Origin: Vicia villosa | Taxonomy: Eukaryota > Streptophyta > Magnoliopsida > Fabales > Fabaceae | DNA: 64,000 nt | Reading direction: 5' to 3' | Assembly: GCF_029867415.1 (NCBI RefSeq) | Contig: NW_026705461.1 | Location: 248,001-312,000, forward strand | In this document: piece by piece, positions 1 through 64,000 of the stretch | How the letters are laid out: every line of letters starts with the position of its first letter | Numbering within the stretch: position 1 is the first letter of the stretch | Translations under genes and position numbers: made by a program | Notes under the pieces: generated by a model | Database searches by the model: none | What the model saw: only the letters and a program-made list of their open reading frames with translations | Told to the model about the DNA's origin: nothing

Positions 1-830
1 CAGGTATCTCCTCATCTTCGTGTCTCACCTCCTCCTCATCCTCCCGTACCTCCTCCTGACAAGAAGAAGACACTTGAGCCAACCGACTCCTTGATCCAGA
101 TGAGTCAATGCCAACTGTGAGGCCCGCTCGCGTCGAGCCGATGCAGTATGGGTCTCCCTACCCTGTCGGAGTCATGCGGGATTTCCTGACATTTTCCAGA
201 TAAAATTGAAACAGGTTATAAGGCAAAACAATCAAGAAAATAAAAAAACAATTCTGAGTCCAGTTCGGAAGTGCTTTCCGAAACTGGTCTGAGAGGTGTT
301 TTCGGAAATGCACTTCTGAAAACAACTACGACTCTATTTTTGCAGAAACCCCATTTCTTCCCCTAAATACATCAAGATCAGATTTTTCCTATCTAAACAA
401 CCTCAGAGACTAATAATAACTTAACCCTATATCATTTTCCTAATTTATAACAACCCTAATATGAATTTCAATGCTACAATTTAAGTTTGTGAGAAGTTAC
501 AAATTACAAGCTTTGAATGTAGCCTTTGAGTAGTCTTTGAAGGTTGTATAACAACTTTAGATAGTCAAGTTCGTGTAATAAGAACCAGAAATGGGGAGAT
601 TTTTGAAACATTTTGAGTTTTTAGGGTAAAATGAAAATGGGGGAGGCTGTTTTGTTTAAACTGCAAAATGCAGGTGTTTTCGGAAATGCATCTTCGAAAT
701 CACGTTTTCGGAGATGCCTCTCCGAAATTACTCTTTTTTGATGACTTCAGAGATGCATCTCCGAAATATAAGGGCGTTTTAAGAATTTCGCGCTGGTCTC
801 TAAGAAGATTGGAGAGTGGATAAAGAAATT
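1..830 (-). mobile_element. Terminal part of a PMD/MAIN-like transposon
   Basis: Minus-strand sequence from about 175 down to the window edge can be read as an N-terminal coding piece: a Ser/Gly-rich stretch followed by a run of Glu/Asp/Val codons, resembling the low-complexity N-termini of plant mobile domain (PMD, MAIN-like) proteins, but with at least one early stop. The flank at 264-765 carries copies of a near-palindrome around CGGAGATGCATCTCCG. The segment at 760-785, read on the minus strand, resembles the terminal region of the better-preserved PMD element at 31654-34756 (a run of A, then CCCT, then CGGAGATGCATC). I infer the outer end lies near 800-830. No target duplication can be tested because the other end is outside the window. 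Confidence 0.4.
264..765. repeat. Cluster of TTCGGAgATGCAtCTCCGAA near-palindromes
   Basis: Five copies start near 264, 301, 679, 707 and 746. All are variants of a 20-bp inverted repeat centred on TGCA (TTCGGAAATGCATCTTCGAA, TTCGGAGATGCCTCTCCGAA and others). Related copies flank the PMD-type sequences near 16160 and 32220-34690, so they appear to belong to the non-coding ends of that transposon family. Confidence 0.7.
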
Positions 831-1034
831 TTCAAATTTAAAGTATTGATGTCTTGGACTGAACTAATTTTGAACTTATATTTTACCAGTTAAGGCCCAA
901 TAGAATCTATATATATATCAACTAGTTCAATTTAGATTTTGAAACAGTGCTTTGTAAAAAAACTTCTCAAGAAAAAATTACTTTAACTTAAGGGGCTTAA
1001 ATACTTACAAAATATATTAAATATAATTTAAAAT

Positions 1035-1673
1035 TTGTTTGAATAAAATTGATAACAAAATTTAAATCATTTTACTAAAAACAACAATATTAATGAAAAC
1101 TAATTTTAATAATTTTTTAAAATAATATTAAAAAGATTATTGAGTTAAATAGTCTATTAAGTCATTCTCTTTTAACATGTTTCACAACCATATTTAAAAT
1201 TGTGCAAGCACATCATCGGCCACCAAATTTCTAAATCAAAACAACTTAGTTACTTTATTTAAGTTCTTTTTTTTTCAACTCATAACTCTTTCGAGAGCGT
1301 GTCAGAGCTCTATATTAGGCCTACTAATAATTTCGCATAACAATCCCACAATATAGACAATGTTTACAAACAATAACATACTTAAGGGTGTCATATGATG
1401 TGCAAGTGTTTTTACACTCAAAATTGATTAAGAAAATTTAAATCATTTTATTAAAAAAATATTAATGAAAACAAATTTTAATAAATATTTTTTTAAAAAA
1501 AAATTATCAAAAAAATTATTGAATTTTATAATTAATCGTTCTCTTTAAATGTTTCACAACCATATTTAAAATTGTGTAAGCACACAATCAGCCACAAAAT
1601 TTCTAAAACAAAACAACCTAGTTACATAATTTAAGGTTTTTTTTATGCACCTCTTGAACTCTATATTAGGCGT
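1035..1673. repeat. Diverged direct duplication of about 250 bp
   Basis: The stretch from about 1040 to 1320 is repeated from about 1422 to 1673. Both run through the same landmarks in order: AAATTTAAATCATTTTA, TTTCACAACCATATTTAAAA, then TTGTG-AAGCACA-, then CAAAACAAC-TAGTTAC, ending in CTCTATATTAGGC. The copies differ by many substitutions and small indels, so the duplication is old. No coding potential was seen in it. Confidence 0.7.
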
Positions 1674-2454
1674 GTTTGTGACCCAGTACCCTCACCGGTG
1701 TGATGACCAGTCCGGTTTTTAAAACATTGGTTGAAAGTAAAAAAGATATAAATAGGAAAAAATAAATACATTCTTAAGAGAGAATAACTTATCAGGCATG
1801 CAAATATACTCACTCGTCACAAACTTAAACTTATCGACCAGTTGCACTCAACCTACAATGCTCGTCACTAACATCACGTGTCTCTCACATCATTGTTCAT
1901 CTCTGAAGCACCAACGAGACGTATCACAATCGAGGTTATCTCTAACGCAAGGTTGTGAGAACATTTGTGTTCTCGCGCCGACAATCTCTCGCGCCCAGCT
2001 CAAACGCGGAGGCATTAAGTTTCGACACACAAGTGATTGTCAGCTCTAAATCCATCTCTAGAATCTAGAAACTAATGAAAATATATCCCTAATCAGAATT
2101 CATGAAGTATATCTCTATAGTAACACAAATCCAAACATAAATGCAAAAATCAAATCAACGTCATTTTTACTTTTACCTTTTCAGATAAACTTTATTATTT
2201 TCATTATAATGACTTTTTTTCATGTGTTTTATTTTGTTTTTTTATTATTGTTTTATTATTATTTTTTAAAATTTTGATCTCACCTTCTAATTATTTTAAT
2301 TTTTTATAATAATTTTATTTAGATTTTATTGTATTCGGTTATCTTTTAATATAATATTATAATTTTTACGTTGTTACAAAATATTTTATGATGCTCTCTG
2401 ATTGAATACTTATATTTCGTCAATGAATTTGTGTTCGTATGATAAATGGTAAAT
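1674..2454. other. Intergenic, nothing recognised
   Basis: AT-rich sequence between the duplicated segment and the copia insertion. The 83-codon plus-strand frame at 1798-2049 has no recognisable motif, no promoter and no related copy in the window, and is not called a gene. Confidence 0.5.
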
Positions 2455-2459
2455 ATTAT

Positions 2460-3661
2460 TGAAGGATAGAAAAACACTTAGAAAGGGGGGGTTTGAATAA
2501 GTGTAGCTTTAAAAACTTGACAGATAAAAATAAATTGCACAGTTATTTTTATCCTGGTTCGTTGTTAACTAAACTACTCCAGTCCACCCCCGCAGAGATG
2601 ATTTACCTCAACTGAGGATTTAATCCACTAATCGCACGGATTACAATGGTTTTCCACTTAGTCCGCAACTAAGTCTTCCAGAGTCTTCTGATCACACACT
2701 GATCACTCCAGGAACAACTGCTTAGATACCCTCTAAGACTTTTCTAGAGTCTACTGATCAACACGATCACTCTAGGCTTAGTTCACTCCTAAGACTTCCC
2801 TAGAGTATTCTGATCAACACGATCACTCTAGTTCCTTACAACTTAATGTAATCAATTCTAAGAGTTTACAAATGCTTCTTAAAAGCGATAATCACAACTG
2901 TGATATTTCTCTTAACGTTTAAGCTTAATCTCACTAATATATTACAACAGCAATGTAGTGAGCTTTGATGAAGATGAAGATTCTGAGTTTTGACTGAACG
3001 GCGTTTCAGCAAGTTAATTTGAATTGTATTTGTTCAGGATCGTTAACCTTGCTTCTCATCAGAACTTCATATTTATAGGCGTTGGAGAAGATGACCGTTG
3101 AATGCATTTAATGCTTTGCGTGTTCCGTACAGCATCGCATTTAATGTTATACGCTTTTGTCAACTACCTCGAGCCTTGTTCACGCTGTGTCTACTGACGT
3201 AGCCTTTAATAGCTTTTAACGTTCCTTTTGTCAGTCAGCGTAGCTTGCCACTTGTACTTTCTTCTGATCTGATGTTTGTGAATACAACGTTTGAATATCA
3301 TCAGAGTCAAACAGCTTGGTGCATAGCATCTTCTGATCTTCTGACCTTGAAGTGCTTCTGAGCGTGATACCATCTTCTGAGCTTCAGTGCTTCTGATCTC
3401 ATGTTCTTCTGATGCTTCCATAGACCCATGTTCTGATTCTGCTTCGACCATCTTCTGATGTCTTGCCAGACCATGTTCTGATGTTGCATGCTGAACCCTT
3501 TGAGACAAAGCTTCTGAGCGCTGAATTATGCGTACTCTTTATATATATTTCCTGAAAGGGAAATTGCATTGGATTAGAGTACCATATTATCTTAAGCAAA
3601 ATTCATATTATTGTTATCATCAAAACTAAGATAATTGATCAGAACAAATCTTGTTCTAACA
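2460..3661 (-). repeat. 3' LTR of the copia element
   Basis: 1202 bp, TG...CA ended, matched base for base by 10240-11441 except at 2537 and 3185. Read on the minus strand, its upstream third (3331-3481) has nine copies of TTCTGA on the plus strand, spaced 7 to 24 bp. A TATAAATA box lies at 3070-3077, defining U3 before it. Confidence 0.95.
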
Positions 3662-3830
3662 ATCTCCCCCTTTTTGATGATGACAAAAAACATATATAAA
3701 TGATATGAATTTGCGATCATAAAGAACAGTAGGCAAAAGACAAATTACACAGCTATAGCATAAGCATATGAATATGTCTCCCCCTGAGATTAACAATCTC
3801 CCCCTGAGATAAATAATCTCCCCCTGAAAT
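3662..3830 (-). promoter_or_regulatory. Multiplied polypurine tracts before the 3' LTR
   Basis: On the minus strand the tract AAAAAGGGGGAGA directly abuts the 3' LTR (plus 3663-3673). Three further copies of CAGGGGGAGA sit upstream at plus 3777, 3797 and 3817, exactly 20 bp apart. Another AAAAAGGGGGAGA is at 4761-4773, nearly 1.1 kb upstream. Polypurine tracts prime plus-strand DNA synthesis, and multiplied tracts are a described hallmark of Sireviruses. Confidence 0.85.
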
Positions 3831-3913
3831 AAATACTCGAAGAACTTTAATAAAAGACTTCCCTGATTATTTCGGTAGAGACGATCATATAAGCTTCTGT
3901 CTTCAGAGAATTC

Positions 3914-4245
3914 ATAGCTTCTGACTTCTGCTTCCATGGGACAGCTTCAGAACTAGAATTTCCTTAGATCCTTAGAATACTCACAGCTTCTGATTCCTGC
4001 TTCCATCTAGGACAGCTTCAGAACTTGAATTTCTTTGATCTTCTGAACATTCACAGCTTCTGATTTCTTCTTCCATTCAGGACAGCTTCAGAACTTGAAT
4101 TTCTTTGATCTTCTGAACATTCACAGCTTCTGATTTCTGCTTCCATTCAGGACAGCTTCAGAACTTGAGTTTTCTGGATCTTTAGAACATTCGCAGCTTC
4201 TGATTTCTGCTTCCCTCGGATAGCTTCAGAGCTTTGAATTTCTAC
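3914..4245. repeat. 70-bp tandem repeat, about 5 copies, in the 3' non-coding region
   Basis: Units begin at the landmark AGCTTCTGA near 3915, 3984, 4054, 4124 and 4194, giving a period of 69-70 bp. Each continues with TGCTTCCAT, GGACAGCTTCAGAAC and TTTGATCTTCTGAACATTCA. The two central units are almost identical and the outer ones diverged. Tandem arrays between the last ORF and the 3' LTR are common in large plant retrotransposons. Confidence 0.85.
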
Positions 4246-4944
4246 CAACATCACTTCATGCTATATTTGTATCAGAACATTGTTGAATGTACCAGAGCAT
4301 CATCTGAGCATCTCTACATCCTGAAATGTTACAGAACAAAAACTAAACGACAAAAGTCAGCATGAACGAGTTAGAACATAAAATGTATGTTTGAACACAT
4401 TATATGAATCAGAGCCATATAGGCTGAAATAATGTATCAGAGCAAATAATGTATCAGAGCCATAACATTATATGTATTAGAGCAAATAGAATTTTGTCAG
4501 AGTAAATAGACAAATATAGATCAAATTCTATTATCAGTGCTTCTGATTCATTCTTCTTTCTTGCTTCTGATTTCTGAAGCTTGACAGCACTCAGCTTGCT
4601 TCAGTTTCCATGGTTTTGCTTCTTGTGTTTGCTTTGAAGATTCTCTTCAGTATACCTGCAAAACACTTAAACCATATAGAACTTGCAGTTCTTGTTAGTA
4701 AATGTGTGGGAGCTTTACCCAGCAACTGATAGATTAATCAAATCATTTATCATTTATCTTTCTCCCCCTTTTTGTCATAACATCAAAAAGAATATTTCAA
4801 AAGAATTAGATGCATTAAAACGACAAATAGAATCACTGGAATGTAAAAGCAAAGAAACTTTTTCATTGATAACTAAAAGGATTACAAGAAAGGAATGCAG
4901 GAAAACAGATGCAGCAAGGAAAGGAAACTACAAAGACCAAAAGA
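4246..4944 (-). other. 3' non-coding region of the copia element
   Basis: No ORF of interest. It has scattered TCAGAGCA and GTATCAGAGC words and a second strong polypurine tract at 4761-4773. The 107-codon plus-strand frame at 4683-5006 crosses into the antisense of ORF3 and is not believed. Confidence 0.6.
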
Positions 4945-6129
4945 CTAAGATCCTAGCCTACGCAAAATCCGCGCCAGAACATCATGAATCCCGTCAGTGC
5001 TTGTAGCTTGCCTTGTCATGAAGGAACGAAACTCAGCATTGGCTGCTTCTTGCGCGTCCAAACGAGAAGCCAGCATAGCTTGATTCTGATGAAGAGTTTC
5101 CAAGGTCTCCATCAGAGCTGAGGTTTCACCAGAAGAAGAAGCACCAGTATTTCTGCCCAGAGGGACAGCAATCTCAGCAGGGTGATCTTCTGGAAGATCT
5201 TCAGCTTGTGCATCTTCCATTTCCTCATCTGAGTCTGACTCAGAAGGAGCCTTAGCATATTCTGGTTCAGGCAGCTCAGAAGTTCCATCTTCCAATGCTT
5301 GAAGAATAGCTGCTAGGTTTGTTGGAGGAGTAGGACCAGCAACTTCAGCACGATAAACCACTACTGGAAAGACCATGTGAGGTGCTTTTTCAGAAGGGTT
5401 CATTCTGAACCAGTTGAACAGCCACTGAAAATCTCCAGTCAGCACAGGAAACCATGGTCTCCACACCACGATGTCTCTGCAGAGATTTTCTTCTTCCAAC
5501 TCATCTGCTGGTATCTTCCTTTCAAGAACACTTCTGTTCCTGATGAGATGGTGATGGCTGCTCTCACCAACTTCCAACCGGAGACCACGAACACCAGGAG
5601 CTTCAGACATAATCCTTCTCTGAGTGTCTGTAGCCTTATCCAGAAAATCCTGACGAAAGGTATTCCAGAGGTTGTTTGTAGCATACTCATCCAGATGATT
5701 AAGGTGAGCAGCACCTAGAATCTCCAACCAGCCATTTACATCAGCATGTAAAAGCTCCAGATATGTTTGAGTGGTAGGGGTTGGAGGGTTGACAGTGAAC
5801 CTTGAGTCGGGAAGAACAACACTATAGGGATTAGGTGTTCTGGTGGGAAAAGGGTATGAGAGGGATGAAGAAATATCTGATGGAAGGGTTAAAGGAGAGG
5901 AGATATCAGATGGTGAAGAAGGTGGTTCCGAGAGGATGAATGAGGAGGAAGAGGTGGTGGAGGTCTTTGAAGAGGGAGGTGATTGACGGGAACCGTCAAG
6001 GGGTTGATACACTTTGAGAGGGTCATAGGAGATCCTAACTCTTTTAGGTTTGGTTTCTGGTTCAGCAGATGCCTTTCTCTTTTGTTTCCTATCATTGTCT
6101 TGATTCCCAGAGCTTGACGATGGATTCAT
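4945..6129 (-). CDS. Third ORF of the Sirevirus-like element (accessory/env-position protein)
   Basis: 394 codons, minus strand, intact. It sits where Sireviruses carry an env-like ORF, but no hydrophobic membrane segment or signal peptide is visible, which argues against an envelope role. Residues 13-35 are strongly basic (KQKRK, KPKRVR), compatible with a nuclear signal. Residues 45-110 are Ser/Pro/Thr-rich. The middle (about 115-260) is a mixed, probably folded domain rich in Trp. Residues 275-320 are acidic. The last 65 residues look like a coiled coil (heptad-like Leu/Met with Glu/Gln). I do not recognise the domain. The chosen start is the first Met, followed by Asn-Pro and a Ser run, just after a pyrimidine-rich leader with AAACCCTAG. 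Function unknown. Confidence 0.75.
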   Translation of the reverse strand: MNPSSSSGNQDNDRKQKRKASAEPETKPKRVRISYDPLKVYQPLDGSRQSPPSSKTSTTSSSSFILSEPPSSPSDISSPLTLPSDISSSLSYPFPTRTPNPYSVVLPDSRFTVNPPTPTTQTYLELLHADVNGWLEILGAAHLNHLDEYATNNLWNTFRQDFLDKATDTQRRIMSEAPGVRGLRLEVGESSHHHLIRNRSVLERKIPADELEEENLCRDIVVWRPWFPVLTGDFQWLFNWFRMNPSEKAPHMVFPVVVYRAEVAGPTPPTNLAAILQALEDGTSELPEPEYAKAPSESDSDEEMEDAQAEDLPEDHPAEIAVPLGRNTGASSSGETSALMETLETLHQNQAMLASRLDAQEAANAEFRSFMTRQATSTDGIHDVLARILRRLGS

Positions 6130-6570
6130 GATGAATTTTTCAGATATTGGAAACTGCTAGGGTTTATGATATGAAAAGAGAGAGAGATGAAAAAGAAACC
6201 GAATGCAGAGAGAGAGAAATATGAGAGGGAAAAGAAACGTTTGAAGAGTATAAAAAAAAACTGAAAGAGAGTAAATGATGAAAAGCATTTAATGTTACGT
6301 GACATGAGGAGAGATAATAATGACAAAAGACGTGATTTGCACAGTTACCTAAGTAGACGTCCCCTCAACTGCACGCACGCTTGTCCAGGAATAGTGAACA
6401 CGTGTTTACCATCTGGATAGCCAGTTACAGCTGTTTTGCTTTTATAGAGATTCTGAATCAACTTAGACACTGAAACGTTAGTAATAACTGAATCACAATT
6501 TCTAATTGATTTCTATCAGAACTTCTTAAAAAAAATTTCATATCAAAGGATACTCATACGTAAGAATTTC
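6130..6570 (-). promoter_or_regulatory. Promoter/leader-like region before ORF3
   Basis: Between the truncated pol frame and ORF3 the minus strand shows a TATA-like TATAAAAG (plus 6439-6446), a CACGTG G-box core (6399-6404), a pyrimidine-rich stretch ending in CTTTCAG that would serve as a splice acceptor (about 6256-6275), a CT-rich leader and AAACCCTAG before the ATG. ORF3 could therefore come from an internal promoter or from a spliced transcript. The sequence cannot decide between them. Confidence 0.4.
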
Positions 6571-8349
6571 TCATCTTCTCATTCTGAGCTTGTTTCTGAA
6601 GACCCAATTTGTGCCGATTATATTGAATCCATCTGGTCTAGGAACAAGATCCCAAACATCATTCCTTGTAAACTGATTCAGTTCTTCTTGCATAGCAATT
6701 ATCCAGTCTGGATCTTCTAGAGCATGATCAACAGAAGTTGGCTCGATCAAGGATACAAGACCTAATTGACAATCTGCATTGTTCTTAAGGAATGCTCTTG
6801 TTCTGATTGGATCATCCTTCTTTCCAAGAATGACATCTTCTGAGTGACCAGAGATGAGTCTGGATGATCTTCTGACAGATGGTTCTTCAGAAATGCTTAG
6901 ATTCTCCAGAGAAGCTGATACTTGATCTTCAGATTCTTTGCTTCTGAGAAGCTCTGCTTCTGATGCGTTGCTTCTTGGCTCAACAACTTCTGATATATCA
7001 ATATCACAATCTGCAAAATTATCAAACTGCTTTGGTTTTTCAGAACCAAGCTTATCATCAAACCTGATATTGATTGATTCTTCTACAACCAATGTTTCAG
7101 TATTGTATACTCTGTAGCCTTTTGAGCGTTCAGAATATCCAAGAAGGAAACATTTCTGTGCTTTGGAATCAAACTTACCAAGATGATCTTTAGTGTTCAG
7201 AATAAAGCATACACATCCAAAAGGATGGAAATATGAAATGTTAGGCTTTCTATTCTTCCACAATTCATAAGGAGTCTTATTTAGAATAGGTCTGATAGAG
7301 ATTCTATTCTGAATATAGCATGCAGTGTTTATTGCTTCTGCCCAGAAATGCTTAGCCATATTGGTTTCATTGATCATGGTTCTGGCCATTTCTTGCAGAG
7401 TCCTATTCTTTCGTTCTACAACCCCATTTTGCTGTGGAGTTCTAGGACAAGAGAAATCATGGGCAATACCATTTTCTTTGAAGAATTCTTCAAAGGATTT
7501 GTTCTCAAATTCACCACCATGATCACTTCTGACCTTTATGATTTTACACTCTTTTTCAGATTGAATCTGAATGCAGAAATCAAAGAACACTGAATGAGTC
7601 TCATCCTTGTGTTTCAAGAATTTTACCCATGTCCAGCGGCTATAATCATCTACGATGACTAATCCATATTTCTTCCCTCTGACAGATGCTGTTTTGACTG
7701 GGCCAAACAGATCAATGTGCAAGAGTTCTAATGGCCTTGAGGTAGAAACAACATTCTTGGACTTGAATGCAGGTTTGGAGAACTTGCCCTTCTGACATGC
7801 TTCACAAAGAGCATCTGATTTGAATTTCAGATTAGGGAGTCCTCTGACCAGATTCAGTTTGTTAATCTGAGAAATCTTTCTCAAACTAGCATGACCAAAT
7901 CTTCTGTGCCAGACCCACTGCTCTTCAGAAACAGACATAAGACAAGTCACCTTCTGACTCATAAGATCTTGCAGATCTGTCTTATAAATGTTGTTCTTCC
8001 TCTTGCCTGTAAATAGGATTGAGCCATCCTTCTGATTTACAGCCTTGCAAGACTCTTGATTAAAGATTATATCATAACCATTGTCACTCAATTGACTGAT
8101 AGATAAGAGGTTATGTGTTAATCCTTCTACAAGAAGTACATTAGAGATGGAAGGAGAGTTACCAGACTTTATAGTTCCAGAGCCAATTATCTTGCCCTTC
8201 TGATCTCCTCCAAACTTGACATCTCCTCCTGACTTAAGCACCAGGTCTTGGAACATAGACCTTCTTCCTGTCATGTGTCGCGAGCATCCAGAGTCCAGGT
8301 ACCATGACATGTTGTGCTTTGTCCTTTTTGCAGTCAAGGATATCTGCAA
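6571..8349 (-). CDS. Copia pol fragment: protease and integrase, RT truncated
   Basis: About 592 codons on the minus strand. The aspartic protease active site D-S-G is in WYLDSGCSRHMTG near residue 20. The GAG-pre-integrase zinc site H-x4-H...C-x2-C is in WHRRFGH and CEAC. The integrase core follows with the D (HIDLFGP), D (RSDHGGEF) and E (NGVVERKNR) triad, then the acidic linker. The frame ends in TGA just after GTNWVFRNKL, the first conserved block of the Ty1/copia reverse transcriptase, so RT and RNase H (normally several hundred residues) are missing. There is no internal ATG start; the frame overlaps gag by 116 nt in the +1 frame and would need frameshifting, or the offset is an indel. 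Confidence 0.9.
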   Translation of the reverse strand: MQISLTAKRTKHNMSWYLDSGCSRHMTGRRSMFQDLVLKSGGDVKFGGDQKGKIIGSGTIKSGNSPSISNVLLVEGLTHNLLSISQLSDNGYDIIFNQESCKAVNQKDGSILFTGKRKNNIYKTDLQDLMSQKVTCLMSVSEEQWVWHRRFGHASLRKISQINKLNLVRGLPNLKFKSDALCEACQKGKFSKPAFKSKNVVSTSRPLELLHIDLFGPVKTASVRGKKYGLVIVDDYSRWTWVKFLKHKDETHSVFFDFCIQIQSEKECKIIKVRSDHGGEFENKSFEEFFKENGIAHDFSCPRTPQQNGVVERKNRTLQEMARTMINETNMAKHFWAEAINTACYIQNRISIRPILNKTPYELWKNRKPNISYFHPFGCVCFILNTKDHLGKFDSKAQKCFLLGYSERSKGYRVYNTETLVVEESINIRFDDKLGSEKPKQFDNFADCDIDISEVVEPRSNASEAELLRSKESEDQVSASLENLSISEEPSVRRSSRLISGHSEDVILGKKDDPIRTRAFLKNNADCQLGLVSLIEPTSVDHALEDPDWIIAMQEELNQFTRNDVWDLVPRPDGFNIIGTNWVFRNKLRMRR

Positions 8350-10153
8350 TAGGAATAATCTTATCCTTAGGTACCCACATTTTCTTGGGTCCTTTCTTGT
8401 TAGATTTTCTCAAGTTCTGATTGAACTTGGGTTTCACATTGTAAGCAATAGGAGGAACAGCATGATAATTTTTAATGTGAGTTTCATGATATTTCCTAGG
8501 TTGTGTCACATGCTTTTTGGTGTGTGTTATGTGAAAACTTTGAGCATGTGAAGTGTGCCTAATATCATGGGAGTGGCCATACTTGAACTGATCATACAAT
8601 GGCTTGTATGTGATTTTCATTTCATCAACATGTTCAAGTTTGTATGGGGTTTCACCCTCAAAACCAATGCCTACTCTTTTGTTTCCAGACACAGCATATA
8701 TCATAGAAGCTAGCTGACTTCTGCCAATACTTCTAGATAAGAACTTCCTGAAACTTAAATCATATTCTTTCAGAATATGGTTTAGACTGGGAATGGATTT
8801 TTCTGAATCAGAAGGAGATCCAACATTATTGGATAATTTTAAAAGTTTTTCTTTTAATTCAGAATTCTCCAACTCAAGCTTCTTTGTTTCAAATTCAAAT
8901 TGCTTTTTCAGCTTTTTGTATTTGAGACTAATCTGAGACTTGAGTTCCAGAAGTTCAGTTAGACCGGAAACTAACTTATCTCTAGTAAGTTCAGAAAATA
9001 CCTCTTCAGAATCTGATTCTGATGTAGATTCTGATCCGTCATCTTCTGTCGCCATCAGCGCACAGTTGGCTTGCTCATCTTCTGAATCATCTTCTGACTC
9101 ATCCCAGGTTGCCATAAGACCTTTCTTCTTATGAAACTTTTTCTTGGGACTTTCCTTCTGAAGATTAGGACATTCATTCTTGTAGTGTCCAGGCTCATTG
9201 CATTCATAGCACATGACCTTCTTCTTGACAAATCTTCTTTCATCGGAAGATTCTCCACGTTCAAATTTCCTTGAACTTCTGAAGCCTCTGAACTTCCTTT
9301 GCTTGGTCTTCCAGAGTTGATTTAGCCTTCTGGAGATCAGGGACAGTTCATCTTCTTCTTCAGATTCTGATTCTTCAGGATCTTCTTCTCTAGCCTGAAA
9401 AGCGTTAGTGCATTTCTTGATATTAGATTTTAATGCAATAGACTTACCTTTCTTTTGAGGCTCATTTGCGTCCAGCTCTATTTCATGACTTCTCAAGGCG
9501 CTGATAAGCTCTTCCAGAGAAACTTCATTCAGATTCTTTGCAATCTTGAATGCAGTCACCATAGGACCCCATCTTCTGGGTAAGCTTCTGATGATCTTCT
9601 TTACGTGATCAGCCTTGGTGTATCCCTTGTCAAGAACTCTCAATCCAGCAGTAAGAGTTTGAAATCTTGAAAACATCTTTTCAATGTCTTCATCATCCTC
9701 CATCTTGAAGGCTTCATACTTCTGGATTAACGCTGGAGCTTTAGTCTCCTTGACTTGAGCATTTCCTTCATGAGTCATTTTCAAGGACTCATATATGTCA
9801 TAGGCCGTTTCCCTGTTAGATATCTTCTCATACTCAGCATGAGAGATAACATTCAGCAAAACAGTTCTGCATTTATGATGATTCCTGAAAAGCTTCTTTT
9901 GATCATCATTCATTTCTTGCCTTGACAGCTTTACGCCACTGGCATTTACTGGATGTTTGTAACCATCCATTAGAAGATCCCATAGATCACCATCTAGACC
10001 AAGAAAGTAACTTTCCAGTTTATCTTTCCAGTATTCAAAGTTTTCACCATCAAATACCGGCGGTCTAGTATAACCATTGTTACCGTTGTATTGCTCAGCA
10101 GAGCCAGATGTAGATGCAGGTGTAGGTGTAGTCTTTTCACTTTCATCAACCAT
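8234..10153 (-). CDS. Gag of the Sirevirus-like copia element
   Basis: 639 codons, minus strand. It forms the virus-like particle and packages element RNA. Residues 30-240 are the UBN2/DUF4219-type copia capsid region (PPVFDGENFEYWK, then the QKYEAFKM and SLPRRWGPMV blocks). A single CCHC zinc knuckle, C-x2-C-x4-H-x4-C, is in CYECNEPGHYKNEC near residue 315. Acidic Ser/Glu-rich stretches flank it, then a Lys/Glu-rich coiled-coil region (about 410-460). The last 36 residues come from reading the protease-coding region in the wrong frame. The start ATG lies about 85 bp inside the primer site. No internal stops, so probably still translatable. Confidence 0.92.
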   Translation of the reverse strand: MVDESEKTTPTPASTSGSAEQYNGNNGYTRPPVFDGENFEYWKDKLESYFLGLDGDLWDLLMDGYKHPVNASGVKLSRQEMNDDQKKLFRNHHKCRTVLLNVISHAEYEKISNRETAYDIYESLKMTHEGNAQVKETKAPALIQKYEAFKMEDDEDIEKMFSRFQTLTAGLRVLDKGYTKADHVKKIIRSLPRRWGPMVTAFKIAKNLNEVSLEELISALRSHEIELDANEPQKKGKSIALKSNIKKCTNAFQAREEDPEESESEEEDELSLISRRLNQLWKTKQRKFRGFRSSRKFERGESSDERRFVKKKVMCYECNEPGHYKNECPNLQKESPKKKFHKKKGLMATWDESEDDSEDEQANCALMATEDDGSESTSESDSEEVFSELTRDKLVSGLTELLELKSQISLKYKKLKKQFEFETKKLELENSELKEKLLKLSNNVGSPSDSEKSIPSLNHILKEYDLSFRKFLSRSIGRSQLASMIYAVSGNKRVGIGFEGETPYKLEHVDEMKITYKPLYDQFKYGHSHDIRHTSHAQSFHITHTKKHVTQPRKYHETHIKNYHAVPPIAYNVKPKFNQNLRKSNKKGPKKMWVPKDKIIPIADILDCKKDKAQHVMVPGLWMLATHDRKKVYVPRPGA

Positions 10154-10224
10154 CTTTTACTGAAGCGTTTTTCTCTTCCTGAATCTTTTCTAAACACGGT
10201 TAAGTGCTTGCACCTTAGAACCGG

Positions 10225-10237
10225 CGCTCTGATGCCA
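10225..10237 (-). promoter_or_regulatory. Primer binding site (tRNA-iMet)
   Basis: On the minus strand TGGCATCAGAGCG begins two bases after the 5' LTR. It matches the complement of the 3' end of plant initiator Met tRNA (TGGTATCAGAGC) with one mismatch, as expected for copia elements. Confidence 0.9.
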
Positions 10238-10239
10238 AT

Positions 10240-11441
10240 TGAAGGATAGAAAAACACTTAGAAAGGGGGGGTTTGAATAAGTGTAGCTTTAAAAACTTGA
10301 CAGATAAAAATAAATTACACAGTTATTTTTATCCTGGTTCGTTGTTAACTAAACTACTCCAGTCCACCCCCGCAGAGATGATTTACCTCAACTGAGGATT
10401 TAATCCACTAATCGCACGGATTACAATGGTTTTCCACTTAGTCCGCAACTAAGTCTTCCAGAGTCTTCTGATCACACACTGATCACTCCAGGAACAACTG
10501 CTTAGATACCCTCTAAGACTTTTCTAGAGTCTACTGATCAACACGATCACTCTAGGCTTAGTTCACTCCTAAGACTTCCCTAGAGTATTCTGATCAACAC
10601 GATCACTCTAGTTCCTTACAACTTAATGTAATCAATTCTAAGAGTTTACAAATGCTTCTTAAAAGCGATAATCACAACTGTGATATTTCTCTTAACGTTT
10701 AAGCTTAATCTCACTAATATATTACAACAGCAATGTAGTGAGCTTTGATGAAGATGAAGATTCTGAGTTTTGACTGAACGGCGTTTCAGCAAGTTAATTT
10801 GAATTGTATTTGTTCAGGATCGTTAACCTTGCTTCTCATCAGAACTTCATATTTATAGGCGTTGGAGAAGATGACCGTTGAATGCATTTAATGCTTTGCG
10901 TGTTCCGTACAGCATCGCATTTAATGTTATACGCTTTTGTCAACTACCTCGAGCCTTGTTCACGTTGTGTCTACTGACGTAGCCTTTAATAGCTTTTAAC
11001 GTTCCTTTTGTCAGTCAGCGTAGCTTGCCACTTGTACTTTCTTCTGATCTGATGTTTGTGAATACAACGTTTGAATATCATCAGAGTCAAACAGCTTGGT
11101 GCATAGCATCTTCTGATCTTCTGACCTTGAAGTGCTTCTGAGCGTGATACCATCTTCTGAGCTTCAGTGCTTCTGATCTCATGTTCTTCTGATGCTTCCA
11201 TAGACCCATGTTCTGATTCTGCTTCGACCATCTTCTGATGTCTTGCCAGACCATGTTCTGATGTTGCATGCTGAACCCTTTGAGACAAAGCTTCTGAGCG
11301 CTGAATTATGCGTACTCTTTATATATATTTCCTGAAAGGGAAATTGCATTGGATTAGAGTACCATATTATCTTAAGCAAAATTCATATTATTGTTATCAT
11401 CAAAACTAAGATAATTGATCAGAACAAATCTTGTTCTAACA
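10240..11441 (-). repeat. 5' LTR of the copia element
   Basis: 1202 bp, paired with 2460-3661 (two differences). Minus-strand promoter TATAAATA at plus 10850-10857, about 590 bp from the outer end. Repeated TCAGAAG words occupy the U3 part near 11110-11265. Confidence 0.95.
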
Positions 11442-11712
11442 ATTATTATATTTTGTTTGAATTTGTATTCAAACTAAGAATGGTAAATACCATGACTCTT
11501 ATGATAAAATTATAAGGATAAAAAGTAAATTTATTTTAAAATATCTCCCCTCCCCTTGTGATTGTTTGTAAGTAAAATTTATTCCCTCCCCTTTAATATT
11601 TTAAACCAAACATATATGTAAATCAAATCTTTCCCCTTCCCTCCTCTTCGTTCGATAAAAATCTCTTTCCTCCCCTCGAATGAATCACACAAACTCCTAA
11701 AACCAAGGCATT

Positions 11713-12640
11713 CACTACTAAAAAAGGCATTTTGCCTCAGGTGCGCAGAGGATTTTACCTCGACCAAATATGCGTGATAACGAAGGGCGACATGAAAACA
11801 TGCCACTTTACCCCTCAATTTATGAGTAACTGAGGGGATAGTTGAAATGGTCAATGGTTCAATCCTTAGCAACAATATTTTTTTTCAAAACTATCTAACA
11901 TGCGCCACATACCTCGTGGTTTTTATTAATAACAGAGGAAAACAGTCAATATTTACGTCCGTTTGATATAATAATCTATAGGTATAACCTAATCTTTTGT
12001 CATTTATAATTTGTTTTAATTTGACTGACATGTAACATTTTTTTACACAGAAACTACAAATTTTGTGACAGAGTCAAATCATTTTATTTAATATATAACA
12101 TAAACACGAAATACCAAATTTACATTGTTTACAAAATCAAATATACACATCCAAAATGGTACACCAAGAAAATCATACATATTTGTAAATAGAATCATAT
12201 AATGCTTATAATACATATAATGACATTTGGGATACTCAAAATATCTACCAAGAGAACCTATACATATTTTAAAATATACATATTTGCACCTATAATGACA
12301 AAACCTTTATGAAATTCTTACAACGACCAAGAAAAACTAGTGTTTTTGAGACTCATAATAAGATAGGACGGCACCGGCCCAACGTGATAGGATGCCATCT
12401 ATATCCTCTTGTGAGAATGGTGCTTCGTTGCTAAATGCTTATAATTTGAGAAAAGTTTAAATTATGATAAGCTAACAACAACAACATTAACTTAACAAAT
12501 ATAAATGAATTATATGTATATGGATAAAGTTAATACCTTAAGCCATGAATTGGTAATACCTCCAAGGACAATATTTAACGTATGTGTCATAACATAGTAT
12601 CCACAAGAAAATTTATCGGGTTGTTTTTCGTGACTACAAA
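11713..12640 (-). mobile_element. CACTA-like element fragment
   Basis: Begins with CACTACTAAAAAAGGC at 11713, a typical CACTA terminus, followed by paired CCTC...GAGG words (11735-11840 and 11912-11940) of the kind found in sub-terminal regions of these elements. It contains exon remnants of a Ulp1-type cysteine protease on the minus strand (12337-12633). I cannot identify the opposite terminus or any transposase, so this is called a fragment. Confidence 0.5.
12337..12633 (-). pseudogene. Ulp1/C48-type peptidase C-terminal exons (transposon-derived remnant)
   Basis: Two minus-strand exons. The upstream one (12537-12633) reads HEKQPDKFSCGYYVM..., with the Gln and catalytic Cys of the Ulp1/SENP motif (Q-P-x4-C-G-Y), bounded by a TAG acceptor and a GGTATT donor. 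The downstream one (12337 to about 12450) ends EDIDGILSRW... and TAG. Plant CACTA and Mutator-like elements often carry such C48 peptidase genes. The His and Asp of the triad would lie further upstream and were not found, and the splice phase does not join cleanly, so it is a broken gene. Confidence 0.65.
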
Positions 12641-12823
12641 TAATTTTTATATAGTTACTAATTAATACACACAAAGCACAAGTAATACATTAGCGACAAT
12701 AAAAGAATGTAAAAAAGCACAAGTAATACATACATTTGGGAAAACAAACTTTGTCTTTCTAATTTTAGATTATGTTTCACAAAAATGTATCCTTCCATAG
12801 CTTTACATGTCAATGAAAATTAA

Positions 12824-13450
12824 CACTACAACAAATAACGCTTTTTATGACGAAGCTTTCATCTCAGCAAAAAAAAAAGGAGATATTATGCCAAGGCGCG
12901 TCATGTTTTATTTTTTTTATAAAAATAAAAATAACATATTCCCTCGATTTTTAAAAATTGAGGGCAAAAACAAATCAGGACACGCTTCGAATTAGGCGTG
13001 GCAAAACGGGTCCGGCCCGCGGGGAAAGTCCGTTTTGCCCGCACTTTTACGCGGAGCGGGGCAAAGTTTTAGGCCCGCTCTCTTAAATGTGTCCGCCCCG
13101 CCCCGCCCCGTTTTTTTGCGGGCTTTTGCGGCATTAGCTTTTTCATATAATTTTACTATTTTTAGGCCTAAAAGGTTCAATGCCCGCGGGCTTTCCTCGC
13201 CCCGCTTTCACTTTTTTGCGGGGCGTGACAAGATTTTAGACCCGCACAATCAAATATGCCCACCTCGTTTTTTCGCGGGCTTTTGCGGTGCGGGCCTAAA
13301 CGGGGCGGGCATGCCCGTTTGCCACCCCTACTTCGAATTCTACTTAAGGATGTTTATGTTTTTATTTGTTTATAAGTGAATACTAAATGATCTAACCCTT
13401 CAATTTCCTTAAAAATCGAGGGATAACATAATCAAATTTTACTATAAAAG
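12824..13450. mobile_element. Second CACTA-like terminal fragment, split by a hAT MITE
   Basis: Starts with CACTACAACAAATAACG at 12824. CCTCGATTTTTAAAAATTGAGG (12944-12964, interrupted inverted word) and AAAAATCGAGGGA (13412-13424) are the stem-like words expected near CACTA ends. The interval 12993-13330 is a later insertion. Similar words recur at 15630-15660 beyond the solo LTR, so the original element may have extended to about 15700. Confidence 0.45.
12993..13330. mobile_element. GC-rich hAT-type MITE with 8-bp target duplication
   Basis: 338 bp flanked by CTTCGAAT at 12985-12992 and 13331-13338. Terminal inverted repeat TAGGCGTGGCAAAACGGG / CCCGTTTGCCACCCCTA. The inside is unusually rich in GCGGGC and CCCCGCCCCG compared with its AT-rich surroundings. 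The 8-bp duplication and TAGGGGTGGCAAA-type end fit hAT non-autonomous elements. A diverged relative is at 29845-30232. Confidence 0.9.
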
Positions 13451-14244
13451 CACTTGTTAAACAAATTTTACCCTAATCCTAACTTATATGTTGCCGCTCC
13501 AAACTAATACACATCATTCTTTGAGATGGATTGCAAGACAGAAAAATAGTCAATGTTCTTCTACCCTTGCACAAAACATTTTTACCGTCCTTGCAATCTA
13601 TCTCACATAATGGTGTTAATATTGTATTTTTGAAATGACTCTCTATTAAAGATCTATTAAAGAGTGTTAGAAAAGTTTCCTATGATAGATTGCAAGTGCA
13701 GAAAATCATTCCTTCTTAAAAGGTTAAACAAAGAAGGTTTTTCAACCTTTGAAAAGGTATATGCAACCAAATCTAGAATTGTCGCGATGATGATGAATTT
13801 GGATTTTTTTAATATTATGTGTAAATAATGTATTGTCTAAAACCCATGGGCTTACTAATTTATTTTATTTTCTATTTAAAAAAGAAAATACGTTTCTCCT
13901 ACAACAACGAATCTCTATCCTACATTTTTAAAGGAACAACACTTAAGTTATTGCCAAAACATCAATCCAGAACAAACTATCTACATCCACCACTATATAT
14001 CTTTATTATGAAAGCATTTGCCTTCATAACATTTGCTCATGATAATATAATTTTGGAACTTAAAAAATCTTGGAAAAGTTCTCAATGATGGATTGCAAGT
14101 GCAAAAAATCATTCTTGCTTCAAGTTAAGTAAATATGGGATAACAACCTTTGAATAACTTATTAAAAGTTGGATGAATTCAAACTCTTGAACTTGAAAAG
14201 CATGCGCACAAAAGGTATGCAACAAGATCTGGATTAAAGTAAAT
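13451..14244. other. Unassigned repeat-like sequence
   Basis: No gene seen. A word GAT(G/A)GATTGCAAG recurs near 13527, 13685 and 14089. The latter two are followed by related text (AAAATCATTC, later CAACCTTTGAA and TATGCAAC), so about 120 bp is duplicated. The 86-codon frame at 13828-14088 has no recognisable feature. Confidence 0.4.
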
Positions 14245-15512
14245 TGAAGGTTGAGAAAAACGTAAGAAAGGGGGGTTGAATTGTGTTTTCTAAAAAATTT
14301 GATTCTTTTTCAAAAGGGTTTTCAAAAAGGTTAAATAGATAGTTCAAAGGGAGAAGAAATGAACACTTTCAGGTTCACCTTAGAAAAGGATAATCATGTC
14401 CACCCGCCAAGGTGATTTTTCCTTAGAAAAAGACTTAATCCACTAATCTTAAAAGATTACAAACAACCTCTAAGAGTCTAGAGAGACACTTTATCCATCT
14501 CAAGTATACAGACTAACAACCTAGTCATTTAAGGAATACAAATCTCAACAGATTTACACATGGAATGTTTACAAGATATTGCTTCTAAAAAGCAAATTGA
14601 AACATAAATAATTTAGCTCAAATGTTAACACAATTTATGAGCAACAGCTCTTATGTTCTTACAGATTCTTAGAAACTAGATTTCTCACAATGAAGTGTTT
14701 AGTGTAGTCTCTTTAAGATCTTTCTTTCCCTCTTTTTTATCTTTTTCTTCTTTTAAGTTTTATTTGCTGAATTTGAAAATATTCCTTGAGTAACGTTGTA
14801 GTTCGGAAACTTCTTCAAAAGAGAGAGTCTCATATATATATATATATATATATAATCCCACGAGTAGATGACTATTGAGGGAGGACAAGACGAAGTTTTT
14901 CTTGCAGTAACGGCTCCAAAAAGTTTTGGGAATTGTGAGCACACGAATGACGGAATCGTACAACACGTCTTGCAAAAGTGGAAAAGATGATGTAATATTG
15001 TACCATATTGCTTCTTTTGCAAGTTTCTGATCGTCCTTCATTTATGATGTACTTCTTATCTGAAGTAGAGAGTGCATTGAGGAGATCAAGTAACGTAGTC
15101 GTTCCAAGAGAGAGAATCCTTTAGATACAAAAAGAGGTATTCAGAGTAAAGAGTAACAGCCTATCTGAATGACACATTCTGATTTCTGAACTTGAAGCAA
15201 TAAGCGTTTCTGAGTTAAATTCTGATTTCCGAGTAATCTCTTTGCTTCAGAACATTTGTAAATTCAATTTCTAATGAGTCATTCAACATTCTTCAGAAAT
15301 GCTGATGTCACTTCAGAATTGAGATTAATAGTTCTTCTGATGTGTGATGGCGCTGATTCTGATGATTATTTGGAGAGCAATCCTAGTCAACCAAAATAGT
15401 GAATTTGCACATTTAAGAAACTATTAGAGACAAAATTGTTTCATACAAATATATGTATTGTTATCATCAAAACTTAAAGATTGAATGCAAAACCAAATCT
15501 TATTCTAACTCA
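14245..15512 (-). repeat. Solo LTR of a Sirevirus-like copia family
   Basis: Starts TGAAGGTTGAGAAAAACG with a G run and GGGTTGAATTGTG, and ends in ATCATCAAAACTTAAAG...TTATTCTAAC, paralleling the LTR at 2460-3661 (TGAAGGATAGAAAAAC ... ATCATCAAAACTAAG ... TTGTTCTAAC). It also carries several TTCTGA words. It has an (AT)n run at 14831-14854. No internal region or partner LTR is present and no clean target duplication was found (TAAAT versus AAGAT). Confidence 0.7.
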
Positions 15513-16139
15513 AAGATGTGTTGTTCTCCAAGAATAACAGCTACTATAATAACACTACATTTGTTGTAATAATGTAATTTAATATTCTGTGTAATCAATA
15601 TAATGTTAAAAAAAACTTATACACCTTTTAGCTCGGTTTTTGTCAAAAATCAAGGGAAAAATTTTGGCGTGATAATTGAGAATATTGATCACCGTTCTTA
15701 AACAAATATGTGTCATTCATTTCATGAGTATCAACGCTCAAGACACTTCCATTGGTGGTCTAGAGATGAATCTTTGAACTCTCTTCTTTCATAATCCACG
15801 CCAGAATCATTCCCTCTTCCTCCTTCTTCATTTTCTAAAAAGCTCTCAAAAAAGAACTTTTCGCCTCTTCCTCTCTCAACCATTGCATTGAAAAATTGAA
15901 GCATGTCATTGAAGTATCAGTGGAGCTCTTTATTCTTCTTTCCATCATCTCATAACATAGAAACATCTAATTCTCATCAGTCAATTCCATTTCGGTGTTT
16001 TTCAAATTTAATTTTCTTTTTGTGTTTTAGTTTTTAAGTTAGTTTTTTTTATACATTAGATGTTTTAGGCACTTTAGCTAGTAGTGTAAACGAACTTGGT
16101 AGGTTAGAACAACATGCAATGAGTTTTTTTGTAACTGTT
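15513..16139. other. CACTA-like debris and unassigned sequence
   Basis: 15630-15665 contains CTCGGTTTTTGTCAAAAATC followed by AAGGGAAAAATTTTGGCG, words typical of CACTA sub-terminal regions, consistent with the fragment at 12824-13450. From 15700 to 16139 I see no gene. Confidence 0.35.
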
Positions 16140-16700
16140 AGGACAGAAAATAAGTTGCTCTGCATCTCCGAATTTGTCCAAAGATGCATCTCCAGATTTG
16201 CTCTATACTATTTTCGGAGATGCATCTTTGGATTGGACTCAGTAAAAAAAATTGGGATGTTTTATGGAATTTTTGAATTTCCCTAAACATGTTGTTTATA
16301 TCTCTTTCTGTTTATGATGTAGGTGTAATGGCTGACAATAATGTTGGTCGGATTAGGGTCGGGCGTGTATTCCAAACTGCATCGGTAGACGTGAGAGGGT
16401 CACAACTAGGACCACGAGGACACATGTTACTCATAACTCGTTTGATACTGCATCTACTTCACAGCCCCGACCGTCTGGTTCTCGTAGCTTACTCTCTCAG
16501 GCATCTCATGCATATGATGCAGCAGAACCTTTTGATTCTGAAGCCCTTGAAACCCAAGAGAAAGTCGATGAGGATGTTCCATTGGAGAGTTATCCAGGAA
16601 GGTCATATGACATCTCCTTACTTTATAATTATGCAGAGCATGCTGCTAGGCATGTCTGGAATGGAGAGGTATATTTTATTTCTTTTGAAATACTTATGTT
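16140..16700 (+). pseudogene. PMD (MAIN-like) transposon gene, 5' fragment
   Basis: Two frames together encode the N-terminal region of a plant mobile domain protein. One starts at 16328 (MADNNVGRIRVGR). The other, from about 16440, ends in SYPGRSYDISLLYNYAEHAA then RHVWNGE at a GGAGAG|GTATAT splice donor near 16668. The PMD signature P-G-x-(Y/F)-D-x-S-L-L...H-V-x-x-x-V-W-x-G-E and the donor right after G-E match the copy at 32352. A frameshift separates the two frames. TGCATCTCC near-palindromes at 16161, 16185 and 16221 precede it. The downstream PMD exons are absent. Confidence 0.65.
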
Positions 16701-16985
16701 TATTTATAAAAATCCTATTTATTTTAATTGCTATCAAATTAACATAAAATTATATAATTATCACCAATAAATTAAATAATTCTAATTTGAATTCACCCGC
16801 TCTCAAATTCAATAATTTTAGTTATTATTAAATTATTAAAATGCCTTTTAGACACCTAAGTCTCCTAAAATAACACAATTAATCAAAATAGATCATATAG
16901 CGCACAAGTTAAATACACTCATTTTTAAATAAAATAAAGTAAAGTAAGGTGTTTCAATGTGGATGACTCACATTATAAGGGAGAT

Positions 16986-17260
16986 TGTTGGAAATTTAAG
17001 TGTGAGTGATTAAGTTCTATTGACACTTTCGGCGATTCCCTCCCCACACTCCCTAACAACTGATATTAGAGATTGATTAGGCTAGGTGGAGGAGCGGAAG
17101 TGGACTCACACTTGTGAGAGAGATTATTGGAACTAAGATGAGTGGTTGAGTCTCACATTGACTAAAAATAAACATCTAATATTTTAAGGTTTTAGATGAA
17201 TATGTAATGTCAAAATTTTTGAGATTCTAAACGTTTGACTTATTGTCACTTCTACGTTGT
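16986..17260 (+). mobile_element. TRIM-like small LTR element remnant
   Basis: A 73-bp LTR-like segment beginning TGTTGGAAATTTAAG and ending CCCTAACA (16986-17058) is followed by TGATATTAGAG, a decayed Met-tRNA primer site (17061-17071). A GGTGGAGGAGCGGAAG purine-rich stretch and GAGAGAGAT tract then precede a second LTR-like copy from about 17126 (TATTGGAACTAAGATGAGTG...). No coding capacity, as in TRIMs. A related remnant is near 36008-36200. Confidence 0.5.
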
Positions 17261-18437
17261 CAAAATGAGAATTAGTCGTGGTTTTGCAATATTTAAAAAA
17301 TATTAAGATATGATTTATGGCAGAGGTCTTGGTTTAGTTTGAATTTAGTAAATGCGGTTGTGAGTGCAATGATGGATCCATGCAAGTGTAAATGAAAGCT
17401 CCAGTAATACATAATTGTTAGGCAAGTGGTGATTATTTCAATTAAAGAAGAACTACTATGTCTCATAAGAAATAGGAGGGAGGCATCAACTTTTCTCCAC
17501 AACTGCTTTTCAGTTTGCATTTCACACCAATATTCAAATACCATTATAAAGTAACCAACTCACTTCTACTAAAATATTATATTTCATTTTATAAGATTGT
17601 GAAAACACATACAAAAGTGAAAAACGAACAAATAATTAATATGATTAATTTAATAAATTACAATAATAGTACTATATTTTCACATGCTTAGCTTTTGATT
17701 GGAGGGACAAAGATTCAAAACAAATATTACTTGGTGTGACATTTGATCTTCTGTCAAAAAAAAGGCATGACTTTTTTCTCATATTCTCATACTCCTGCTA
17801 TGAAATTAGTACTATCAAGTATCAACTTTTGTTATAAAAAATTCAAAATCCCGTCAGTTAACAGTTAGACACTTTTTTGATTGCTCCAATACACCTACTA
17901 ACTAATTCTAGCTTAATTGGCGGAATAGGTATTTGCTTTATCGGATTTTTCATTTATTGCATTTCCGGTCTCAGTCAACACTCTGCACCTCTGTATCTGC
18001 GCATGTGTCGGTAACAAACAGAGTAAAACAGAGAAAAAGAAAAACAAAGACATCCTTAGAAATCAACATAGAAACATGTAATATTAATATCATAATTTTA
18101 CAATATCATCATTCATGATTCATATCAACTCTTCTTCACTTGCTTTCTCTTGGACAAGATTTTCATATTTGATTCCAAGAGATTAACAGCCAGAGAGCTT
18201 GTACTAAATATACTCAAACTACATCAAATGAGAAAAAGAAAAAGAATGAAGGAAGAAAGTAGTAACATGGAATGAAAATATATTTTCCTAACAAAAGAAA
18301 TGAACAACACACATTCTATAATTAATTTTTATATAGTTGTTGTCATTCTTTTTTTCAACTTCCTTCCCTTAAATCGATCTTTGTAATTAATAAATTGACC
18401 GGCCTGCAGAGACATTTGTTTGCTCGAGGGGTCATAA
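17261..18437. other. Intergenic downstream of the pectate lyase
   Basis: AT-rich with no recognisable gene. The minus-strand 83-codon frame at 17293-17544 and the plus-strand frame at 17933-18118 show no motif. The part nearest 18437 presumably holds the 3' UTR of the pectate lyase, but no unambiguous polyadenylation signal was chosen. Confidence 0.5.
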
Positions 18438-19949
18438 TCAACAACGAGAGCCCTTTTTACAACCGAGTACACCAGCACCCGTTGTTATTGTTCCCACTAG
18501 CGAAGATGGTCGTGCACTTAAACTTGATGCTCTTGCATAGCTTGAAGCCGCTCCTCTTCCTGCGCCCGATGGCGTGAAAAACGCGCCATTCAACATTAAA
18601 TCACCGTCGGATCTCCAATTCCATCCCTTCCATTCTCCATCCGGTGCATCCTCATGCTTTGTCACCTATCACATGATAACATTTTGTTATAGACATAATA
18701 ATTAAATGTTTTAATCATAGAATTTAATTTAATTAAAATTATTATTGTTACCTCCTTGCTGAATCTGTCATCAGGAGCAACAAATTTGTTTCCTTGACTG
18801 TTGATTGTTGGATTGGCACTTCCTCCAATAGCATACATTTCCCAATGAGTATAGTCATTGTTCACCACATGGAAATAACCATGCCTACATCTGAGGTAAT
18901 TTTATTGTATTAATTTTTTTGAAATAGCCAAAAAAATATTATATTAAAATAAATCTATGTATTAACTTAATTAATCCCTATTAATCAAATTTTTACCTTG
19001 GCATTCTTTGAACAAGGCCTTCACCAAAGTGATTAAAAGCAATAGTAACCTGCATGTTCTTGTCTTGAGTATAACTATCACTATGACCCAAAAGCATAAC
19101 TTTATCATGATGAGTCATGTAATTGTTAGAAATAGTAATAGCAGTAGACCCATGGATAGCATCAATCAAACCATCATTACAGTTAGACAAAGAACAATGA
19201 TCCACCCAAATATGACTCCCACCAAAAATCGACACACCATCACCGTCCGATACTGTTCTCCACCCGTAATGTCCTGGGGAGTCCCTCACCATAGCATTCC
19301 CACCTTGTTTACAGTCATGAATATGAATACCATGTATGATAACATTGGTAACATACTGAATTGTAATACAAGGACCACCAGCAATGTGAACACTTGCTCC
19401 TCTTCCATCAATTGTCTTAAAAGAATTCATTATGAGTTCTTCTTTTAGTTGAATCACCATGTCTCTTGCAAATATAATCCACAACGGTTCTTCCTGAATC
19501 ACGGCGTAACGGAGTGTACCGGGCTTCGGTGTCACGGGATCATCGTTGCCGGAGTCGGTTACAACATAGATTTTACCGTTTTTGCCACCGATAGCGTTCT
19601 TGCCGAAACCAATTGCGCAATCTGCTAGTCTCTGTCTGTTGTTTTCCCAGTTTGGGTCACATCTCCAACAATCATCAATTGGGTTTCCACTTCCACATGA
19701 TAAGTACCCCAAGTTCCTCCTAGCTAATGAGCCATTGATTTTTCTATACACAACCATTAAATAAAATCAAACATTAAAAAATAAACATTTATTAGTACAA
19801 CTACATTGATAAAAATTTGAAAGAGTATTATATTTATACCGGTTAACTTCTTGAGTGACAGAATGAGGATCTTGAATGGTTGAAGAGGAAATGAGAGAAG
19901 GTATGAGGAGAGAGAAGAGGAAGAAAATGGAAGAAGAGAATGTATTCAT
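18438..19949 (-). CDS. Pectate lyase (polysaccharide lyase family 1), 4 exons
   Basis: Secreted enzyme that cleaves de-esterified homogalacturonan in the cell wall by beta-elimination, Ca2+ dependent. Exons: 19840-19949, 18997-19743, 18752-18890 and 18438-18665. All introns are GT-AG and the phases join to 407 residues, usual for plant family 1. Residues 1-22 are a hydrophobic signal peptide ([12 protein letters not shown]). CWRCDPNW is near residue 63, WVDHC at about 216-220, the Ca2+-site region [11 protein letters not shown] at 249-259, and RMPRCR at 283-288 supplies the RxPxxR catalytic arginine motif. No internal stops or frameshifts. The start ATG at 19949 is about 80 bp downstream of a TATA box. 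It is the only intact host-type gene in the window. The specific paralogue cannot be named from sequence alone. Confidence 0.95.
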
Positions 19950-20027
19950 GTTGTTGTTGGTGTGGAAAGGGAATAAAGGAAGAGAAAATATGAGAGAGTG
20001 TGTGAGAAGAATGAGTTTAGAAGGGTT

Positions 20028-20036
20028 GTATATAAA
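20028..20036 (-). promoter_or_regulatory. TATA box of the pectate lyase gene
   Basis: TTTATATAC on the minus strand, about 80 bp upstream of the ATG, preceding a leader with AACCCTTCTAAACTC and a CT-rich stretch. The position fits a transcription start about 50 bp before the coding region. Confidence 0.7.
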
Positions 20037-20049
20037 GGGATTTAAGAGA

Positions 20050-20829
20050 GGGGTAAATAGTGTGATTAAACTAAACATGTAGGACCCAAATGTGTTTTCA
20101 TGATTTCTGATATTACGGAACGTAATTGGTTTGTTTTGTCCGTTAAGTAACCCCCAAATCATGAAGGTCAAAACAGTCCAAGGAAAATTACTGTGGATTT
20201 GCTTGTTTTAAGATTTGGAATGGCATTATCTAAGAATGTTAATGAGGTTATTGGAACATTACTCTCACATGTTTCTTTTGAGTTTTACAAATTGATTAAT
20301 GGTGTTTTTTCTTGTTCTAAAAAATGTTGTAAAAGACATTGGGTGGTGTTAGAGAAAAAAGTAACGGAGGGGTGGTCTAGGAATAGGATACAGTCAAATG
20401 TTGGTTACCTTGTTTTACTACAAAGTAAAGTGATGAATTGTGGTGTTAAACTTTGGTTTCTGTATGCAATTCAACTTTAATGGTAAAATAGTGGAAGTTG
20501 AAATTGAATTCAACTTTTATTTTAGAGAAATTTATAGTACATGTTTGAAAAATAGTAGGATAGTACTCTCTCTTTCTCTCCGGTAACAATAAATAAAAAT
20601 GAGAAACTGTTAAGATTTTGTTATTGACTTTTGAGAAAAAGGGAGGGGTGAGCTTTTGAAAATAAGAAATATTGAATTAAAATAATAGAAAGATTTTGGA
20701 TGAGGATTTTTGAGGGTTTAATTTTATTTTTAACACTAAAAATTTTTTAATATGGAAAACTCAAAAATCAAATTAAAGAGAGTTTTAGAGTGTTTACATA
20801 AATTTTTCAAATATTTTTTAGATTATTAT
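20050..20829. other. Upstream intergenic region of the pectate lyase
   Basis: Contains the presumed promoter of the pectate lyase and further AT-rich DNA. A 95-codon plus-strand frame at 20193-20480 has many Cys and Lys but no recognisable domain or promoter, so it is not annotated as a gene. Confidence 0.5.
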
Positions 20830-20838
20830 AATATTTTA

Positions 20839-21004
20839 GGGTCTTGCTAACCAGTGCCCTCAGGGCAATGGTTAAGCATTCCAAAAAAGAAAATATTTTA
20901 TAGAAAATTTAACATTTCAATTTTTGAGGCATTAAATACGCAGATTAGCGAGATAAATTTACTATTTTTAAAGTCTTAACCATTGTCCTTGGTTAGCATT
21001 TCCC
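20839..21004. mobile_element. Mutator-type MITE, 166 bp
   Basis: Flanked by a 9-bp direct repeat AATATTTTA at 20830-20838 and 21005-21013. Terminal inverted repeats pair GGGTCTTGCTAACCAGTGCC...CAATGGTTAAG with CTTAACCATTGTCCTTGGTTAGCATTTCCC read in reverse. The 9-bp duplication points to the Mutator superfamily. Non-coding. Confidence 0.85.
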
Positions 21005-21825
21005 AATATTTTAAAAATTAAAAATTAAGTAATGATAATGACTCTTTTATCATTCTAAACAAAATTATTTCTTTTAAAACATATCAAATATTGTCCTATA
21101 TTTTTTTTAAATTTGTTTTCGGATACTTTCCATTTATTTTTTAATAATTTTATTAAAGCATTGGTTTTTTTTTCTTCTATAAAATGGAGGGCCTAAACAT
21201 TGATTTTTTTTAATTAAAGCATTGGTTTTCGTGTCATTTAAAATATACTAAATTTTAGTTAGCATATAAATAAAAATAACGACTTCTTTATACTCTTACT
21301 TAATACTAGTATTGTTTATCATGTACTTTTTGTTTAATTAAAACATTTATTTGAGGTAGTTGTAAATAAGGAAATTTAATATTTTGTCTTATACTAAAAT
21401 TTAGGAAAGATGTACCCTAAATTGTATTTCTAACTCACATGTATAGTCACAAGCATATATAAAACTTATTTAAACACACACGCCAACATGAAAAGCATAT
21501 GATAGAGAAAATAATTGAGTAGGAGTATATATTTTTAAAATATTTAAATAATGTGTAACTATGAGTGTTTGCTTAAATAAATTTTGTTATATAATTTTGT
21601 TTGAGTTTATAATAGAATATATAACAAAATTTATTTAAGCACACACTCATAAGAACATATTATTTAAATATTTTAAAAATATATGATATTTAACTATTTT
21701 CTTTCAATTGTATGTGTCTAAATAAGCTTTATTTATGTTTGTAATCAAATAAGTGTTGCTCCTATTTGTAATAGTGATTTGATTATATTACTTAATCGCT
21801 CTATCTTAAATTATATAATATTTTA

Positions 21826-23375
21826 GGGTTAAATAAGTTTGTAGTCCCTATAAATATGACAACTTTCAATTTTAGTCCTGTAAAATTTTTCTTCAAACAA
21901 TGATCCTCGTAATATTTTCCGTCCCTATTTTTAGTCCTTCCCGTTAAATTTCACTAACGGAGGCTTACGTGGCACGCCACGTGTAACGCCACGTCAATTA
22001 AAGTCAATACTAATTAAAAATAGGTAGATTGCGGGGGTTTTAAACCCCCTTTAAATAACTTAAAAAATCAGAAATTTTCAGGAGCAATTTTAAAACCCCT
22101 TTTTTTATTTAAAATTATTATTCCATAAGTAAAAGCAAGTTTATATTTAAGTTAAATGTTCAAATCGGGAAAATAAAATCAGATAAATTTATTGTATTGT
22201 CTCATAAAACAAATTAAAGTATGTAAAATAAATTACAGTTGTTATACATTATTGTTGCAATATTATAATTAAAAGGAAAGCTTGTCTAGTGGATAAAGAA
22301 GTAGTAATATTTAAGTATAGCATTTGATTAATGATTATAAGTATAGCATGTACTCTGCTAATACTAGTAATATTTAAGAAAGAAGTAGAATCACATGATA
22401 GAAATTAACTTCCTAAGCAAAGAAAACTAATCCTTGCAAACACTGTGATGTTCTCATTTTCAATACAGTTCAAATAAAACCTTGAAAACTAATCCTTGCA
22501 TGACACACACAAAACCAACATCTCTTGCTTTAGACAGAAGTATATGAAATAAATCTTTGATTAATCATACAAAATATTGAAGATGTTAAATATTAGATTG
22601 CAGAGTAACATTTCTAATCAAACCTTTATTAACATAAGATTTACTCCCCTACCCCATCTTTGTCAAAAGCTCAAAGAAAATACAGTATTATGATATTTTT
22701 TCGCTGTCTAGTGTTGTCAAATTACAGTGAATCAGCAATGTCTTTTTTTCTATAGAAAATTTAAGTGAGTTGGATTCCAAACGCTCAGGGTCAAGGTAGA
22801 CAGACATAAAGCTCAAAGAAAACTTACAAAAATACTTATAAATTATCAATAAAGATATCCTCAAGTTAGCACAAAGTTTTGTCAAAAACAAGTTATGGCA
22901 GTGCCTATTGTAGTGTAACAAAAGTACAACAAATAACTAGTTTGTCAATCTCCAATTGACAACACAGCTGCAATCTCAAAGTTGAAAATTGAGAGCAAGA
23001 ATCAGGTTATCATGCACCAGCTTCTGGAGACCTGTCTTGATCCCAACCACTCCCTTCACTGGTATACAAGTAATCATATGGAACAGCTGTTTTTAGGTTT
23101 GTCATCAGAGTGTCTAACTGAAAATTTCTGGTTTTTTAAGTTATTTAGAGGGGGTTTAAAACCCCCGCAATTTATCTATTTTTAATTAAATATTGATTTT
23201 AATTGACGTGGCGTTACACGTGGCATGCCACGTAAGCCTCCGTTAGTGAAATTTAACGGGAGGGACTAAAAATAGGGACGGAAAATATTGCGAGGACCAT
23301 TGTTTGAAGAAAAATTTTGCAGGGACTAAAATTGAAAGTTGCCATATTTATAGGGACTAAAAACTTATTTAACCC
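21826..23375. mobile_element. Non-autonomous MULE with about 260-bp terminal inverted repeats
   Basis: 1550 bp flanked by AATATTTTA at 21817-21825 and 23376-23384. The left arm (21826 to about 22085) begins GGGTTAAATAAGTTT, passes through AACGGAGGCTTACGTGGC and GCGGGGGTTTTAAACCCCC, and is mirrored in reverse complement from about 23118 to 23375. The centre (22090-23110) encodes no transposase. Short reading frames with splice-like borders in the centre (minus-strand frame at 22690-22830; 22980-23090) might be captured gene pieces (Pack-MULE), but I do not recognise them. Confidence 0.9.
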
Positions 23376-23599
23376 AATATTTTAATTATTTCACATTGTT
23401 TAAAAATATAATTAGTTTGATAGAAAACATTATGTATAACTTTACAAAACATAAGAAAAAATTTAAATAATTAGATGAAGGAAGATTAACAAATAATAAA
23501 TATAACAATTATAAATCTTTAGTATTGTATTGAAAGTATAAAATGAATTATAATTTATATATATTTTAATATAAAATGATAGGTTTATGTGGTGGAATT

Positions 23600-24640
23600 A
23601 GAATTAATCCATCAATGATGATAAAAGGTTGTTCTGGTGGACCCGAGCTTACGATATGGCAGGGAGGGTTGAAATACAAGGTTATCACTTTAACACTCAA
23701 TTCAGTAAGAGAATGAAAAGTGGTGTGTGAGTGAGGATGAATTTTAATACATGATAAATGGCTAACAACAGAAAGCGTGGATTGAGACGTAAATCATGGT
23801 TAGTCGTCATAGTAATCTGGCAGTCAACAAAGCTCTAGTGGATCGAATTTCCTGCTTCTAGGTAAGAAAATATTTACCTGTTATGCGTAGTCTACTGTTT
23901 CTGATGTATCATTGGGCCTTTTGTCTTGGGCCTTGTGCACGGTCTATAACAATTTCCCCCAAGTCATTATCTTTGCTTTGTAGCGTGAGGGTTTACAATA
24001 CTTGCTTTAACTCGGTCGATGGGTCTGAGAGAGTGAAAGTCTTTGATGGAACGACATTATCATTGGGAACAAGCGCATTTAATGCCCTTCTTATAATAGG
24101 TAACATTTTGTTGGTAATGAATGATGTGTATCTCTACGCTAGCTGGAGATGATGTTCCCTATTTTCAAGAGTGCTCAAGTACTTTGAATAGTTTTAAATG
24201 AAATCCTAACCATCGGTGGTGCGTGGTGAATCCTACAATCTTTAATGGATGAGACACATATAAGAGGTTCCTGAAGCATAATTTTCCCTCTTTTTCTACC
24301 ATAAGCGACCTGCAAAAGAATTCTTTTCAACCTCTTTTGTCATTCTTTCTTGCGAGCTTCCTTGTTTTAGCTTTTGTTCCAGCTCAACAAGATCTTCACT
24401 CGTTGGCACTTGGAATTCATGATCGATTGATCCATCTTCTTAAGATAAATTCAATGTCTTCTTCTTCTTATATGGTTTCTTGGGTAGTGAGCTTTGATAC
24501 CTATGTTTCTCTTTTGAGAGATTTCTTCTGTTGTTGACACTTTCTGGCATGAGTCTTTATTTAAACTTGTTCACTTATTCTATCTTGTGTTGTTTCAGTT
24601 TCTTCTTCGTAGGGCTTCTTGTTATGGAGATGTCATCAAT
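23600..24640 (+). mobile_element. Retrotransposon leader/LTR-like debris
   Basis: No coding block is clear. The text (TTGGGCCTTGTGCACGG, AACAATTTCCCCCAAGTC, then CCTCTTTTGTCATTCTTTC) has the look of an LTR and leader preceding the gag-like remnant that follows at 24640. No LTR partner was found in the window, so the boundaries are guesses. Confidence 0.3.
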
Positions 24641-25490
24641 TATAACTAGGAAGAGGAAGAAATATATCTTAGTCAACTGGGTAGACTGGGAAACATTAGA
24701 GATTGTCTTCTCTTTCACCTGCGATGGTGGTTTAGATATGCTTCAATCGACGTAGGGTTTTTGTCCGACTAGGAAATGTTTCAATCATATGGAGATAAGA
24801 GGATATGCAGCGAATATGATTAGTGTATCATTCCCTTTCATGAGTGTTTATAATCTCTCATTGGCTTTTATCTTCCATTTAATGACTTTGAGATCAATAT
24901 TATGAACCACTTGATGATCACCCTCTTCACAACTACATCTAGTGAGTTGGGCGTTTGTCAAGGTTTTTCAAAATTAGTATGAATATAAATGGGATAAACC
25001 GACCATGACTCTGTTCTTCCATCTCTTTAAGACTAAAAGAAATACGACGAATGATGTGTGTGGTTTGGGTCTAATTTCATCGAAGAAAACTCCAAATTTT
25101 TTGAAATTTATTTTGATATAATGAAGCATTTAAAGGATCACTTCTTTTTGGTTACCCCCTTAACAAAGAGTCTCATATGAAGACATGTACACTAGAACCT
25201 ACACTTCACCTCTACGTAAGGATTTATTCTGCAAGTTCTCAAGTCAGAGTCATTTCTCAACGAGGATCAGATCTTACATTTACAAGGAAGAAGACATATC
25301 CCAAGAAGAGTTATACTTGAAGAGGAAACTAGTGACCTTCAACAAGGAGTTTGGGTATGTCAGCGGTATCGTTCCACCTGATGCGACGTCAAGGAAATGG
25401 TTGAAAAGATTCATTGAGACTCTTGGTTGTTGGATGCTAGAATCGAGAAGCAAAAGAAGGCCACCTTTGGTATGTGACATGGAAATATGA
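24640..25490 (+). pseudogene. Degenerate gypsy-type transposon gag-like protein
   Basis: Reading across several frames recovers blocks such as FEINIMNHLMIT, KPTMTLFFHLFKTKR and a later YIYKEEDISQEELYLKRKL. This order resembles the plant 'putative gypsy-type transposon' family (PF04195-like) upstream of Tat-type elements. Many frameshifts and stops break it. The longest intact piece is 101 codons at 25185-25490. Assigned from pattern memory only, so the family is tentative; the broken state is certain. Confidence 0.5.
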
Positions 25491-25899
25491 ATTTTTTTTT
25501 AATGTTTGCTTGAATAATTCCTTTTCTGACTTATTATTGATTGGTTATACATATGCGATGAAAAGCGAAGAAGAAATGAGGTATATGAAAAGAGTTCTCC
25601 GATGTTGCCTCTCTTATAACTAGTATTCCAAATACTTATCTAATAGAAGAACTTCTAGTTTCGGTACACCGTCAGACTGCACTTTCAGATTACTTCTCCC
25701 TCAGTATAAGTGGAAGTCCGAATTTCACCTTATTGGACCATGATAGATGATGTTTTACCCCCTCCGCACCTAGAGGGTGAGGGAGGTGTTGCTTCCAGCC
25801 CTAATCTTGAAGAACTTTCGGTTGAAATGCCTTTTATCAAACCTCCCCAAATTAGATTTGTTGAGGAGCATGTCTTAAGTGTTTCTAGCTTAATTTTAT

Positions 25900-27165
25900 T
25901 ATTTAAAAAGAATTTAATATGTTTTTTGAAAATTTTTTAATACTTATTTTTTAGCTAAGGTTTTATGTCAACAATTTGTTTGTTTTTAATTTATAAAGTT
26001 ATAAATAACATAAGTTGAAGAAATATCTCAATGCGATTATAATAAATATTTTATTATAATTGCATTAAGATATTAGACTATTACATTTTAATATTTATTT
26101 GAAAAATTTTAATACTTATTTTTTTAGCCAAAGTTTTACATGAATAATTTGTTTGTTTTTAATTTGTAAAGTTATAAATAACGTAAGTTGAAGAAATATC
26201 TCACTGCAATTATAATAAATTTTTGAGTTTATAATGTCAAAATGTTACATATTAAATTATTAAATTTTAATTCTTTAAAATTAAATATTTATTTATAAAT
26301 ATTATATACAAATAGAATAGAAAAAAAGTGCAAAACTTTTAACACTTTTCTTCTAGCTAAGGTTTTTAAGAACAATTTGTTTATTTTATATTTTTATTTT
26401 TAGTTAACTTTATTTGTTTTTTTTTTTTTGAAAAAAGTTGTAATACTGCGAAGAAAGGAAAAAATAATGATTTTTATTATTATAATTTTTTAATTTTTTT
26501 TTATTATCATAATGATTTATTAACATTTTTAATAGAATAACTTTCAATAAATATTGTAACTGATAAATTTGATATTTAAATGTTTTTATTAATACAATTA
26601 ATGAGTTAATGGTTATAGTTTTTCTTAAAGAAAATGAGTGTCAAAGTTAAACTAAAAAATTATATAAAATATTTATATTTAAATTAATTCATGAAATATC
26701 TCAAGTAATTATAATTAATATGGGAAAAATAATAATTTATAGATTTTTGTTTTTATTTTATTTTGATTGTCATAAATATTGTAACTAATAATTTTCATAT
26801 TTAATTTTTTTATTAAAATACAATTAATGAGTTTATAGCTATAGCTTATTTTAGAAAATGAGTGCTCATAGTTAAACTGAAAAATAATATAAAATATTTA
26901 ATTTTAAATAAATTAAAGAAATATATCAATTAATTATAATCAATATTTAATTAATTATAAATAAAAAATCACCTTTTATTTTGAGAATAAAAACATCACT
27001 TTTTAGTAAATAGTCACTACTTATAGAATAAATTTTTGTTCCGTATAAAAATTTAAGATTATGAAATTTCTTAATATCTTTTTCTTTTTTAACTAAGGGT
27101 TTTATATGAAACATTAGTTTGTTTCTAATTTATTGAATTATAAATAATGTAAATTGAAGAAATAT
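25900..27165. repeat. AT-rich degenerate repeat region
   Basis: A unit of about 120 bp (TTTTTAGCTAAGGTTTTA...ATTTGTTTGTTTTTAATTT...GTTATAAATAACATAAGTTGAAGAAATATCTCA) appears near 25937 and 26118, a partial copy near 26345, and again near 27095. The last copy breaks off at GAAGAAATATCACC where the LINE fragment begins. Extremely A/T rich, no genes. Confidence 0.6.
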
Positions 27166-28740
27166 CACCACCCCAAAGAGAAGGTGGTCTAAGGTTTCTT
27201 CTTATTGGCAGAAACAACATTTAACGTTTATCACCACCCCAAATTTCTTTAGCCTAGTCTTTGTAGCTAGTCTTTTATGACAAGCAAGCCATAGACAAAA
27301 CACAGGTCGAGGTCTGGCTATGTTACCCTCAAGAATACTATGCAAATCCACATTAGTATCCTGACTCATCAGTCCTTTGTAGAATTCCCCCATTCTGAAC
27401 TTGTGCCATCTATGCTCTTGTCCCAACAGCCCTGCACCTCAGGGATAACATGTCTAGCATTTAGGATTCCTTTGCTTATCCATGAAGAATTATTGTTTGC
27501 AACCATACTCATGAGGTCCTTGCCTTTTAAGAAATACAGATTCATCCATTTCACACAGAGGCAGTCATTTTTCTTTCTCAGATCCCACAATAGTTTCATC
27601 ATGGTTATTGTGTTCCAACTGTCCAGGTCCAGAATATTCAGTCCACCCTTGACTCGGGGTTTACACATAGTCTTCCAAACAACAGGACTTTTCCTACTAG
27701 GAGAAGTGCCCCCAGTCCATATAAATTTTCTACAAGCAGTCTGGATTTTCTGAAGCACACTTTTTGGTATGGGAAAACATTGCAGCCAATAGTTAGCTAT
27801 TGCAAAACCCACAGCTTTCACCAGTTGCACCCTACCTGCATGACTCAGAAGTCTTGAGCTCTAGTGCTGCAACCCGTTCAGAAATTTATCAATGAGGGGA
27901 AGGTAATGAGCCACTGTCAGCTTCTTACAGGTTAAGGGCACTCCAAGATACCTAAAGGGTAGCTTCCCTTCCCTAAAACCAGACACATTGAGGATCTGTT
28001 GCTTAGTAATCTCATCAATAGCTCCCATATAGACTTGGCATTTCAAGGGGTTTAAAACAAGACCTGTGGAATTAGAGAACACCTGCAGAGTTTGATACAT
28101 CAGTTTAATAGATATTATATCTCCTCTAGCAAAAAGAAGGATATCATCAGCAAAGGTTAGATGGTTGAGTTCTAACTTCTCACATTTAGAATGATGGTTA
28201 TAGTTTGGGTTCAATTGCGTCTGGTGAACCAGCCTGCTCATGTAATCCATAACAATAACAAAAAGATAGGGTGATATGGGATCACCCTGTCGTATGTCCC
28301 TTTCAGCTTTCATCAACTTGGAGTGATCACCATTAATATTGTATCTGTAAGTGGCAGTGGTAACACCATTCATAATCTACTTCACAAATTGGGTGAGGAT
28401 TCTTATCTCATGGAGAATGGTATCTAAAGCTTTCCAATTAAGCATATCTTATGCTTTCTGCAAATCCAGCTGAATCATGCATCTAGGAGTACCATGTTTC
28501 CTAGTGTAGCCTCTAATGAGTTCATAAGCTAATAGGATGTGTTTGTGTATTTGCTACCATGAAATGAAAGCAGTATGATTGTGCCCAATGATGGACCCTA
28601 TGACCCTGACAAGTCTAGAAGTTAACACCTTGGAGTAGAGCTTATAAATTATTGAGCAGCAGGCTATAGGTCTATATTCTTTGAGGTATTTAGCTTCAGA
28701 GTTCTACTCCAAGGCTGTTATATCTAATATATTGTTCATA
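27166..28740 (-). pseudogene. LINE (L1-type) reverse transcriptase remnant
   Basis: Minus strand, broken into frames 27861-28373, 27369-27830 and 27202-27426. The first has the RT blocks RQGDPISPYLF and FADDILLFARGD (the catalytic F-A-D-D) and RYLGVPLT. The second carries the RT thumb/linker region (LVKAVGFAIANYWLQCFPIP). The third is the zf-RVT domain ending at CCFCQ followed by a stop. Upstream to 28740 the YRPIACCSIIYKLYSKVL block is readable but with stops. The endonuclease domain is missing, consistent with 5' truncation. Not functional. Confidence 0.88.
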
Positions 28741-29836
28741 AGTAAAATGTATTTTTTTAAATAATGAATTATTTTGTTTAGATATTAAATTGAAGATTTT
28801 TAATTTAGGAGATTTTTGTGAGGATGACACATTAATATGATATTAGGGTTTTGTCTAAGGTTGTCATCATAACAACCTTAGATTTATATTAAGTAAATAT
28901 TTTAGTAGTTAATAAAAAGTTTTAAATATTTTAGAAATCTATTGATATTTTAGTAGTTAGATATTTAAATATGTTATAAATAACTTATTATACCTTAAAA
29001 CAAACTATTTTGATGGATGGATGAAGTAACTCAACTCATATTTATTAGTTGTGTCAAATGTATGAAGTTGCTGGTCTAGAATTCAATACATATCGGGATG
29101 GGATATCAAATAGTTTTAAGATTATATGATTTTTTTATATTTAATTTAATCAATAGTAATTATCAATTTAACATTGTGATTGATTTAATTCACCTTAGAC
29201 ACTAAGAGATTAAAATATGTAAGTATGATAAGTGAGAGTGACACCATATTGAATCAAGAGTAACAACATAATTGAGAGACATATCATATACATCAAAAAC
29301 TCTAAGGTATTAGGTTTATTAGTTGCTTTACTTATAAAGTGTTTAATCTCCACTTTTTTAAGCAATGTGAAACATCTAACTTCCATTTGTATTGCAACAA
29401 TCTTTCATTAAATGTGATTCTATCCATTTATATACTCTCTAGTGGAAGTTCTTTCATTCATATACTTTTGTATCATCGTTGACATTTTGATCACATCAAA
29501 GAGATACTTCAACAAGACACACTGTCTGACCACTACATTATCAGATGAACTTACGATACAAGCAGTCAACCTCTTGAGCAATCGATTCTGATGCGGCTTG
29601 TTAGAAAAAAAAATTAAATATCTATGCATGCAAAAAAAATCCCACAAAAAAAGAATTTTATTCTAACAAAACTACAATTCACAAAAATATTGCAATTTTA
29701 ATAAAGAGAAAATTGCAAATCATCCCGACTATAATTTTTATATTGAAATTGCAAGTTCTCTTATGAATGACAACAACTCAAACTCCATTACACCCACAAG
29801 GCAAGAGTTGTTAGGGGTGAAGAAATCTAAAACTAA
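28741..29836. other. AT-rich intergenic, nothing recognised
   Basis: No gene, LTR pair or transposon terminus was identified. The 75-codon minus-strand frame at 29420-29647 has no motif. Confidence 0.5.
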
Positions 29837-29844
29837 CTCTGTAT

Positions 29845-30232
29845 TAGGGGTGATAAAAGAGGCCTGACTCGTTGGACATGACTGTTTACGCGCATTTTTT
29901 CAGAGTCTAAAGTTCTAGGCCCGCATCCTCTAATAAGTTTGTCAGTCCTATTTTTTTTTGTGGAGCGGACCAAAGTTCTAAGTTGGCACCATCTAAAATA
30001 TCCTTCCTGTCCTATTTTTTTTCGGGTTTTTGCTGACGCGGATATTAATATTAACATTGCATTTTTAACTTAAAAAGATGCAATATCCACAGACCCGCCC
30101 TCCCTTCATTATTTTACAAACGTGTTAAAATTCCGTGCATGTACCCTCAACTATTTTCGCCCAACTCCGTTCTTATACGAGAGTTTGTAGAACGAGACTA
30201 AACTGAACAGACATACCCGTTTACCATCCATT
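29845..30232. mobile_element. Diverged hAT MITE, second copy
   Basis: Begins TAGGGGTGATAAAAG and ends CCCGTTTACCATCCATT, matching the ends of the copy at 12993-13330. The imperfect 8-bp repeat CTCTGTAT (29837-29844) / CTCTCTAT (30233-30240) fits a decayed hAT target duplication. The interior still shows words shared with the GC-rich copy (TTCTAGGCCCGCA, GACCCGCC) but many C/G positions have become T/A. Confidence 0.75.
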
Positions 30233-30240
30233 CTCTCTAT

Positions 30241-31479
30241 ATTTATGCTAACCCTCTCCTTATTTTTTTCTTCTCTTTATGTTATGTGAAACTTATAAAA
30301 AGATTCACTTTCAACTAACATTACATGCTATAATATGAGTTTGGTTTTGTAAAAAAAAAAAAGAATGATAACATTTTTTTAGTTAAACAATGTTTGCTGA
30401 TTAAGAAACAAGAAAAGAGATCAAAGAATAGGTCAAAACGAGATAATATTTCAAACGTTAAATTTCAACGCTAGATTGTATACGTTTGGGAAGTGAGAAA
30501 TGGAAGTAGAAAATTCCATTTGTCAAAAAAGAAAGTAGAAAATTACAAGTAAAGTCACATATTAGGTTCTACCTACCGTATTCATTGTGATCAAAATGAG
30601 AAACAAAAAAAATCATATTATTAATACTAATACCTTAATCAACTTATGGATAAAAAAAGTAATTATGTACTATAATCAACGTCCCAAATAAAGATAAATA
30701 TGTTGTAATATATTTTTCTAAAAGAGTTCTTGAGTTAATTATTCCTCTGTCACGTTAATTTACATGAGCTTTAACAACAATCAATTTAAACAGGCATAGC
30801 GTAATGAACAATGTGCCTTACTTATTTGAGTTATCATTAATCATGAGTTTATTTTTGCCTACGCAATTTAAACTCGTCATCATAGTTGATATACCTTTTG
30901 CTTGTTACCAAACTCTTTAAATTTTGACTTTATTTGATATGAAAAGTTGAGTGAGACAATGAAGATTTTGAAAGTGTTACCGTGGTGGAATATATTGACT
31001 TATTTGCACTTATGGGTCCATCCTTTACTTAAATTCAAGATGCATCTTGAAAAATCATGAACCTTAAATTTATGTCGTGCTATGCTTCCTTTGGGGAATT
31101 GGAGAATAATGTGAAGAACAGCTAGACAAATATAAAATGGAAGACAATAGGAGAACCACTATTCAATTTTTCCAAATGATGTGTCTAAAATCTCATAGCA
31201 AGTTTTTTGACCTAATAAATTTGTAGGGTTACTAATCCTAACTAATGGGTTGAGAGCTGGATTGATATGAATATGGTTTGTAATGACGAGGAGCAAGCTA
31301 AAGAATACTATTTTGAAGTGCAAATCAATTAGAGAAGTAGAGGCGTGGAAGGTATTGGAATGAGATTCATATTTTTTCCTTTAATTTCGCAATTTTTATA
31401 TAGATGTTTCTAAATGATTGAAATTATGATTGTAGTTATAATTTGACAATTCTCGTAATTGTCTTCTACAAATCATAGA
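30241..31479. other. AT-rich intergenic, nothing recognised
   Basis: No coding region, RNA gene or transposon end was found on either strand. Confidence 0.5.
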
Positions 31480-31653
31480 TAACGAGTAGAGATGAAAATA
31501 GATCAGGTCAAGTTAGACTTTAGAAGATTTGAATTTAATCAATGATAAATTTAAAAGACTTGAACACGACCTATGATCTATTATAAATTTTCGTTTTTGG
31601 TCTGACTTGTCCTTTTAAAAAGTCTGGTCTGGTCTAAAAGTTTATTTAAAAGT

Positions 31654-34600
31654 CATGATTACTAAAAACATACTATGGATTGGTACCACATCCTATTGAA
31701 AAATAAAAATATCCCTAGATTCTGGAGTAACATCTTTGGATGCACCCAAAACACAACCAAAACATAAACGTTTCAGATTCAACCCCTTAGGATACGTTAA
31801 AAAAACATAAATGCATCTTCCGGAGACGTTTAATCCAAAGGGTGCCAAAATCCTTTCTCCTTTCTCACTTCTCATAATACTTTCAAACTCTCTAACTCCC
31901 ATCTCTCAAAATATCTCAATTCACATTCACCTCAACTCACATTCACCTCAAAATCATTCAAGACACTTCCAAATCTTCTTCCATCAACATCAAACTCCAA
32001 TACATTTGGTAAGTTTTTTTTTTTTCTAAATTTTTTTCATTTTCCATCAACATATGTAGAAAATGAGCATTAGGTTATGTAATAGATAGTTTAGATATGA
32101 CATTTACATTAACAATGTGTTTGATAGGTTGTTCTATTGAAAAATGCATTATTTTGACTGCTGGGTCGAACTGCATGTCCACCATTGACTAGCTCTGAGT
32201 TTCAAAACCTTAAAGAGATGCATCTTAGTAAAGTTGCAACGTATTTCCCTAAAACCAGAGATGCATATTTGGAATTTGTCTATCTTTATTTTTTTCGCTT
32301 GATCTTATATGTTTCATATGTCTAGTGGTTGTGTGTTTTTCTTTTAGGCATTATGGATGATAGACAAGATAGATTGAGTTACAACAGAGTTGCGTAGCTT
32401 GAATAAATTTGGAAGGGAAAATCACAAGCCTCCTAGGCACATATTATTTCTAGCCCGGTCGTTGCGGAGGCATCAACTTCTAGAGGGTCGACATCTAGGG
32501 CTAGTGCTTCTTTGGCTACGTCATTATGCAGGAAACAAGTGTCACTTACTTATGCACAAGAAGCACTCGAGGCCCGCATGAGGCACCCAAGGCCCCACAG
32601 TGGGGGGGGGAGGAGGTCTGACCGACTTATCACTGATGCCTCTATACCTGGACCATACTATCAGACATGTCTGGCATGGAGAGGTAAGCCAGGAAAATAG
32701 AATGAAAAAGATCTCTTCTTCCTCTTAATTTGAAAAGATATGTCTGACAAAGTTTTTTTTTGCAGGACCATGATGCTTTAAAATTCATCAACCATGATTG
32801 AAATATTACGAGTCCACATGTGCATAATCAGTAGTGGTTTATGGACGTGTTGCAGCAATCTGGGATGAGAGATTTGATCAGCACCGATTATGTTATGGTT
32901 AACCATGGTATGCTGTTTGCGTTTGTAGAAAGATGACACTCATAGACGTCATCATTTCATCTCCTAGATGGTGAGATGTCTATCACGCTGGAAGATATCT
33001 CTTGCCTACTCCATCTTTCGATTAGGGAGAAATTCTTCGAATACAGTAGGATCAACAAAGATGAGGCACTGATGATGCTGGTAGAATATCTAGGCGATGA
33101 GCCGGAGAAAGCCATGATGGTCCCGAGGGGCTCATGATAGGTTTTGATACATGTAGAAAGCCATGTTAGTATGATACTAGTGATGTTGGGAAGGTTATGC
33201 ACTATAGAGTATGCACTATTGGAGCATAATTGTTGTATTTGATTAACACAACCATCTTCGTGGACAAGAGTGCCACATATATTGATGTGGTATACCTGCG
33301 ATACATCAATGACTTGAAACGGGTCTATGAGTACAATTGGGGGGGTACTTATTTGGTATACCTATACTCCAAGTTAGGCGAATGTTGTATGTGGAAGACG
33401 AAACAAGTTACAGGCACCATCACACTTTTGGCAGTAATATTTTTGTATCATTTAGTGTCATTTTCATAATACTTAAAAATATACGACCATTTTGCATCTT
33501 TTACTAATTATTCAAACTTACCATTTTCAAGATTGGATTCTCCAATACTTTCCACAGATATATAGATGGTTATATGTGCCGACCTACATTGAGAATATGC
33601 CACGTGCTATGGCATATCCTCACTCCGAGGGAACTAGGCGATGCATCCATATAGAGTGTATCTTGACTTCATGGTAGCAGAGGATATACAATTCAACGTG
33701 TATGTGATTCACCGTGAGCGACATTGCCTTCTACTCTTGCTGGTTGGATCGCGGTTTATGTTTGACATATCCGTAATTACCTAAGTGTTTCATGAGGCAG
33801 TTCGACTGCATGCAATTTATTCTCAGAGACCCTTCACAGTCCACTCCTACGACTATGAGACGCTGAGATATGGATACGATGTTTCATGATAATATTTTTC
33901 TTATGGTACCGTATGAGGCACGTAGTACCCCAACTTCTAGTGAGTGGAGTATTGTACATGGCTACATCTGGTGATATTTCAGGATGTCACGTCCTTTTAT
34001 GGTACTATATTCCCTGGGAAATTCACTTAGGCCAACTCATCAGGAGATACTAGAGGAGGAGCAAACTATAGCTGATCATGTTGTTGATATGATGTTTAAA
34101 TGTCGCTGTATTATGGAGATCGCACCGGCAGGTATAGACAGTTAACTATTTTTGAATGGCTGTGTAGTGAGGAAAGTTATAGATGCCATGATGGGGGAGG
34201 CATGGGAGGCATGGCAGAGGCATTGCAGCATATGAGACAGCGTAGGAACAGGGGGAGCGGTCTTTCATATGCAATAGTTTATACTTTTTGTATTAGGAGC
34301 ATTATTTTCTGTTACATTTTATCGTGTACTCTGGATTTTGACTTTATTGTATACTCTGGATGTATTAACTTATGTGTCATTTTCATATTATTCCGAAAGT
34401 GAGGTTTAAATTATACAAAAAAGTCATATATCGTCAAATTCATCAGAGCATCTCAAAATAAAATGCAAAAATTGCTATCTGGTGTGGTTATTAAGATGCA
34501 TCTCCATAATTTGTCTGGTGTGATCATGAAGATGCATATCCAAACCAATTTTTGTCAACATAAGGCATTTTACTAGGGAATACATGTGGAGATGCATCTC

Positions 34601-34756
34601 CGTAGCAAATTTTGAACAACATTGGGGTGCTACTCAATTTGACTGCATATGAGAAATACATATGGTGCGTCAGAAGATGCATCTCCGGAATCTGAGGGGT
34701 ATTTTTAGCTTTTAGAGGGTGTTTTTCCAACACATAGGGTGAGGTTAGCAATTCCC
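31654..34756 (+). mobile_element. MULE-like transposon carrying a PMD (MAIN-like) gene
   Basis: 3103 bp between two copies of TTTAAAAGT (31645-31653 and 34757-34765), a 9-bp target duplication as in Mutator elements. The ends are diverged inverted repeats: the left reads ...AAAAATATCCCTAGATTCTGGAG and the reverse complement of the right reads ...AAAAATACCCCTCAGATTCCGGAG (each about 25 bp, about 55 bp in from the tip). TGCATCTCC-type near-palindromes lie inside both ends (31811, 32219, 32262; 34497, 34533, 34593, 34680). The coding part is a decayed PMD gene. Confidence 0.75.
32352..34260 (+). pseudogene. Plant mobile domain (MAIN-like) gene, decayed
   Basis: Exon 1 starts at the ATG at 32352 (MDDRQDRLSYNRVA then a stop) and ends CLAWRGE at a GAG|GTAAGC donor near 32683, the same place as in the copy at 16668. 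After a TTTTTTTTGCAG acceptor (about 32765) comes exon 2, with GEMSITLEDISCLLHLSI near 32970 and later KSATYIDVVYLRYINDL and YLVYLYSKLGECCMWKTKQ (33265-33415). After a further intron comes WILQYFPQIYRWLYVPTYIE (about 33530). These blocks are in the conserved order of the PMD. Multiple stops and frameshifts make it non-functional. PMD proteins of this type are mostly transposon-encoded, and the biochemical role is not established. Confidence 0.8.
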
Positions 34757-34860
34757 TTTAAAAGTTTGTTTCACGTTAAGCCTTTCAAATAGTCTATTTC
34801 ACCTATGAAGCCTTATAGGCAAGCCTATATATATATGGGCCGATCTATTTAGCCTATTTT

Positions 34861-34864
<4 letters not shown>

Positions 34865-34918
<54 letters not shown>
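34865..34918. repeat. (AT)n microsatellite
   Basis: About 27 uninterrupted AT/TA units inside the right arm of the interrupted repeat element. Confidence 0.98.
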
Positions 34919-34919
<1 letters not shown>

Positions 34920-35135
34920 CATATTTAGCATATTTTTAATATATATGAATATATATGTCGGCATATTAGGCTTCATAGATTTTTTCAATAGTCTAAGTCT
35001 GACCTATTTAATTAAATAAGCATTTAAATAGCCAAATTATAACATTTTTATTAAATAGGTTTGGTCTGACCTTAAATAAATCTTTGTAGACCGGTCTGAC
35101 CTATTCCTATACCTGATAACGCGAAGAGATTTACT

Positions 35136-35910
35136 TGTCACCCCTCAAATTATACCTGACACCCCAAATTTTTCATTATTCCAAAAATGTCCTTGGTGAA
35201 ATGGGAACAATTTTTTCTTAACGAAATTTCTGGTACACTATTGAAATTTCCAGTATATACGAAGTTTCTGGTAGTTCATTTGAAATTTCCGGTAAGTTGC
35301 AATTAGTTTCGGAAATTTCAAAATTTGTGGTAAAATTCTGTAAATTTTGAAATTTCTGGTAAATAATTGTTGGAAAAATCTACTGGAAATTTCAGGTAAA
35401 ATCTCCCGAAAAATTCTAAATTTCCGATAGTTCATTTGAAATTTTTGGTAAGTTGCAATTAGTTTCTGAAATTTCAAAATTTGTGGTAAAATCCTGTAAA
35501 TTTTGAAATTTCTGGTAAAATCCTGGAAATTTCGAAATTATTGGAAAAATCTACTGGAAATTTCAGGTAAAATCTCTCGAAAAATTCAAAATTTCCGATA
35601 ATATCTCTCGGAAATTTCAAAATTATTGGAAAAATCTACTGGAAATTTCAGGTAAAATCTCTCGAAAAATTCAAAATTTCCGATAATATCTCTCGGAAAT
35701 TTCAAAATTTATAGTAAAATCGCTCGAAAATTTCAAAATTCTCGGTAAAAATCTCATTTATTTTAAAATTTTCCGGTATGTGCTTGAATTTTCCGATATC
35801 GCCCAGGAGATTTCAATTTTTTGTAAAAACTTAAAAAAGAGAGGTTATTTTGGTCTTTTCTTACACATCGGGGGAGGGGGGGTTGCCAGGTATAAGTGTA
35901 GGGTTGGCGG
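35136..35910. mobile_element. MITE-like element filled by a GGAAATTTC minisatellite
   Basis: Ends form an inverted repeat of about 30 bp: GTCACCCCTCAAATTATACC/TGACACCCC on the left against GGGGTTGCCAGGTATAAGTG/TAGGGTTGGC on the right. Between them, 35225-35800 is a degenerate minisatellite built from GGAAATTTC-like palindromic words joined by GGTAAAATC, with longer near-exact duplications (for example CTACTGGAAATTTCAGGTAA at about 35380, 35550 and 35640). The 79-codon minus-strand frame at 35238-35477 is a by-product of the repeat. Confidence 0.6.
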
Positions 35911-36007
35911 ATAAATTTCTCTAAGAAAGGGAACAAATCTAATTAAATCAGATGCATGATGGACTGGACTTAGATCCAATCTAAATTAGATAAAAAGGAT
36001 TATTAAG

Positions 36008-36200
36008 ATTTAAGTGTGAATCTCACGCAGATTAGAGATGGAAAAATGTTGATATATATAAAAAATGACTCATACACATATTACTTTAATGTTTTTAGTG
36101 AATGTATGGTGTCAAGATTTTTTGGATCCTGAAGGTTTACATTTAATTCATTCATATTCTCCGCACTCTCTAATAAATAGTATTAGAGTTTTAATTAGGT
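36008..36200 (+). repeat. TRIM-like remnant
   Basis: AAGATTTAAGTGTGAATCTCAC...CCGCACTCTCTAATAAATAGTATTAGAG parallels the LTR plus primer-site arrangement at 16986-17071. Too short and decayed for boundaries. Confidence 0.35.
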
Positions 36201-36218
36201 TCAATATAAGAACATTAT

Positions 36219-36825
36219 GGGTGTGTTTGGTTTAGAAGAGAAGTTGTGAAGAGAGAAATAGATAAGAGAGAGTGTGGGAAGAGAGAAAAAGATAAGAAAT
36301 AAAGTAGATTTGATATAGTGTTTGGTATAAGAGAAAGAAAAGAGAAATAGAGAAGAGAGAAGTGTAGTATTTTTATAAAAGTACAATAATGCCCATAAAC
36401 TAAATAATATTTTCATCAAAGTTAATTTAATTCTTGTATTTAAATTTAATTAATTAATTAATTATATCAATTTTTAATTTAATTTAAAAAGTAAATTGTT
36501 AATAATAATATTATTTTGATAGAATTGATAAACATTTTAATGATATAATGATAATATAACGTGAAAAATATTATTTTGGCAATATTGTATTACATATTAG
36601 TTTATCTAATAACATAAGGGTAATTGGGGGAAGACAAAAAAATTATGAGCTAATAGTTGTTTTCTTCTCATCTCAGGGGAGAAATGAAAAAGTGCATGGG
36701 CCCACAAAAATTAATCTCTCTTCTGTATTTCATCTCTCAACCAAGCAAGAGAAATATGCCATTTCTCTTCTACTTCTCTCTCACTAAACTCTCTCTTCAC
36801 AAAATCATCTAAAACAAACACAGTG
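36219..36825. mobile_element. MITE with GGGTGTGTTTGGTTTAG-type ends
   Basis: 607 bp. The left end GGGTGTGTTTGGTTTAGAAG continues into TTGTGAAGAGAG; the reverse complement of the right end reads CACTGTGTTTGTTTTAGATG then TTTTGTGAAGAGAG, an imperfect inverted repeat of about 36 bp. TAT flanks both sides. The interior is purine-rich (AGAGA runs) on the left and pyrimidine-rich on the right, so the whole could fold into a long hairpin. Superfamily uncertain (PIF/Harbinger or hAT). Confidence 0.7.
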
Positions 36826-37689
36826 TATAAGAGCGGGAATGAGATTTTAATGTGAATCAAGATTGATGTGTAAACGATAGAATTCTTACACCTATTACAT
36901 TAAAAATTACGATAGCACTTTTGTTTTGTAATTCATTTTCTTCATTTTATACTATACATGCAGAATGGAATGATTGGGTTATTGCATTCTTGGAAGAGGA
37001 AATGCACGCAGGTATAATGATATGAGAAAAACATTCACCGACACAAAATATAGTCTTTAATCAAGTCGTGGATAACACCTCATAGCTTTTGTTTGTTACT
37101 ATTTAATATTTAATATTTAGTCTAATCATTTCCCTCATACATGCTTGCTGTTAAGCATTTAAATTTGAAGGGCATAGGCACCTATTTGAAGAAAAGTTGA
37201 ACTCTACAAGGCTTTTCCACTTAAGCTATTATAAGAATCTATTACTTAAACCATTCACACACAAAAAAGTCTATTCCTTATATTAGTTAATAAGTATGTT
37301 GTCTATATTATTTAATTAACTCTTGCGTTGTTTCAACATCAAAATACAGGTATGTTTTGGTATGCATCTCTCTTTTCAATCTTTTACAACTAACAAACAT
37401 TTTAAAAAATTATTCTTTAGTCAAAAAAAAAAAATTATTCTAAAATCAAATGAGCATGATGAGTGTAGCATAAGTATTGATGAGTATTCCGTACTAGGGT
37501 ATAAAACGATGGTAAATTGAAGGTGAGGGATTTGATTTTCAGTTCAAGTTCCTCTCAATAGCATAAGGGATTTGATGTCAGGAATGATGTTGAGACAAGT
37601 TGTTTGACATCATTGACTAGCCCTGTCTTGAATAGAAACAGATTTAAGTCACTACATATTTTCTTTGTTTGTTAAAGCCTTGAAAATCA
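36826..37689. other. Intergenic, nothing recognised
   Basis: No gene or transposon terminus identified. The 65-codon frame at 37323-37520 has no motif. Confidence 0.45.
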
Positions 37690-38420
37690 AACCATATCTA
37701 TTTTAGGTTTCCAGTCATCTTCTGATCTTGCAGAATTTATCAACATACCGGAACCAATTGTTCACCATTCCCACAAATTTGATCATGATTTCAAGTTTGG
37801 AGTTCAAAGAGGTTACTTCATCCTGTAGGTTAAAGATAATATACAAACAATATTTCTTCACAACCTGTAGTTGAGAAATAGTTACCTTTTGTTTTTCTCC
37901 TTGCATATATCTTCATTTGATGCAACTAACTCACATGAGTTAAATCTTCATTACATGAGTTCACAAAAGAACCTCACTTTCCTGTTTAGACAGGTACAAA
38001 ATCAGGATCATAGTCCTGAACAGATCTAGAGATAGAAGACCCCTTCAGTTGATTCTTGAGGAAGGAAGTTCATTCTGCCAAAGAAGTCTAAAGCCTTCAC
38101 ATATTTGTTGATCAAGGATCTTGCTGATGATAAAACAGATGTTCTTGACATTTGGCCTTAATCTTCTATTTACCCAAAACCTAATAACAATGCATAATAG
38201 CATTGGAAATAACCCTTCATCAGATTTTTGAAAACGACCTTCTGTAGAGCTGGAGATAAAAGACATGTTATTTTCTCCCTGAAACTTGGATTTTCCTTTA
38301 TGAGTGGACTTGAGAATCTCCCAAATATCGTTGGTCACACCACTTGTGATGATCAATCTAAACAATGCTTATTAGATCTATTAATCACACCTTCAGAGAT
38401 ACAATCTTGAAAACCTTCAA
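37690..38420 (-). pseudogene. Degenerate copia gag
   Basis: Minus-strand reading across frames finds LIITSGVTNDIWEILKSTHKGKSK (38300-38365 region), a decayed zinc-knuckle-like FQCYYALLLGFG, ARSLINKYVKALDFF, then DEVTSLNSKLEIMIKF (about 37775-37835). The last block resembles the coiled-coil tail of Tnt1/SIRE-type gag proteins. Numerous stops and frameshifts. The 106-codon frame 38045-38365 is the longest piece. Confidence 0.6.
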
Positions 38421-39925
38421 CATTCTAGTGTCAATAGATTCCAGAATACTATCATTCTAGCTTTTCAAGAGACATACAGTACCAGAAAATTATCTCCTTG
38501 AAACTGACCCAATAAAAACACAAGGTTTCTGTTCTGATTCCAATTGAAATTCTCTAGTGCATGGTTGATATAACATGTTAATATTGATGTTCCAACATCA
38601 GAACATGACATCAAGACAGATGATATGACATCTGATCCTAATACATAATAATAGCATTCACATATAACTTTTGCACGCAGATAAATCACATATGGAAAAC
38701 CAACACGAATCACATGTTGAGATTAAAGTCTCAACTCAAACAATAATGTCAAAACAGATGTATTGACATTATCGGTTGACATAACACACATTTACCACAT
38801 AGAAAAATATGCAAAAAACAATTGCAGAATGGTAAATAACATAGAGGAATTGTTAACCCAATTCAGTGCAAGAACACCTAATATAGGGACTACCAAGCCA
38901 GGAAGGAAGTCCACTATGAGCAACATTAGTTCAAAGCTAAACAGTCTCAGTTTACAACTTCTCGACTAATTAATACCCAGTGTTACTTCTGCTTTGAAGT
39001 CGACATCTATACTTGAGAAGTCAACACCCCACAACCTAAATCACTGTAATGATATCTAACAGTCCCAATCCCAGTGACTGTTATAAAATAAGTCACAACT
39101 CTTGTGAAAAAACTAATCACAAACCTACGATAAAGAACAAGATCACACTTCCATCAAAATACTTAGTCTAACTTCACAGCTTCAACTAAGAACAATACTT
39201 GATCTTGCTTAAAAGCTTTGATTAAGAACAAAACTCAACTCTCATGCTTAAAAGCTTAAAGAGTGAGAACAATACTCAACTCATTATTTAAAGGCTTCTG
39301 AGTGAGAACATACAACTTAACAAACAACCAAGCAACATATAGTCTATCATACAGTATCAAAAGATACATGGGAGACTTGAAACACAAAAGACTCTTAAAA
39401 CAGCAGACCTAAGACTTCCCCCAATTTGCAATTGTTAAGTTTTTCTTACATTAGGTTAGTGTTCTCTTTAAATAGTCTTTCGCAACCCATGGGCTTCGAA
39501 ACCTTTGCCCTAATTCTTTACTTAATCCACATGTTAGGGACTGCACCAAATCTGCAGAAGTATCTTTTTGAATCTTGGAACAAATCTTCAAGTTTCCTAA
39601 ATTCTTAAATCAACCAATTTTTGAAACTTTAATTCTATCTTGATTTGATTCTATAGTTCCATATTAAATCTTCTTGACTTGTAAATATTATTGAGATATA
39701 TCTGAAGGAAATATCACAAAATCAAATCTGTCAAGATTTAAAACAACCTGTACTGATGTTCTGGTTCAGAATGTCATGATATCTGTTAGAACATTTTTCT
39801 TCAATATAAGCCTAAACTTTGTTGTATTAGTATAGTCAAGATGTTACGACATCTTGCTCAGCATCTTTCAAAAAACATGTTTTAGAAAAATTATTTCCAA
39901 CCTTAAAATTATGGAACTAACAATC
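38421..39925 (-). repeat. Probable LTR/leader of the copia remnant
   Basis: Non-coding, with recurrent ACATC/GATGT words. On the minus strand it opens near 39918 with TTAGTTCCATAATTTTAAGG, preceded by the purine-rich AGAGGGAGATTG. It lies directly upstream (minus strand) of the gag remnant, as a 5' LTR and leader would. No partner copy is present, so the exact ends are uncertain. Confidence 0.45.
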
Positions 39926-40037
39926 TCCCTCTCGGATAAATTTTGGCTAAAACAACCAAAGCCCAATTAAACCTGAAAATAGGAATAAAACCACAATCAA
40001 GACAATATATAGGATACAAGTTCTTTGAAAATATACA

Positions 40038-40497
40038 TGTTGAAGAAGTCCAACATCGCTTAGTTTTCTGAATGAAGAGGGAGTCCAAGGCTATATATAA
40101 GATACAAGTTCTTTGAAGTTCCACATTGCTTAGTTTTATGAACAAATAGGGAGTCTAAGGCTATATATTGGATTCAAGTTCTTCGTTACAATATGCATAA
40201 GACAAAAACACTTTAAGCTTGTCTTTGACTTTCTTTGTTCTCTTATACTCTTGTATTAGAGTGTTGTGAGATGTAGTTAAGTATTTGTTTTGGAGGGTGT
40301 GGGTGTACTAGGAGTCTGTGCTATTTGAGAGTATATTATGTGTTGTAACTATTTTCACATAGTGTTATTCTCTGGTTGTCATTTTTCAACTGTCGTGATT
40401 TTTTCCTCCGGTTTTGGAGTTTTCACGTTAATCTCTTGTATTGTTATTGTGTTCCTCTTTTTCTTTATGATCTCTTTTTTCTAGACAACGTGAATAA
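40038..40497 (+). repeat. Tork-type copia LTR (solo or truncated)
   Basis: Begins TGTTGAAGAAGTCCAACATC and contains a TATA-like GGCTATATATAAGATAC promoter. The promoter segment of about 78 bp is tandemly duplicated (40054-40105 and 40130-40185). It ends after TTCAACTGTCGTGATTTTTTCC and GGTTTTGGAGTTTTCACG, text characteristic of Tork-lineage R/U5. No primer site or coding region follows. Confidence 0.65.
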
Positions 40498-40644
40498 GTA
40501 AAAACCTCGTGTCTAAAGTCGATGCAACATGGTTCAAGTAAATAAGTTGAAAACACGTATCAAGAAATGCATAATTTCAATCAAACCAACTTCCGATTTA
40601 ATCATGAACTCTTCAATTTTCTTAAAAATTCATCTTGAAAGTGT

Positions 40645-40953
40645 GATTTAAATTAGATTTAAGAGTGATTCAAATCATGAAATAAATGTGAAATTCAAAA
40701 TTTACTTTTATAGAAGTGATTCGAATCAAACGTTTCCCTGATTCGAATCAGATGTAAGTTTGATTCGAAATAAATAAATATCTTATTCAAATCATGGCTG
40801 AAATTTCATTTTATGATTTTGATTCTGGTTGTTTGATTCAAATCAAGACTTTTCTTGACTCGAATCAAATGTACAAAATTTGTGTTTTAAGTTCTTGATT
40901 CAAATCATTATCTCATTTGACTCAGATCATGATATTTTCTCTTGAATCGAATC
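40645..40953. repeat. Paired-palindrome array, GATTCGAATC type
   Basis: Copies of GATTCGAATC or one- to three-base variants begin at 40645, 40667, 40718, 40740, 40762, 40784, 40835, 40857, 40897, 40919 and 40944. Successive distances are 22, 51, 22, 22, 22, 51, 22, 40, 22, 25 bp. The array lies in non-coding DNA of unknown element identity. Confidence 0.85.
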
Positions 40954-40960
40954 ATAAGGG

Positions 40961-42322
40961 TCATTTTACCCATTTTTAGTGCATTGACTCAAGCACATTT
41001 ATAAATTTCTCTCTAGCTCAAAACCTCATAACTTTGAATGGTATTCAAAAACCTTAAAATATGATTTTAGAAAACACTTTTTTAAAATCTGTAGATTGCA
41101 ACTGAAATCAATTCATCTTCAACCTCTAGCATATCATCATTCTTGAGTGTGCTAGTCAATTCGAAGGGATTGTGAGATTTTTTTGGGAGGAAATTCATTA
41201 GGAGCTAATATTTTGTGAAGTTGAGTTTCAGATCAAAGAATCATGTTGTGATTGTGTAGATGAGATTGAAAATCCAACAAACGGAAAAAGAGTTTTTTTT
41301 CTTGTCCATTGAATATTTTTGTAGAACTGAGTGAATGTTGCTATAAATGGAATTGGGAGTTTTCGTTACTTTAGATTAGACTAAGAGCTCGGACAAGGGA
41401 CTTGCAGTAGGGTTCAGTGAAGAACGTTGCGAACAAAAGCTTGGAGCGAATTTTTGTTCTAGGAAGGTTAACATTCAAGATTAGATGAAGGTCTTGTGAA
41501 GTTCTCGCTCGTGAGTTGTTTACATCAGAAGAAGAACATTCAGATTGAAGCTTCTTAATTGTGCTTTTTATTTTTCAGCATTATCTAATTCCTTGATTGT
41601 ATTAAAACACACGTTGTAACAATTGTTAAGTTGTGGAAGACTACGAAATTTAAAGTTCACCATTGAAGACTTAATTAGGCGCAAAACAAAGACAAACGCG
41701 TTGAACAAGTGTAAATACTGACACATTATAGTTTTATCGCTTGTTGTAGAATTGCATGTTGCTATATTTTATTAGTTTATAGCGATTTATTTGTAAACAT
41801 AGGCCTGAGATAGATTCAATCATTTAATTCATCTTTCTAGTGATTTATTACTGTTTGTACTTTGTAATATTAGATTGACTATTTGATTAATAAAATTCAA
41901 TTTGAACATCTCATATAAATTAAATTTGGTTGATTGATTCATTGATTAGCCAATTTCATCACGATCCAGAAAAATAAGGTCGACCTAGTCATGTCCGACA
42001 AAATAGTCTTATAACTCCGCACGACCTACTAGGGCAAGAAGCGGTTATATATATCTACCACGGCTAGGCAAAAATAATTACTTTTTTAACAAATAATTTT
42101 AAAGAATCCTCATTTACACCTGCAGGCATAATCACCAATATTGTACTTGTTGGAAATTATGAGCATTAATTTCATCAAGTTATGTTCCAAAATGAAAAAT
42201 GTGAGAATGGCAATAAATGCTTCATAAATAGTCCCACATAGAAAGTGGAGCAAACTTTAAAAGCATTTATAAAGTACTTGGAACAATGTACATTCCAAAA
42301 GGAGCCAAAGAGATAAAGTGCC
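40961..42322. other. Non-coding, probable LTR or leader debris
   Basis: No coding region. 42149-42322 begins TGTTGGAAATTATGAGC and could be the start of another copia-type LTR cut by the Athila LTR. The rest could belong to the element that carries the palindrome array at 40645-40953. Not resolved. Confidence 0.3.
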
Positions 42323-43560
42323 TGTTGAAAGAGTATTGTGGTGTACTTTTCGTTTATATCGTATCCACAGGGATTATTGCGATATCACCGCCGTTCTATA
42401 GCCTATTTTGTCTTGAGTTAATGTTACTTTAGTTTTAGGTTTGCAAAAGATCATTCAATTCTTTTAGTAGCAAAGAGTAAATTAATGAAAGTTCTAAGTT
42501 AAAGAAAATGTATCAAGATTCGATTTCATCGACCTAAATTTGTATGTTTCCTTATAAATAGATGCTTATGAACTTGCTAACGATCAATATAATTACGTAT
42601 CGACACCTATATCGTCCGTGTCCGCAACGATATAGTTAGATTTACCGTATTGTTTAACCGACGATTTCTCCACCGTTTAAACAATACAAATAACGTTTTA
42701 AGAACCGATACTTAGTAAACATCAAACTCTAAATCCATGTCTGCAACTTATAGTTTGAAAGATGATTAGTTAGGTCTAGATACAAACATTGATGTCTCAA
42801 ACATTTATACCAAAGGAAAAGCTTTAATAAACAAACTAAACCATCTATATTGATCATCACTTGTCCATAAACATATATTCACAAGAAAAACATACAAATG
42901 GCTAGGAAGATTACATCTTATCTTGATACAAAAGGGATTTAGCTATCCATGAGAATGGTAGCTTGCACAAGAAGGTAAGGATGAAGATCAACAAGCATCA
43001 AAGGCGATTAATCGACGATCAAGGCTTCCAATCTTCAACTCTATATTTGCTACAGTGTATATTGCTCTTGTTTCTCTCTAAAATATCTCCAACACCTCTC
43101 AAAAGTGATCTGGCCCATAAACAAATAAACAAAGTTTCGCATACCGCGCTTAGCGCGGTGCAGCCCGCTAAGCGCGCTATCAATAATTGCTTAAACCGCC
43201 CAACCGCGCTAAGCGGGCTCCAGACCTCGCTTAGCGCGGAACTCTCTGCCAGAACTTCTTTCTTTTCTTCAAAAGCGCGCTTAGCGGGCTCAACCCCGCT
43301 TAGCGCGCTACCTCTTTTCAGCAATCCTTGGCTTTGGTCTTGGAACATCATCAAAGTGCTTTTTCCATGGTCCAAGCTTCCAATTATCTATAAAAACTAC
43401 AAAATCCAACATAGATTGCAAAGATAAGAACTATTCAACAATAATATAAATATAAGAATAAATATATACCAAATGACAATAAAATACTACTATTAACCAC
43501 AAAAAGACTTGAGAGTTACCAAAAATTACCTAAGATATTTACACAAATTGGTAACTAACA
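42323..43560 (-). repeat. 3' LTR of the Athila element
   Basis: 1238 bp, opening TGTTAGTTACC at 43560 and closing CTCTTTCAACA at 42323 on the minus strand. It is preceded by AAAGGTTTAGTTGGGGAGAG, a purine-rich tract suitable for plus-strand priming. No second LTR is in the window, so the lower boundary rests on the TG/CA rule and the purine tract. Confidence 0.65.
43146..43306. repeat. Paired-palindrome array, CGCTAAGCG type, in the Athila LTR
   Basis: Six copies with cores GCTTAGC/GCTAAGC starting at 43148, 43167, 43208, 43229, 43279 and 43298 (distances 19, 41, 21, 50, 19). Each core is extended by CGCG or CCCG arms, giving 13-16-bp near-palindromes such as CCGCGCTTAGCGCGG. GC-rich in an AT-rich LTR. 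Confidence 0.9.
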
Positions 43561-44124
43561 ACTCTCCCCAACTAAACCTTTATTTGTCCTCAAACGAAAA
43601 CAAACACAAAAACAATCAACAAGCAAAACCAAGAGAGCACAAGCTAAGACAAGAACAAATGGGTGGTTCAAATTCCGTAAGCACACAAGCAACATCTCAC
43701 CCTTGCTCAAATAATACCATGCTTGAGATACTAATACTAAATACACAATTGATGTAAACAGCTCCTAAAACAAAATAAGTTCAAAATTGAATCACAACCT
43801 ACACACTTCTCTAGTAAGAGACAAAATTGAGGACCTAACACTCACACAACAATGTCGCCAACATCCAGAATTAATTATGCAATCATCTACACAACATTTA
43901 TATAAAAAGCGTAAAAGCAAGAATCACAAAGACTTTAGGGTTGAAACTTGGGTTGGTTAACAAGGAAGTGTCATTTCTCAAGGCCATTGAAACAAAAGGG
44001 GTCAATTCCTAAGAGAGCATTCAAATCATGATTATATCCACACATCCTTATCAACCGATCACACAATTTTATTGCTCAAGAGTTCATCTTTTTATTTTGT
44101 TGGAACTAGCTATATACAAAGCTC

Positions 44125-44212
44125 TTCTCTTTTCCTTTTTCTTTTTCTTTTCTCTTTTTCTTTTCTCTTTTTCTTTTTCTCTTTTTCTTTTTCTCTTTTT
44201 CTTTTTCTCTCT
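44125..44212. repeat. Pyrimidine microsatellite (TTTTTCTC-like)
   Basis: About 88 bp of pure T/C on the plus strand (purine tract on the Athila sense strand) in the 3' non-coding region. It could act as an extra polypurine tract, which is inference. Confidence 0.9.
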
Positions 44213-45123
44213 TGAGCAATTATTTATTTTCTTCTACACACCAATACAACCAAGATCAAAATTTTATTCTCCCCAACTTGAATATTACCACCACATAATC
44301 ACGAATGCTCCCTATTCTAAGGCGAAAAGGAATCAATCCTAACCACATTTCATGGTACTTTTCAAGGTTCAAAGAAAGTCATCAAGATTCAAATCAAAAA
44401 TCGGCAATTATAAGGCATGACATGATACCGATTGAATCTTGGCAAAATGGCTCAAAGTGGTTAGCAAATACTCACACACTCACCGGGTAGGTTATATTTG
44501 GAAGAGAAGTTATACTCGTAATGCGAAACAAAATGCTTTGATCACTTTCATGCTTTACACAATTAAAATAAAAAACGCAAGATTAAACATAATAAACACG
44601 AGTTAAACGCACGTTGTTGGTAACCACAAAATAATATATATATGTACAATGGAAAGGCTCCTCACACTAGTTTTAGAACTAAAATGATTCATTATTGAAC
44701 TATATTTGTTAAAGAAAATATGACATCTCATTTGTACAATTACAAGCATCTCATTCATGGTATATTAAAGGAACGGTAGAAATGTACCTTGCACGTGCTA
44801 ATTTCACACTATATCATCACCGCCCCAATTGGTTGTAAAAGCTTGCTTCATCAAAGGAAGCACTTTCACAAGAACAACAACAAAAATTTAAAAACACAAT
44901 TGCATATGTATAAAGAAATAAAAGCAATTAAACTAAAAACTTAATAAATTAAAAACAAACACCAACAGGTGTCAAAATATCCAAAAAGGCATAGCAATGC
45001 CTAGGGTTCAAAATACCTCATCCTATAAAAGGACGGAACAAAAACTACAAAGCTTAAGTCAAAAATAAAAAAAACTAGTACTAAACATACTAACTAAACA
45101 TACTAAGTATCAACTAAAAAGAA

Positions 45124-46305
45124 CTACTCATCCTCATCATCTTCCACATTCTCATTCTCGCCACCATCTCCCTCCTCCTCAGGAAATGGACTGACCTCAG
45201 GCCAATTAGCATAATCCACCAAATCTTGGCGAGAACTCCACGGATGAGCCACATGGGGCTCCATCATCTGCAACCTCAGCTGAGACATAGCGTCATGCAT
45301 AAACATGAATGCTCTCTGATGTGCCATATGAAATGCCAAGTTCTCCTCTCTATCAGGATCACTACGGCGGCGAGCAGGGCGAGCAGCAGCAACAGGAACA
45401 GCAGTTAACCTGGATAAACAATAACGCTCAATAAAAGTATCATCAATAAAAGTGTCAATGGACATAAGCCCCTCAGAAGGAATCTGCACTCTAGCTTTCC
45501 TGCACAGATTCATGATCAAACCCGGGAATATCAACTTGCAGGGAGCACGATCACCATGGCGAGTTCCACTCAAAGCAACCCTCTTCAGCTCATTCGCAAT
45601 AATGCGAGTAATATCAATCGGCTCATGCTCAATCATACGAGCAACCAAAGCAGCAGACTCAGCAGGTAAAGAAGAAGTGTGACTCCTAGGCCTCAAATTA
45701 TGAAGGACCACAGACATGAGAATCTGAGCATTAGTAGACAACGACTTCCTAGAGAATTTCTGGGGCTGCTGTGAAGGATTAAGATCATAAGATTGCCCAA
45801 CCGAACACAAGACCTCCCTCAGATGTTCCCAATCGAAATTACCCCTTGCTAATTGCACATGATACCCACACAGCTCACCATCCTCAAAAGGTAATTGAGT
45901 TCCAAGAAACTCACGGATAGCCTGACGAGAAAAATCAATTTCCTTACCACGCACCCAAGTTTTGAACTCAAAGGGAACACCTTCAACCGGAAATTCTTCA
46001 TTTGGAACGGCATTAGCATAGAACTCTCTTACAATCTCCAAATGAAACTTAGGTGCAGGCTCACAAAGTCTAAGCCAACCATACTCCTCAATGGTGCGAT
46101 GACACCATCCATAGGTTCCCTCAGGATTGATCCTCACAATTCGCTCTGGCCACCATGTCCTAACCTCTAACTTCTTGTACCTTGCCTCCTGGACATGACT
46201 CTTAAAACGGTTTTGATTAAACGGAATAGCCCTAGGTGCTTGAGAAGAACTGCCACCTTCGGTTCCGGTCTTTCTTTTCTTAGAGCCCAGGAATTTCGGT
46301 CCCAT
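45124..46305 (-). CDS. Athila accessory ORF (putative plant transposon protein domain)
   Basis: 393 codons, intact. Starts MGPKFLGSKKRKTG, with a short basic stretch. A folded domain over about residues 35-290 shows the blocks RIVRINPEGTYGWCHRTIEE, FEFKTWVRGKEIDFSRQAI and LSTNAQILMSVVLHNLRPRS, then LIFPGLIMNLCRKARV. This order is that of the 'putative plant transposon protein' family (PF20167-like) found after pol in Athila/Calypso elements. The tail is acidic (EEEGDGGENENVEDDEDE). No transmembrane helix is seen, so it is not an evident envelope protein despite its position. Function unknown. A 5' leader with CGCTAAGCG palindromes (46463-46490) lies just upstream. Confidence 0.8.
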   Translation of the reverse strand: MGPKFLGSKKRKTGTEGGSSSQAPRAIPFNQNRFKSHVQEARYKKLEVRTWWPERIVRINPEGTYGWCHRTIEEYGWLRLCEPAPKFHLEIVREFYANAVPNEEFPVEGVPFEFKTWVRGKEIDFSRQAIREFLGTQLPFEDGELCGYHVQLARGNFDWEHLREVLCSVGQSYDLNPSQQPQKFSRKSLSTNAQILMSVVLHNLRPRSHTSSLPAESAALVARMIEHEPIDITRIIANELKRVALSGTRHGDRAPCKLIFPGLIMNLCRKARVQIPSEGLMSIDTFIDDTFIERYCLSRLTAVPVAAARPARRRSDPDREENLAFHMAHQRAFMFMHDAMSQLRLQMMEPHVAHPWSSRQDLVDYANWPEVSPFPEEEGDGGENENVEDDEDE

Positions 46306-46462
46306 CTGAAATGATTAAAGAAATAGCACACAAAAACCAATATGTTAACACATTATATAATCAAAAATTAAACAGCCCTAGTATGAATCAAAGAACAAGA
46401 TCACTCCCCCTGCATCAAACAAAAACAGGCAGAAGAGGGGATTTTTCTGAAATCCCCAGACC

Positions 46463-47035
46463 GCGCTAAGCGCGCCTACCGCGCTAAGCGGGCTCTGCGA
46501 TTTGCAGAAAAAATCCCCTGCGAACCAGGGTTTCATCCATGCATTTCCAGCACCCAAATATGATTCTAAACAAGCACAAAGCACTGGAAACCAGATTGAA
46601 TCACTAAGTTTTCAAAATAACAACCCTAACCACAAAATTTCTATTCCTAAACTAAAATTAAACCCTAATAAATAAAACAAGCATAAAGAAATAGCAAAGG
46701 AAATGGAGAAATTACCTTGGTGAAGATGAAGGAGAAGACAAACAAGGAATTTGAATGCTAAGCAACACAAAAATGGAGAAACAAAGAGAGAAATTTCTTT
46801 AGGAGAGCAAAATGAGGGAAATGAGGCAACAAGACCTCAAAACCCTATTTTCTCCACTCAGAAACGTGCTGGGCCGGGTCAAAAACATAAAGGCCCAAAA
46901 TTGCAATATTTTTTTTTCTGAAAAACCAACCCGCGCTAAGCGGGCTCTGAAGCGCGCTAAGCGCGCAAGTCTCTGGAACTTGGGGTTCCAAAATTGCAAA
47001 AGCGCGCTAAGCGGGCTAGTGGCGCGCTAAGCGCC
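46463..47035. repeat. Paired-palindrome arrays flanking the spacer upstream of the Athila accessory ORF
   Basis: GCTAAGC cores start at 46465 and 46483 (18 bp apart) and at 46935, 46956, 47006 and 47026 (distances 21, 50, 20). The same motif and geometry occur in this element's LTR at 43146-43306, so 12 copies are spread over LTR and internal region. Confidence 0.9.
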
Positions 47036-47165
47036 CTTGACAGAACACAGAAAAATTTTTCTTCCACCAGCAAGTGTAACTTTACCGGTAGACTGATTGT
47101 GGCTCGACCAGAACGCATAAAACATAAACGGTAAAAAACACATAAAACAAGCTGAATATTTACAA

Positions 47166-47183
47166 ATTGGGGTGCCTCCCAAT
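47166..47183 (-). ncRNA. Hairpin just after the Athila pol stop
   Basis: On the minus strand ATTGGGAGGCACCCCAAT forms a perfect 6-bp stem (ATTGGG/CCCAAT) with loop AGGCAC, immediately preceded by the self-complementary AAGCGCTT. It lies 44-61 nt after the pol stop. The GGGAGGCACCC-type segment is recurrent in Athila elements as I remember them. A structural RNA role is inference. Confidence 0.55.
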
Positions 47184-47226
47184 AAGCGCTTTGTTTAACG
47201 TCGGTCAGCTCGACGGTCAAAGGCAA

Positions 47227-47537
47227 TCAAGGATCACCAAACGATAAAACACAAGTTTCACGATTAAAATCGCATCCTCGATAAACCTTCAACCTCTGAC
47301 CATTAACTACCCATTCTTGCTTTGATTTTTGGTCCTCTATCACAATAGCCCCATGGCTTCTAACCTCTTTGACCAAAAACGGTCCGGACCATTTAGACTT
47401 CAACTTTCCCGGAAAAAGTCTTAACCGGGAATTGAAAAGTAAAACTAATTGCCCTACCTTAAAGTCCTTCATTCTAACCTTACTATCATGATAGAATTTG
47501 GTCTTTTCCTTGTAAATCGAATTAGACTTATAGGTGT
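47227..47537 (-). pseudogene. Athila integrase C-terminal end (truncated pol)
   Basis: Open from the truncation point near 47537 to the stop at 47227: YKEKTKFYHDSKV then FKVGQLVLLFNSRLRLF, PGKLKSKWSGPFLVKEV and VNGQRLKVY. This is the DNA-binding tail of Athila-lineage integrase. All upstream pol domains are missing from this copy. Confidence 0.85.
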
Positions 47538-50500
47538 GGACCGTCCTTTCGGGCCATACCCCTCCGTGGGTGGGATACGTGAACTGACTCTTTTTTGTCG
47601 ATCGGACGCTTTCGCGTCACTTTTGAAAAAGTTTACAGAGTCGCCACCGACCTTTTATTTTATCCAATGAAGGAAAGGTTTATAAAAGAAACAGAAAAAA
47701 GACCTTTGAGAGATTCTGGGTAAGGGGGTAGGTTATACAAAGGGAAGGTGTTAGCACCCTTTGTATCCATGGTTATCCATGGGCTCTTTAGTTTGCTTAG
47801 CTCATTTGCTTTACTTTTCAATTGATTCGGAATGCTTTACCTGTGTTTTTGAAATACCTTTGCAAATAGAATTTGTAATGATCCTTGTGCGGATATATAC
47901 AAATGCTTGTTTATCTTTCGAAAGATGTTTTGAAAAGATCGTTAATTTTGTAATGATCCGTGTTTGGATGTATACAAAATATTGTCTTTTGGAAAATTCG
48001 TTTTAAAAAAACAACAGTGTATGAGAATTTTGTTTGTTTTGATTTTGAGCAAGCAAACTAGGAGGTCTACCCTGAGTTAGGAGGTCTTTATCCTTGTTCC
48101 CTTTAAAAATCTATCCATTCGTCGGATATAAACAAAAGGTTCGATTTTGTACTCGAAACAGTAGAAATGTAACTTTGATTTTGAAAAGAGTGAAAAGGGG
48201 TTACCCTAGGAGGTGCAAATGTGATTGTGATTGAATTCAGATATTTATCTTTGAAGTTAGTGATCTGACGGTTCAGTTTTATCTTTGACATACACGCAGT
48301 TTATATGGGTGCTGGAAATTAAAATGCGGAAATGTAAAGTGCAGAAAGTAAATCTACGCTATTACATCGATTGTGCGGGAAATGTAAACTAGCCTATTTA
48401 CATGAATTTGACATCCTATACATTTATCTAGGAATTTTAAATTGCAAGAAATAAAAGGCATATTTTTGTATTTTTGTGATTTATTTTAAATATAATTAAT
48501 GCATTATTAATTAATTTAAAATAAAGAAAAGATGGAAATATGATTAAACCTAGCAAATAAGTTTAAAAATATGTACAAAATGTTTGTTAATTGATTTTAG
48601 AACAAAACTAATTTTTTTTGAATTTTTGAAATTTGTTTTTGGATATTTTAAGTTAATCAAAACATAATTATGCAAATAATTACACAAATAATTAAAACTT
48701 AAAGAGAAAATTATCCTAAATATGTACAAAATTAGTTTATGATATATAAACAATATTTAACACAAAGAACAATTTTTTTTATGATTTTTTGACTAATTAA
48801 AATAATTAATAAGCAAATATACAAATACATACTAATTAATTATGAAAAATATTGAAATTTTGAAGAAAAATAAAATATTTTTGTTTCATAAAATAATATA
48901 TTATTTTAGAAGTTTAAAATATTTTTTGTGGAATTTTTGGAAGTTTTTAACTATTTTTAATTAATTTATCAAAGAAACTAAAATAAAAATAGAAAATAAA
49001 ATTAAAAAATATAAGGATACTGATCTGGTGTGGCAATTAATGAAGGAGCATGGTGAGCTTGCATGTGTGAGGCGTTGGATTGGCTTTGAGATTGATCCAA
49101 GGGCACAGATTTGTAGGTGCATGGTATGATGGTGTACACTGAATCCAAGGGGATTCAAAGTCTTTGCAGGGGCCCACGCTGGATTGACCAGCGAATAAGA
49201 TTTGAGGGAAGGGCCACCTTGGCGCGCTGAAAAGTCAGACGAACCACGCTTGGACGCGTGGTCGTCTTCAACCTCCAGAAGTGAGGTTTTCAGCTTCAAA
49301 TAGCGGGGGTTTTTAACCTCCCCTATTTGGACGTTAAAATTCCAGTTTTTTAACAACCTATGAACCTGCAAAAAAATACGAGTTAGCGATAGAAACAAGT
49401 GACCCAGATCCACTAATTAGAGTGTCCTGAATCCAAATATGACATTTGTTTTAAGGTTTGAAGCTCCTAGCTATGGATACGAAGAAGATGAAGCTTAAAC
49501 ACTCATGGACTCGTTTTAATGGTGGAGCCTGATCCTCACGTTGGAACACTCATGCTAAGGCCCAGATCACACATATAGGTCCCCATAAGGATGTTAGGGT
49601 GGTTAGTTTGCAGTGAAATTAGTTGCATATACAAAAACGAAAATAAAACTCATATGTACATGAAGAGCTTTAAGTGCTTTATACGACTCTCATATGTCTA
49701 TATTTAGAGCTCAATCTTACTCTATAATGTTTGAGGAGATGATTAGAAGTGTTTATTGGTATTGATATTGATTGGAAATTTGAATTTGAAAATTACAAAG
49801 TATATGCAAATTTTGAGAATTTTTGTGATATTTCTTGCTATACTCTTGCCCTATTTCGTGTGTCCTCCCGTCTGTCCTTCTATTGTGGATGTATGATGCT
49901 TCTTTTATAGCCCAAAGTTGCTTGGAACTCAAGCTAAGAAGCTTTGTTGTCTTTGTTGAAAGTTTGATTTTTAAAATATTAAAAATCTTTGAATTGTTGA
50001 CCAAGCTTGACTCCATTCAATGCTCTTGTCTTGCTCTTCAATTCTTGCAGAAAAAATGAAGATTCCTTGAAGTGAGTCATACTTGGAGGCCAAGCAACCA
50101 TTATCCATGCATTTTCCTTTTAATTTTAATCTTAAAGTAAGATAAAATTATGCAAAAAATGGCCAATAAAGATGTGGGCTTTGTCTTGGTCGTGGGGGGC
50201 CCATAGTAACATGGCAAAGATGTTTGGACCATAAAAACTTGGCATCTTTTGGAAAAAAAACATTTTTGAGCAATGTTGATTTCATGCATTTTCCCAAAAT
50301 TTAGCCAACTTCAACAAGGTGTAAATCCTTCAATTTTTGTCATATGAAGGAGATCTTGCACTTTTTGGAAACCTCAAAGAGTCCTCTAACCAATGTCTTT
50401 GGTCTCATGTCAAAATGATTTTTGGTTCTCCTTGTGTGTCCATTTGAAAAAAGTGTCTTTTTGTTGACTTTGAAAATGACCTGTAATGTCTTTGGCCATA

Positions 50501-51533
50501 TTTTTCAAATGGTGAATGCTATGACCATGGGATCAATTGCATTTGAAAGATAATTGAATTTCCTTCAAAATGAGCTTTGGTTGACATTTTTTGGATGAAG
50601 GATGAGAGAGTTATGATTAGTCAAAGTTGAGTTGACTTTTCAGGCAAAAACCCTAATTTTGAATCTTAGGGTTTTGTTGATTTTTGATCTTTCCTTGATG
50701 AATTGTGATCATCCAATGATCAAATGTTGAATCCTTTGACAAAATATGGACTTTGACAAAAAATTTCATTTTTGACTGTCAGTTGACTTTTTTGGTCAAA
50801 CGGGTCGTCTGTTGACTGTTTGAGCTGCTGACGGTGCGTCTGAGTGAATTGAAGTTTGAAAATTTGTATGATGGTACTTTGAGATGTATGGATGTATATG
50901 AAATCCATTTGAGCTCCCAAAACTTGTTGCTCCTGTTAAAACAAGAAAAACCCTGATTAGGGACTGTCTGTATAGGAGGCAGTTAAGCGTACCTGATTTT
51001 TGTGCAGTGTTGAGTTTCTGCTAATCATGTGATATTCAGAAGACTTCTAACACAAAAATCTTGGAAATTTGAATTGTGAATGATTGATTTGATTGTTTGT
51101 ACAAATCACTGTGAATTGTACTGTCTGCAGTTTGTCTGTCAACCGACTGTTCGTGTACTGAAGCAGCAGTTAAAGTGAAAAATCAACCGTCAAAGTTAAT
51201 TTTCTTCTTTTTTTTTTTTGTTGTTATTTTTGTTTTTGTTTGGTGTGAAGCATGAAAATTTATTTACATGACTTGTTAGAAAACAGAAACATAATAAATA
51301 ACTGATATTTACGGTATGCGGGCAAAATTACCGATAATAACCTGAAAATTATTTAATGCACAGAAATAGAAATATTTGACTGGCAGAAAATACACAAAAT
51401 ATTATCTTAGTAATTAAGCAATATTATGACAACTAGTACAACATTTAATACTGACAGTATAAATGTTACATACTATATTGAAAAGTACGACGAATAAACG
51501 GTACGTTTAAGAAAATAAGAAACACGACAAATT

Positions 51534-51701
51534 TTAAAAATGACGGTTGACGAACCATGCTATGATTAATAACATGTAGAGGAGTGGGAGTGCAACCATT
51601 GCAGGTCCACACTTCTCAGGACTGTGTAGGCAGAAGAAAGTCATGATCACCATAGCAATGGTGATGACTGTAAGAAACAGTGTCTCTATCCATTTTGCCA
51701 T
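51534..51701 (-). CDS. LTR-encoded two-helix membrane microprotein (hypothetical)
   Basis: 55 codons, minus strand, starting MAKWIETLF at 51701 in a good context (AGAATGGC). Two hydrophobic segments (about residues 5-25 and 34-51) are joined by a short polar loop HSPEKCGPA, and the tail is NRHF. A TATAAATA box at plus 51796-51803 lies about 95 bp upstream and is followed by a CT/CA-rich leader typical of plant 5' UTRs, so the ORF would be the first AUG of any transcript from this LTR. The longer in-frame extension to 52058 runs through the TATA box and is not believed. No known family is recognised. Neither expression nor conservation can be judged here. Confidence 0.5.
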   Translation of the reverse strand: MAKWIETLFLTVITIAMVIMTFFCLHSPEKCGPAMVALPLLYMLLIIAWFVNRHF

Positions 51702-51795
51702 TCTTGCTAGGAAAGAAGAAAGAAAATGGATGATGAAGTAGAAATTTGAAAGATGATTTAGAATTTGATGTGAGATTTGTGGGAAGAATGAGAGG

Positions 51796-51803
51796 TATTT
51801 ATA
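51796..51803 (-). promoter_or_regulatory. TATA box of the minus-orientation LTR
   Basis: TATAAATA on the minus strand, about 520 bp from the TGTTATACCCC end, which places U3/R here and leaves an exceptionally long R-U5 of over 4 kb. Confidence 0.65.
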
Positions 51804-52320
51804 GAATGGAAAGATGATAGAGACGTTGGGGAATGATGTGATTCCGTACAAAAGGAAATTTGAGTGGTAGTGAGATTTGAAAGAAAGTGTAAGGTATTGT
51901 TGGGAAAAGAGAGATGGATAGAATAAAGTTGAGATTTGAATTTGAAAGGATAGATTTGAAAAGATTTTGAAAATAATGGAATATAGCACAAAAGTTAGTG
52001 GGAAAACAAAAACAATTGTTACCAGTACAGTGTGAGTTTCCTGCTTTTGCGCCTGCAAAAAGATTTAACCCTGCATGAACTGTGTTAGTACTATTTATCT
52101 GTAAAATAAATAAATAGTATTTGTGAAGTAAAGAACAGTATTTGGCGTTTGCGTAAGAATAAATTCCACTGTAAGCCAAGTTACTGTGTAAGAAAAATTC
52201 TGAAAACCAAGTTCTTCATATGTCAGGATATTTTGAAAAAATCCATGTTTATATGAGACTCTTAATTTTCATATTGAAACTTTCCTGAAAAAAGAAGTGG
52301 GCAAATTTTGGGGTATAACA

Positions 52321-52596
52321 CACTTGAAAGAAAAAGATGAAATGCTTGATATCCAAGATGGTTGGTTGATGGAAAAGGAAGATCAGATTCGTCATCAAGA
52401 AGAGTTGCTTCAACAACATGGTGAAAAGCGAAAGAGACCACAAGAAGATTCAGTCGCATGGAAAGAAGTTGCTGATAAGCTGATGGTCGAGAATGCTCAT
52501 TTGAAGGCCTTTTATGAAGATGAATTGGAGAAGCTCCGTAGGAAGCTGCAGAGAGGAGTTGGATCTTCATCAGAAGTGTTCCCTTCTAATTTTTAG
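52321..52596 (+). pseudogene. Ogre ORF1, C-terminal fragment
   Basis: Open from the junction at 52321 to TAG at 52594-52596. The readable 90 residues are charged and heptad-like (HLKEKDEMLD, EDQIRHQEELLQQH, ENAHLKAFYEDELEKLRRKL), a coiled coil as expected for the C-terminus of the ORF1 protein found upstream of gag in Ogre. The N-terminal majority is absent. The apparent ATG at 52297 lies in the neighbouring LTR and is fortuitous. Confidence 0.65.
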
Positions 52597-52751
52597 CTTT
52601 TCCTTTATTTTGTAATTTTGGATCTTTGAATCCTTTTGTATGCTTTTCCATGACTAATGAAAGAATATTGTTATGTTTTATGATGTTTTTGCTAATGTTT
52701 ACAATTAATGTCTTAAAAGTTCCTGGAAAACCAAAATAAAGATCATTTGCA

Positions 52752-53897
52752 TTGCATTTCATGCATCATTCTGCATTTTGGTCCTGCTTCCGAAAGTATT
52801 CCCGAGGTCTTATTCAGTGTTCTTCATACAGAATCAAGCTGTCTCACCGGTATAATACTCGAGCTAACTGCAAGAAGAAGATGGAAGGTCTTGAACAAGA
52901 GAATCGTGAGCTACGTGAAGAGGTTGTTACTTTGAGATCTGGTGTGGATCGTCTCACTGCTCTAGTTGAGACATTGATGGCTGCTCAGAATCAGAATCAG
53001 AATCAAGTTCCTACTCCCAATGCCCAAGCTCAGGGTCAGACCACTGTGATTTCTGAAATTGCTGCTACAACCATTCCTGCTGTTCCTGCTGGTGCTACTC
53101 AGCAACGAATGCCTAATGGATATCCCTGGGGCATGCCTGAAGGTTATTTGTCTGTTCCTGAGATGACTCGTCCGTTGACTCCTGTTATGGTCAACACCTC
53201 TCCTATTGTTCATACTGGTCCTTTTGTCCCAGAGCCCATTTATGATGCTTCTCCAAGTGAAATTCATGACAGAATGGATGGTTTCCAAGATCAGTTTGAA
53301 GAACTGCAAAAAGAGATGAAAGCCTTGCGTGGGAAAGAACTGTTTGGAAAGAATGTGCATGATCTTTGCCTTGTTCCCAATGTGAAAGTACCTGCTAAGT
53401 TCAAGCTGCCTGAATTTGAGAAGTACAAAGGAAATTCCTGTCCTCAGGCACACCTGGTGATGTATATAAGGAAGATGTCCACTCACACTGATGATCAACG
53501 TCTGTTGATTCACTATTTCCAAGACAGTTTGACTAGAGCTGCTTCTAAGTGGTATATGGGCCTTGATAGCACCCATATTCACACTTTCAATGACTTGGCT
53601 GAAGCGTTTGTGAAGCAATACAAGTATAATGTGGACATGGCTCCTGATAGGGATCAATTGCGAGCTATGATGCAGAAAGAGAAAGAATCCTTCAAGGAAT
53701 ATGCTCAGAGATGGCGTGAGGTTGCCGCCCAAGTGATTCCTCCGATGGAAGAAAAAGAGATGACTAAGATTTTTCTGAAGACTCTTGGTCCGTTTTATTA
53801 TGAGAAGATGATTGCAAGTGCTCCTGTAGACTTCACTGAAATGGTCGGTATGGGTGTCAGATTGGAAGAAGCTGTGCGAGAAGGTCGTTTGGTTTGA
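52752..53897 (+). CDS. Gag of the Ogre/Tat element
   Basis: Frame of 381 codons ending in TGA at 53895. The N-terminal coiled coil (MEGLEQENRELREEVVTL near residues 44-75) and a Gln/Asn/Pro/Thr-rich linker are followed by the retrotransposon gag domain from about residue 212 (KFKLPEFEKYKGNSCPQAH, LLIHYFQDSLTRAASKWYM, QYKYNVDMAPDRDQL, ESFKEYAQRWREVAAQV). The upstream residues YNTRANCKKK look genuine, so initiation is probably before Met44 (52881). The first in-frame ATG is 52752. The TGA interrupts a frame that continues, without shift, through the zinc-finger region and protease. Confidence 0.88.
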   Translation: MHFMHHSAFWSCFRKYSRGLIQCSSYRIKLSHRYNTRANCKKKMEGLEQENRELREEVVTLRSGVDRLTALVETLMAAQNQNQNQVPTPNAQAQGQTTVISEIAATTIPAVPAGATQQRMPNGYPWGMPEGYLSVPEMTRPLTPVMVNTSPIVHTGPFVPEPIYDASPSEIHDRMDGFQDQFEELQKEMKALRGKELFGKNVHDLCLVPNVKVPAKFKLPEFEKYKGNSCPQAHLVMYIRKMSTHTDDQRLLIHYFQDSLTRAASKWYMGLDSTHIHTFNDLAEAFVKQYKYNVDMAPDRDQLRAMMQKEKESFKEYAQRWREVAAQVIPPMEEKEMTKIFLKTLGPFYYEKMIASAPVDFTEMVGMGVRLEEAVREGRLV

Positions 53898-56063
53898 AAT
53901 GACAATTCATCTGGTGGTGCAAAGAAGTATGGTTCTTCACTCCAGAAGAAGAAAGAATCAGATGCTAATGCTGTTTCTCATGGGAGGAATAGTCGATTCA
54001 GAAATCAATCTCAACAAGTGGCGTCAGTGACTCCTGTTGTGAATTCAGTGCCTGTGGCTCCTGTTAATCAACAACCAGCAAGGCGGAATCCGTACCCTCG
54101 GATTAATATTGATCCTATCCCTATGACGTACACTGAACTGTATCCTGCTCTAATTCATAAGGAGCTGGTTCAACCAAGGTCACCACCTCCTGTGCCAGAA
54201 AAACTCCCTTGGTGGTACAAAGCTGATGCCACTTGTGCTTATCATCAGAATGCTTCTGGGCATGATTTGGAAAACTGTTGGGCCCTGAAGAATGAAGTTC
54301 AAAGATTGGTCCGTTCTGGAATGCTCTCTTTCCGTGATATTGGTCCAAATGTGAAGAACAATCCGTTGCCAACTCATGAAGCGTCTGCTGTGAATATGGT
54401 GCATGGATGCCCTGGGAAGTATAAAATTTATCGTGTGGAACACATCAGAGGATCATTGGTAGAGATGCATGCCACTCTGTGTGAATACAGTCATTATGAG
54501 CATAATCATACTGCTTGTAGGATTTGTTCAGTCAATCCTCGAGGATGTTATATTGTGAGAAGAGACTTGCAAGAGATGATAGATCAAAGGCTTATTGAGA
54601 TTCTGAGGGATAGAGATGAAGATGATGTCAATGTGATCGAACCATGCTTTGAAATCCCGGAATGTGTAGAGATTGGTTATTATGGCAAAGCTGCTGTGGA
54701 ACCTCTTGTGATATGTTTGCCTGGATCTGTACCTTATAGTTCTGATAAAGCTGTACCTTACAGATACAATGGCACCATGTTGGAAGCTGGAAAAGAAGTT
54801 GAGATTAAGCCTCTGTCTTCTGTGGAGAATATAGCAGATGTTAGTAGAGTGACTAGAAGTGGACGAGTTTTTACTCAGCCCCAAACAGTTGTGGATGTCC
54901 AGAGGAATCCTACTCAAGTGCCTGTGAACAATAATGATGCGACAAAAGTGAATGCTGGATCATCTTCAGGAAAGGAGATGGATGAGATTTTGAAGCTTAT
55001 CAAGATGAGTGATTATAAGATCGTGGATCAGCTGCATCGCACTCCGTACAAGATTTCTATAATGGAGCTGCTGGCGAATTCTCCTGCTCATAGGGATTCT
55101 CTGATGAAAATACTTGATCAAGCCTTTGTGGATCATGATGTGACGCTGGATCAGTTTAATGGGGTTGTGAGCAATATTACTGCATGTAACAATTTGAGCT
55201 TCAGTGATGAAGATTTGCCTGAGGAAGGAAGAAATCATAATTTGGCTTTGCATATCTCTGTCAATTGCAAAGAGGACTCAATGTCCAATGTGTTGATCGA
55301 TATTGGATCATCTCTGAATGTCATGCCGAAGTCCACTCTTGCTAAGCTGACTTATGGTGGCACACCAATGAGATTTAGCAATGTGATTGTCAAGGCTTTT
55401 GATGGGTCGAATAAATCAGTGGTCGGAGAGGTTGATTTGCCTATTGGTATTGGACCATTTGTCTTCAAGGTTACGTTTCAAGTGATGGATATTTTCCCTG
55501 CATACAGTTGCTTACTGGGACGCCCGTGGATCCATGAGGCTGGGGCAGTCACTTCAACTCTTCACCAAAAGTTGAAATTTGTGAAAGATGGAAAGGTGGT
55601 CGTTGTGAATGGAGAACAAGCTTTGCTGATTAGTCATCTCTCTTCGTTCCATACCATAGAAGCTGATGAAGTGGCCATTGGAACTGCATTCCAAGCCCTG
55701 TCTGTTAATGATGAATTCAAAAAGGATGAAGCTTCCATTGCCTCCTTTAAGGATGCTCAACTGGTGGTTCAGAATGGACATTCAGGAGTCTGGGGACAAG
55801 TGGTGAGTCTACAAGAGAACAGGAATAGAGCTGGTCTGGGATTTTGTGCCTCAGACAAGTCTGTGATGAAGTCTGAATCTGCTTTTCGTCCTTATCAAGA
55901 GATGTTCCATAGTGCTGGGTTCCTATACCCAACTCTTCCAGAGGTGGATGCTATTGTTGGAGACGAACCAGAGCCAGAAGTGCCAAACTTTGTTACCCAT
56001 GGAAAGATGATTAAGAACTGGGTCACCATTGACATTCCTGAGTGTACTCATGTCTCAAAGTAA
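53898..56063 (+). CDS. Ogre gag C-terminal part and aspartic protease
   Basis: Same frame as gag, open from after the TGA; the first ATG is 54018 (681 codons). Near residue 75 of that ORF a C-x2-H...H-x5-C cluster (CAYHQNASGHDLENC) resembles the gag zinc finger of Tat elements. A retropepsin-like domain covers about residues 405-520: VLIDIGSSLNVMP at the active-site position (D428-I429-G430), then AYSCLLGRPWIHEAGAV, the conserved L-G-R-P-W block. The canonical triad is D-(T/S)-G, so the Ile is a disabling-looking change. The frame closes at TAA 56061-56063 only if the intron is retained. Splicing at 56060 removes this stop. Confidence 0.88.
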   Translation, partial: NDNSSGGAKKYGSSLQKKKESDANAVSHGRNSRFRNQSQQVASVTPVVNSVPVAPVNQQPARRNPYPRINIDPIPMTYTELYPALIHKELVQPRSPPPVPEKLPWWYKADATCAYHQNASGHDLENCWALKNEVQRLVRSGMLSFRDIGPNVKNNPLPTHEASAVNMVHGCPGKYKIYRVEHIRGSLVEMHATLCEYSHYEHNHTACRICSVNPRGCYIVRRDLQEMIDQRLIEILRDRDEDDVNVIEPCFEIPECVEIGYYGKAAVEPLVICLPGSVPYSSDKAVPYRYNGTMLEAGKEVEIKPLSSVENIADVSRVTRSGRVFTQPQTVVDVQRNPTQVPVNNNDATKVNAGSSSGKEMDEILKLIKMSDYKIVDQLHRTPYKISIMELLANSPAHRDSLMKILDQAFVDHDVTLDQFNGVVSNITACNNLSFSDEDLPEEGRNHNLALHISVNCKEDSMSNVLIDIGSSLNVMPKSTLAKLTYGGTPMRFSNVIVKAFDGSNKSVVGEVDLPIGIGPFVFKVTFQVMDIFPAYSCLLGRPWIHEAGAVTSTLHQKLKFVKDGKVVVVNGEQALLISHLSSFHTIEADEVAIGTAFQALSVNDEFKKDEASIASFKDAQLVVQNGHSGVWGQVVSLQENRNRAGLGFCASDKSVMKSESAFRPYQEMFHSAGFLYPTLPEVDAIVGDEPEPEVPNFVTHGKMIKNWVTIDIPECTHVSK

Positions 56064-56326
56064 TTTGCTTTTATGTTTTTCAAAATCCTTTCATTCTGCC
56101 CAAGATGAAAGTGAAGTTGTTGGGGCTGTTTTCTGTTTGTTTTAAACATTAAAATCATCAATAAAAGTCATTTTGTTTCTGCATATAAATGCTTTTTATC
56201 TTTTTGCTTTTTCTGGAAAGTGGTAACACAAAAAACCTTAAAAAATGTTTTCATTCTCCATAATCTGCACGATTACATGTTTGCATATATCTTTCCTTTT
56301 TTATGAAATAATAATCACTTGTGCAG
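56060..56326 (+). other. Intron between protease and RT
   Basis: 267 bp, donor TCAAA|GTAATT, acceptor ACTTGTGCAG|ATTAATC, T-rich before the acceptor. Joining gives ...VSK|LINKTVESN with the reading frame kept from protease to RT. An intron at this position is a described peculiarity of Ogre elements and allows the ratio of Gag-Pro to Pol to be set by splicing. Confidence 0.85.
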
Positions 56327-59300
56327 ATTAATCAATAAAACCGTTGAAAGTAATGACCCTGCGCCCTCTCCCAACTTCGAGTGTCCTGTGTATGAGGCGG
56401 AAGAAGAGAGTGATGAATGTATTCCTGATGAGATTTCCCGACTGCTTGAGCACGAGGAAGACACCATTCAGCCGTATAAAGAGCCATTAGAAGTCATTAA
56501 CTTGGGTTCTGAAGAGGATAAAAAGGAAGTCAAGATTGGGGCACTGCTTGGTCAAGATGTTAAGAAGAGGATGGTAGAGCTTCTTAAAGAGTATGTTGAC
56601 ATTTTTGCGTGGTCCTACCAAGATATGCCTGGGTTGGACACAGATATTGTGGAGCATCGTTTGCCGTTGAAACCAGAATGTCCTCCTGTCAAGCAAAAGT
56701 TAAGAAGGAGTCATCCTGATATGGCAGAAAAGATTAAGAATGAGGTCTTGAAACAGATAGATGCAGGTTTCCTTGTCACTTCTATATATCCTCAATGGAT
56801 TGCCAATATTGTGCCCGTTCCGAAGAAAGACGGAAAAGTTCGCATGTGTGTTGATTATAGAGATTTGAATAAAGCCAGTCCGAAAGATGATTTTCCTCTA
56901 CTTCACATTGATATGTTGGTAGATAGCACGGCAAAGTTTGAGGTTTTCTCCTTCATGGATGGTTTTTCAGGATACAACCAGATTAAGATGGCACCTGAAG
57001 ACATGGAAAAGACAACATTTATTACACCATGGGGGACATTATGTTACAAAGTGATGCCTTTTGGGTTAAAGAATGCCGGTGCGACGTATCAGAGGGCCAT
57101 GACCACTCTTTTCCATGACATGATGCACAGAGAAATTGAGGTCTATGTGGATGACATGATTGCCAAGTCCCAGTCAGAGGAGGGGCACATGGAAGATCTT
57201 TTAAAATTGTTTCAGCGTTTGAGAAAGTATCGTCTCCGCTTAAATCCAAACAAATGCACTTTTGGTGTCCGTTCTGGAAAATTATTGGGTTTCATTGTCA
57301 GTCAGAGAGGAATTGAAGTAGATCCTGATAAAGTCAAAGCAATTCAGGAAATGCCAGCACCAAAGACTGAAAAACAAGTGAGAGGTTTCCTCGGACGTCT
57401 GAATTATATCTCCAGGTTCATTTCCAATATGACTGCTACCTGTGAGCCGATCTTCAAGCTTTTAAAGAAAAATCAGGGATGTGTGTGGAATGAAGATTGT
57501 CAGAAAGCTTTTGACAACATCAAAGAATATCTGCTTGAACCTCCCATTTTGCTCCCTCCAGTTGAGGGAAGACCTCTGATTATGTACCTCACAGTGCTTG
57601 AGAACTCAATGGGATGTGTGTTGGGTCAGCATGACGAGTCTGGTCGAAAAGAGTATGCAATATACTACCTTAGCAAAAAGTTTACCGAGTGCGAAACAAG
57701 ATACTCGCTGCTTGAGAAAACTTGCTGTGCTTTGGTGTGGGCTGCTCGCCGACTAAGACAGTATATGTTGAACCACACCACCCTATTGATTTCCAAAATG
57801 GATCCAATCAAGTATGTATTTGAGAAACCTGCATTAACTGGAAGGATTGCTCGCTGGCAAATGTTGTTATCAGAATATGATATTGAATACCGAGCTCAGA
57901 AAGTTGTGAAAGGAAGTGTGTTGGCAGAGTACCTCGCTCACCAACCAATTGATGATCGTCAATCTATCAGAATGGACTTCCCAGATGAAGATATAATGTA
58001 TTTGAGATCTCAAGATTGGGATGAACCATTGCCAGAAGAAGGACCAGATCCTGAATCCAAGTGGGGTTTAATTTTTGATGGAGCTTCTAATGTTCATGGC
58101 CATGGAATTGGCGCCATTATCATCACTCCACATGGATCACATGTTCCTTTCACTGCAAGGATATGTTTTGACTATACAAACAACATTGCTGAGTATGAAG
58201 CTTGCATCATGGGACTTGAAGAGGCCATTAATCTGAGAATTAAGATTCTTGATGTTTATGGAGATTCTGCGCTTGTGATTAATCAGATTAAAGGAGAATG
58301 GGAAACTCGTCATCCTGGTTTAATTCCTTACAAAGATTACGCCAGAAAGCTATTGACATTCTTCAACAAAGTTGAATTCCACCACATCCCTCGAGATGAG
58401 AATCAGATGGCCGATGCTTTAGCCACATTGTCTTCCATGTACAAAGTGAATTTCCATAATGAGGAGCCTCGGATAACAATCAGGCGTCTTGATAGACCTG
58501 CTCATGTATTTGCAGTTGAGGAAGAAAGAGATGAAAAGCCTTGGTATTTCGATATTAAGCGCTTCCTCCAGACTCAAGAGTACCCACTTGGGGCATCAAA
58601 TAAAGATAAGAAAACTTTGAGGAGATTGGCTGGCAGTTTCTTCATCAATGCTGATGTTTTGTATAAAAGGAATTATGACATGGTTTTGCTCAGATGCGTG
58701 GATAGACACGAAGCAAACATGTTGATGCATGAAATTCATGAAGGTTCTTTTGGTACTCATGCCAATGGACATTCGATGGCTAAAAAGATGCTTAGAGCAG
58801 GTTACTATTGGTTGACAATGGAATCTGATTGCTACAAGTTTGTAAAGACGTGTCACAAGTGTCAAGTGTATGCTGACAAGATTCATGTGCCTCCGACACT
58901 TCTCAATGTAATTTCTTCCCCATGGCCTTTCTCTATGTGGGGCATTGATATGATTGGCATGATTGAACCCAAGGCTTCAAACGGACATCGATTCATCCTG
59001 GTAGCAATCAATTATTTTACCAAGTGGGTAGAAGCTGCTTCATATGCTAATGTAACAAAGCAAGTTGTGGTCAGATTTATCAAAAACAACATCATCTGCA
59101 GATATGGTGTACCGAGCAAGATCATTACTGATAATGGCTCGAATCTGAACAATAGCATGATGAGAGAACTGTGTGAAAGCTTCAAGATTGAACATCACAA
59201 CTCTTCGCCTTATAGGCCAAAGATGAATGGAGCTGTTGAAGCAGCAAATAAGAACATTAAGAAAATTGTGCAAAAGATGGTTGTTACGTACAAGGACTGG

Positions 59301-59789
59301 CATGAGATGCTCCCATTTGCTTTGCATGGGTACCGTACATCTGTTCGTACTTCAACAGGGGCAACTCCCTTTTCTTTGGTTTATGGTATGGAAGCAGTGC
59401 TCCCTGTCGAGGTTGAGATTCCATCGTTGAGAATTTTAATGGAAACCAAGTTATCTGAGGCTGAATGGTGTCAGAGCAGGTTTGATCAATTGAATTTGAT
59501 AGAAGAAAAGAGAATGACGGCTTTATGCCATGGTCAGTTATATCAGAAAAGGATGAAGAAAGCATTTGATAAGAAGGTTCGACCTCGTGTATTCAGAGAA
59601 GGCGACCTCGTGCTCAAAAGGATCTTGTCTTTCACCTCCGATTCAAGGGGCAAGTGGACTCCTAATTTTGAAGGACCATATGTTGTTAAGAAAGCCTTCT
59701 CTGGCGGTGCATTAATTCTTACAACTATGGATGGAGAAGAGCTCCCACGTCCCGTGAATGCTGATGTAGTCAAGAAATACTTCGCCTAA
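56327..59789 (+). CDS. Ogre pol: reverse transcriptase, RNase H (two), integrase
   Basis: About 1154 codons, uninterrupted (numbering here from the upstream ATG at 56319). The RT has VPVPKKDGKVRMCVDYRDLN, FMDGFSGYNQI, and the catalytic Y-V-D-D at residues 276-279. The first, gypsy-type RNase H lacks its catalytic Asp (LIMYLTVLENSMGCVLGQ), as usual in Tat elements. A second, archaeal-type RNase H follows with FDGASN, NNIAEYEACIMGL, YGDSALV and DENQMADALA. The integrase has an H-H-C-C zinc site (HEIHEGSFGTHANGH...CHKC), a D-D-E core with D at about 877, D938 and E974 (35-residue spacing), and a C-terminal domain ending DVVKKYFA. No chromodomain. This part shows no obvious damage. Confidence 0.95.
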
Positions 59790-59808
59790 ATAATAAAAGA
59801 ACAGCTCG

Positions 59809-59951
59809 CTAAGTTGAAAACCCGAAAGGGCGGCTTAGGCAAAAAAGAGCGTCTCGGTGGATTGAAAACCCGAAAGGGCGGTCCAGGCAAAAATTAGAGA
59901 CATAAACAGAATAAAATACTCGGTGGACTGAAAACCCGAAAGGGCGGTCCA
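59809..59951 (+). ncRNA. Three tandem RNA hairpins directly after pol
   Basis: Starting 20 nt after the stop, three copies at 59809-59838, 59858-59885 and 59924-59951. Each has an inner CCC-GAAA-GGG hairpin with a GNRA tetraloop and an outer stem across an AAAA bulge. Outer stems: CTAAGTTG/CGGCTTAG, TGGATTG/CGGTCCA and TGGACTG/CGGTCCA. Where copy 1 differs from copies 2 and 3 on the 5' side, the 3' side changes to match (CTTAG versus GTCCA), i.e. covariation. Each is followed by a GGCAAAAA-like stretch. Role unknown; a 3' end, stability, export or packaging signal would fit. Confidence 0.7.
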
Positions 59952-60550
59952 GGCAAAAGTTAGGGATTTATGGCAAGTAACTACATCAGACAAGATTTGA
60001 TCATCAGCAGTCATCTGTTTATCATGAAGAAGTTCAACACTTTTCAACGGAAGCCTTGGCTCAGGAATTCCCAGTTGAGAGAGAGGATGGGGTCATTACA
60101 TTTCAATGTACCTTTTCCACAAAATTACCACTTTCCAAACTTTGTAATAATCCATGGGGTCTTGCCTTTTGCAGGCTACCATTCTATTAAGAAAGTTTGA
60201 GCCTTTACCTTTCATTTGGCAATCTTATTTCTTTCATATCTCTCAAAATGTCATTTATTGTTGATAGTAATTTTTGAAACAAAGAGAAAATTGATTTCAA
60301 CAAAATCCTTTTGAAAATTATAAAAGAATTTTTACTTTGATTCATGAGTGCATTACAAGGAATGAATATGTTGATGTATTCATATGCAGAAGAATGTATT
60401 CCACTCAATGCACCTTCGGCCTGGTTCGAATATGGTTACTGCGTTCTCTCAACTTCAATATTCCCTAGCCATCAAAAGATTGATAGCAGTTTCTGCTATG
60501 ATGTTCAGTTTGGGACATGCTTGATTATGTCATCTTTGAACACCATCTCT
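59952..60550 (+). other. Ogre 3' non-coding spacer
   Basis: No coding region or repeat array recognised between the hairpins and the tandem array. Frames here are short and run into the repeat. Confidence 0.5.
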
Positions 60551-61995
60551 TTCATCGTCAGTGGTACGTCGATGAATTACATCTCTTCATATCATCAGTG
60601 GTACGGTGGTATATATCTCTTCATGCCTTCAGTGGAACGTTGGTATGTGTTATCGTCAGTGGTACGGCGGTACATCTCTTTCATCGTCAGTGGTACGTCG
60701 ATGAATCATCTCTTCATATCATCAGTGGTACGGTGGTATATATCTCTTCATGCCTTCAGTGGAACGTTGGTATGTGTTATCGTCAGTGGTACGGCGGTAC
60801 ATCTCTTTCATCGTCAGTGGTACGTCGATGAATTATCTCCTTTTATATCATCAGTGGTACGGTGGTATATATCTCTTCATGCCTTCAGTGGAACGTTGGT
60901 ATGTGTTATCGTCAGTGGTACGGCGGTACATCTCTTTCATCGTCAGTGGTACGTCGATGAATTACATCTCTTCATATCATCAGTGGTACGGTGGTATATA
61001 TCTCTTCATGCCTTCAGTGGAACGTTGGTATGTGTTATCGTCAGTGGTACGGCGGTACATCTCTTTCATCGTCAGTGGTACGTCGATGAATCATCTCTTC
61101 ATATCATCAGTGGTACGGTGGTATATATCTCTTCATGCCTTCAGTGGAACGTTGGTATGTGTTATCGTCAGTGGTACGGCGGTACATCTCTTTCATCGTC
61201 AGTGGTACGTCGATGAATTATCTCCTTTTATATCATCAGTGGTACGGTGGTATATATCTCTTCATGCCTTCAGTGGAACGTTGGTATGTGTTATCGTCAG
61301 TGGTACGGAGGTACATCTCTTTCATCGTCAGTGGTACGTCGATGAATTACATCTCTTCATATCATCAGTGGTACGGTGGTATATATCTCTTCATGCCTTC
61401 AGTGGAACGTTGGTATGTGTTATCGTCAGTGGTACGGCGGTACATCTCTTTCATCGTCAGTGGTACGTCGATGAATTACATCTCTTCATATCATCAGTGG
61501 TACGGTGGTATATATCTCTTCATGCCTTCAGTGGAACGTTGGTATGTGTTATCGTCAGTGGTACGGCGGTACATCTCTTTCATCGTCAGTGGTACGTCGA
61601 TGAATTACATCTCTTCATATCATCAGTGGTACGGTGGTATATATCTCTTCATGCCTTCAGTGGAACGTTGGTATGTGTTATCGTCAGTGGTACGGCGGTA
61701 CATCTCTTTCATCGTCAGTGGTACGTCGATGAATCATCTCCTTTTATATCATCAGTGGTACGGTGGTATATACCTCTTCATGACCTTCAGTGGAACGTTG
61801 GTATGTGTTATCGTCAGTGGTACGGCGGTACATCTCTTTCATCGTCAGTGGTACGTCGATGAATTATCTCCTTTTATATCATCAGTGGTACGGTGGTATA
61901 TCTCTCTTCACACCTTCAGTAGAACGTTGGTACGTGTTATCGTCAGTGGTACGGCGGTACATCTCTTCATATCATCAGTGGTACGATGGTGTGAT
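60551..61995 (+). repeat. 129-bp higher-order tandem array in the Ogre 3' UTR
   Basis: Eleven units start at 60551, 60680, 60807, 60936, 61065, 61192, 61321, 61450, 61579, 61708 and 61838 (period 127-130). Each unit contains four sub-repeats beginning TCAGTGG(T/A)ACG of 37, 34, 27 and 31 bp. Units occur in three variants in the order A-B-C-A-B-C-A-A-A-D-C, so a 385-bp period is superimposed. The long open frames here exist only because 129 is a multiple of three. Tandem arrays in this position are described for Ogre (for example the PisTR-A repeat of pea) and can seed satellites. Confidence 0.95.
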
Positions 61996-62019
61996 TAGCA
62001 TTCTGATTCAGGATGCATA

Positions 62020-62260
62020 CTTTCTCATCCCCAGTGAAAGAGGATGATCCCCTTTTCTCATCCCCAGTGAAAGAGGATGCTATAACCTCTCTGACGCGAA
62101 GTGTTTTCCCCAGAGAAGTTTCTTTCTCCACCAAAGTTCCGTCTCTCCAACAAAGTCTTGCTTTCCCCAGTGGAGTTTCTAAGACATTTGTTTCCCCAGC
62201 GGAGTTATAGCAAGACATTTGTTTTCCCCAGTGGATCACCAGTTACTCCCCAGTGTTGTC
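62020..62260 (+). repeat. CCCCAG(T/C)G repeats after the array
   Basis: Two 32-bp units containing CTCATCCCCAGTGAAAGAGG (62024-62085), then five further TCCCCAG(T/C)(G/A)GA-like words between 62108 and 62255, about 20-60 bp apart. Non-coding. Confidence 0.75.
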
Positions 62261-62390
62261 ATGCTTTATTATCATTACATGCATTCATTAACATTGCATT
62301 GCATCTTAGGATCAAAAATTGTGTTTTATATATTTAAGTCTCTTCGATTTTTGTCAAAACGAAGATTTCCAATCATCGTATCTCCAAATC

Positions 62391-62413
62391 GAAGAAACTT
62401 AAATAGGGGCATC
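62391..62413 (+). promoter_or_regulatory. Polypurine tract before the Ogre 3' LTR
   Basis: GAAGAAACTTAAATAGGGGCATC directly abuts the LTR start; AGGGGCATC|TGTC is the usual junction in this lineage as I know it. Confidence 0.7.
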
Positions 62414-62679
62414 TGTCATACCCCAATTTTTGACCCTAAGATCACACATCATTTGCATACCAATCATCAATCAAGAAGTTTTAACCTAGATCTCTACTTG
62501 CAATGCTGTGCTCAATTCATCTGCAAAGGAATCATCGAGCACCCATGTTTTAGTTTGTATATATTCCTTTACTAACCAAAATACCAAAAATATTGCCTTG
62601 TGCTCTTGTATGTTTGTGTTTTGTAGGTACCAAGTCAAAATACCCATCAAAGGAGCATTTTTCAACATTTTCACTGTGC

Positions 62680-62857
62680 AAATCGATTTGCATAAGGTGT
62701 AAATCGATTTACACAACTGTTTCTGCACCAGATTTGCTTCTGCCATCAGTGCAAATCGATTTGCATAAGACAGCAATCGATTTGCATAACTGTTTTTTCC
62801 CCAGATTTTGCCTTTTTCAGCCATGTAAATAGATTTGCATAAGGTGCAAATCGATTG
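62680..62857. repeat. Paired-palindrome array, AAATCGATTT type, U3 copy
   Basis: AAATCGATTT or variants start at 62680, 62701, 62753, 62774, 62827 and 62848. Distances are 21, 52, 21, 53, 21. Most copies are extended to GCAAATCGATTTGC or GTAAATCGATTTAC. Spacers share AACTGTTT and CCAGATTTTGC words. Confidence 0.95.
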
Positions 62858-63560
62858 CACCAGCACGAATTTGGAAAAATGAAGGCAAATTTCAGCTTTT
62901 TGAAGTGTTGACATCATTTGCAAGCATGGGAAGCATGACTTGGTTCTCACATTTGATTTCCTACATCATCTAATCATGTACCCTCATGTGATTGCATCAA
63001 GACCATTGGATTTCATCTTTGGCTCCAAATCACTTTTCCAAGCCTAATTCTATTTTCCAATCCTAACTCCAAGCCACAAAATTTCCCAAGCCTAAGTGCT
63101 ATAAATTGAGACACTCCCCTCTTCATTTTTCAAGCTTTGATAGCCAAGAAACTTATTGCAAATTCTCTCCTCACCTCTTCCAAACCCATCACTCAAAGCT
63201 CTTTCTCTTCCATACAAATTAGTGAGTCACATCTTGAACCTCACTAATTTAGAGCTAAACCTCAACATAAACACTAGTTTTTGCATCAATTGTGAGAGAT
63301 CAAGGCTTGTGGTTGTGTGTTCTTGAAGAAGATTCAAAGTTTGTGAAGATTTGGTAAAATTCTTGATCCTTTACATGATTCAAGATGTGATCCATTGTTG
63401 TTTATGCTTGATGCACCTTTGGTGCTACATTGATGAGATTTGCTTGCTTAATTGATACATTTTCGTGCACAAATTGATCCAAGATCACAAGGTGTTTGGT
63501 TTTATGTTTAAACAAGTTTTCTTCTCTTTATTTGCTGTTTTTTTGAAAACTGTGTTGTGC

Positions 63561-63664
63561 AAATCGATTTACATCTTGTGCAAATCGATTTACACAACTG
63601 AAAACTGCGCAGATTTTGAAAACAGAGTTGTGCAAATCGATTTACACTCTGTGCAAATCGATTT
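63561..63664. repeat. Paired-palindrome array, AAATCGATTT type, downstream copy
   Basis: Four exact AAATCGATTT at 63561, 63582, 63634 and 63655, with distances 21, 52, 21, identical to the spacing of the upstream array. Extended arms GCAAATCGATTTAC. Confidence 0.95.
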
Positions 63665-64000
63665 ACACTGGGCAGAATGCTGATTTTTTGTAGTTTTTGA
63701 CTTGTTTTTGGTTCTAACTCATCTTCTACTCCTTTCTTTTGATATTTGCTTTGAATCACAAGTTAGAGGCCTAATTTCTCTCTAATTTCAATGGACTTAG
63801 GGCGTCGATAGGATGAGAATCCAAATCCGCAAAATTATGTGATTGAAATTATGGATGAAAGGAGCCTTTAATGTGGTTCCATCTTTTATTTCTTTTTATT
63901 TTGGTCGATGAAAGTCTTAATGCCTTGAGAATTCTTATGGATTCTTGGTAGAGACTAGATCACTCACCATTTTTTCTTTTCGTGCGGTATTGCTTTTATA

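What the first reader, a model, noticed from the sequence alone, without database searches (positions are those of the whole stretch)
40645..63664. Same paired-palindrome geometry in three unrelated retroelements, with different palindromes
Three arrays use unrelated words: GATTCGAATC (40645-40953), CGCTAAGCG (43146-43306 and 46463-47035, Athila) and AAATCGATTT (62680-62857 and 63561-63664, Ogre LTR). All are arranged as pairs 18-22 bp apart (about two helical turns) with 40-53 bp from the second member of one pair to the first of the next. Sequence is not shared but spacing is, which suggests convergent selection for a spatial arrangement (dimeric protein sites on one helix face, or paired small hairpins in RNA/ssDNA) rather than common descent. 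I know of no described element feature with this geometry.
Basis: partly seen in the sequence, partly recalled or inferred. Interest (0 to 1): 0.88.

Follow-up and report, generated by a model that had tools for sequence, protein, structure and literature searches.

The report
Paired palindrome arrays in plant retroelements
Three neighbouring stretches of plant mobile DNA carry rows of short mirror-symmetric DNA words, a different word in each but set at nearly the same distances, which most likely are landing sites for a protein; in one element that protein may be one it encodes itself, with a predicted shape resembling a known anti-silencing protein.

Summary
The arrays are real: words cluster well above shuffled DNA (7, 6 and 6 copies in 400 bp; 40 shuffles gave at most 4, or 2 for the 9-mer). 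Within arrays, 25 of 25 steps are 18-22 or 40-53 bp at the thresholds used; strict pairing holds for CGCTWAGCG and AAATCGATTT, not GATTCGAATC. Spacers show no homology between families. Within the Ogre-like LTR the geometry is inherited: its two arrays share spacers, and 2 of 13 sister copies lack exactly one 21-bp unit. RNA hairpins explain geometry and orientation poorly.

The parts
40667..40953 (+). Array A: 9 copies of a TGATTCGAATCA-like word (<=2 mismatches in the 10-mer), steps 51,22,22,22,51,22,40,47; ends about 47 bp upstream of a TATA-like box at 41000; host element unassigned
43147..43305 (-). Array B1: 6 copies of CGCTWAGCG in 3 pairs, in the Athila 3' LTR, 338 bp upstream of TATAAAT (42809, -)
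42323..43560 (-). Athila 3' LTR, TGTTAG...AACA, purine tract TTGGGGAGAG just outside
   Evidence: read directly; ends placed
46464..46490 (-). Array B2a: one pair of CGCTWAGCG, 105 bp upstream of TATATAA (46359, -) and 159 bp upstream of the ORF's ATG
46934..47033 (-). Array B2b: two pairs of CGCTWAGCG, further upstream of the extra ORF
45124..46305 (-). [not shown]
62680..62857 (+). Array C1: 6 copies of AAATCGATTT (<=1 mismatch) in 3 pairs, U3 of an Ogre/Tat-like 3' LTR
63561..63664 (+). Array C2: 4 exact copies of AAATCGATTT in 2 pairs, 461 bp downstream of TATAAAT (63100), so probably in R/U5
62414..64000 (+). Ogre/Tat-like 3' LTR starting TGTCATACCCC; runs off the window
52740..59789 (+). 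gag (PF03732), a 721-aa ORF with only a weak protease match (E 0.056), then RT-RNaseH-integrase in Ty3/gypsy order

Best explanation
The arrays are rows of dyad-symmetric binding sites for a sequence-specific nuclear DNA-binding protein, placed in the regulatory DNA of each element: upstream of the LTR TATA box, and in Athila also upstream of its extra gene. Sites two helical turns apart put neighbouring proteins on one face of the DNA; duplication and loss of whole units (21 bp, about 73 bp) copies the spacing within a family. For Athila the most likely ligand is the protein of the element's own PF20167 gene, which would bind its family's word to keep the element active or unsilenced, as VANC does for VANDAL transposons. 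Shown: arrays, word-limited conservation, positions, intact ORF, basic N-terminal clusters, a predicted fold resemblance. Inferred: binding, dimers, self-recognition, anti-silencing, and the extension to the Ogre-like element and to array A.
Confidence: 0.45

Rival explanations
1. Sites for host transcription factors: each element acquired its own enhancer word, as with the repeated U3 boxes of tobacco Tnt1; spacing reflects cooperative host proteins. No self-encoded protein is needed.
For: Position upstream of TATA-like boxes; dyad symmetry and word-limited conservation; symmetric repeated boxes are common in LTR regulatory regions (PMC2829016 and PMC10760457 passages); C has arrays but no element protein known to match them.
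Against: Three unrelated words with one spacing would need different host factors with like cooperativity; in B the same array also precedes the element's own extra gene.
Confidence: 0.3
2. Slippage-made minisatellites: palindromic words seed tandem duplication, and the agreement of 18-22 and 40-53 bp between families is a coincidence picked out by the reader.
For: C1 is a 73-bp tandem repeat; C1 and C2 spacers are related (P 0.037), B1 and B2 perhaps (P 0.063); two sister copies differ by exactly 21 bp; other palindrome arrays in the window have other spacings; only three families were compared.
Against: In A and B identity drops to background between words while words are kept, and TRF lists no repeat there; A's steps fit the others' bands with P 0.0002-0.001.
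Confidence: 0.2
3. RNA or ssDNA hairpins (dimerisation, packaging, or small-RNA precursors) are the selected feature.
For: All five arrays tested fold well on both strands (z -2.7 to -10.7); the real geometry is slightly more stable than randomised geometry in 9 of 10 strand tests; maize Sirevirus palindromes are small-RNA hotspots (PMC5311732 and PMC10760457 passages).
Against: With words fixed, no spacer or geometry test exceeds z -1.6, and flipped words are more stable than the real ones by about 2 sd or more in 5 of 10 tests, e.g. C2 + z 3.4; inverted and direct word matches show no consistent difference. Folding follows from the words being palindromes.
Confidence: 0.05

Closest known systems
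Palindromic repeated motifs (RMs) of Sireviruses (Ty1/copia), PMC2829016
   Same: A palindrome of its own in most elements, 8 to 32 copies, clustered in U3 upstream of the TATA box and, where an env gene exists, upstream of it; every word has a CpG (13 of 13 in its Table 3 by my reading, 3 of 3 here)
   Different: Reported as Sirevirus-specific, 12 of 13 with a CGG-CCG core; here Ty3/gypsy elements, other cores, and a two-turn pair spacing that the parts I read do not describe
VANC proteins and their motif arrays in VANDAL DNA transposons, PMC5735166 (passages), PMC10398659 (abstract)
   Different: A retrotransposon, not a DNA transposon; symmetric word; no sequence similarity found, no DUF1985/DUF287 match; binding and anti-silencing untested
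Athila 3' extra ORF with PF20167, sunflower, PMC11728184 (passages)
   Same: Same Pfam domain and position, basic nuclear signal; the authors mention VANDAL proteins as an example of extra-ORF function
   Different: The passages read do not connect the protein with DNA words or with the VANC structure
SIRC cassettes of Arabidopsis, PMC10342631 (passages)
   Same: Short direct repeats with diverse spacers inside mobile elements, some repeats palindromic
   Different: 211 of 2941 have palindrome arms of 4-9 bp; no paired two-step spacing in the passages read
U3 boxes of Tnt1 (mentioned in PMC2829016; details recalled)
   Same: Repeated, partly symmetric cis boxes upstream of the LTR promoter
   Different: Binding proteins there are host factors and spacing differs (both recalled, from no call)

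Membership tests
Sirevirus palindromic RM arrays | Host is a Ty1/copia Sirevirus | tested here: not met
   C: RT-RNaseH-integrase in Ty3/gypsy order with PF03732 gag; B: PF20167 ORF, a domain reported in Athila, its pol not examined; A: unassigned
Sirevirus palindromic RM arrays | At least 8 copies of one palindromic word | tested here: met
   A 9, B 12, C 10
Sirevirus palindromic RM arrays | Cluster in U3 upstream of a TATA box | tested here: met
   B1 and C1 338 and 243 bp upstream of TATA-like boxes; A 47 bp, LTR not proven. C2 and B2 lie elsewhere
Sirevirus palindromic RM arrays | Extra copies upstream of the env-position gene | tested here: met
   B2a, B2b upstream of ORF 45124-46305; not seen for C
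Sirevirus palindromic RM arrays | CGG-CCG core | tested here: not met
   Words GATTCGAATC, CGCTWAGCG, AAATCGATTT; Tnd-1 of the published set also lacks it
VANC anti-silencing system | Element-encoded protein with the VANC fold | tested here: inconclusive
   [not shown]
VANC anti-silencing system | DUF1985/DUF287 sequence domains | tested here: not met
   not among the 9 families matched by any of 16 members in Pfam at E <= 10 (HMMER filters drop most weak matches)
VANC anti-silencing system | Family-specific motif arrays in the element's noncoding DNA | tested here: met
   12 of 12 exact CGCTWAGCG in the window lie in the Athila LTR or upstream of its extra ORF
VANC anti-silencing system | Protein binds the motif and removes silencing marks | not testable with these tools
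   needs EMSA/ChIP and methylation data
Plain tandem repeat (minisatellite) | Spacers repeat along with words | tested here: inconclusive
   met for C1 (TRF period 73); spacer identity at background in A and B; B1-B2 spacers P 0.063
SIRC cassette | CRISPR-like direct repeats by CRISPRCasFinder and filters | not tested
   program not available

The most novel reading that the evidence does not exclude
Plant Ty3/gypsy retrotransposons carry VANC-like self-recognition systems: the 'env-like' extra gene of Athila encodes a VANC-fold nuclear protein that binds its own family's palindromic word, set in two-turn pairs in the LTR and before its own gene, to lift silencing. Word and protein coevolve, so each family has its own word but a shared spacing set by the protein fold.
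Probability: 0.3. Interest if true: 0.9.

Novelty: new variant of a known kind. Interest (0 to 1): 0.7.

Why it matters
If true, the unexplained extra gene of Athila-type elements would be a sequence-specific regulator or anti-silencing factor rather than an envelope, and the palindrome arrays would be its targets. That would explain why each family has its own word, join retrotransposons and VANDAL DNA transposons in one strategy, and give a direct test (protein plus array DNA).

Tried and rejected
RNA hairpins as the selected feature: disfavoured, though the real geometry is slightly more stable than randomised geometry in 9 of 10 strand tests (z +0.11 to -1.58). Homology of spacers between families: none found in 8 comparisons.

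External copies: two-word patterns in IMG/VR gave 9, 57 and 1 stretches, a three-word pattern 0. A three-word CGCTWAGCG pattern in GTDB contigs gave 40 loci. Of those, 31 have four or more words, with steps from 12 to 58 bp commonest; a few use 21 and about 40-42 (L091, L099), but the pattern itself demanded a short and then a longer gap, so they say little. blastn of the window against all 107 loci gave nothing at 1e-5. Queries with the Ogre-like pol protein and with PF20167 gave no relative in viral contigs, nor PF20167 in genome contigs. So no plant DNA outside the window was compared. Sister copies were reached only as proteins that read through the arrays (13 for C1, 1 for B1), which can show only indels in multiples of 3. 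Of the 13, 9 have no gap in the array, P0025 begins inside it, P0021 and P0027 lack 7 residues, and P0031 is diverged with a 6-residue gap.

Fold searches: the full-length protein gave only noise; the viral library gave E >= 0.7. The half-nucleosome length of the unit (about 73 bp) was considered, not tested. The paper on maize Sirevirus palindromes (Bousios 2016, PMC4728375) is not held; I know it only from citing papers. That I found no earlier account of these arrays in Athila or Ogre elements rests on searches of one open-access library. I opened passages, an outline or one section of 13 papers in all and read none whole; most listed papers were not opened, nor the 2 papers found by one search for the words as letters.
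Full report
What is there. The window is plant DNA, probably of a legume: the named relatives of its PF20167 protein are from Vicia faba, Vicia villosa and Stylosanthes. Array A (GATTCGAATC) has 9 copies at 40667-40953; array B (CGCTWAGCG) has 12 exact copies in three groups at 43147-43305, 46464-46490 and 46934-47033; array C (AAATCGATTT) has 10 copies in two groups at 62680-62857 and 63561-63664. In 40 dinucleotide shuffles no comparable cluster arose (at most 4 ten-mers or 2 nine-mers in 400 bp, against 7, 6 and 6).

Where they are. B lies in an Athila-type element on the minus strand. Its 3' LTR is 42323-43560 (TG...CA ends and a purine tract outside), and between the pol side and the LTR is an intact ORF of 393 residues (45124-46305) with Pfam PF20167. 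B1 is in the LTR, 338 bp upstream of TATAAAT; B2 is upstream of the ORF, with TATATAA and a TTTCAG acceptor-like sequence right before the ATG. C lies in the 3' LTR (from 62414) of an Ogre/Tat-like element whose gag and RT-RNaseH-integrase are at 52740-59789; C1 is 243 bp upstream of TATAAAT, C2 461 bp downstream. A ends about 47 bp upstream of a TATA-like box, but I could not assign it to an element: no LTR partner in the window and no retroelement domain in the 10 of 16 nearby ORFs scanned. Lineage names beyond the Pfam hits, and the naming of the LTRs, rest on general knowledge.

The geometry. B and C are strict pairs: 18-21 bp within, 41-53 between; A is not paired but uses like distances (51,22,22,22,51,22,40,47). 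With bands from B and C widened by 1 bp (17-22, 40-54), random placement of 9 sites in A's span puts all 8 steps inside with P 0.0002; uniform steps of 12-60 give 0.001. Other palindrome arrays in the window do not follow the rule (GAAATTTC 4 of 12, AGATGCATCT 0 of 3), and a copia array of TTCWGAA has a like period but 24/46. Helical phase: best period 10.45-10.5 bp for C (R 0.99-1.00), 10.05-10.1 for B (0.93, 0.98), 10.6 for A (0.74); at exactly 10.5 bp B1 is not phased (R 0.30), and C's value is inflated by duplication.

How the spacing is kept. Within C the two arrays share spacers (P 0.037) and TRF sees a 73-bp repeat, so there it is inheritance by duplication. Sister copies of the C1 LTR were found as proteins that read through it: 13 relatives; 9 without a gap in the array, one starting inside it, two lacking exactly 7 residues (one 21-bp unit), one diverged with a 6-residue gap. 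Words and spacers are about equally conserved among these and the window copy (0.86, 0.83), so recent copies show no selection on words. One Athila sister kept B1 without gaps. Between families, spacers are unrelated (P 0.10-0.60).

DNA or RNA. Identity between sites is mostly confined to about 12 bp in A and 17-18 bp in B and C; in B and C the dips at the first base outside the core mirror each other, as expected of a dimer's half-sites. All five arrays tested fold well as RNA (z -2.7 to -10.7). When words are held and spacers shuffled, stability barely changes (z -1.1 to +1.6); randomised geometry is slightly less stable than the real one in 9 of 10 strand tests but never beyond z 1.6; and flipping words at random gives more stable folds than the real ones by about 2 sd or more in 5 of 10 tests. 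Inverted and direct similarity of neighbouring words shows no consistent difference. RNA pairing is therefore a poor account of the geometry. All three words contain CpG in a CpG-poor window (observed/expected 0.55).

Verdict. A real and unusual set of cis arrays of a known kind (palindromic repeated motifs), in Ty3/gypsy elements and with a shared two-step spacing; most likely protein-binding sites. For Athila, a VANC-like self-encoded ligand is the best and testable idea. The cross-family rule rests on three arrays and needs a genome-wide test that could not be run here: I found no plant DNA in the collections scanned, and the genome search did not complete.

Noticed in passing
window 35223-35703: A palindrome-rich array of GAAATTTC (13 exact copies), partly an 85-bp tandem repeat, with spacings unlike the three arrays.
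   Followed up: partly
window 34494-34684 and 16182-16227: Recurrent AGATGCATCT palindrome, with two sites 36 bp apart in both places.
   Followed up: partly
window 3900-4243: Copia internal array, period 70 x 4.9, with TTCWGAA cores at 24 and 46 bp; like period, different phase.
   Followed up: partly
window 60544-61985: 129-bp tandem repeat, about 11 copies, between pol and the 3' LTR of the Ogre-like element.
   Followed up: no
window 47535-52321: LTR-like segment on the minus strand starting TGTTATACCCC, between the Athila and the Ogre-like element; no palindrome word reaches 4 copies in 400 bp in it, and by eye no clear target-site repeat.
   Followed up: partly
window 52237-52596: 119-aa ORF upstream of gag, coiled-coil-like with a KRKRP cluster, probably cut at its 5' side; possibly the remnant of an Ogre ORF1 (recalled).
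   Followed up: no
window 4945-6156: 403-aa minus-strand ORF of the copia element, after the integrase, with no Pfam match even at E 10.
   Followed up: partly
window 40045-40183: 70-bp tandem duplication (two copies, 84% matches) holding a TATA-like sequence, perhaps a doubled promoter of another LTR.
   Followed up: no
loci L068-L107: One uncultured Bacteroidetes assembly (CAJXLK) supplies 20 of the 40 loci with three CGCTWAGCG words, so it may use this palindrome as a genome-wide repeat.
   Followed up: no
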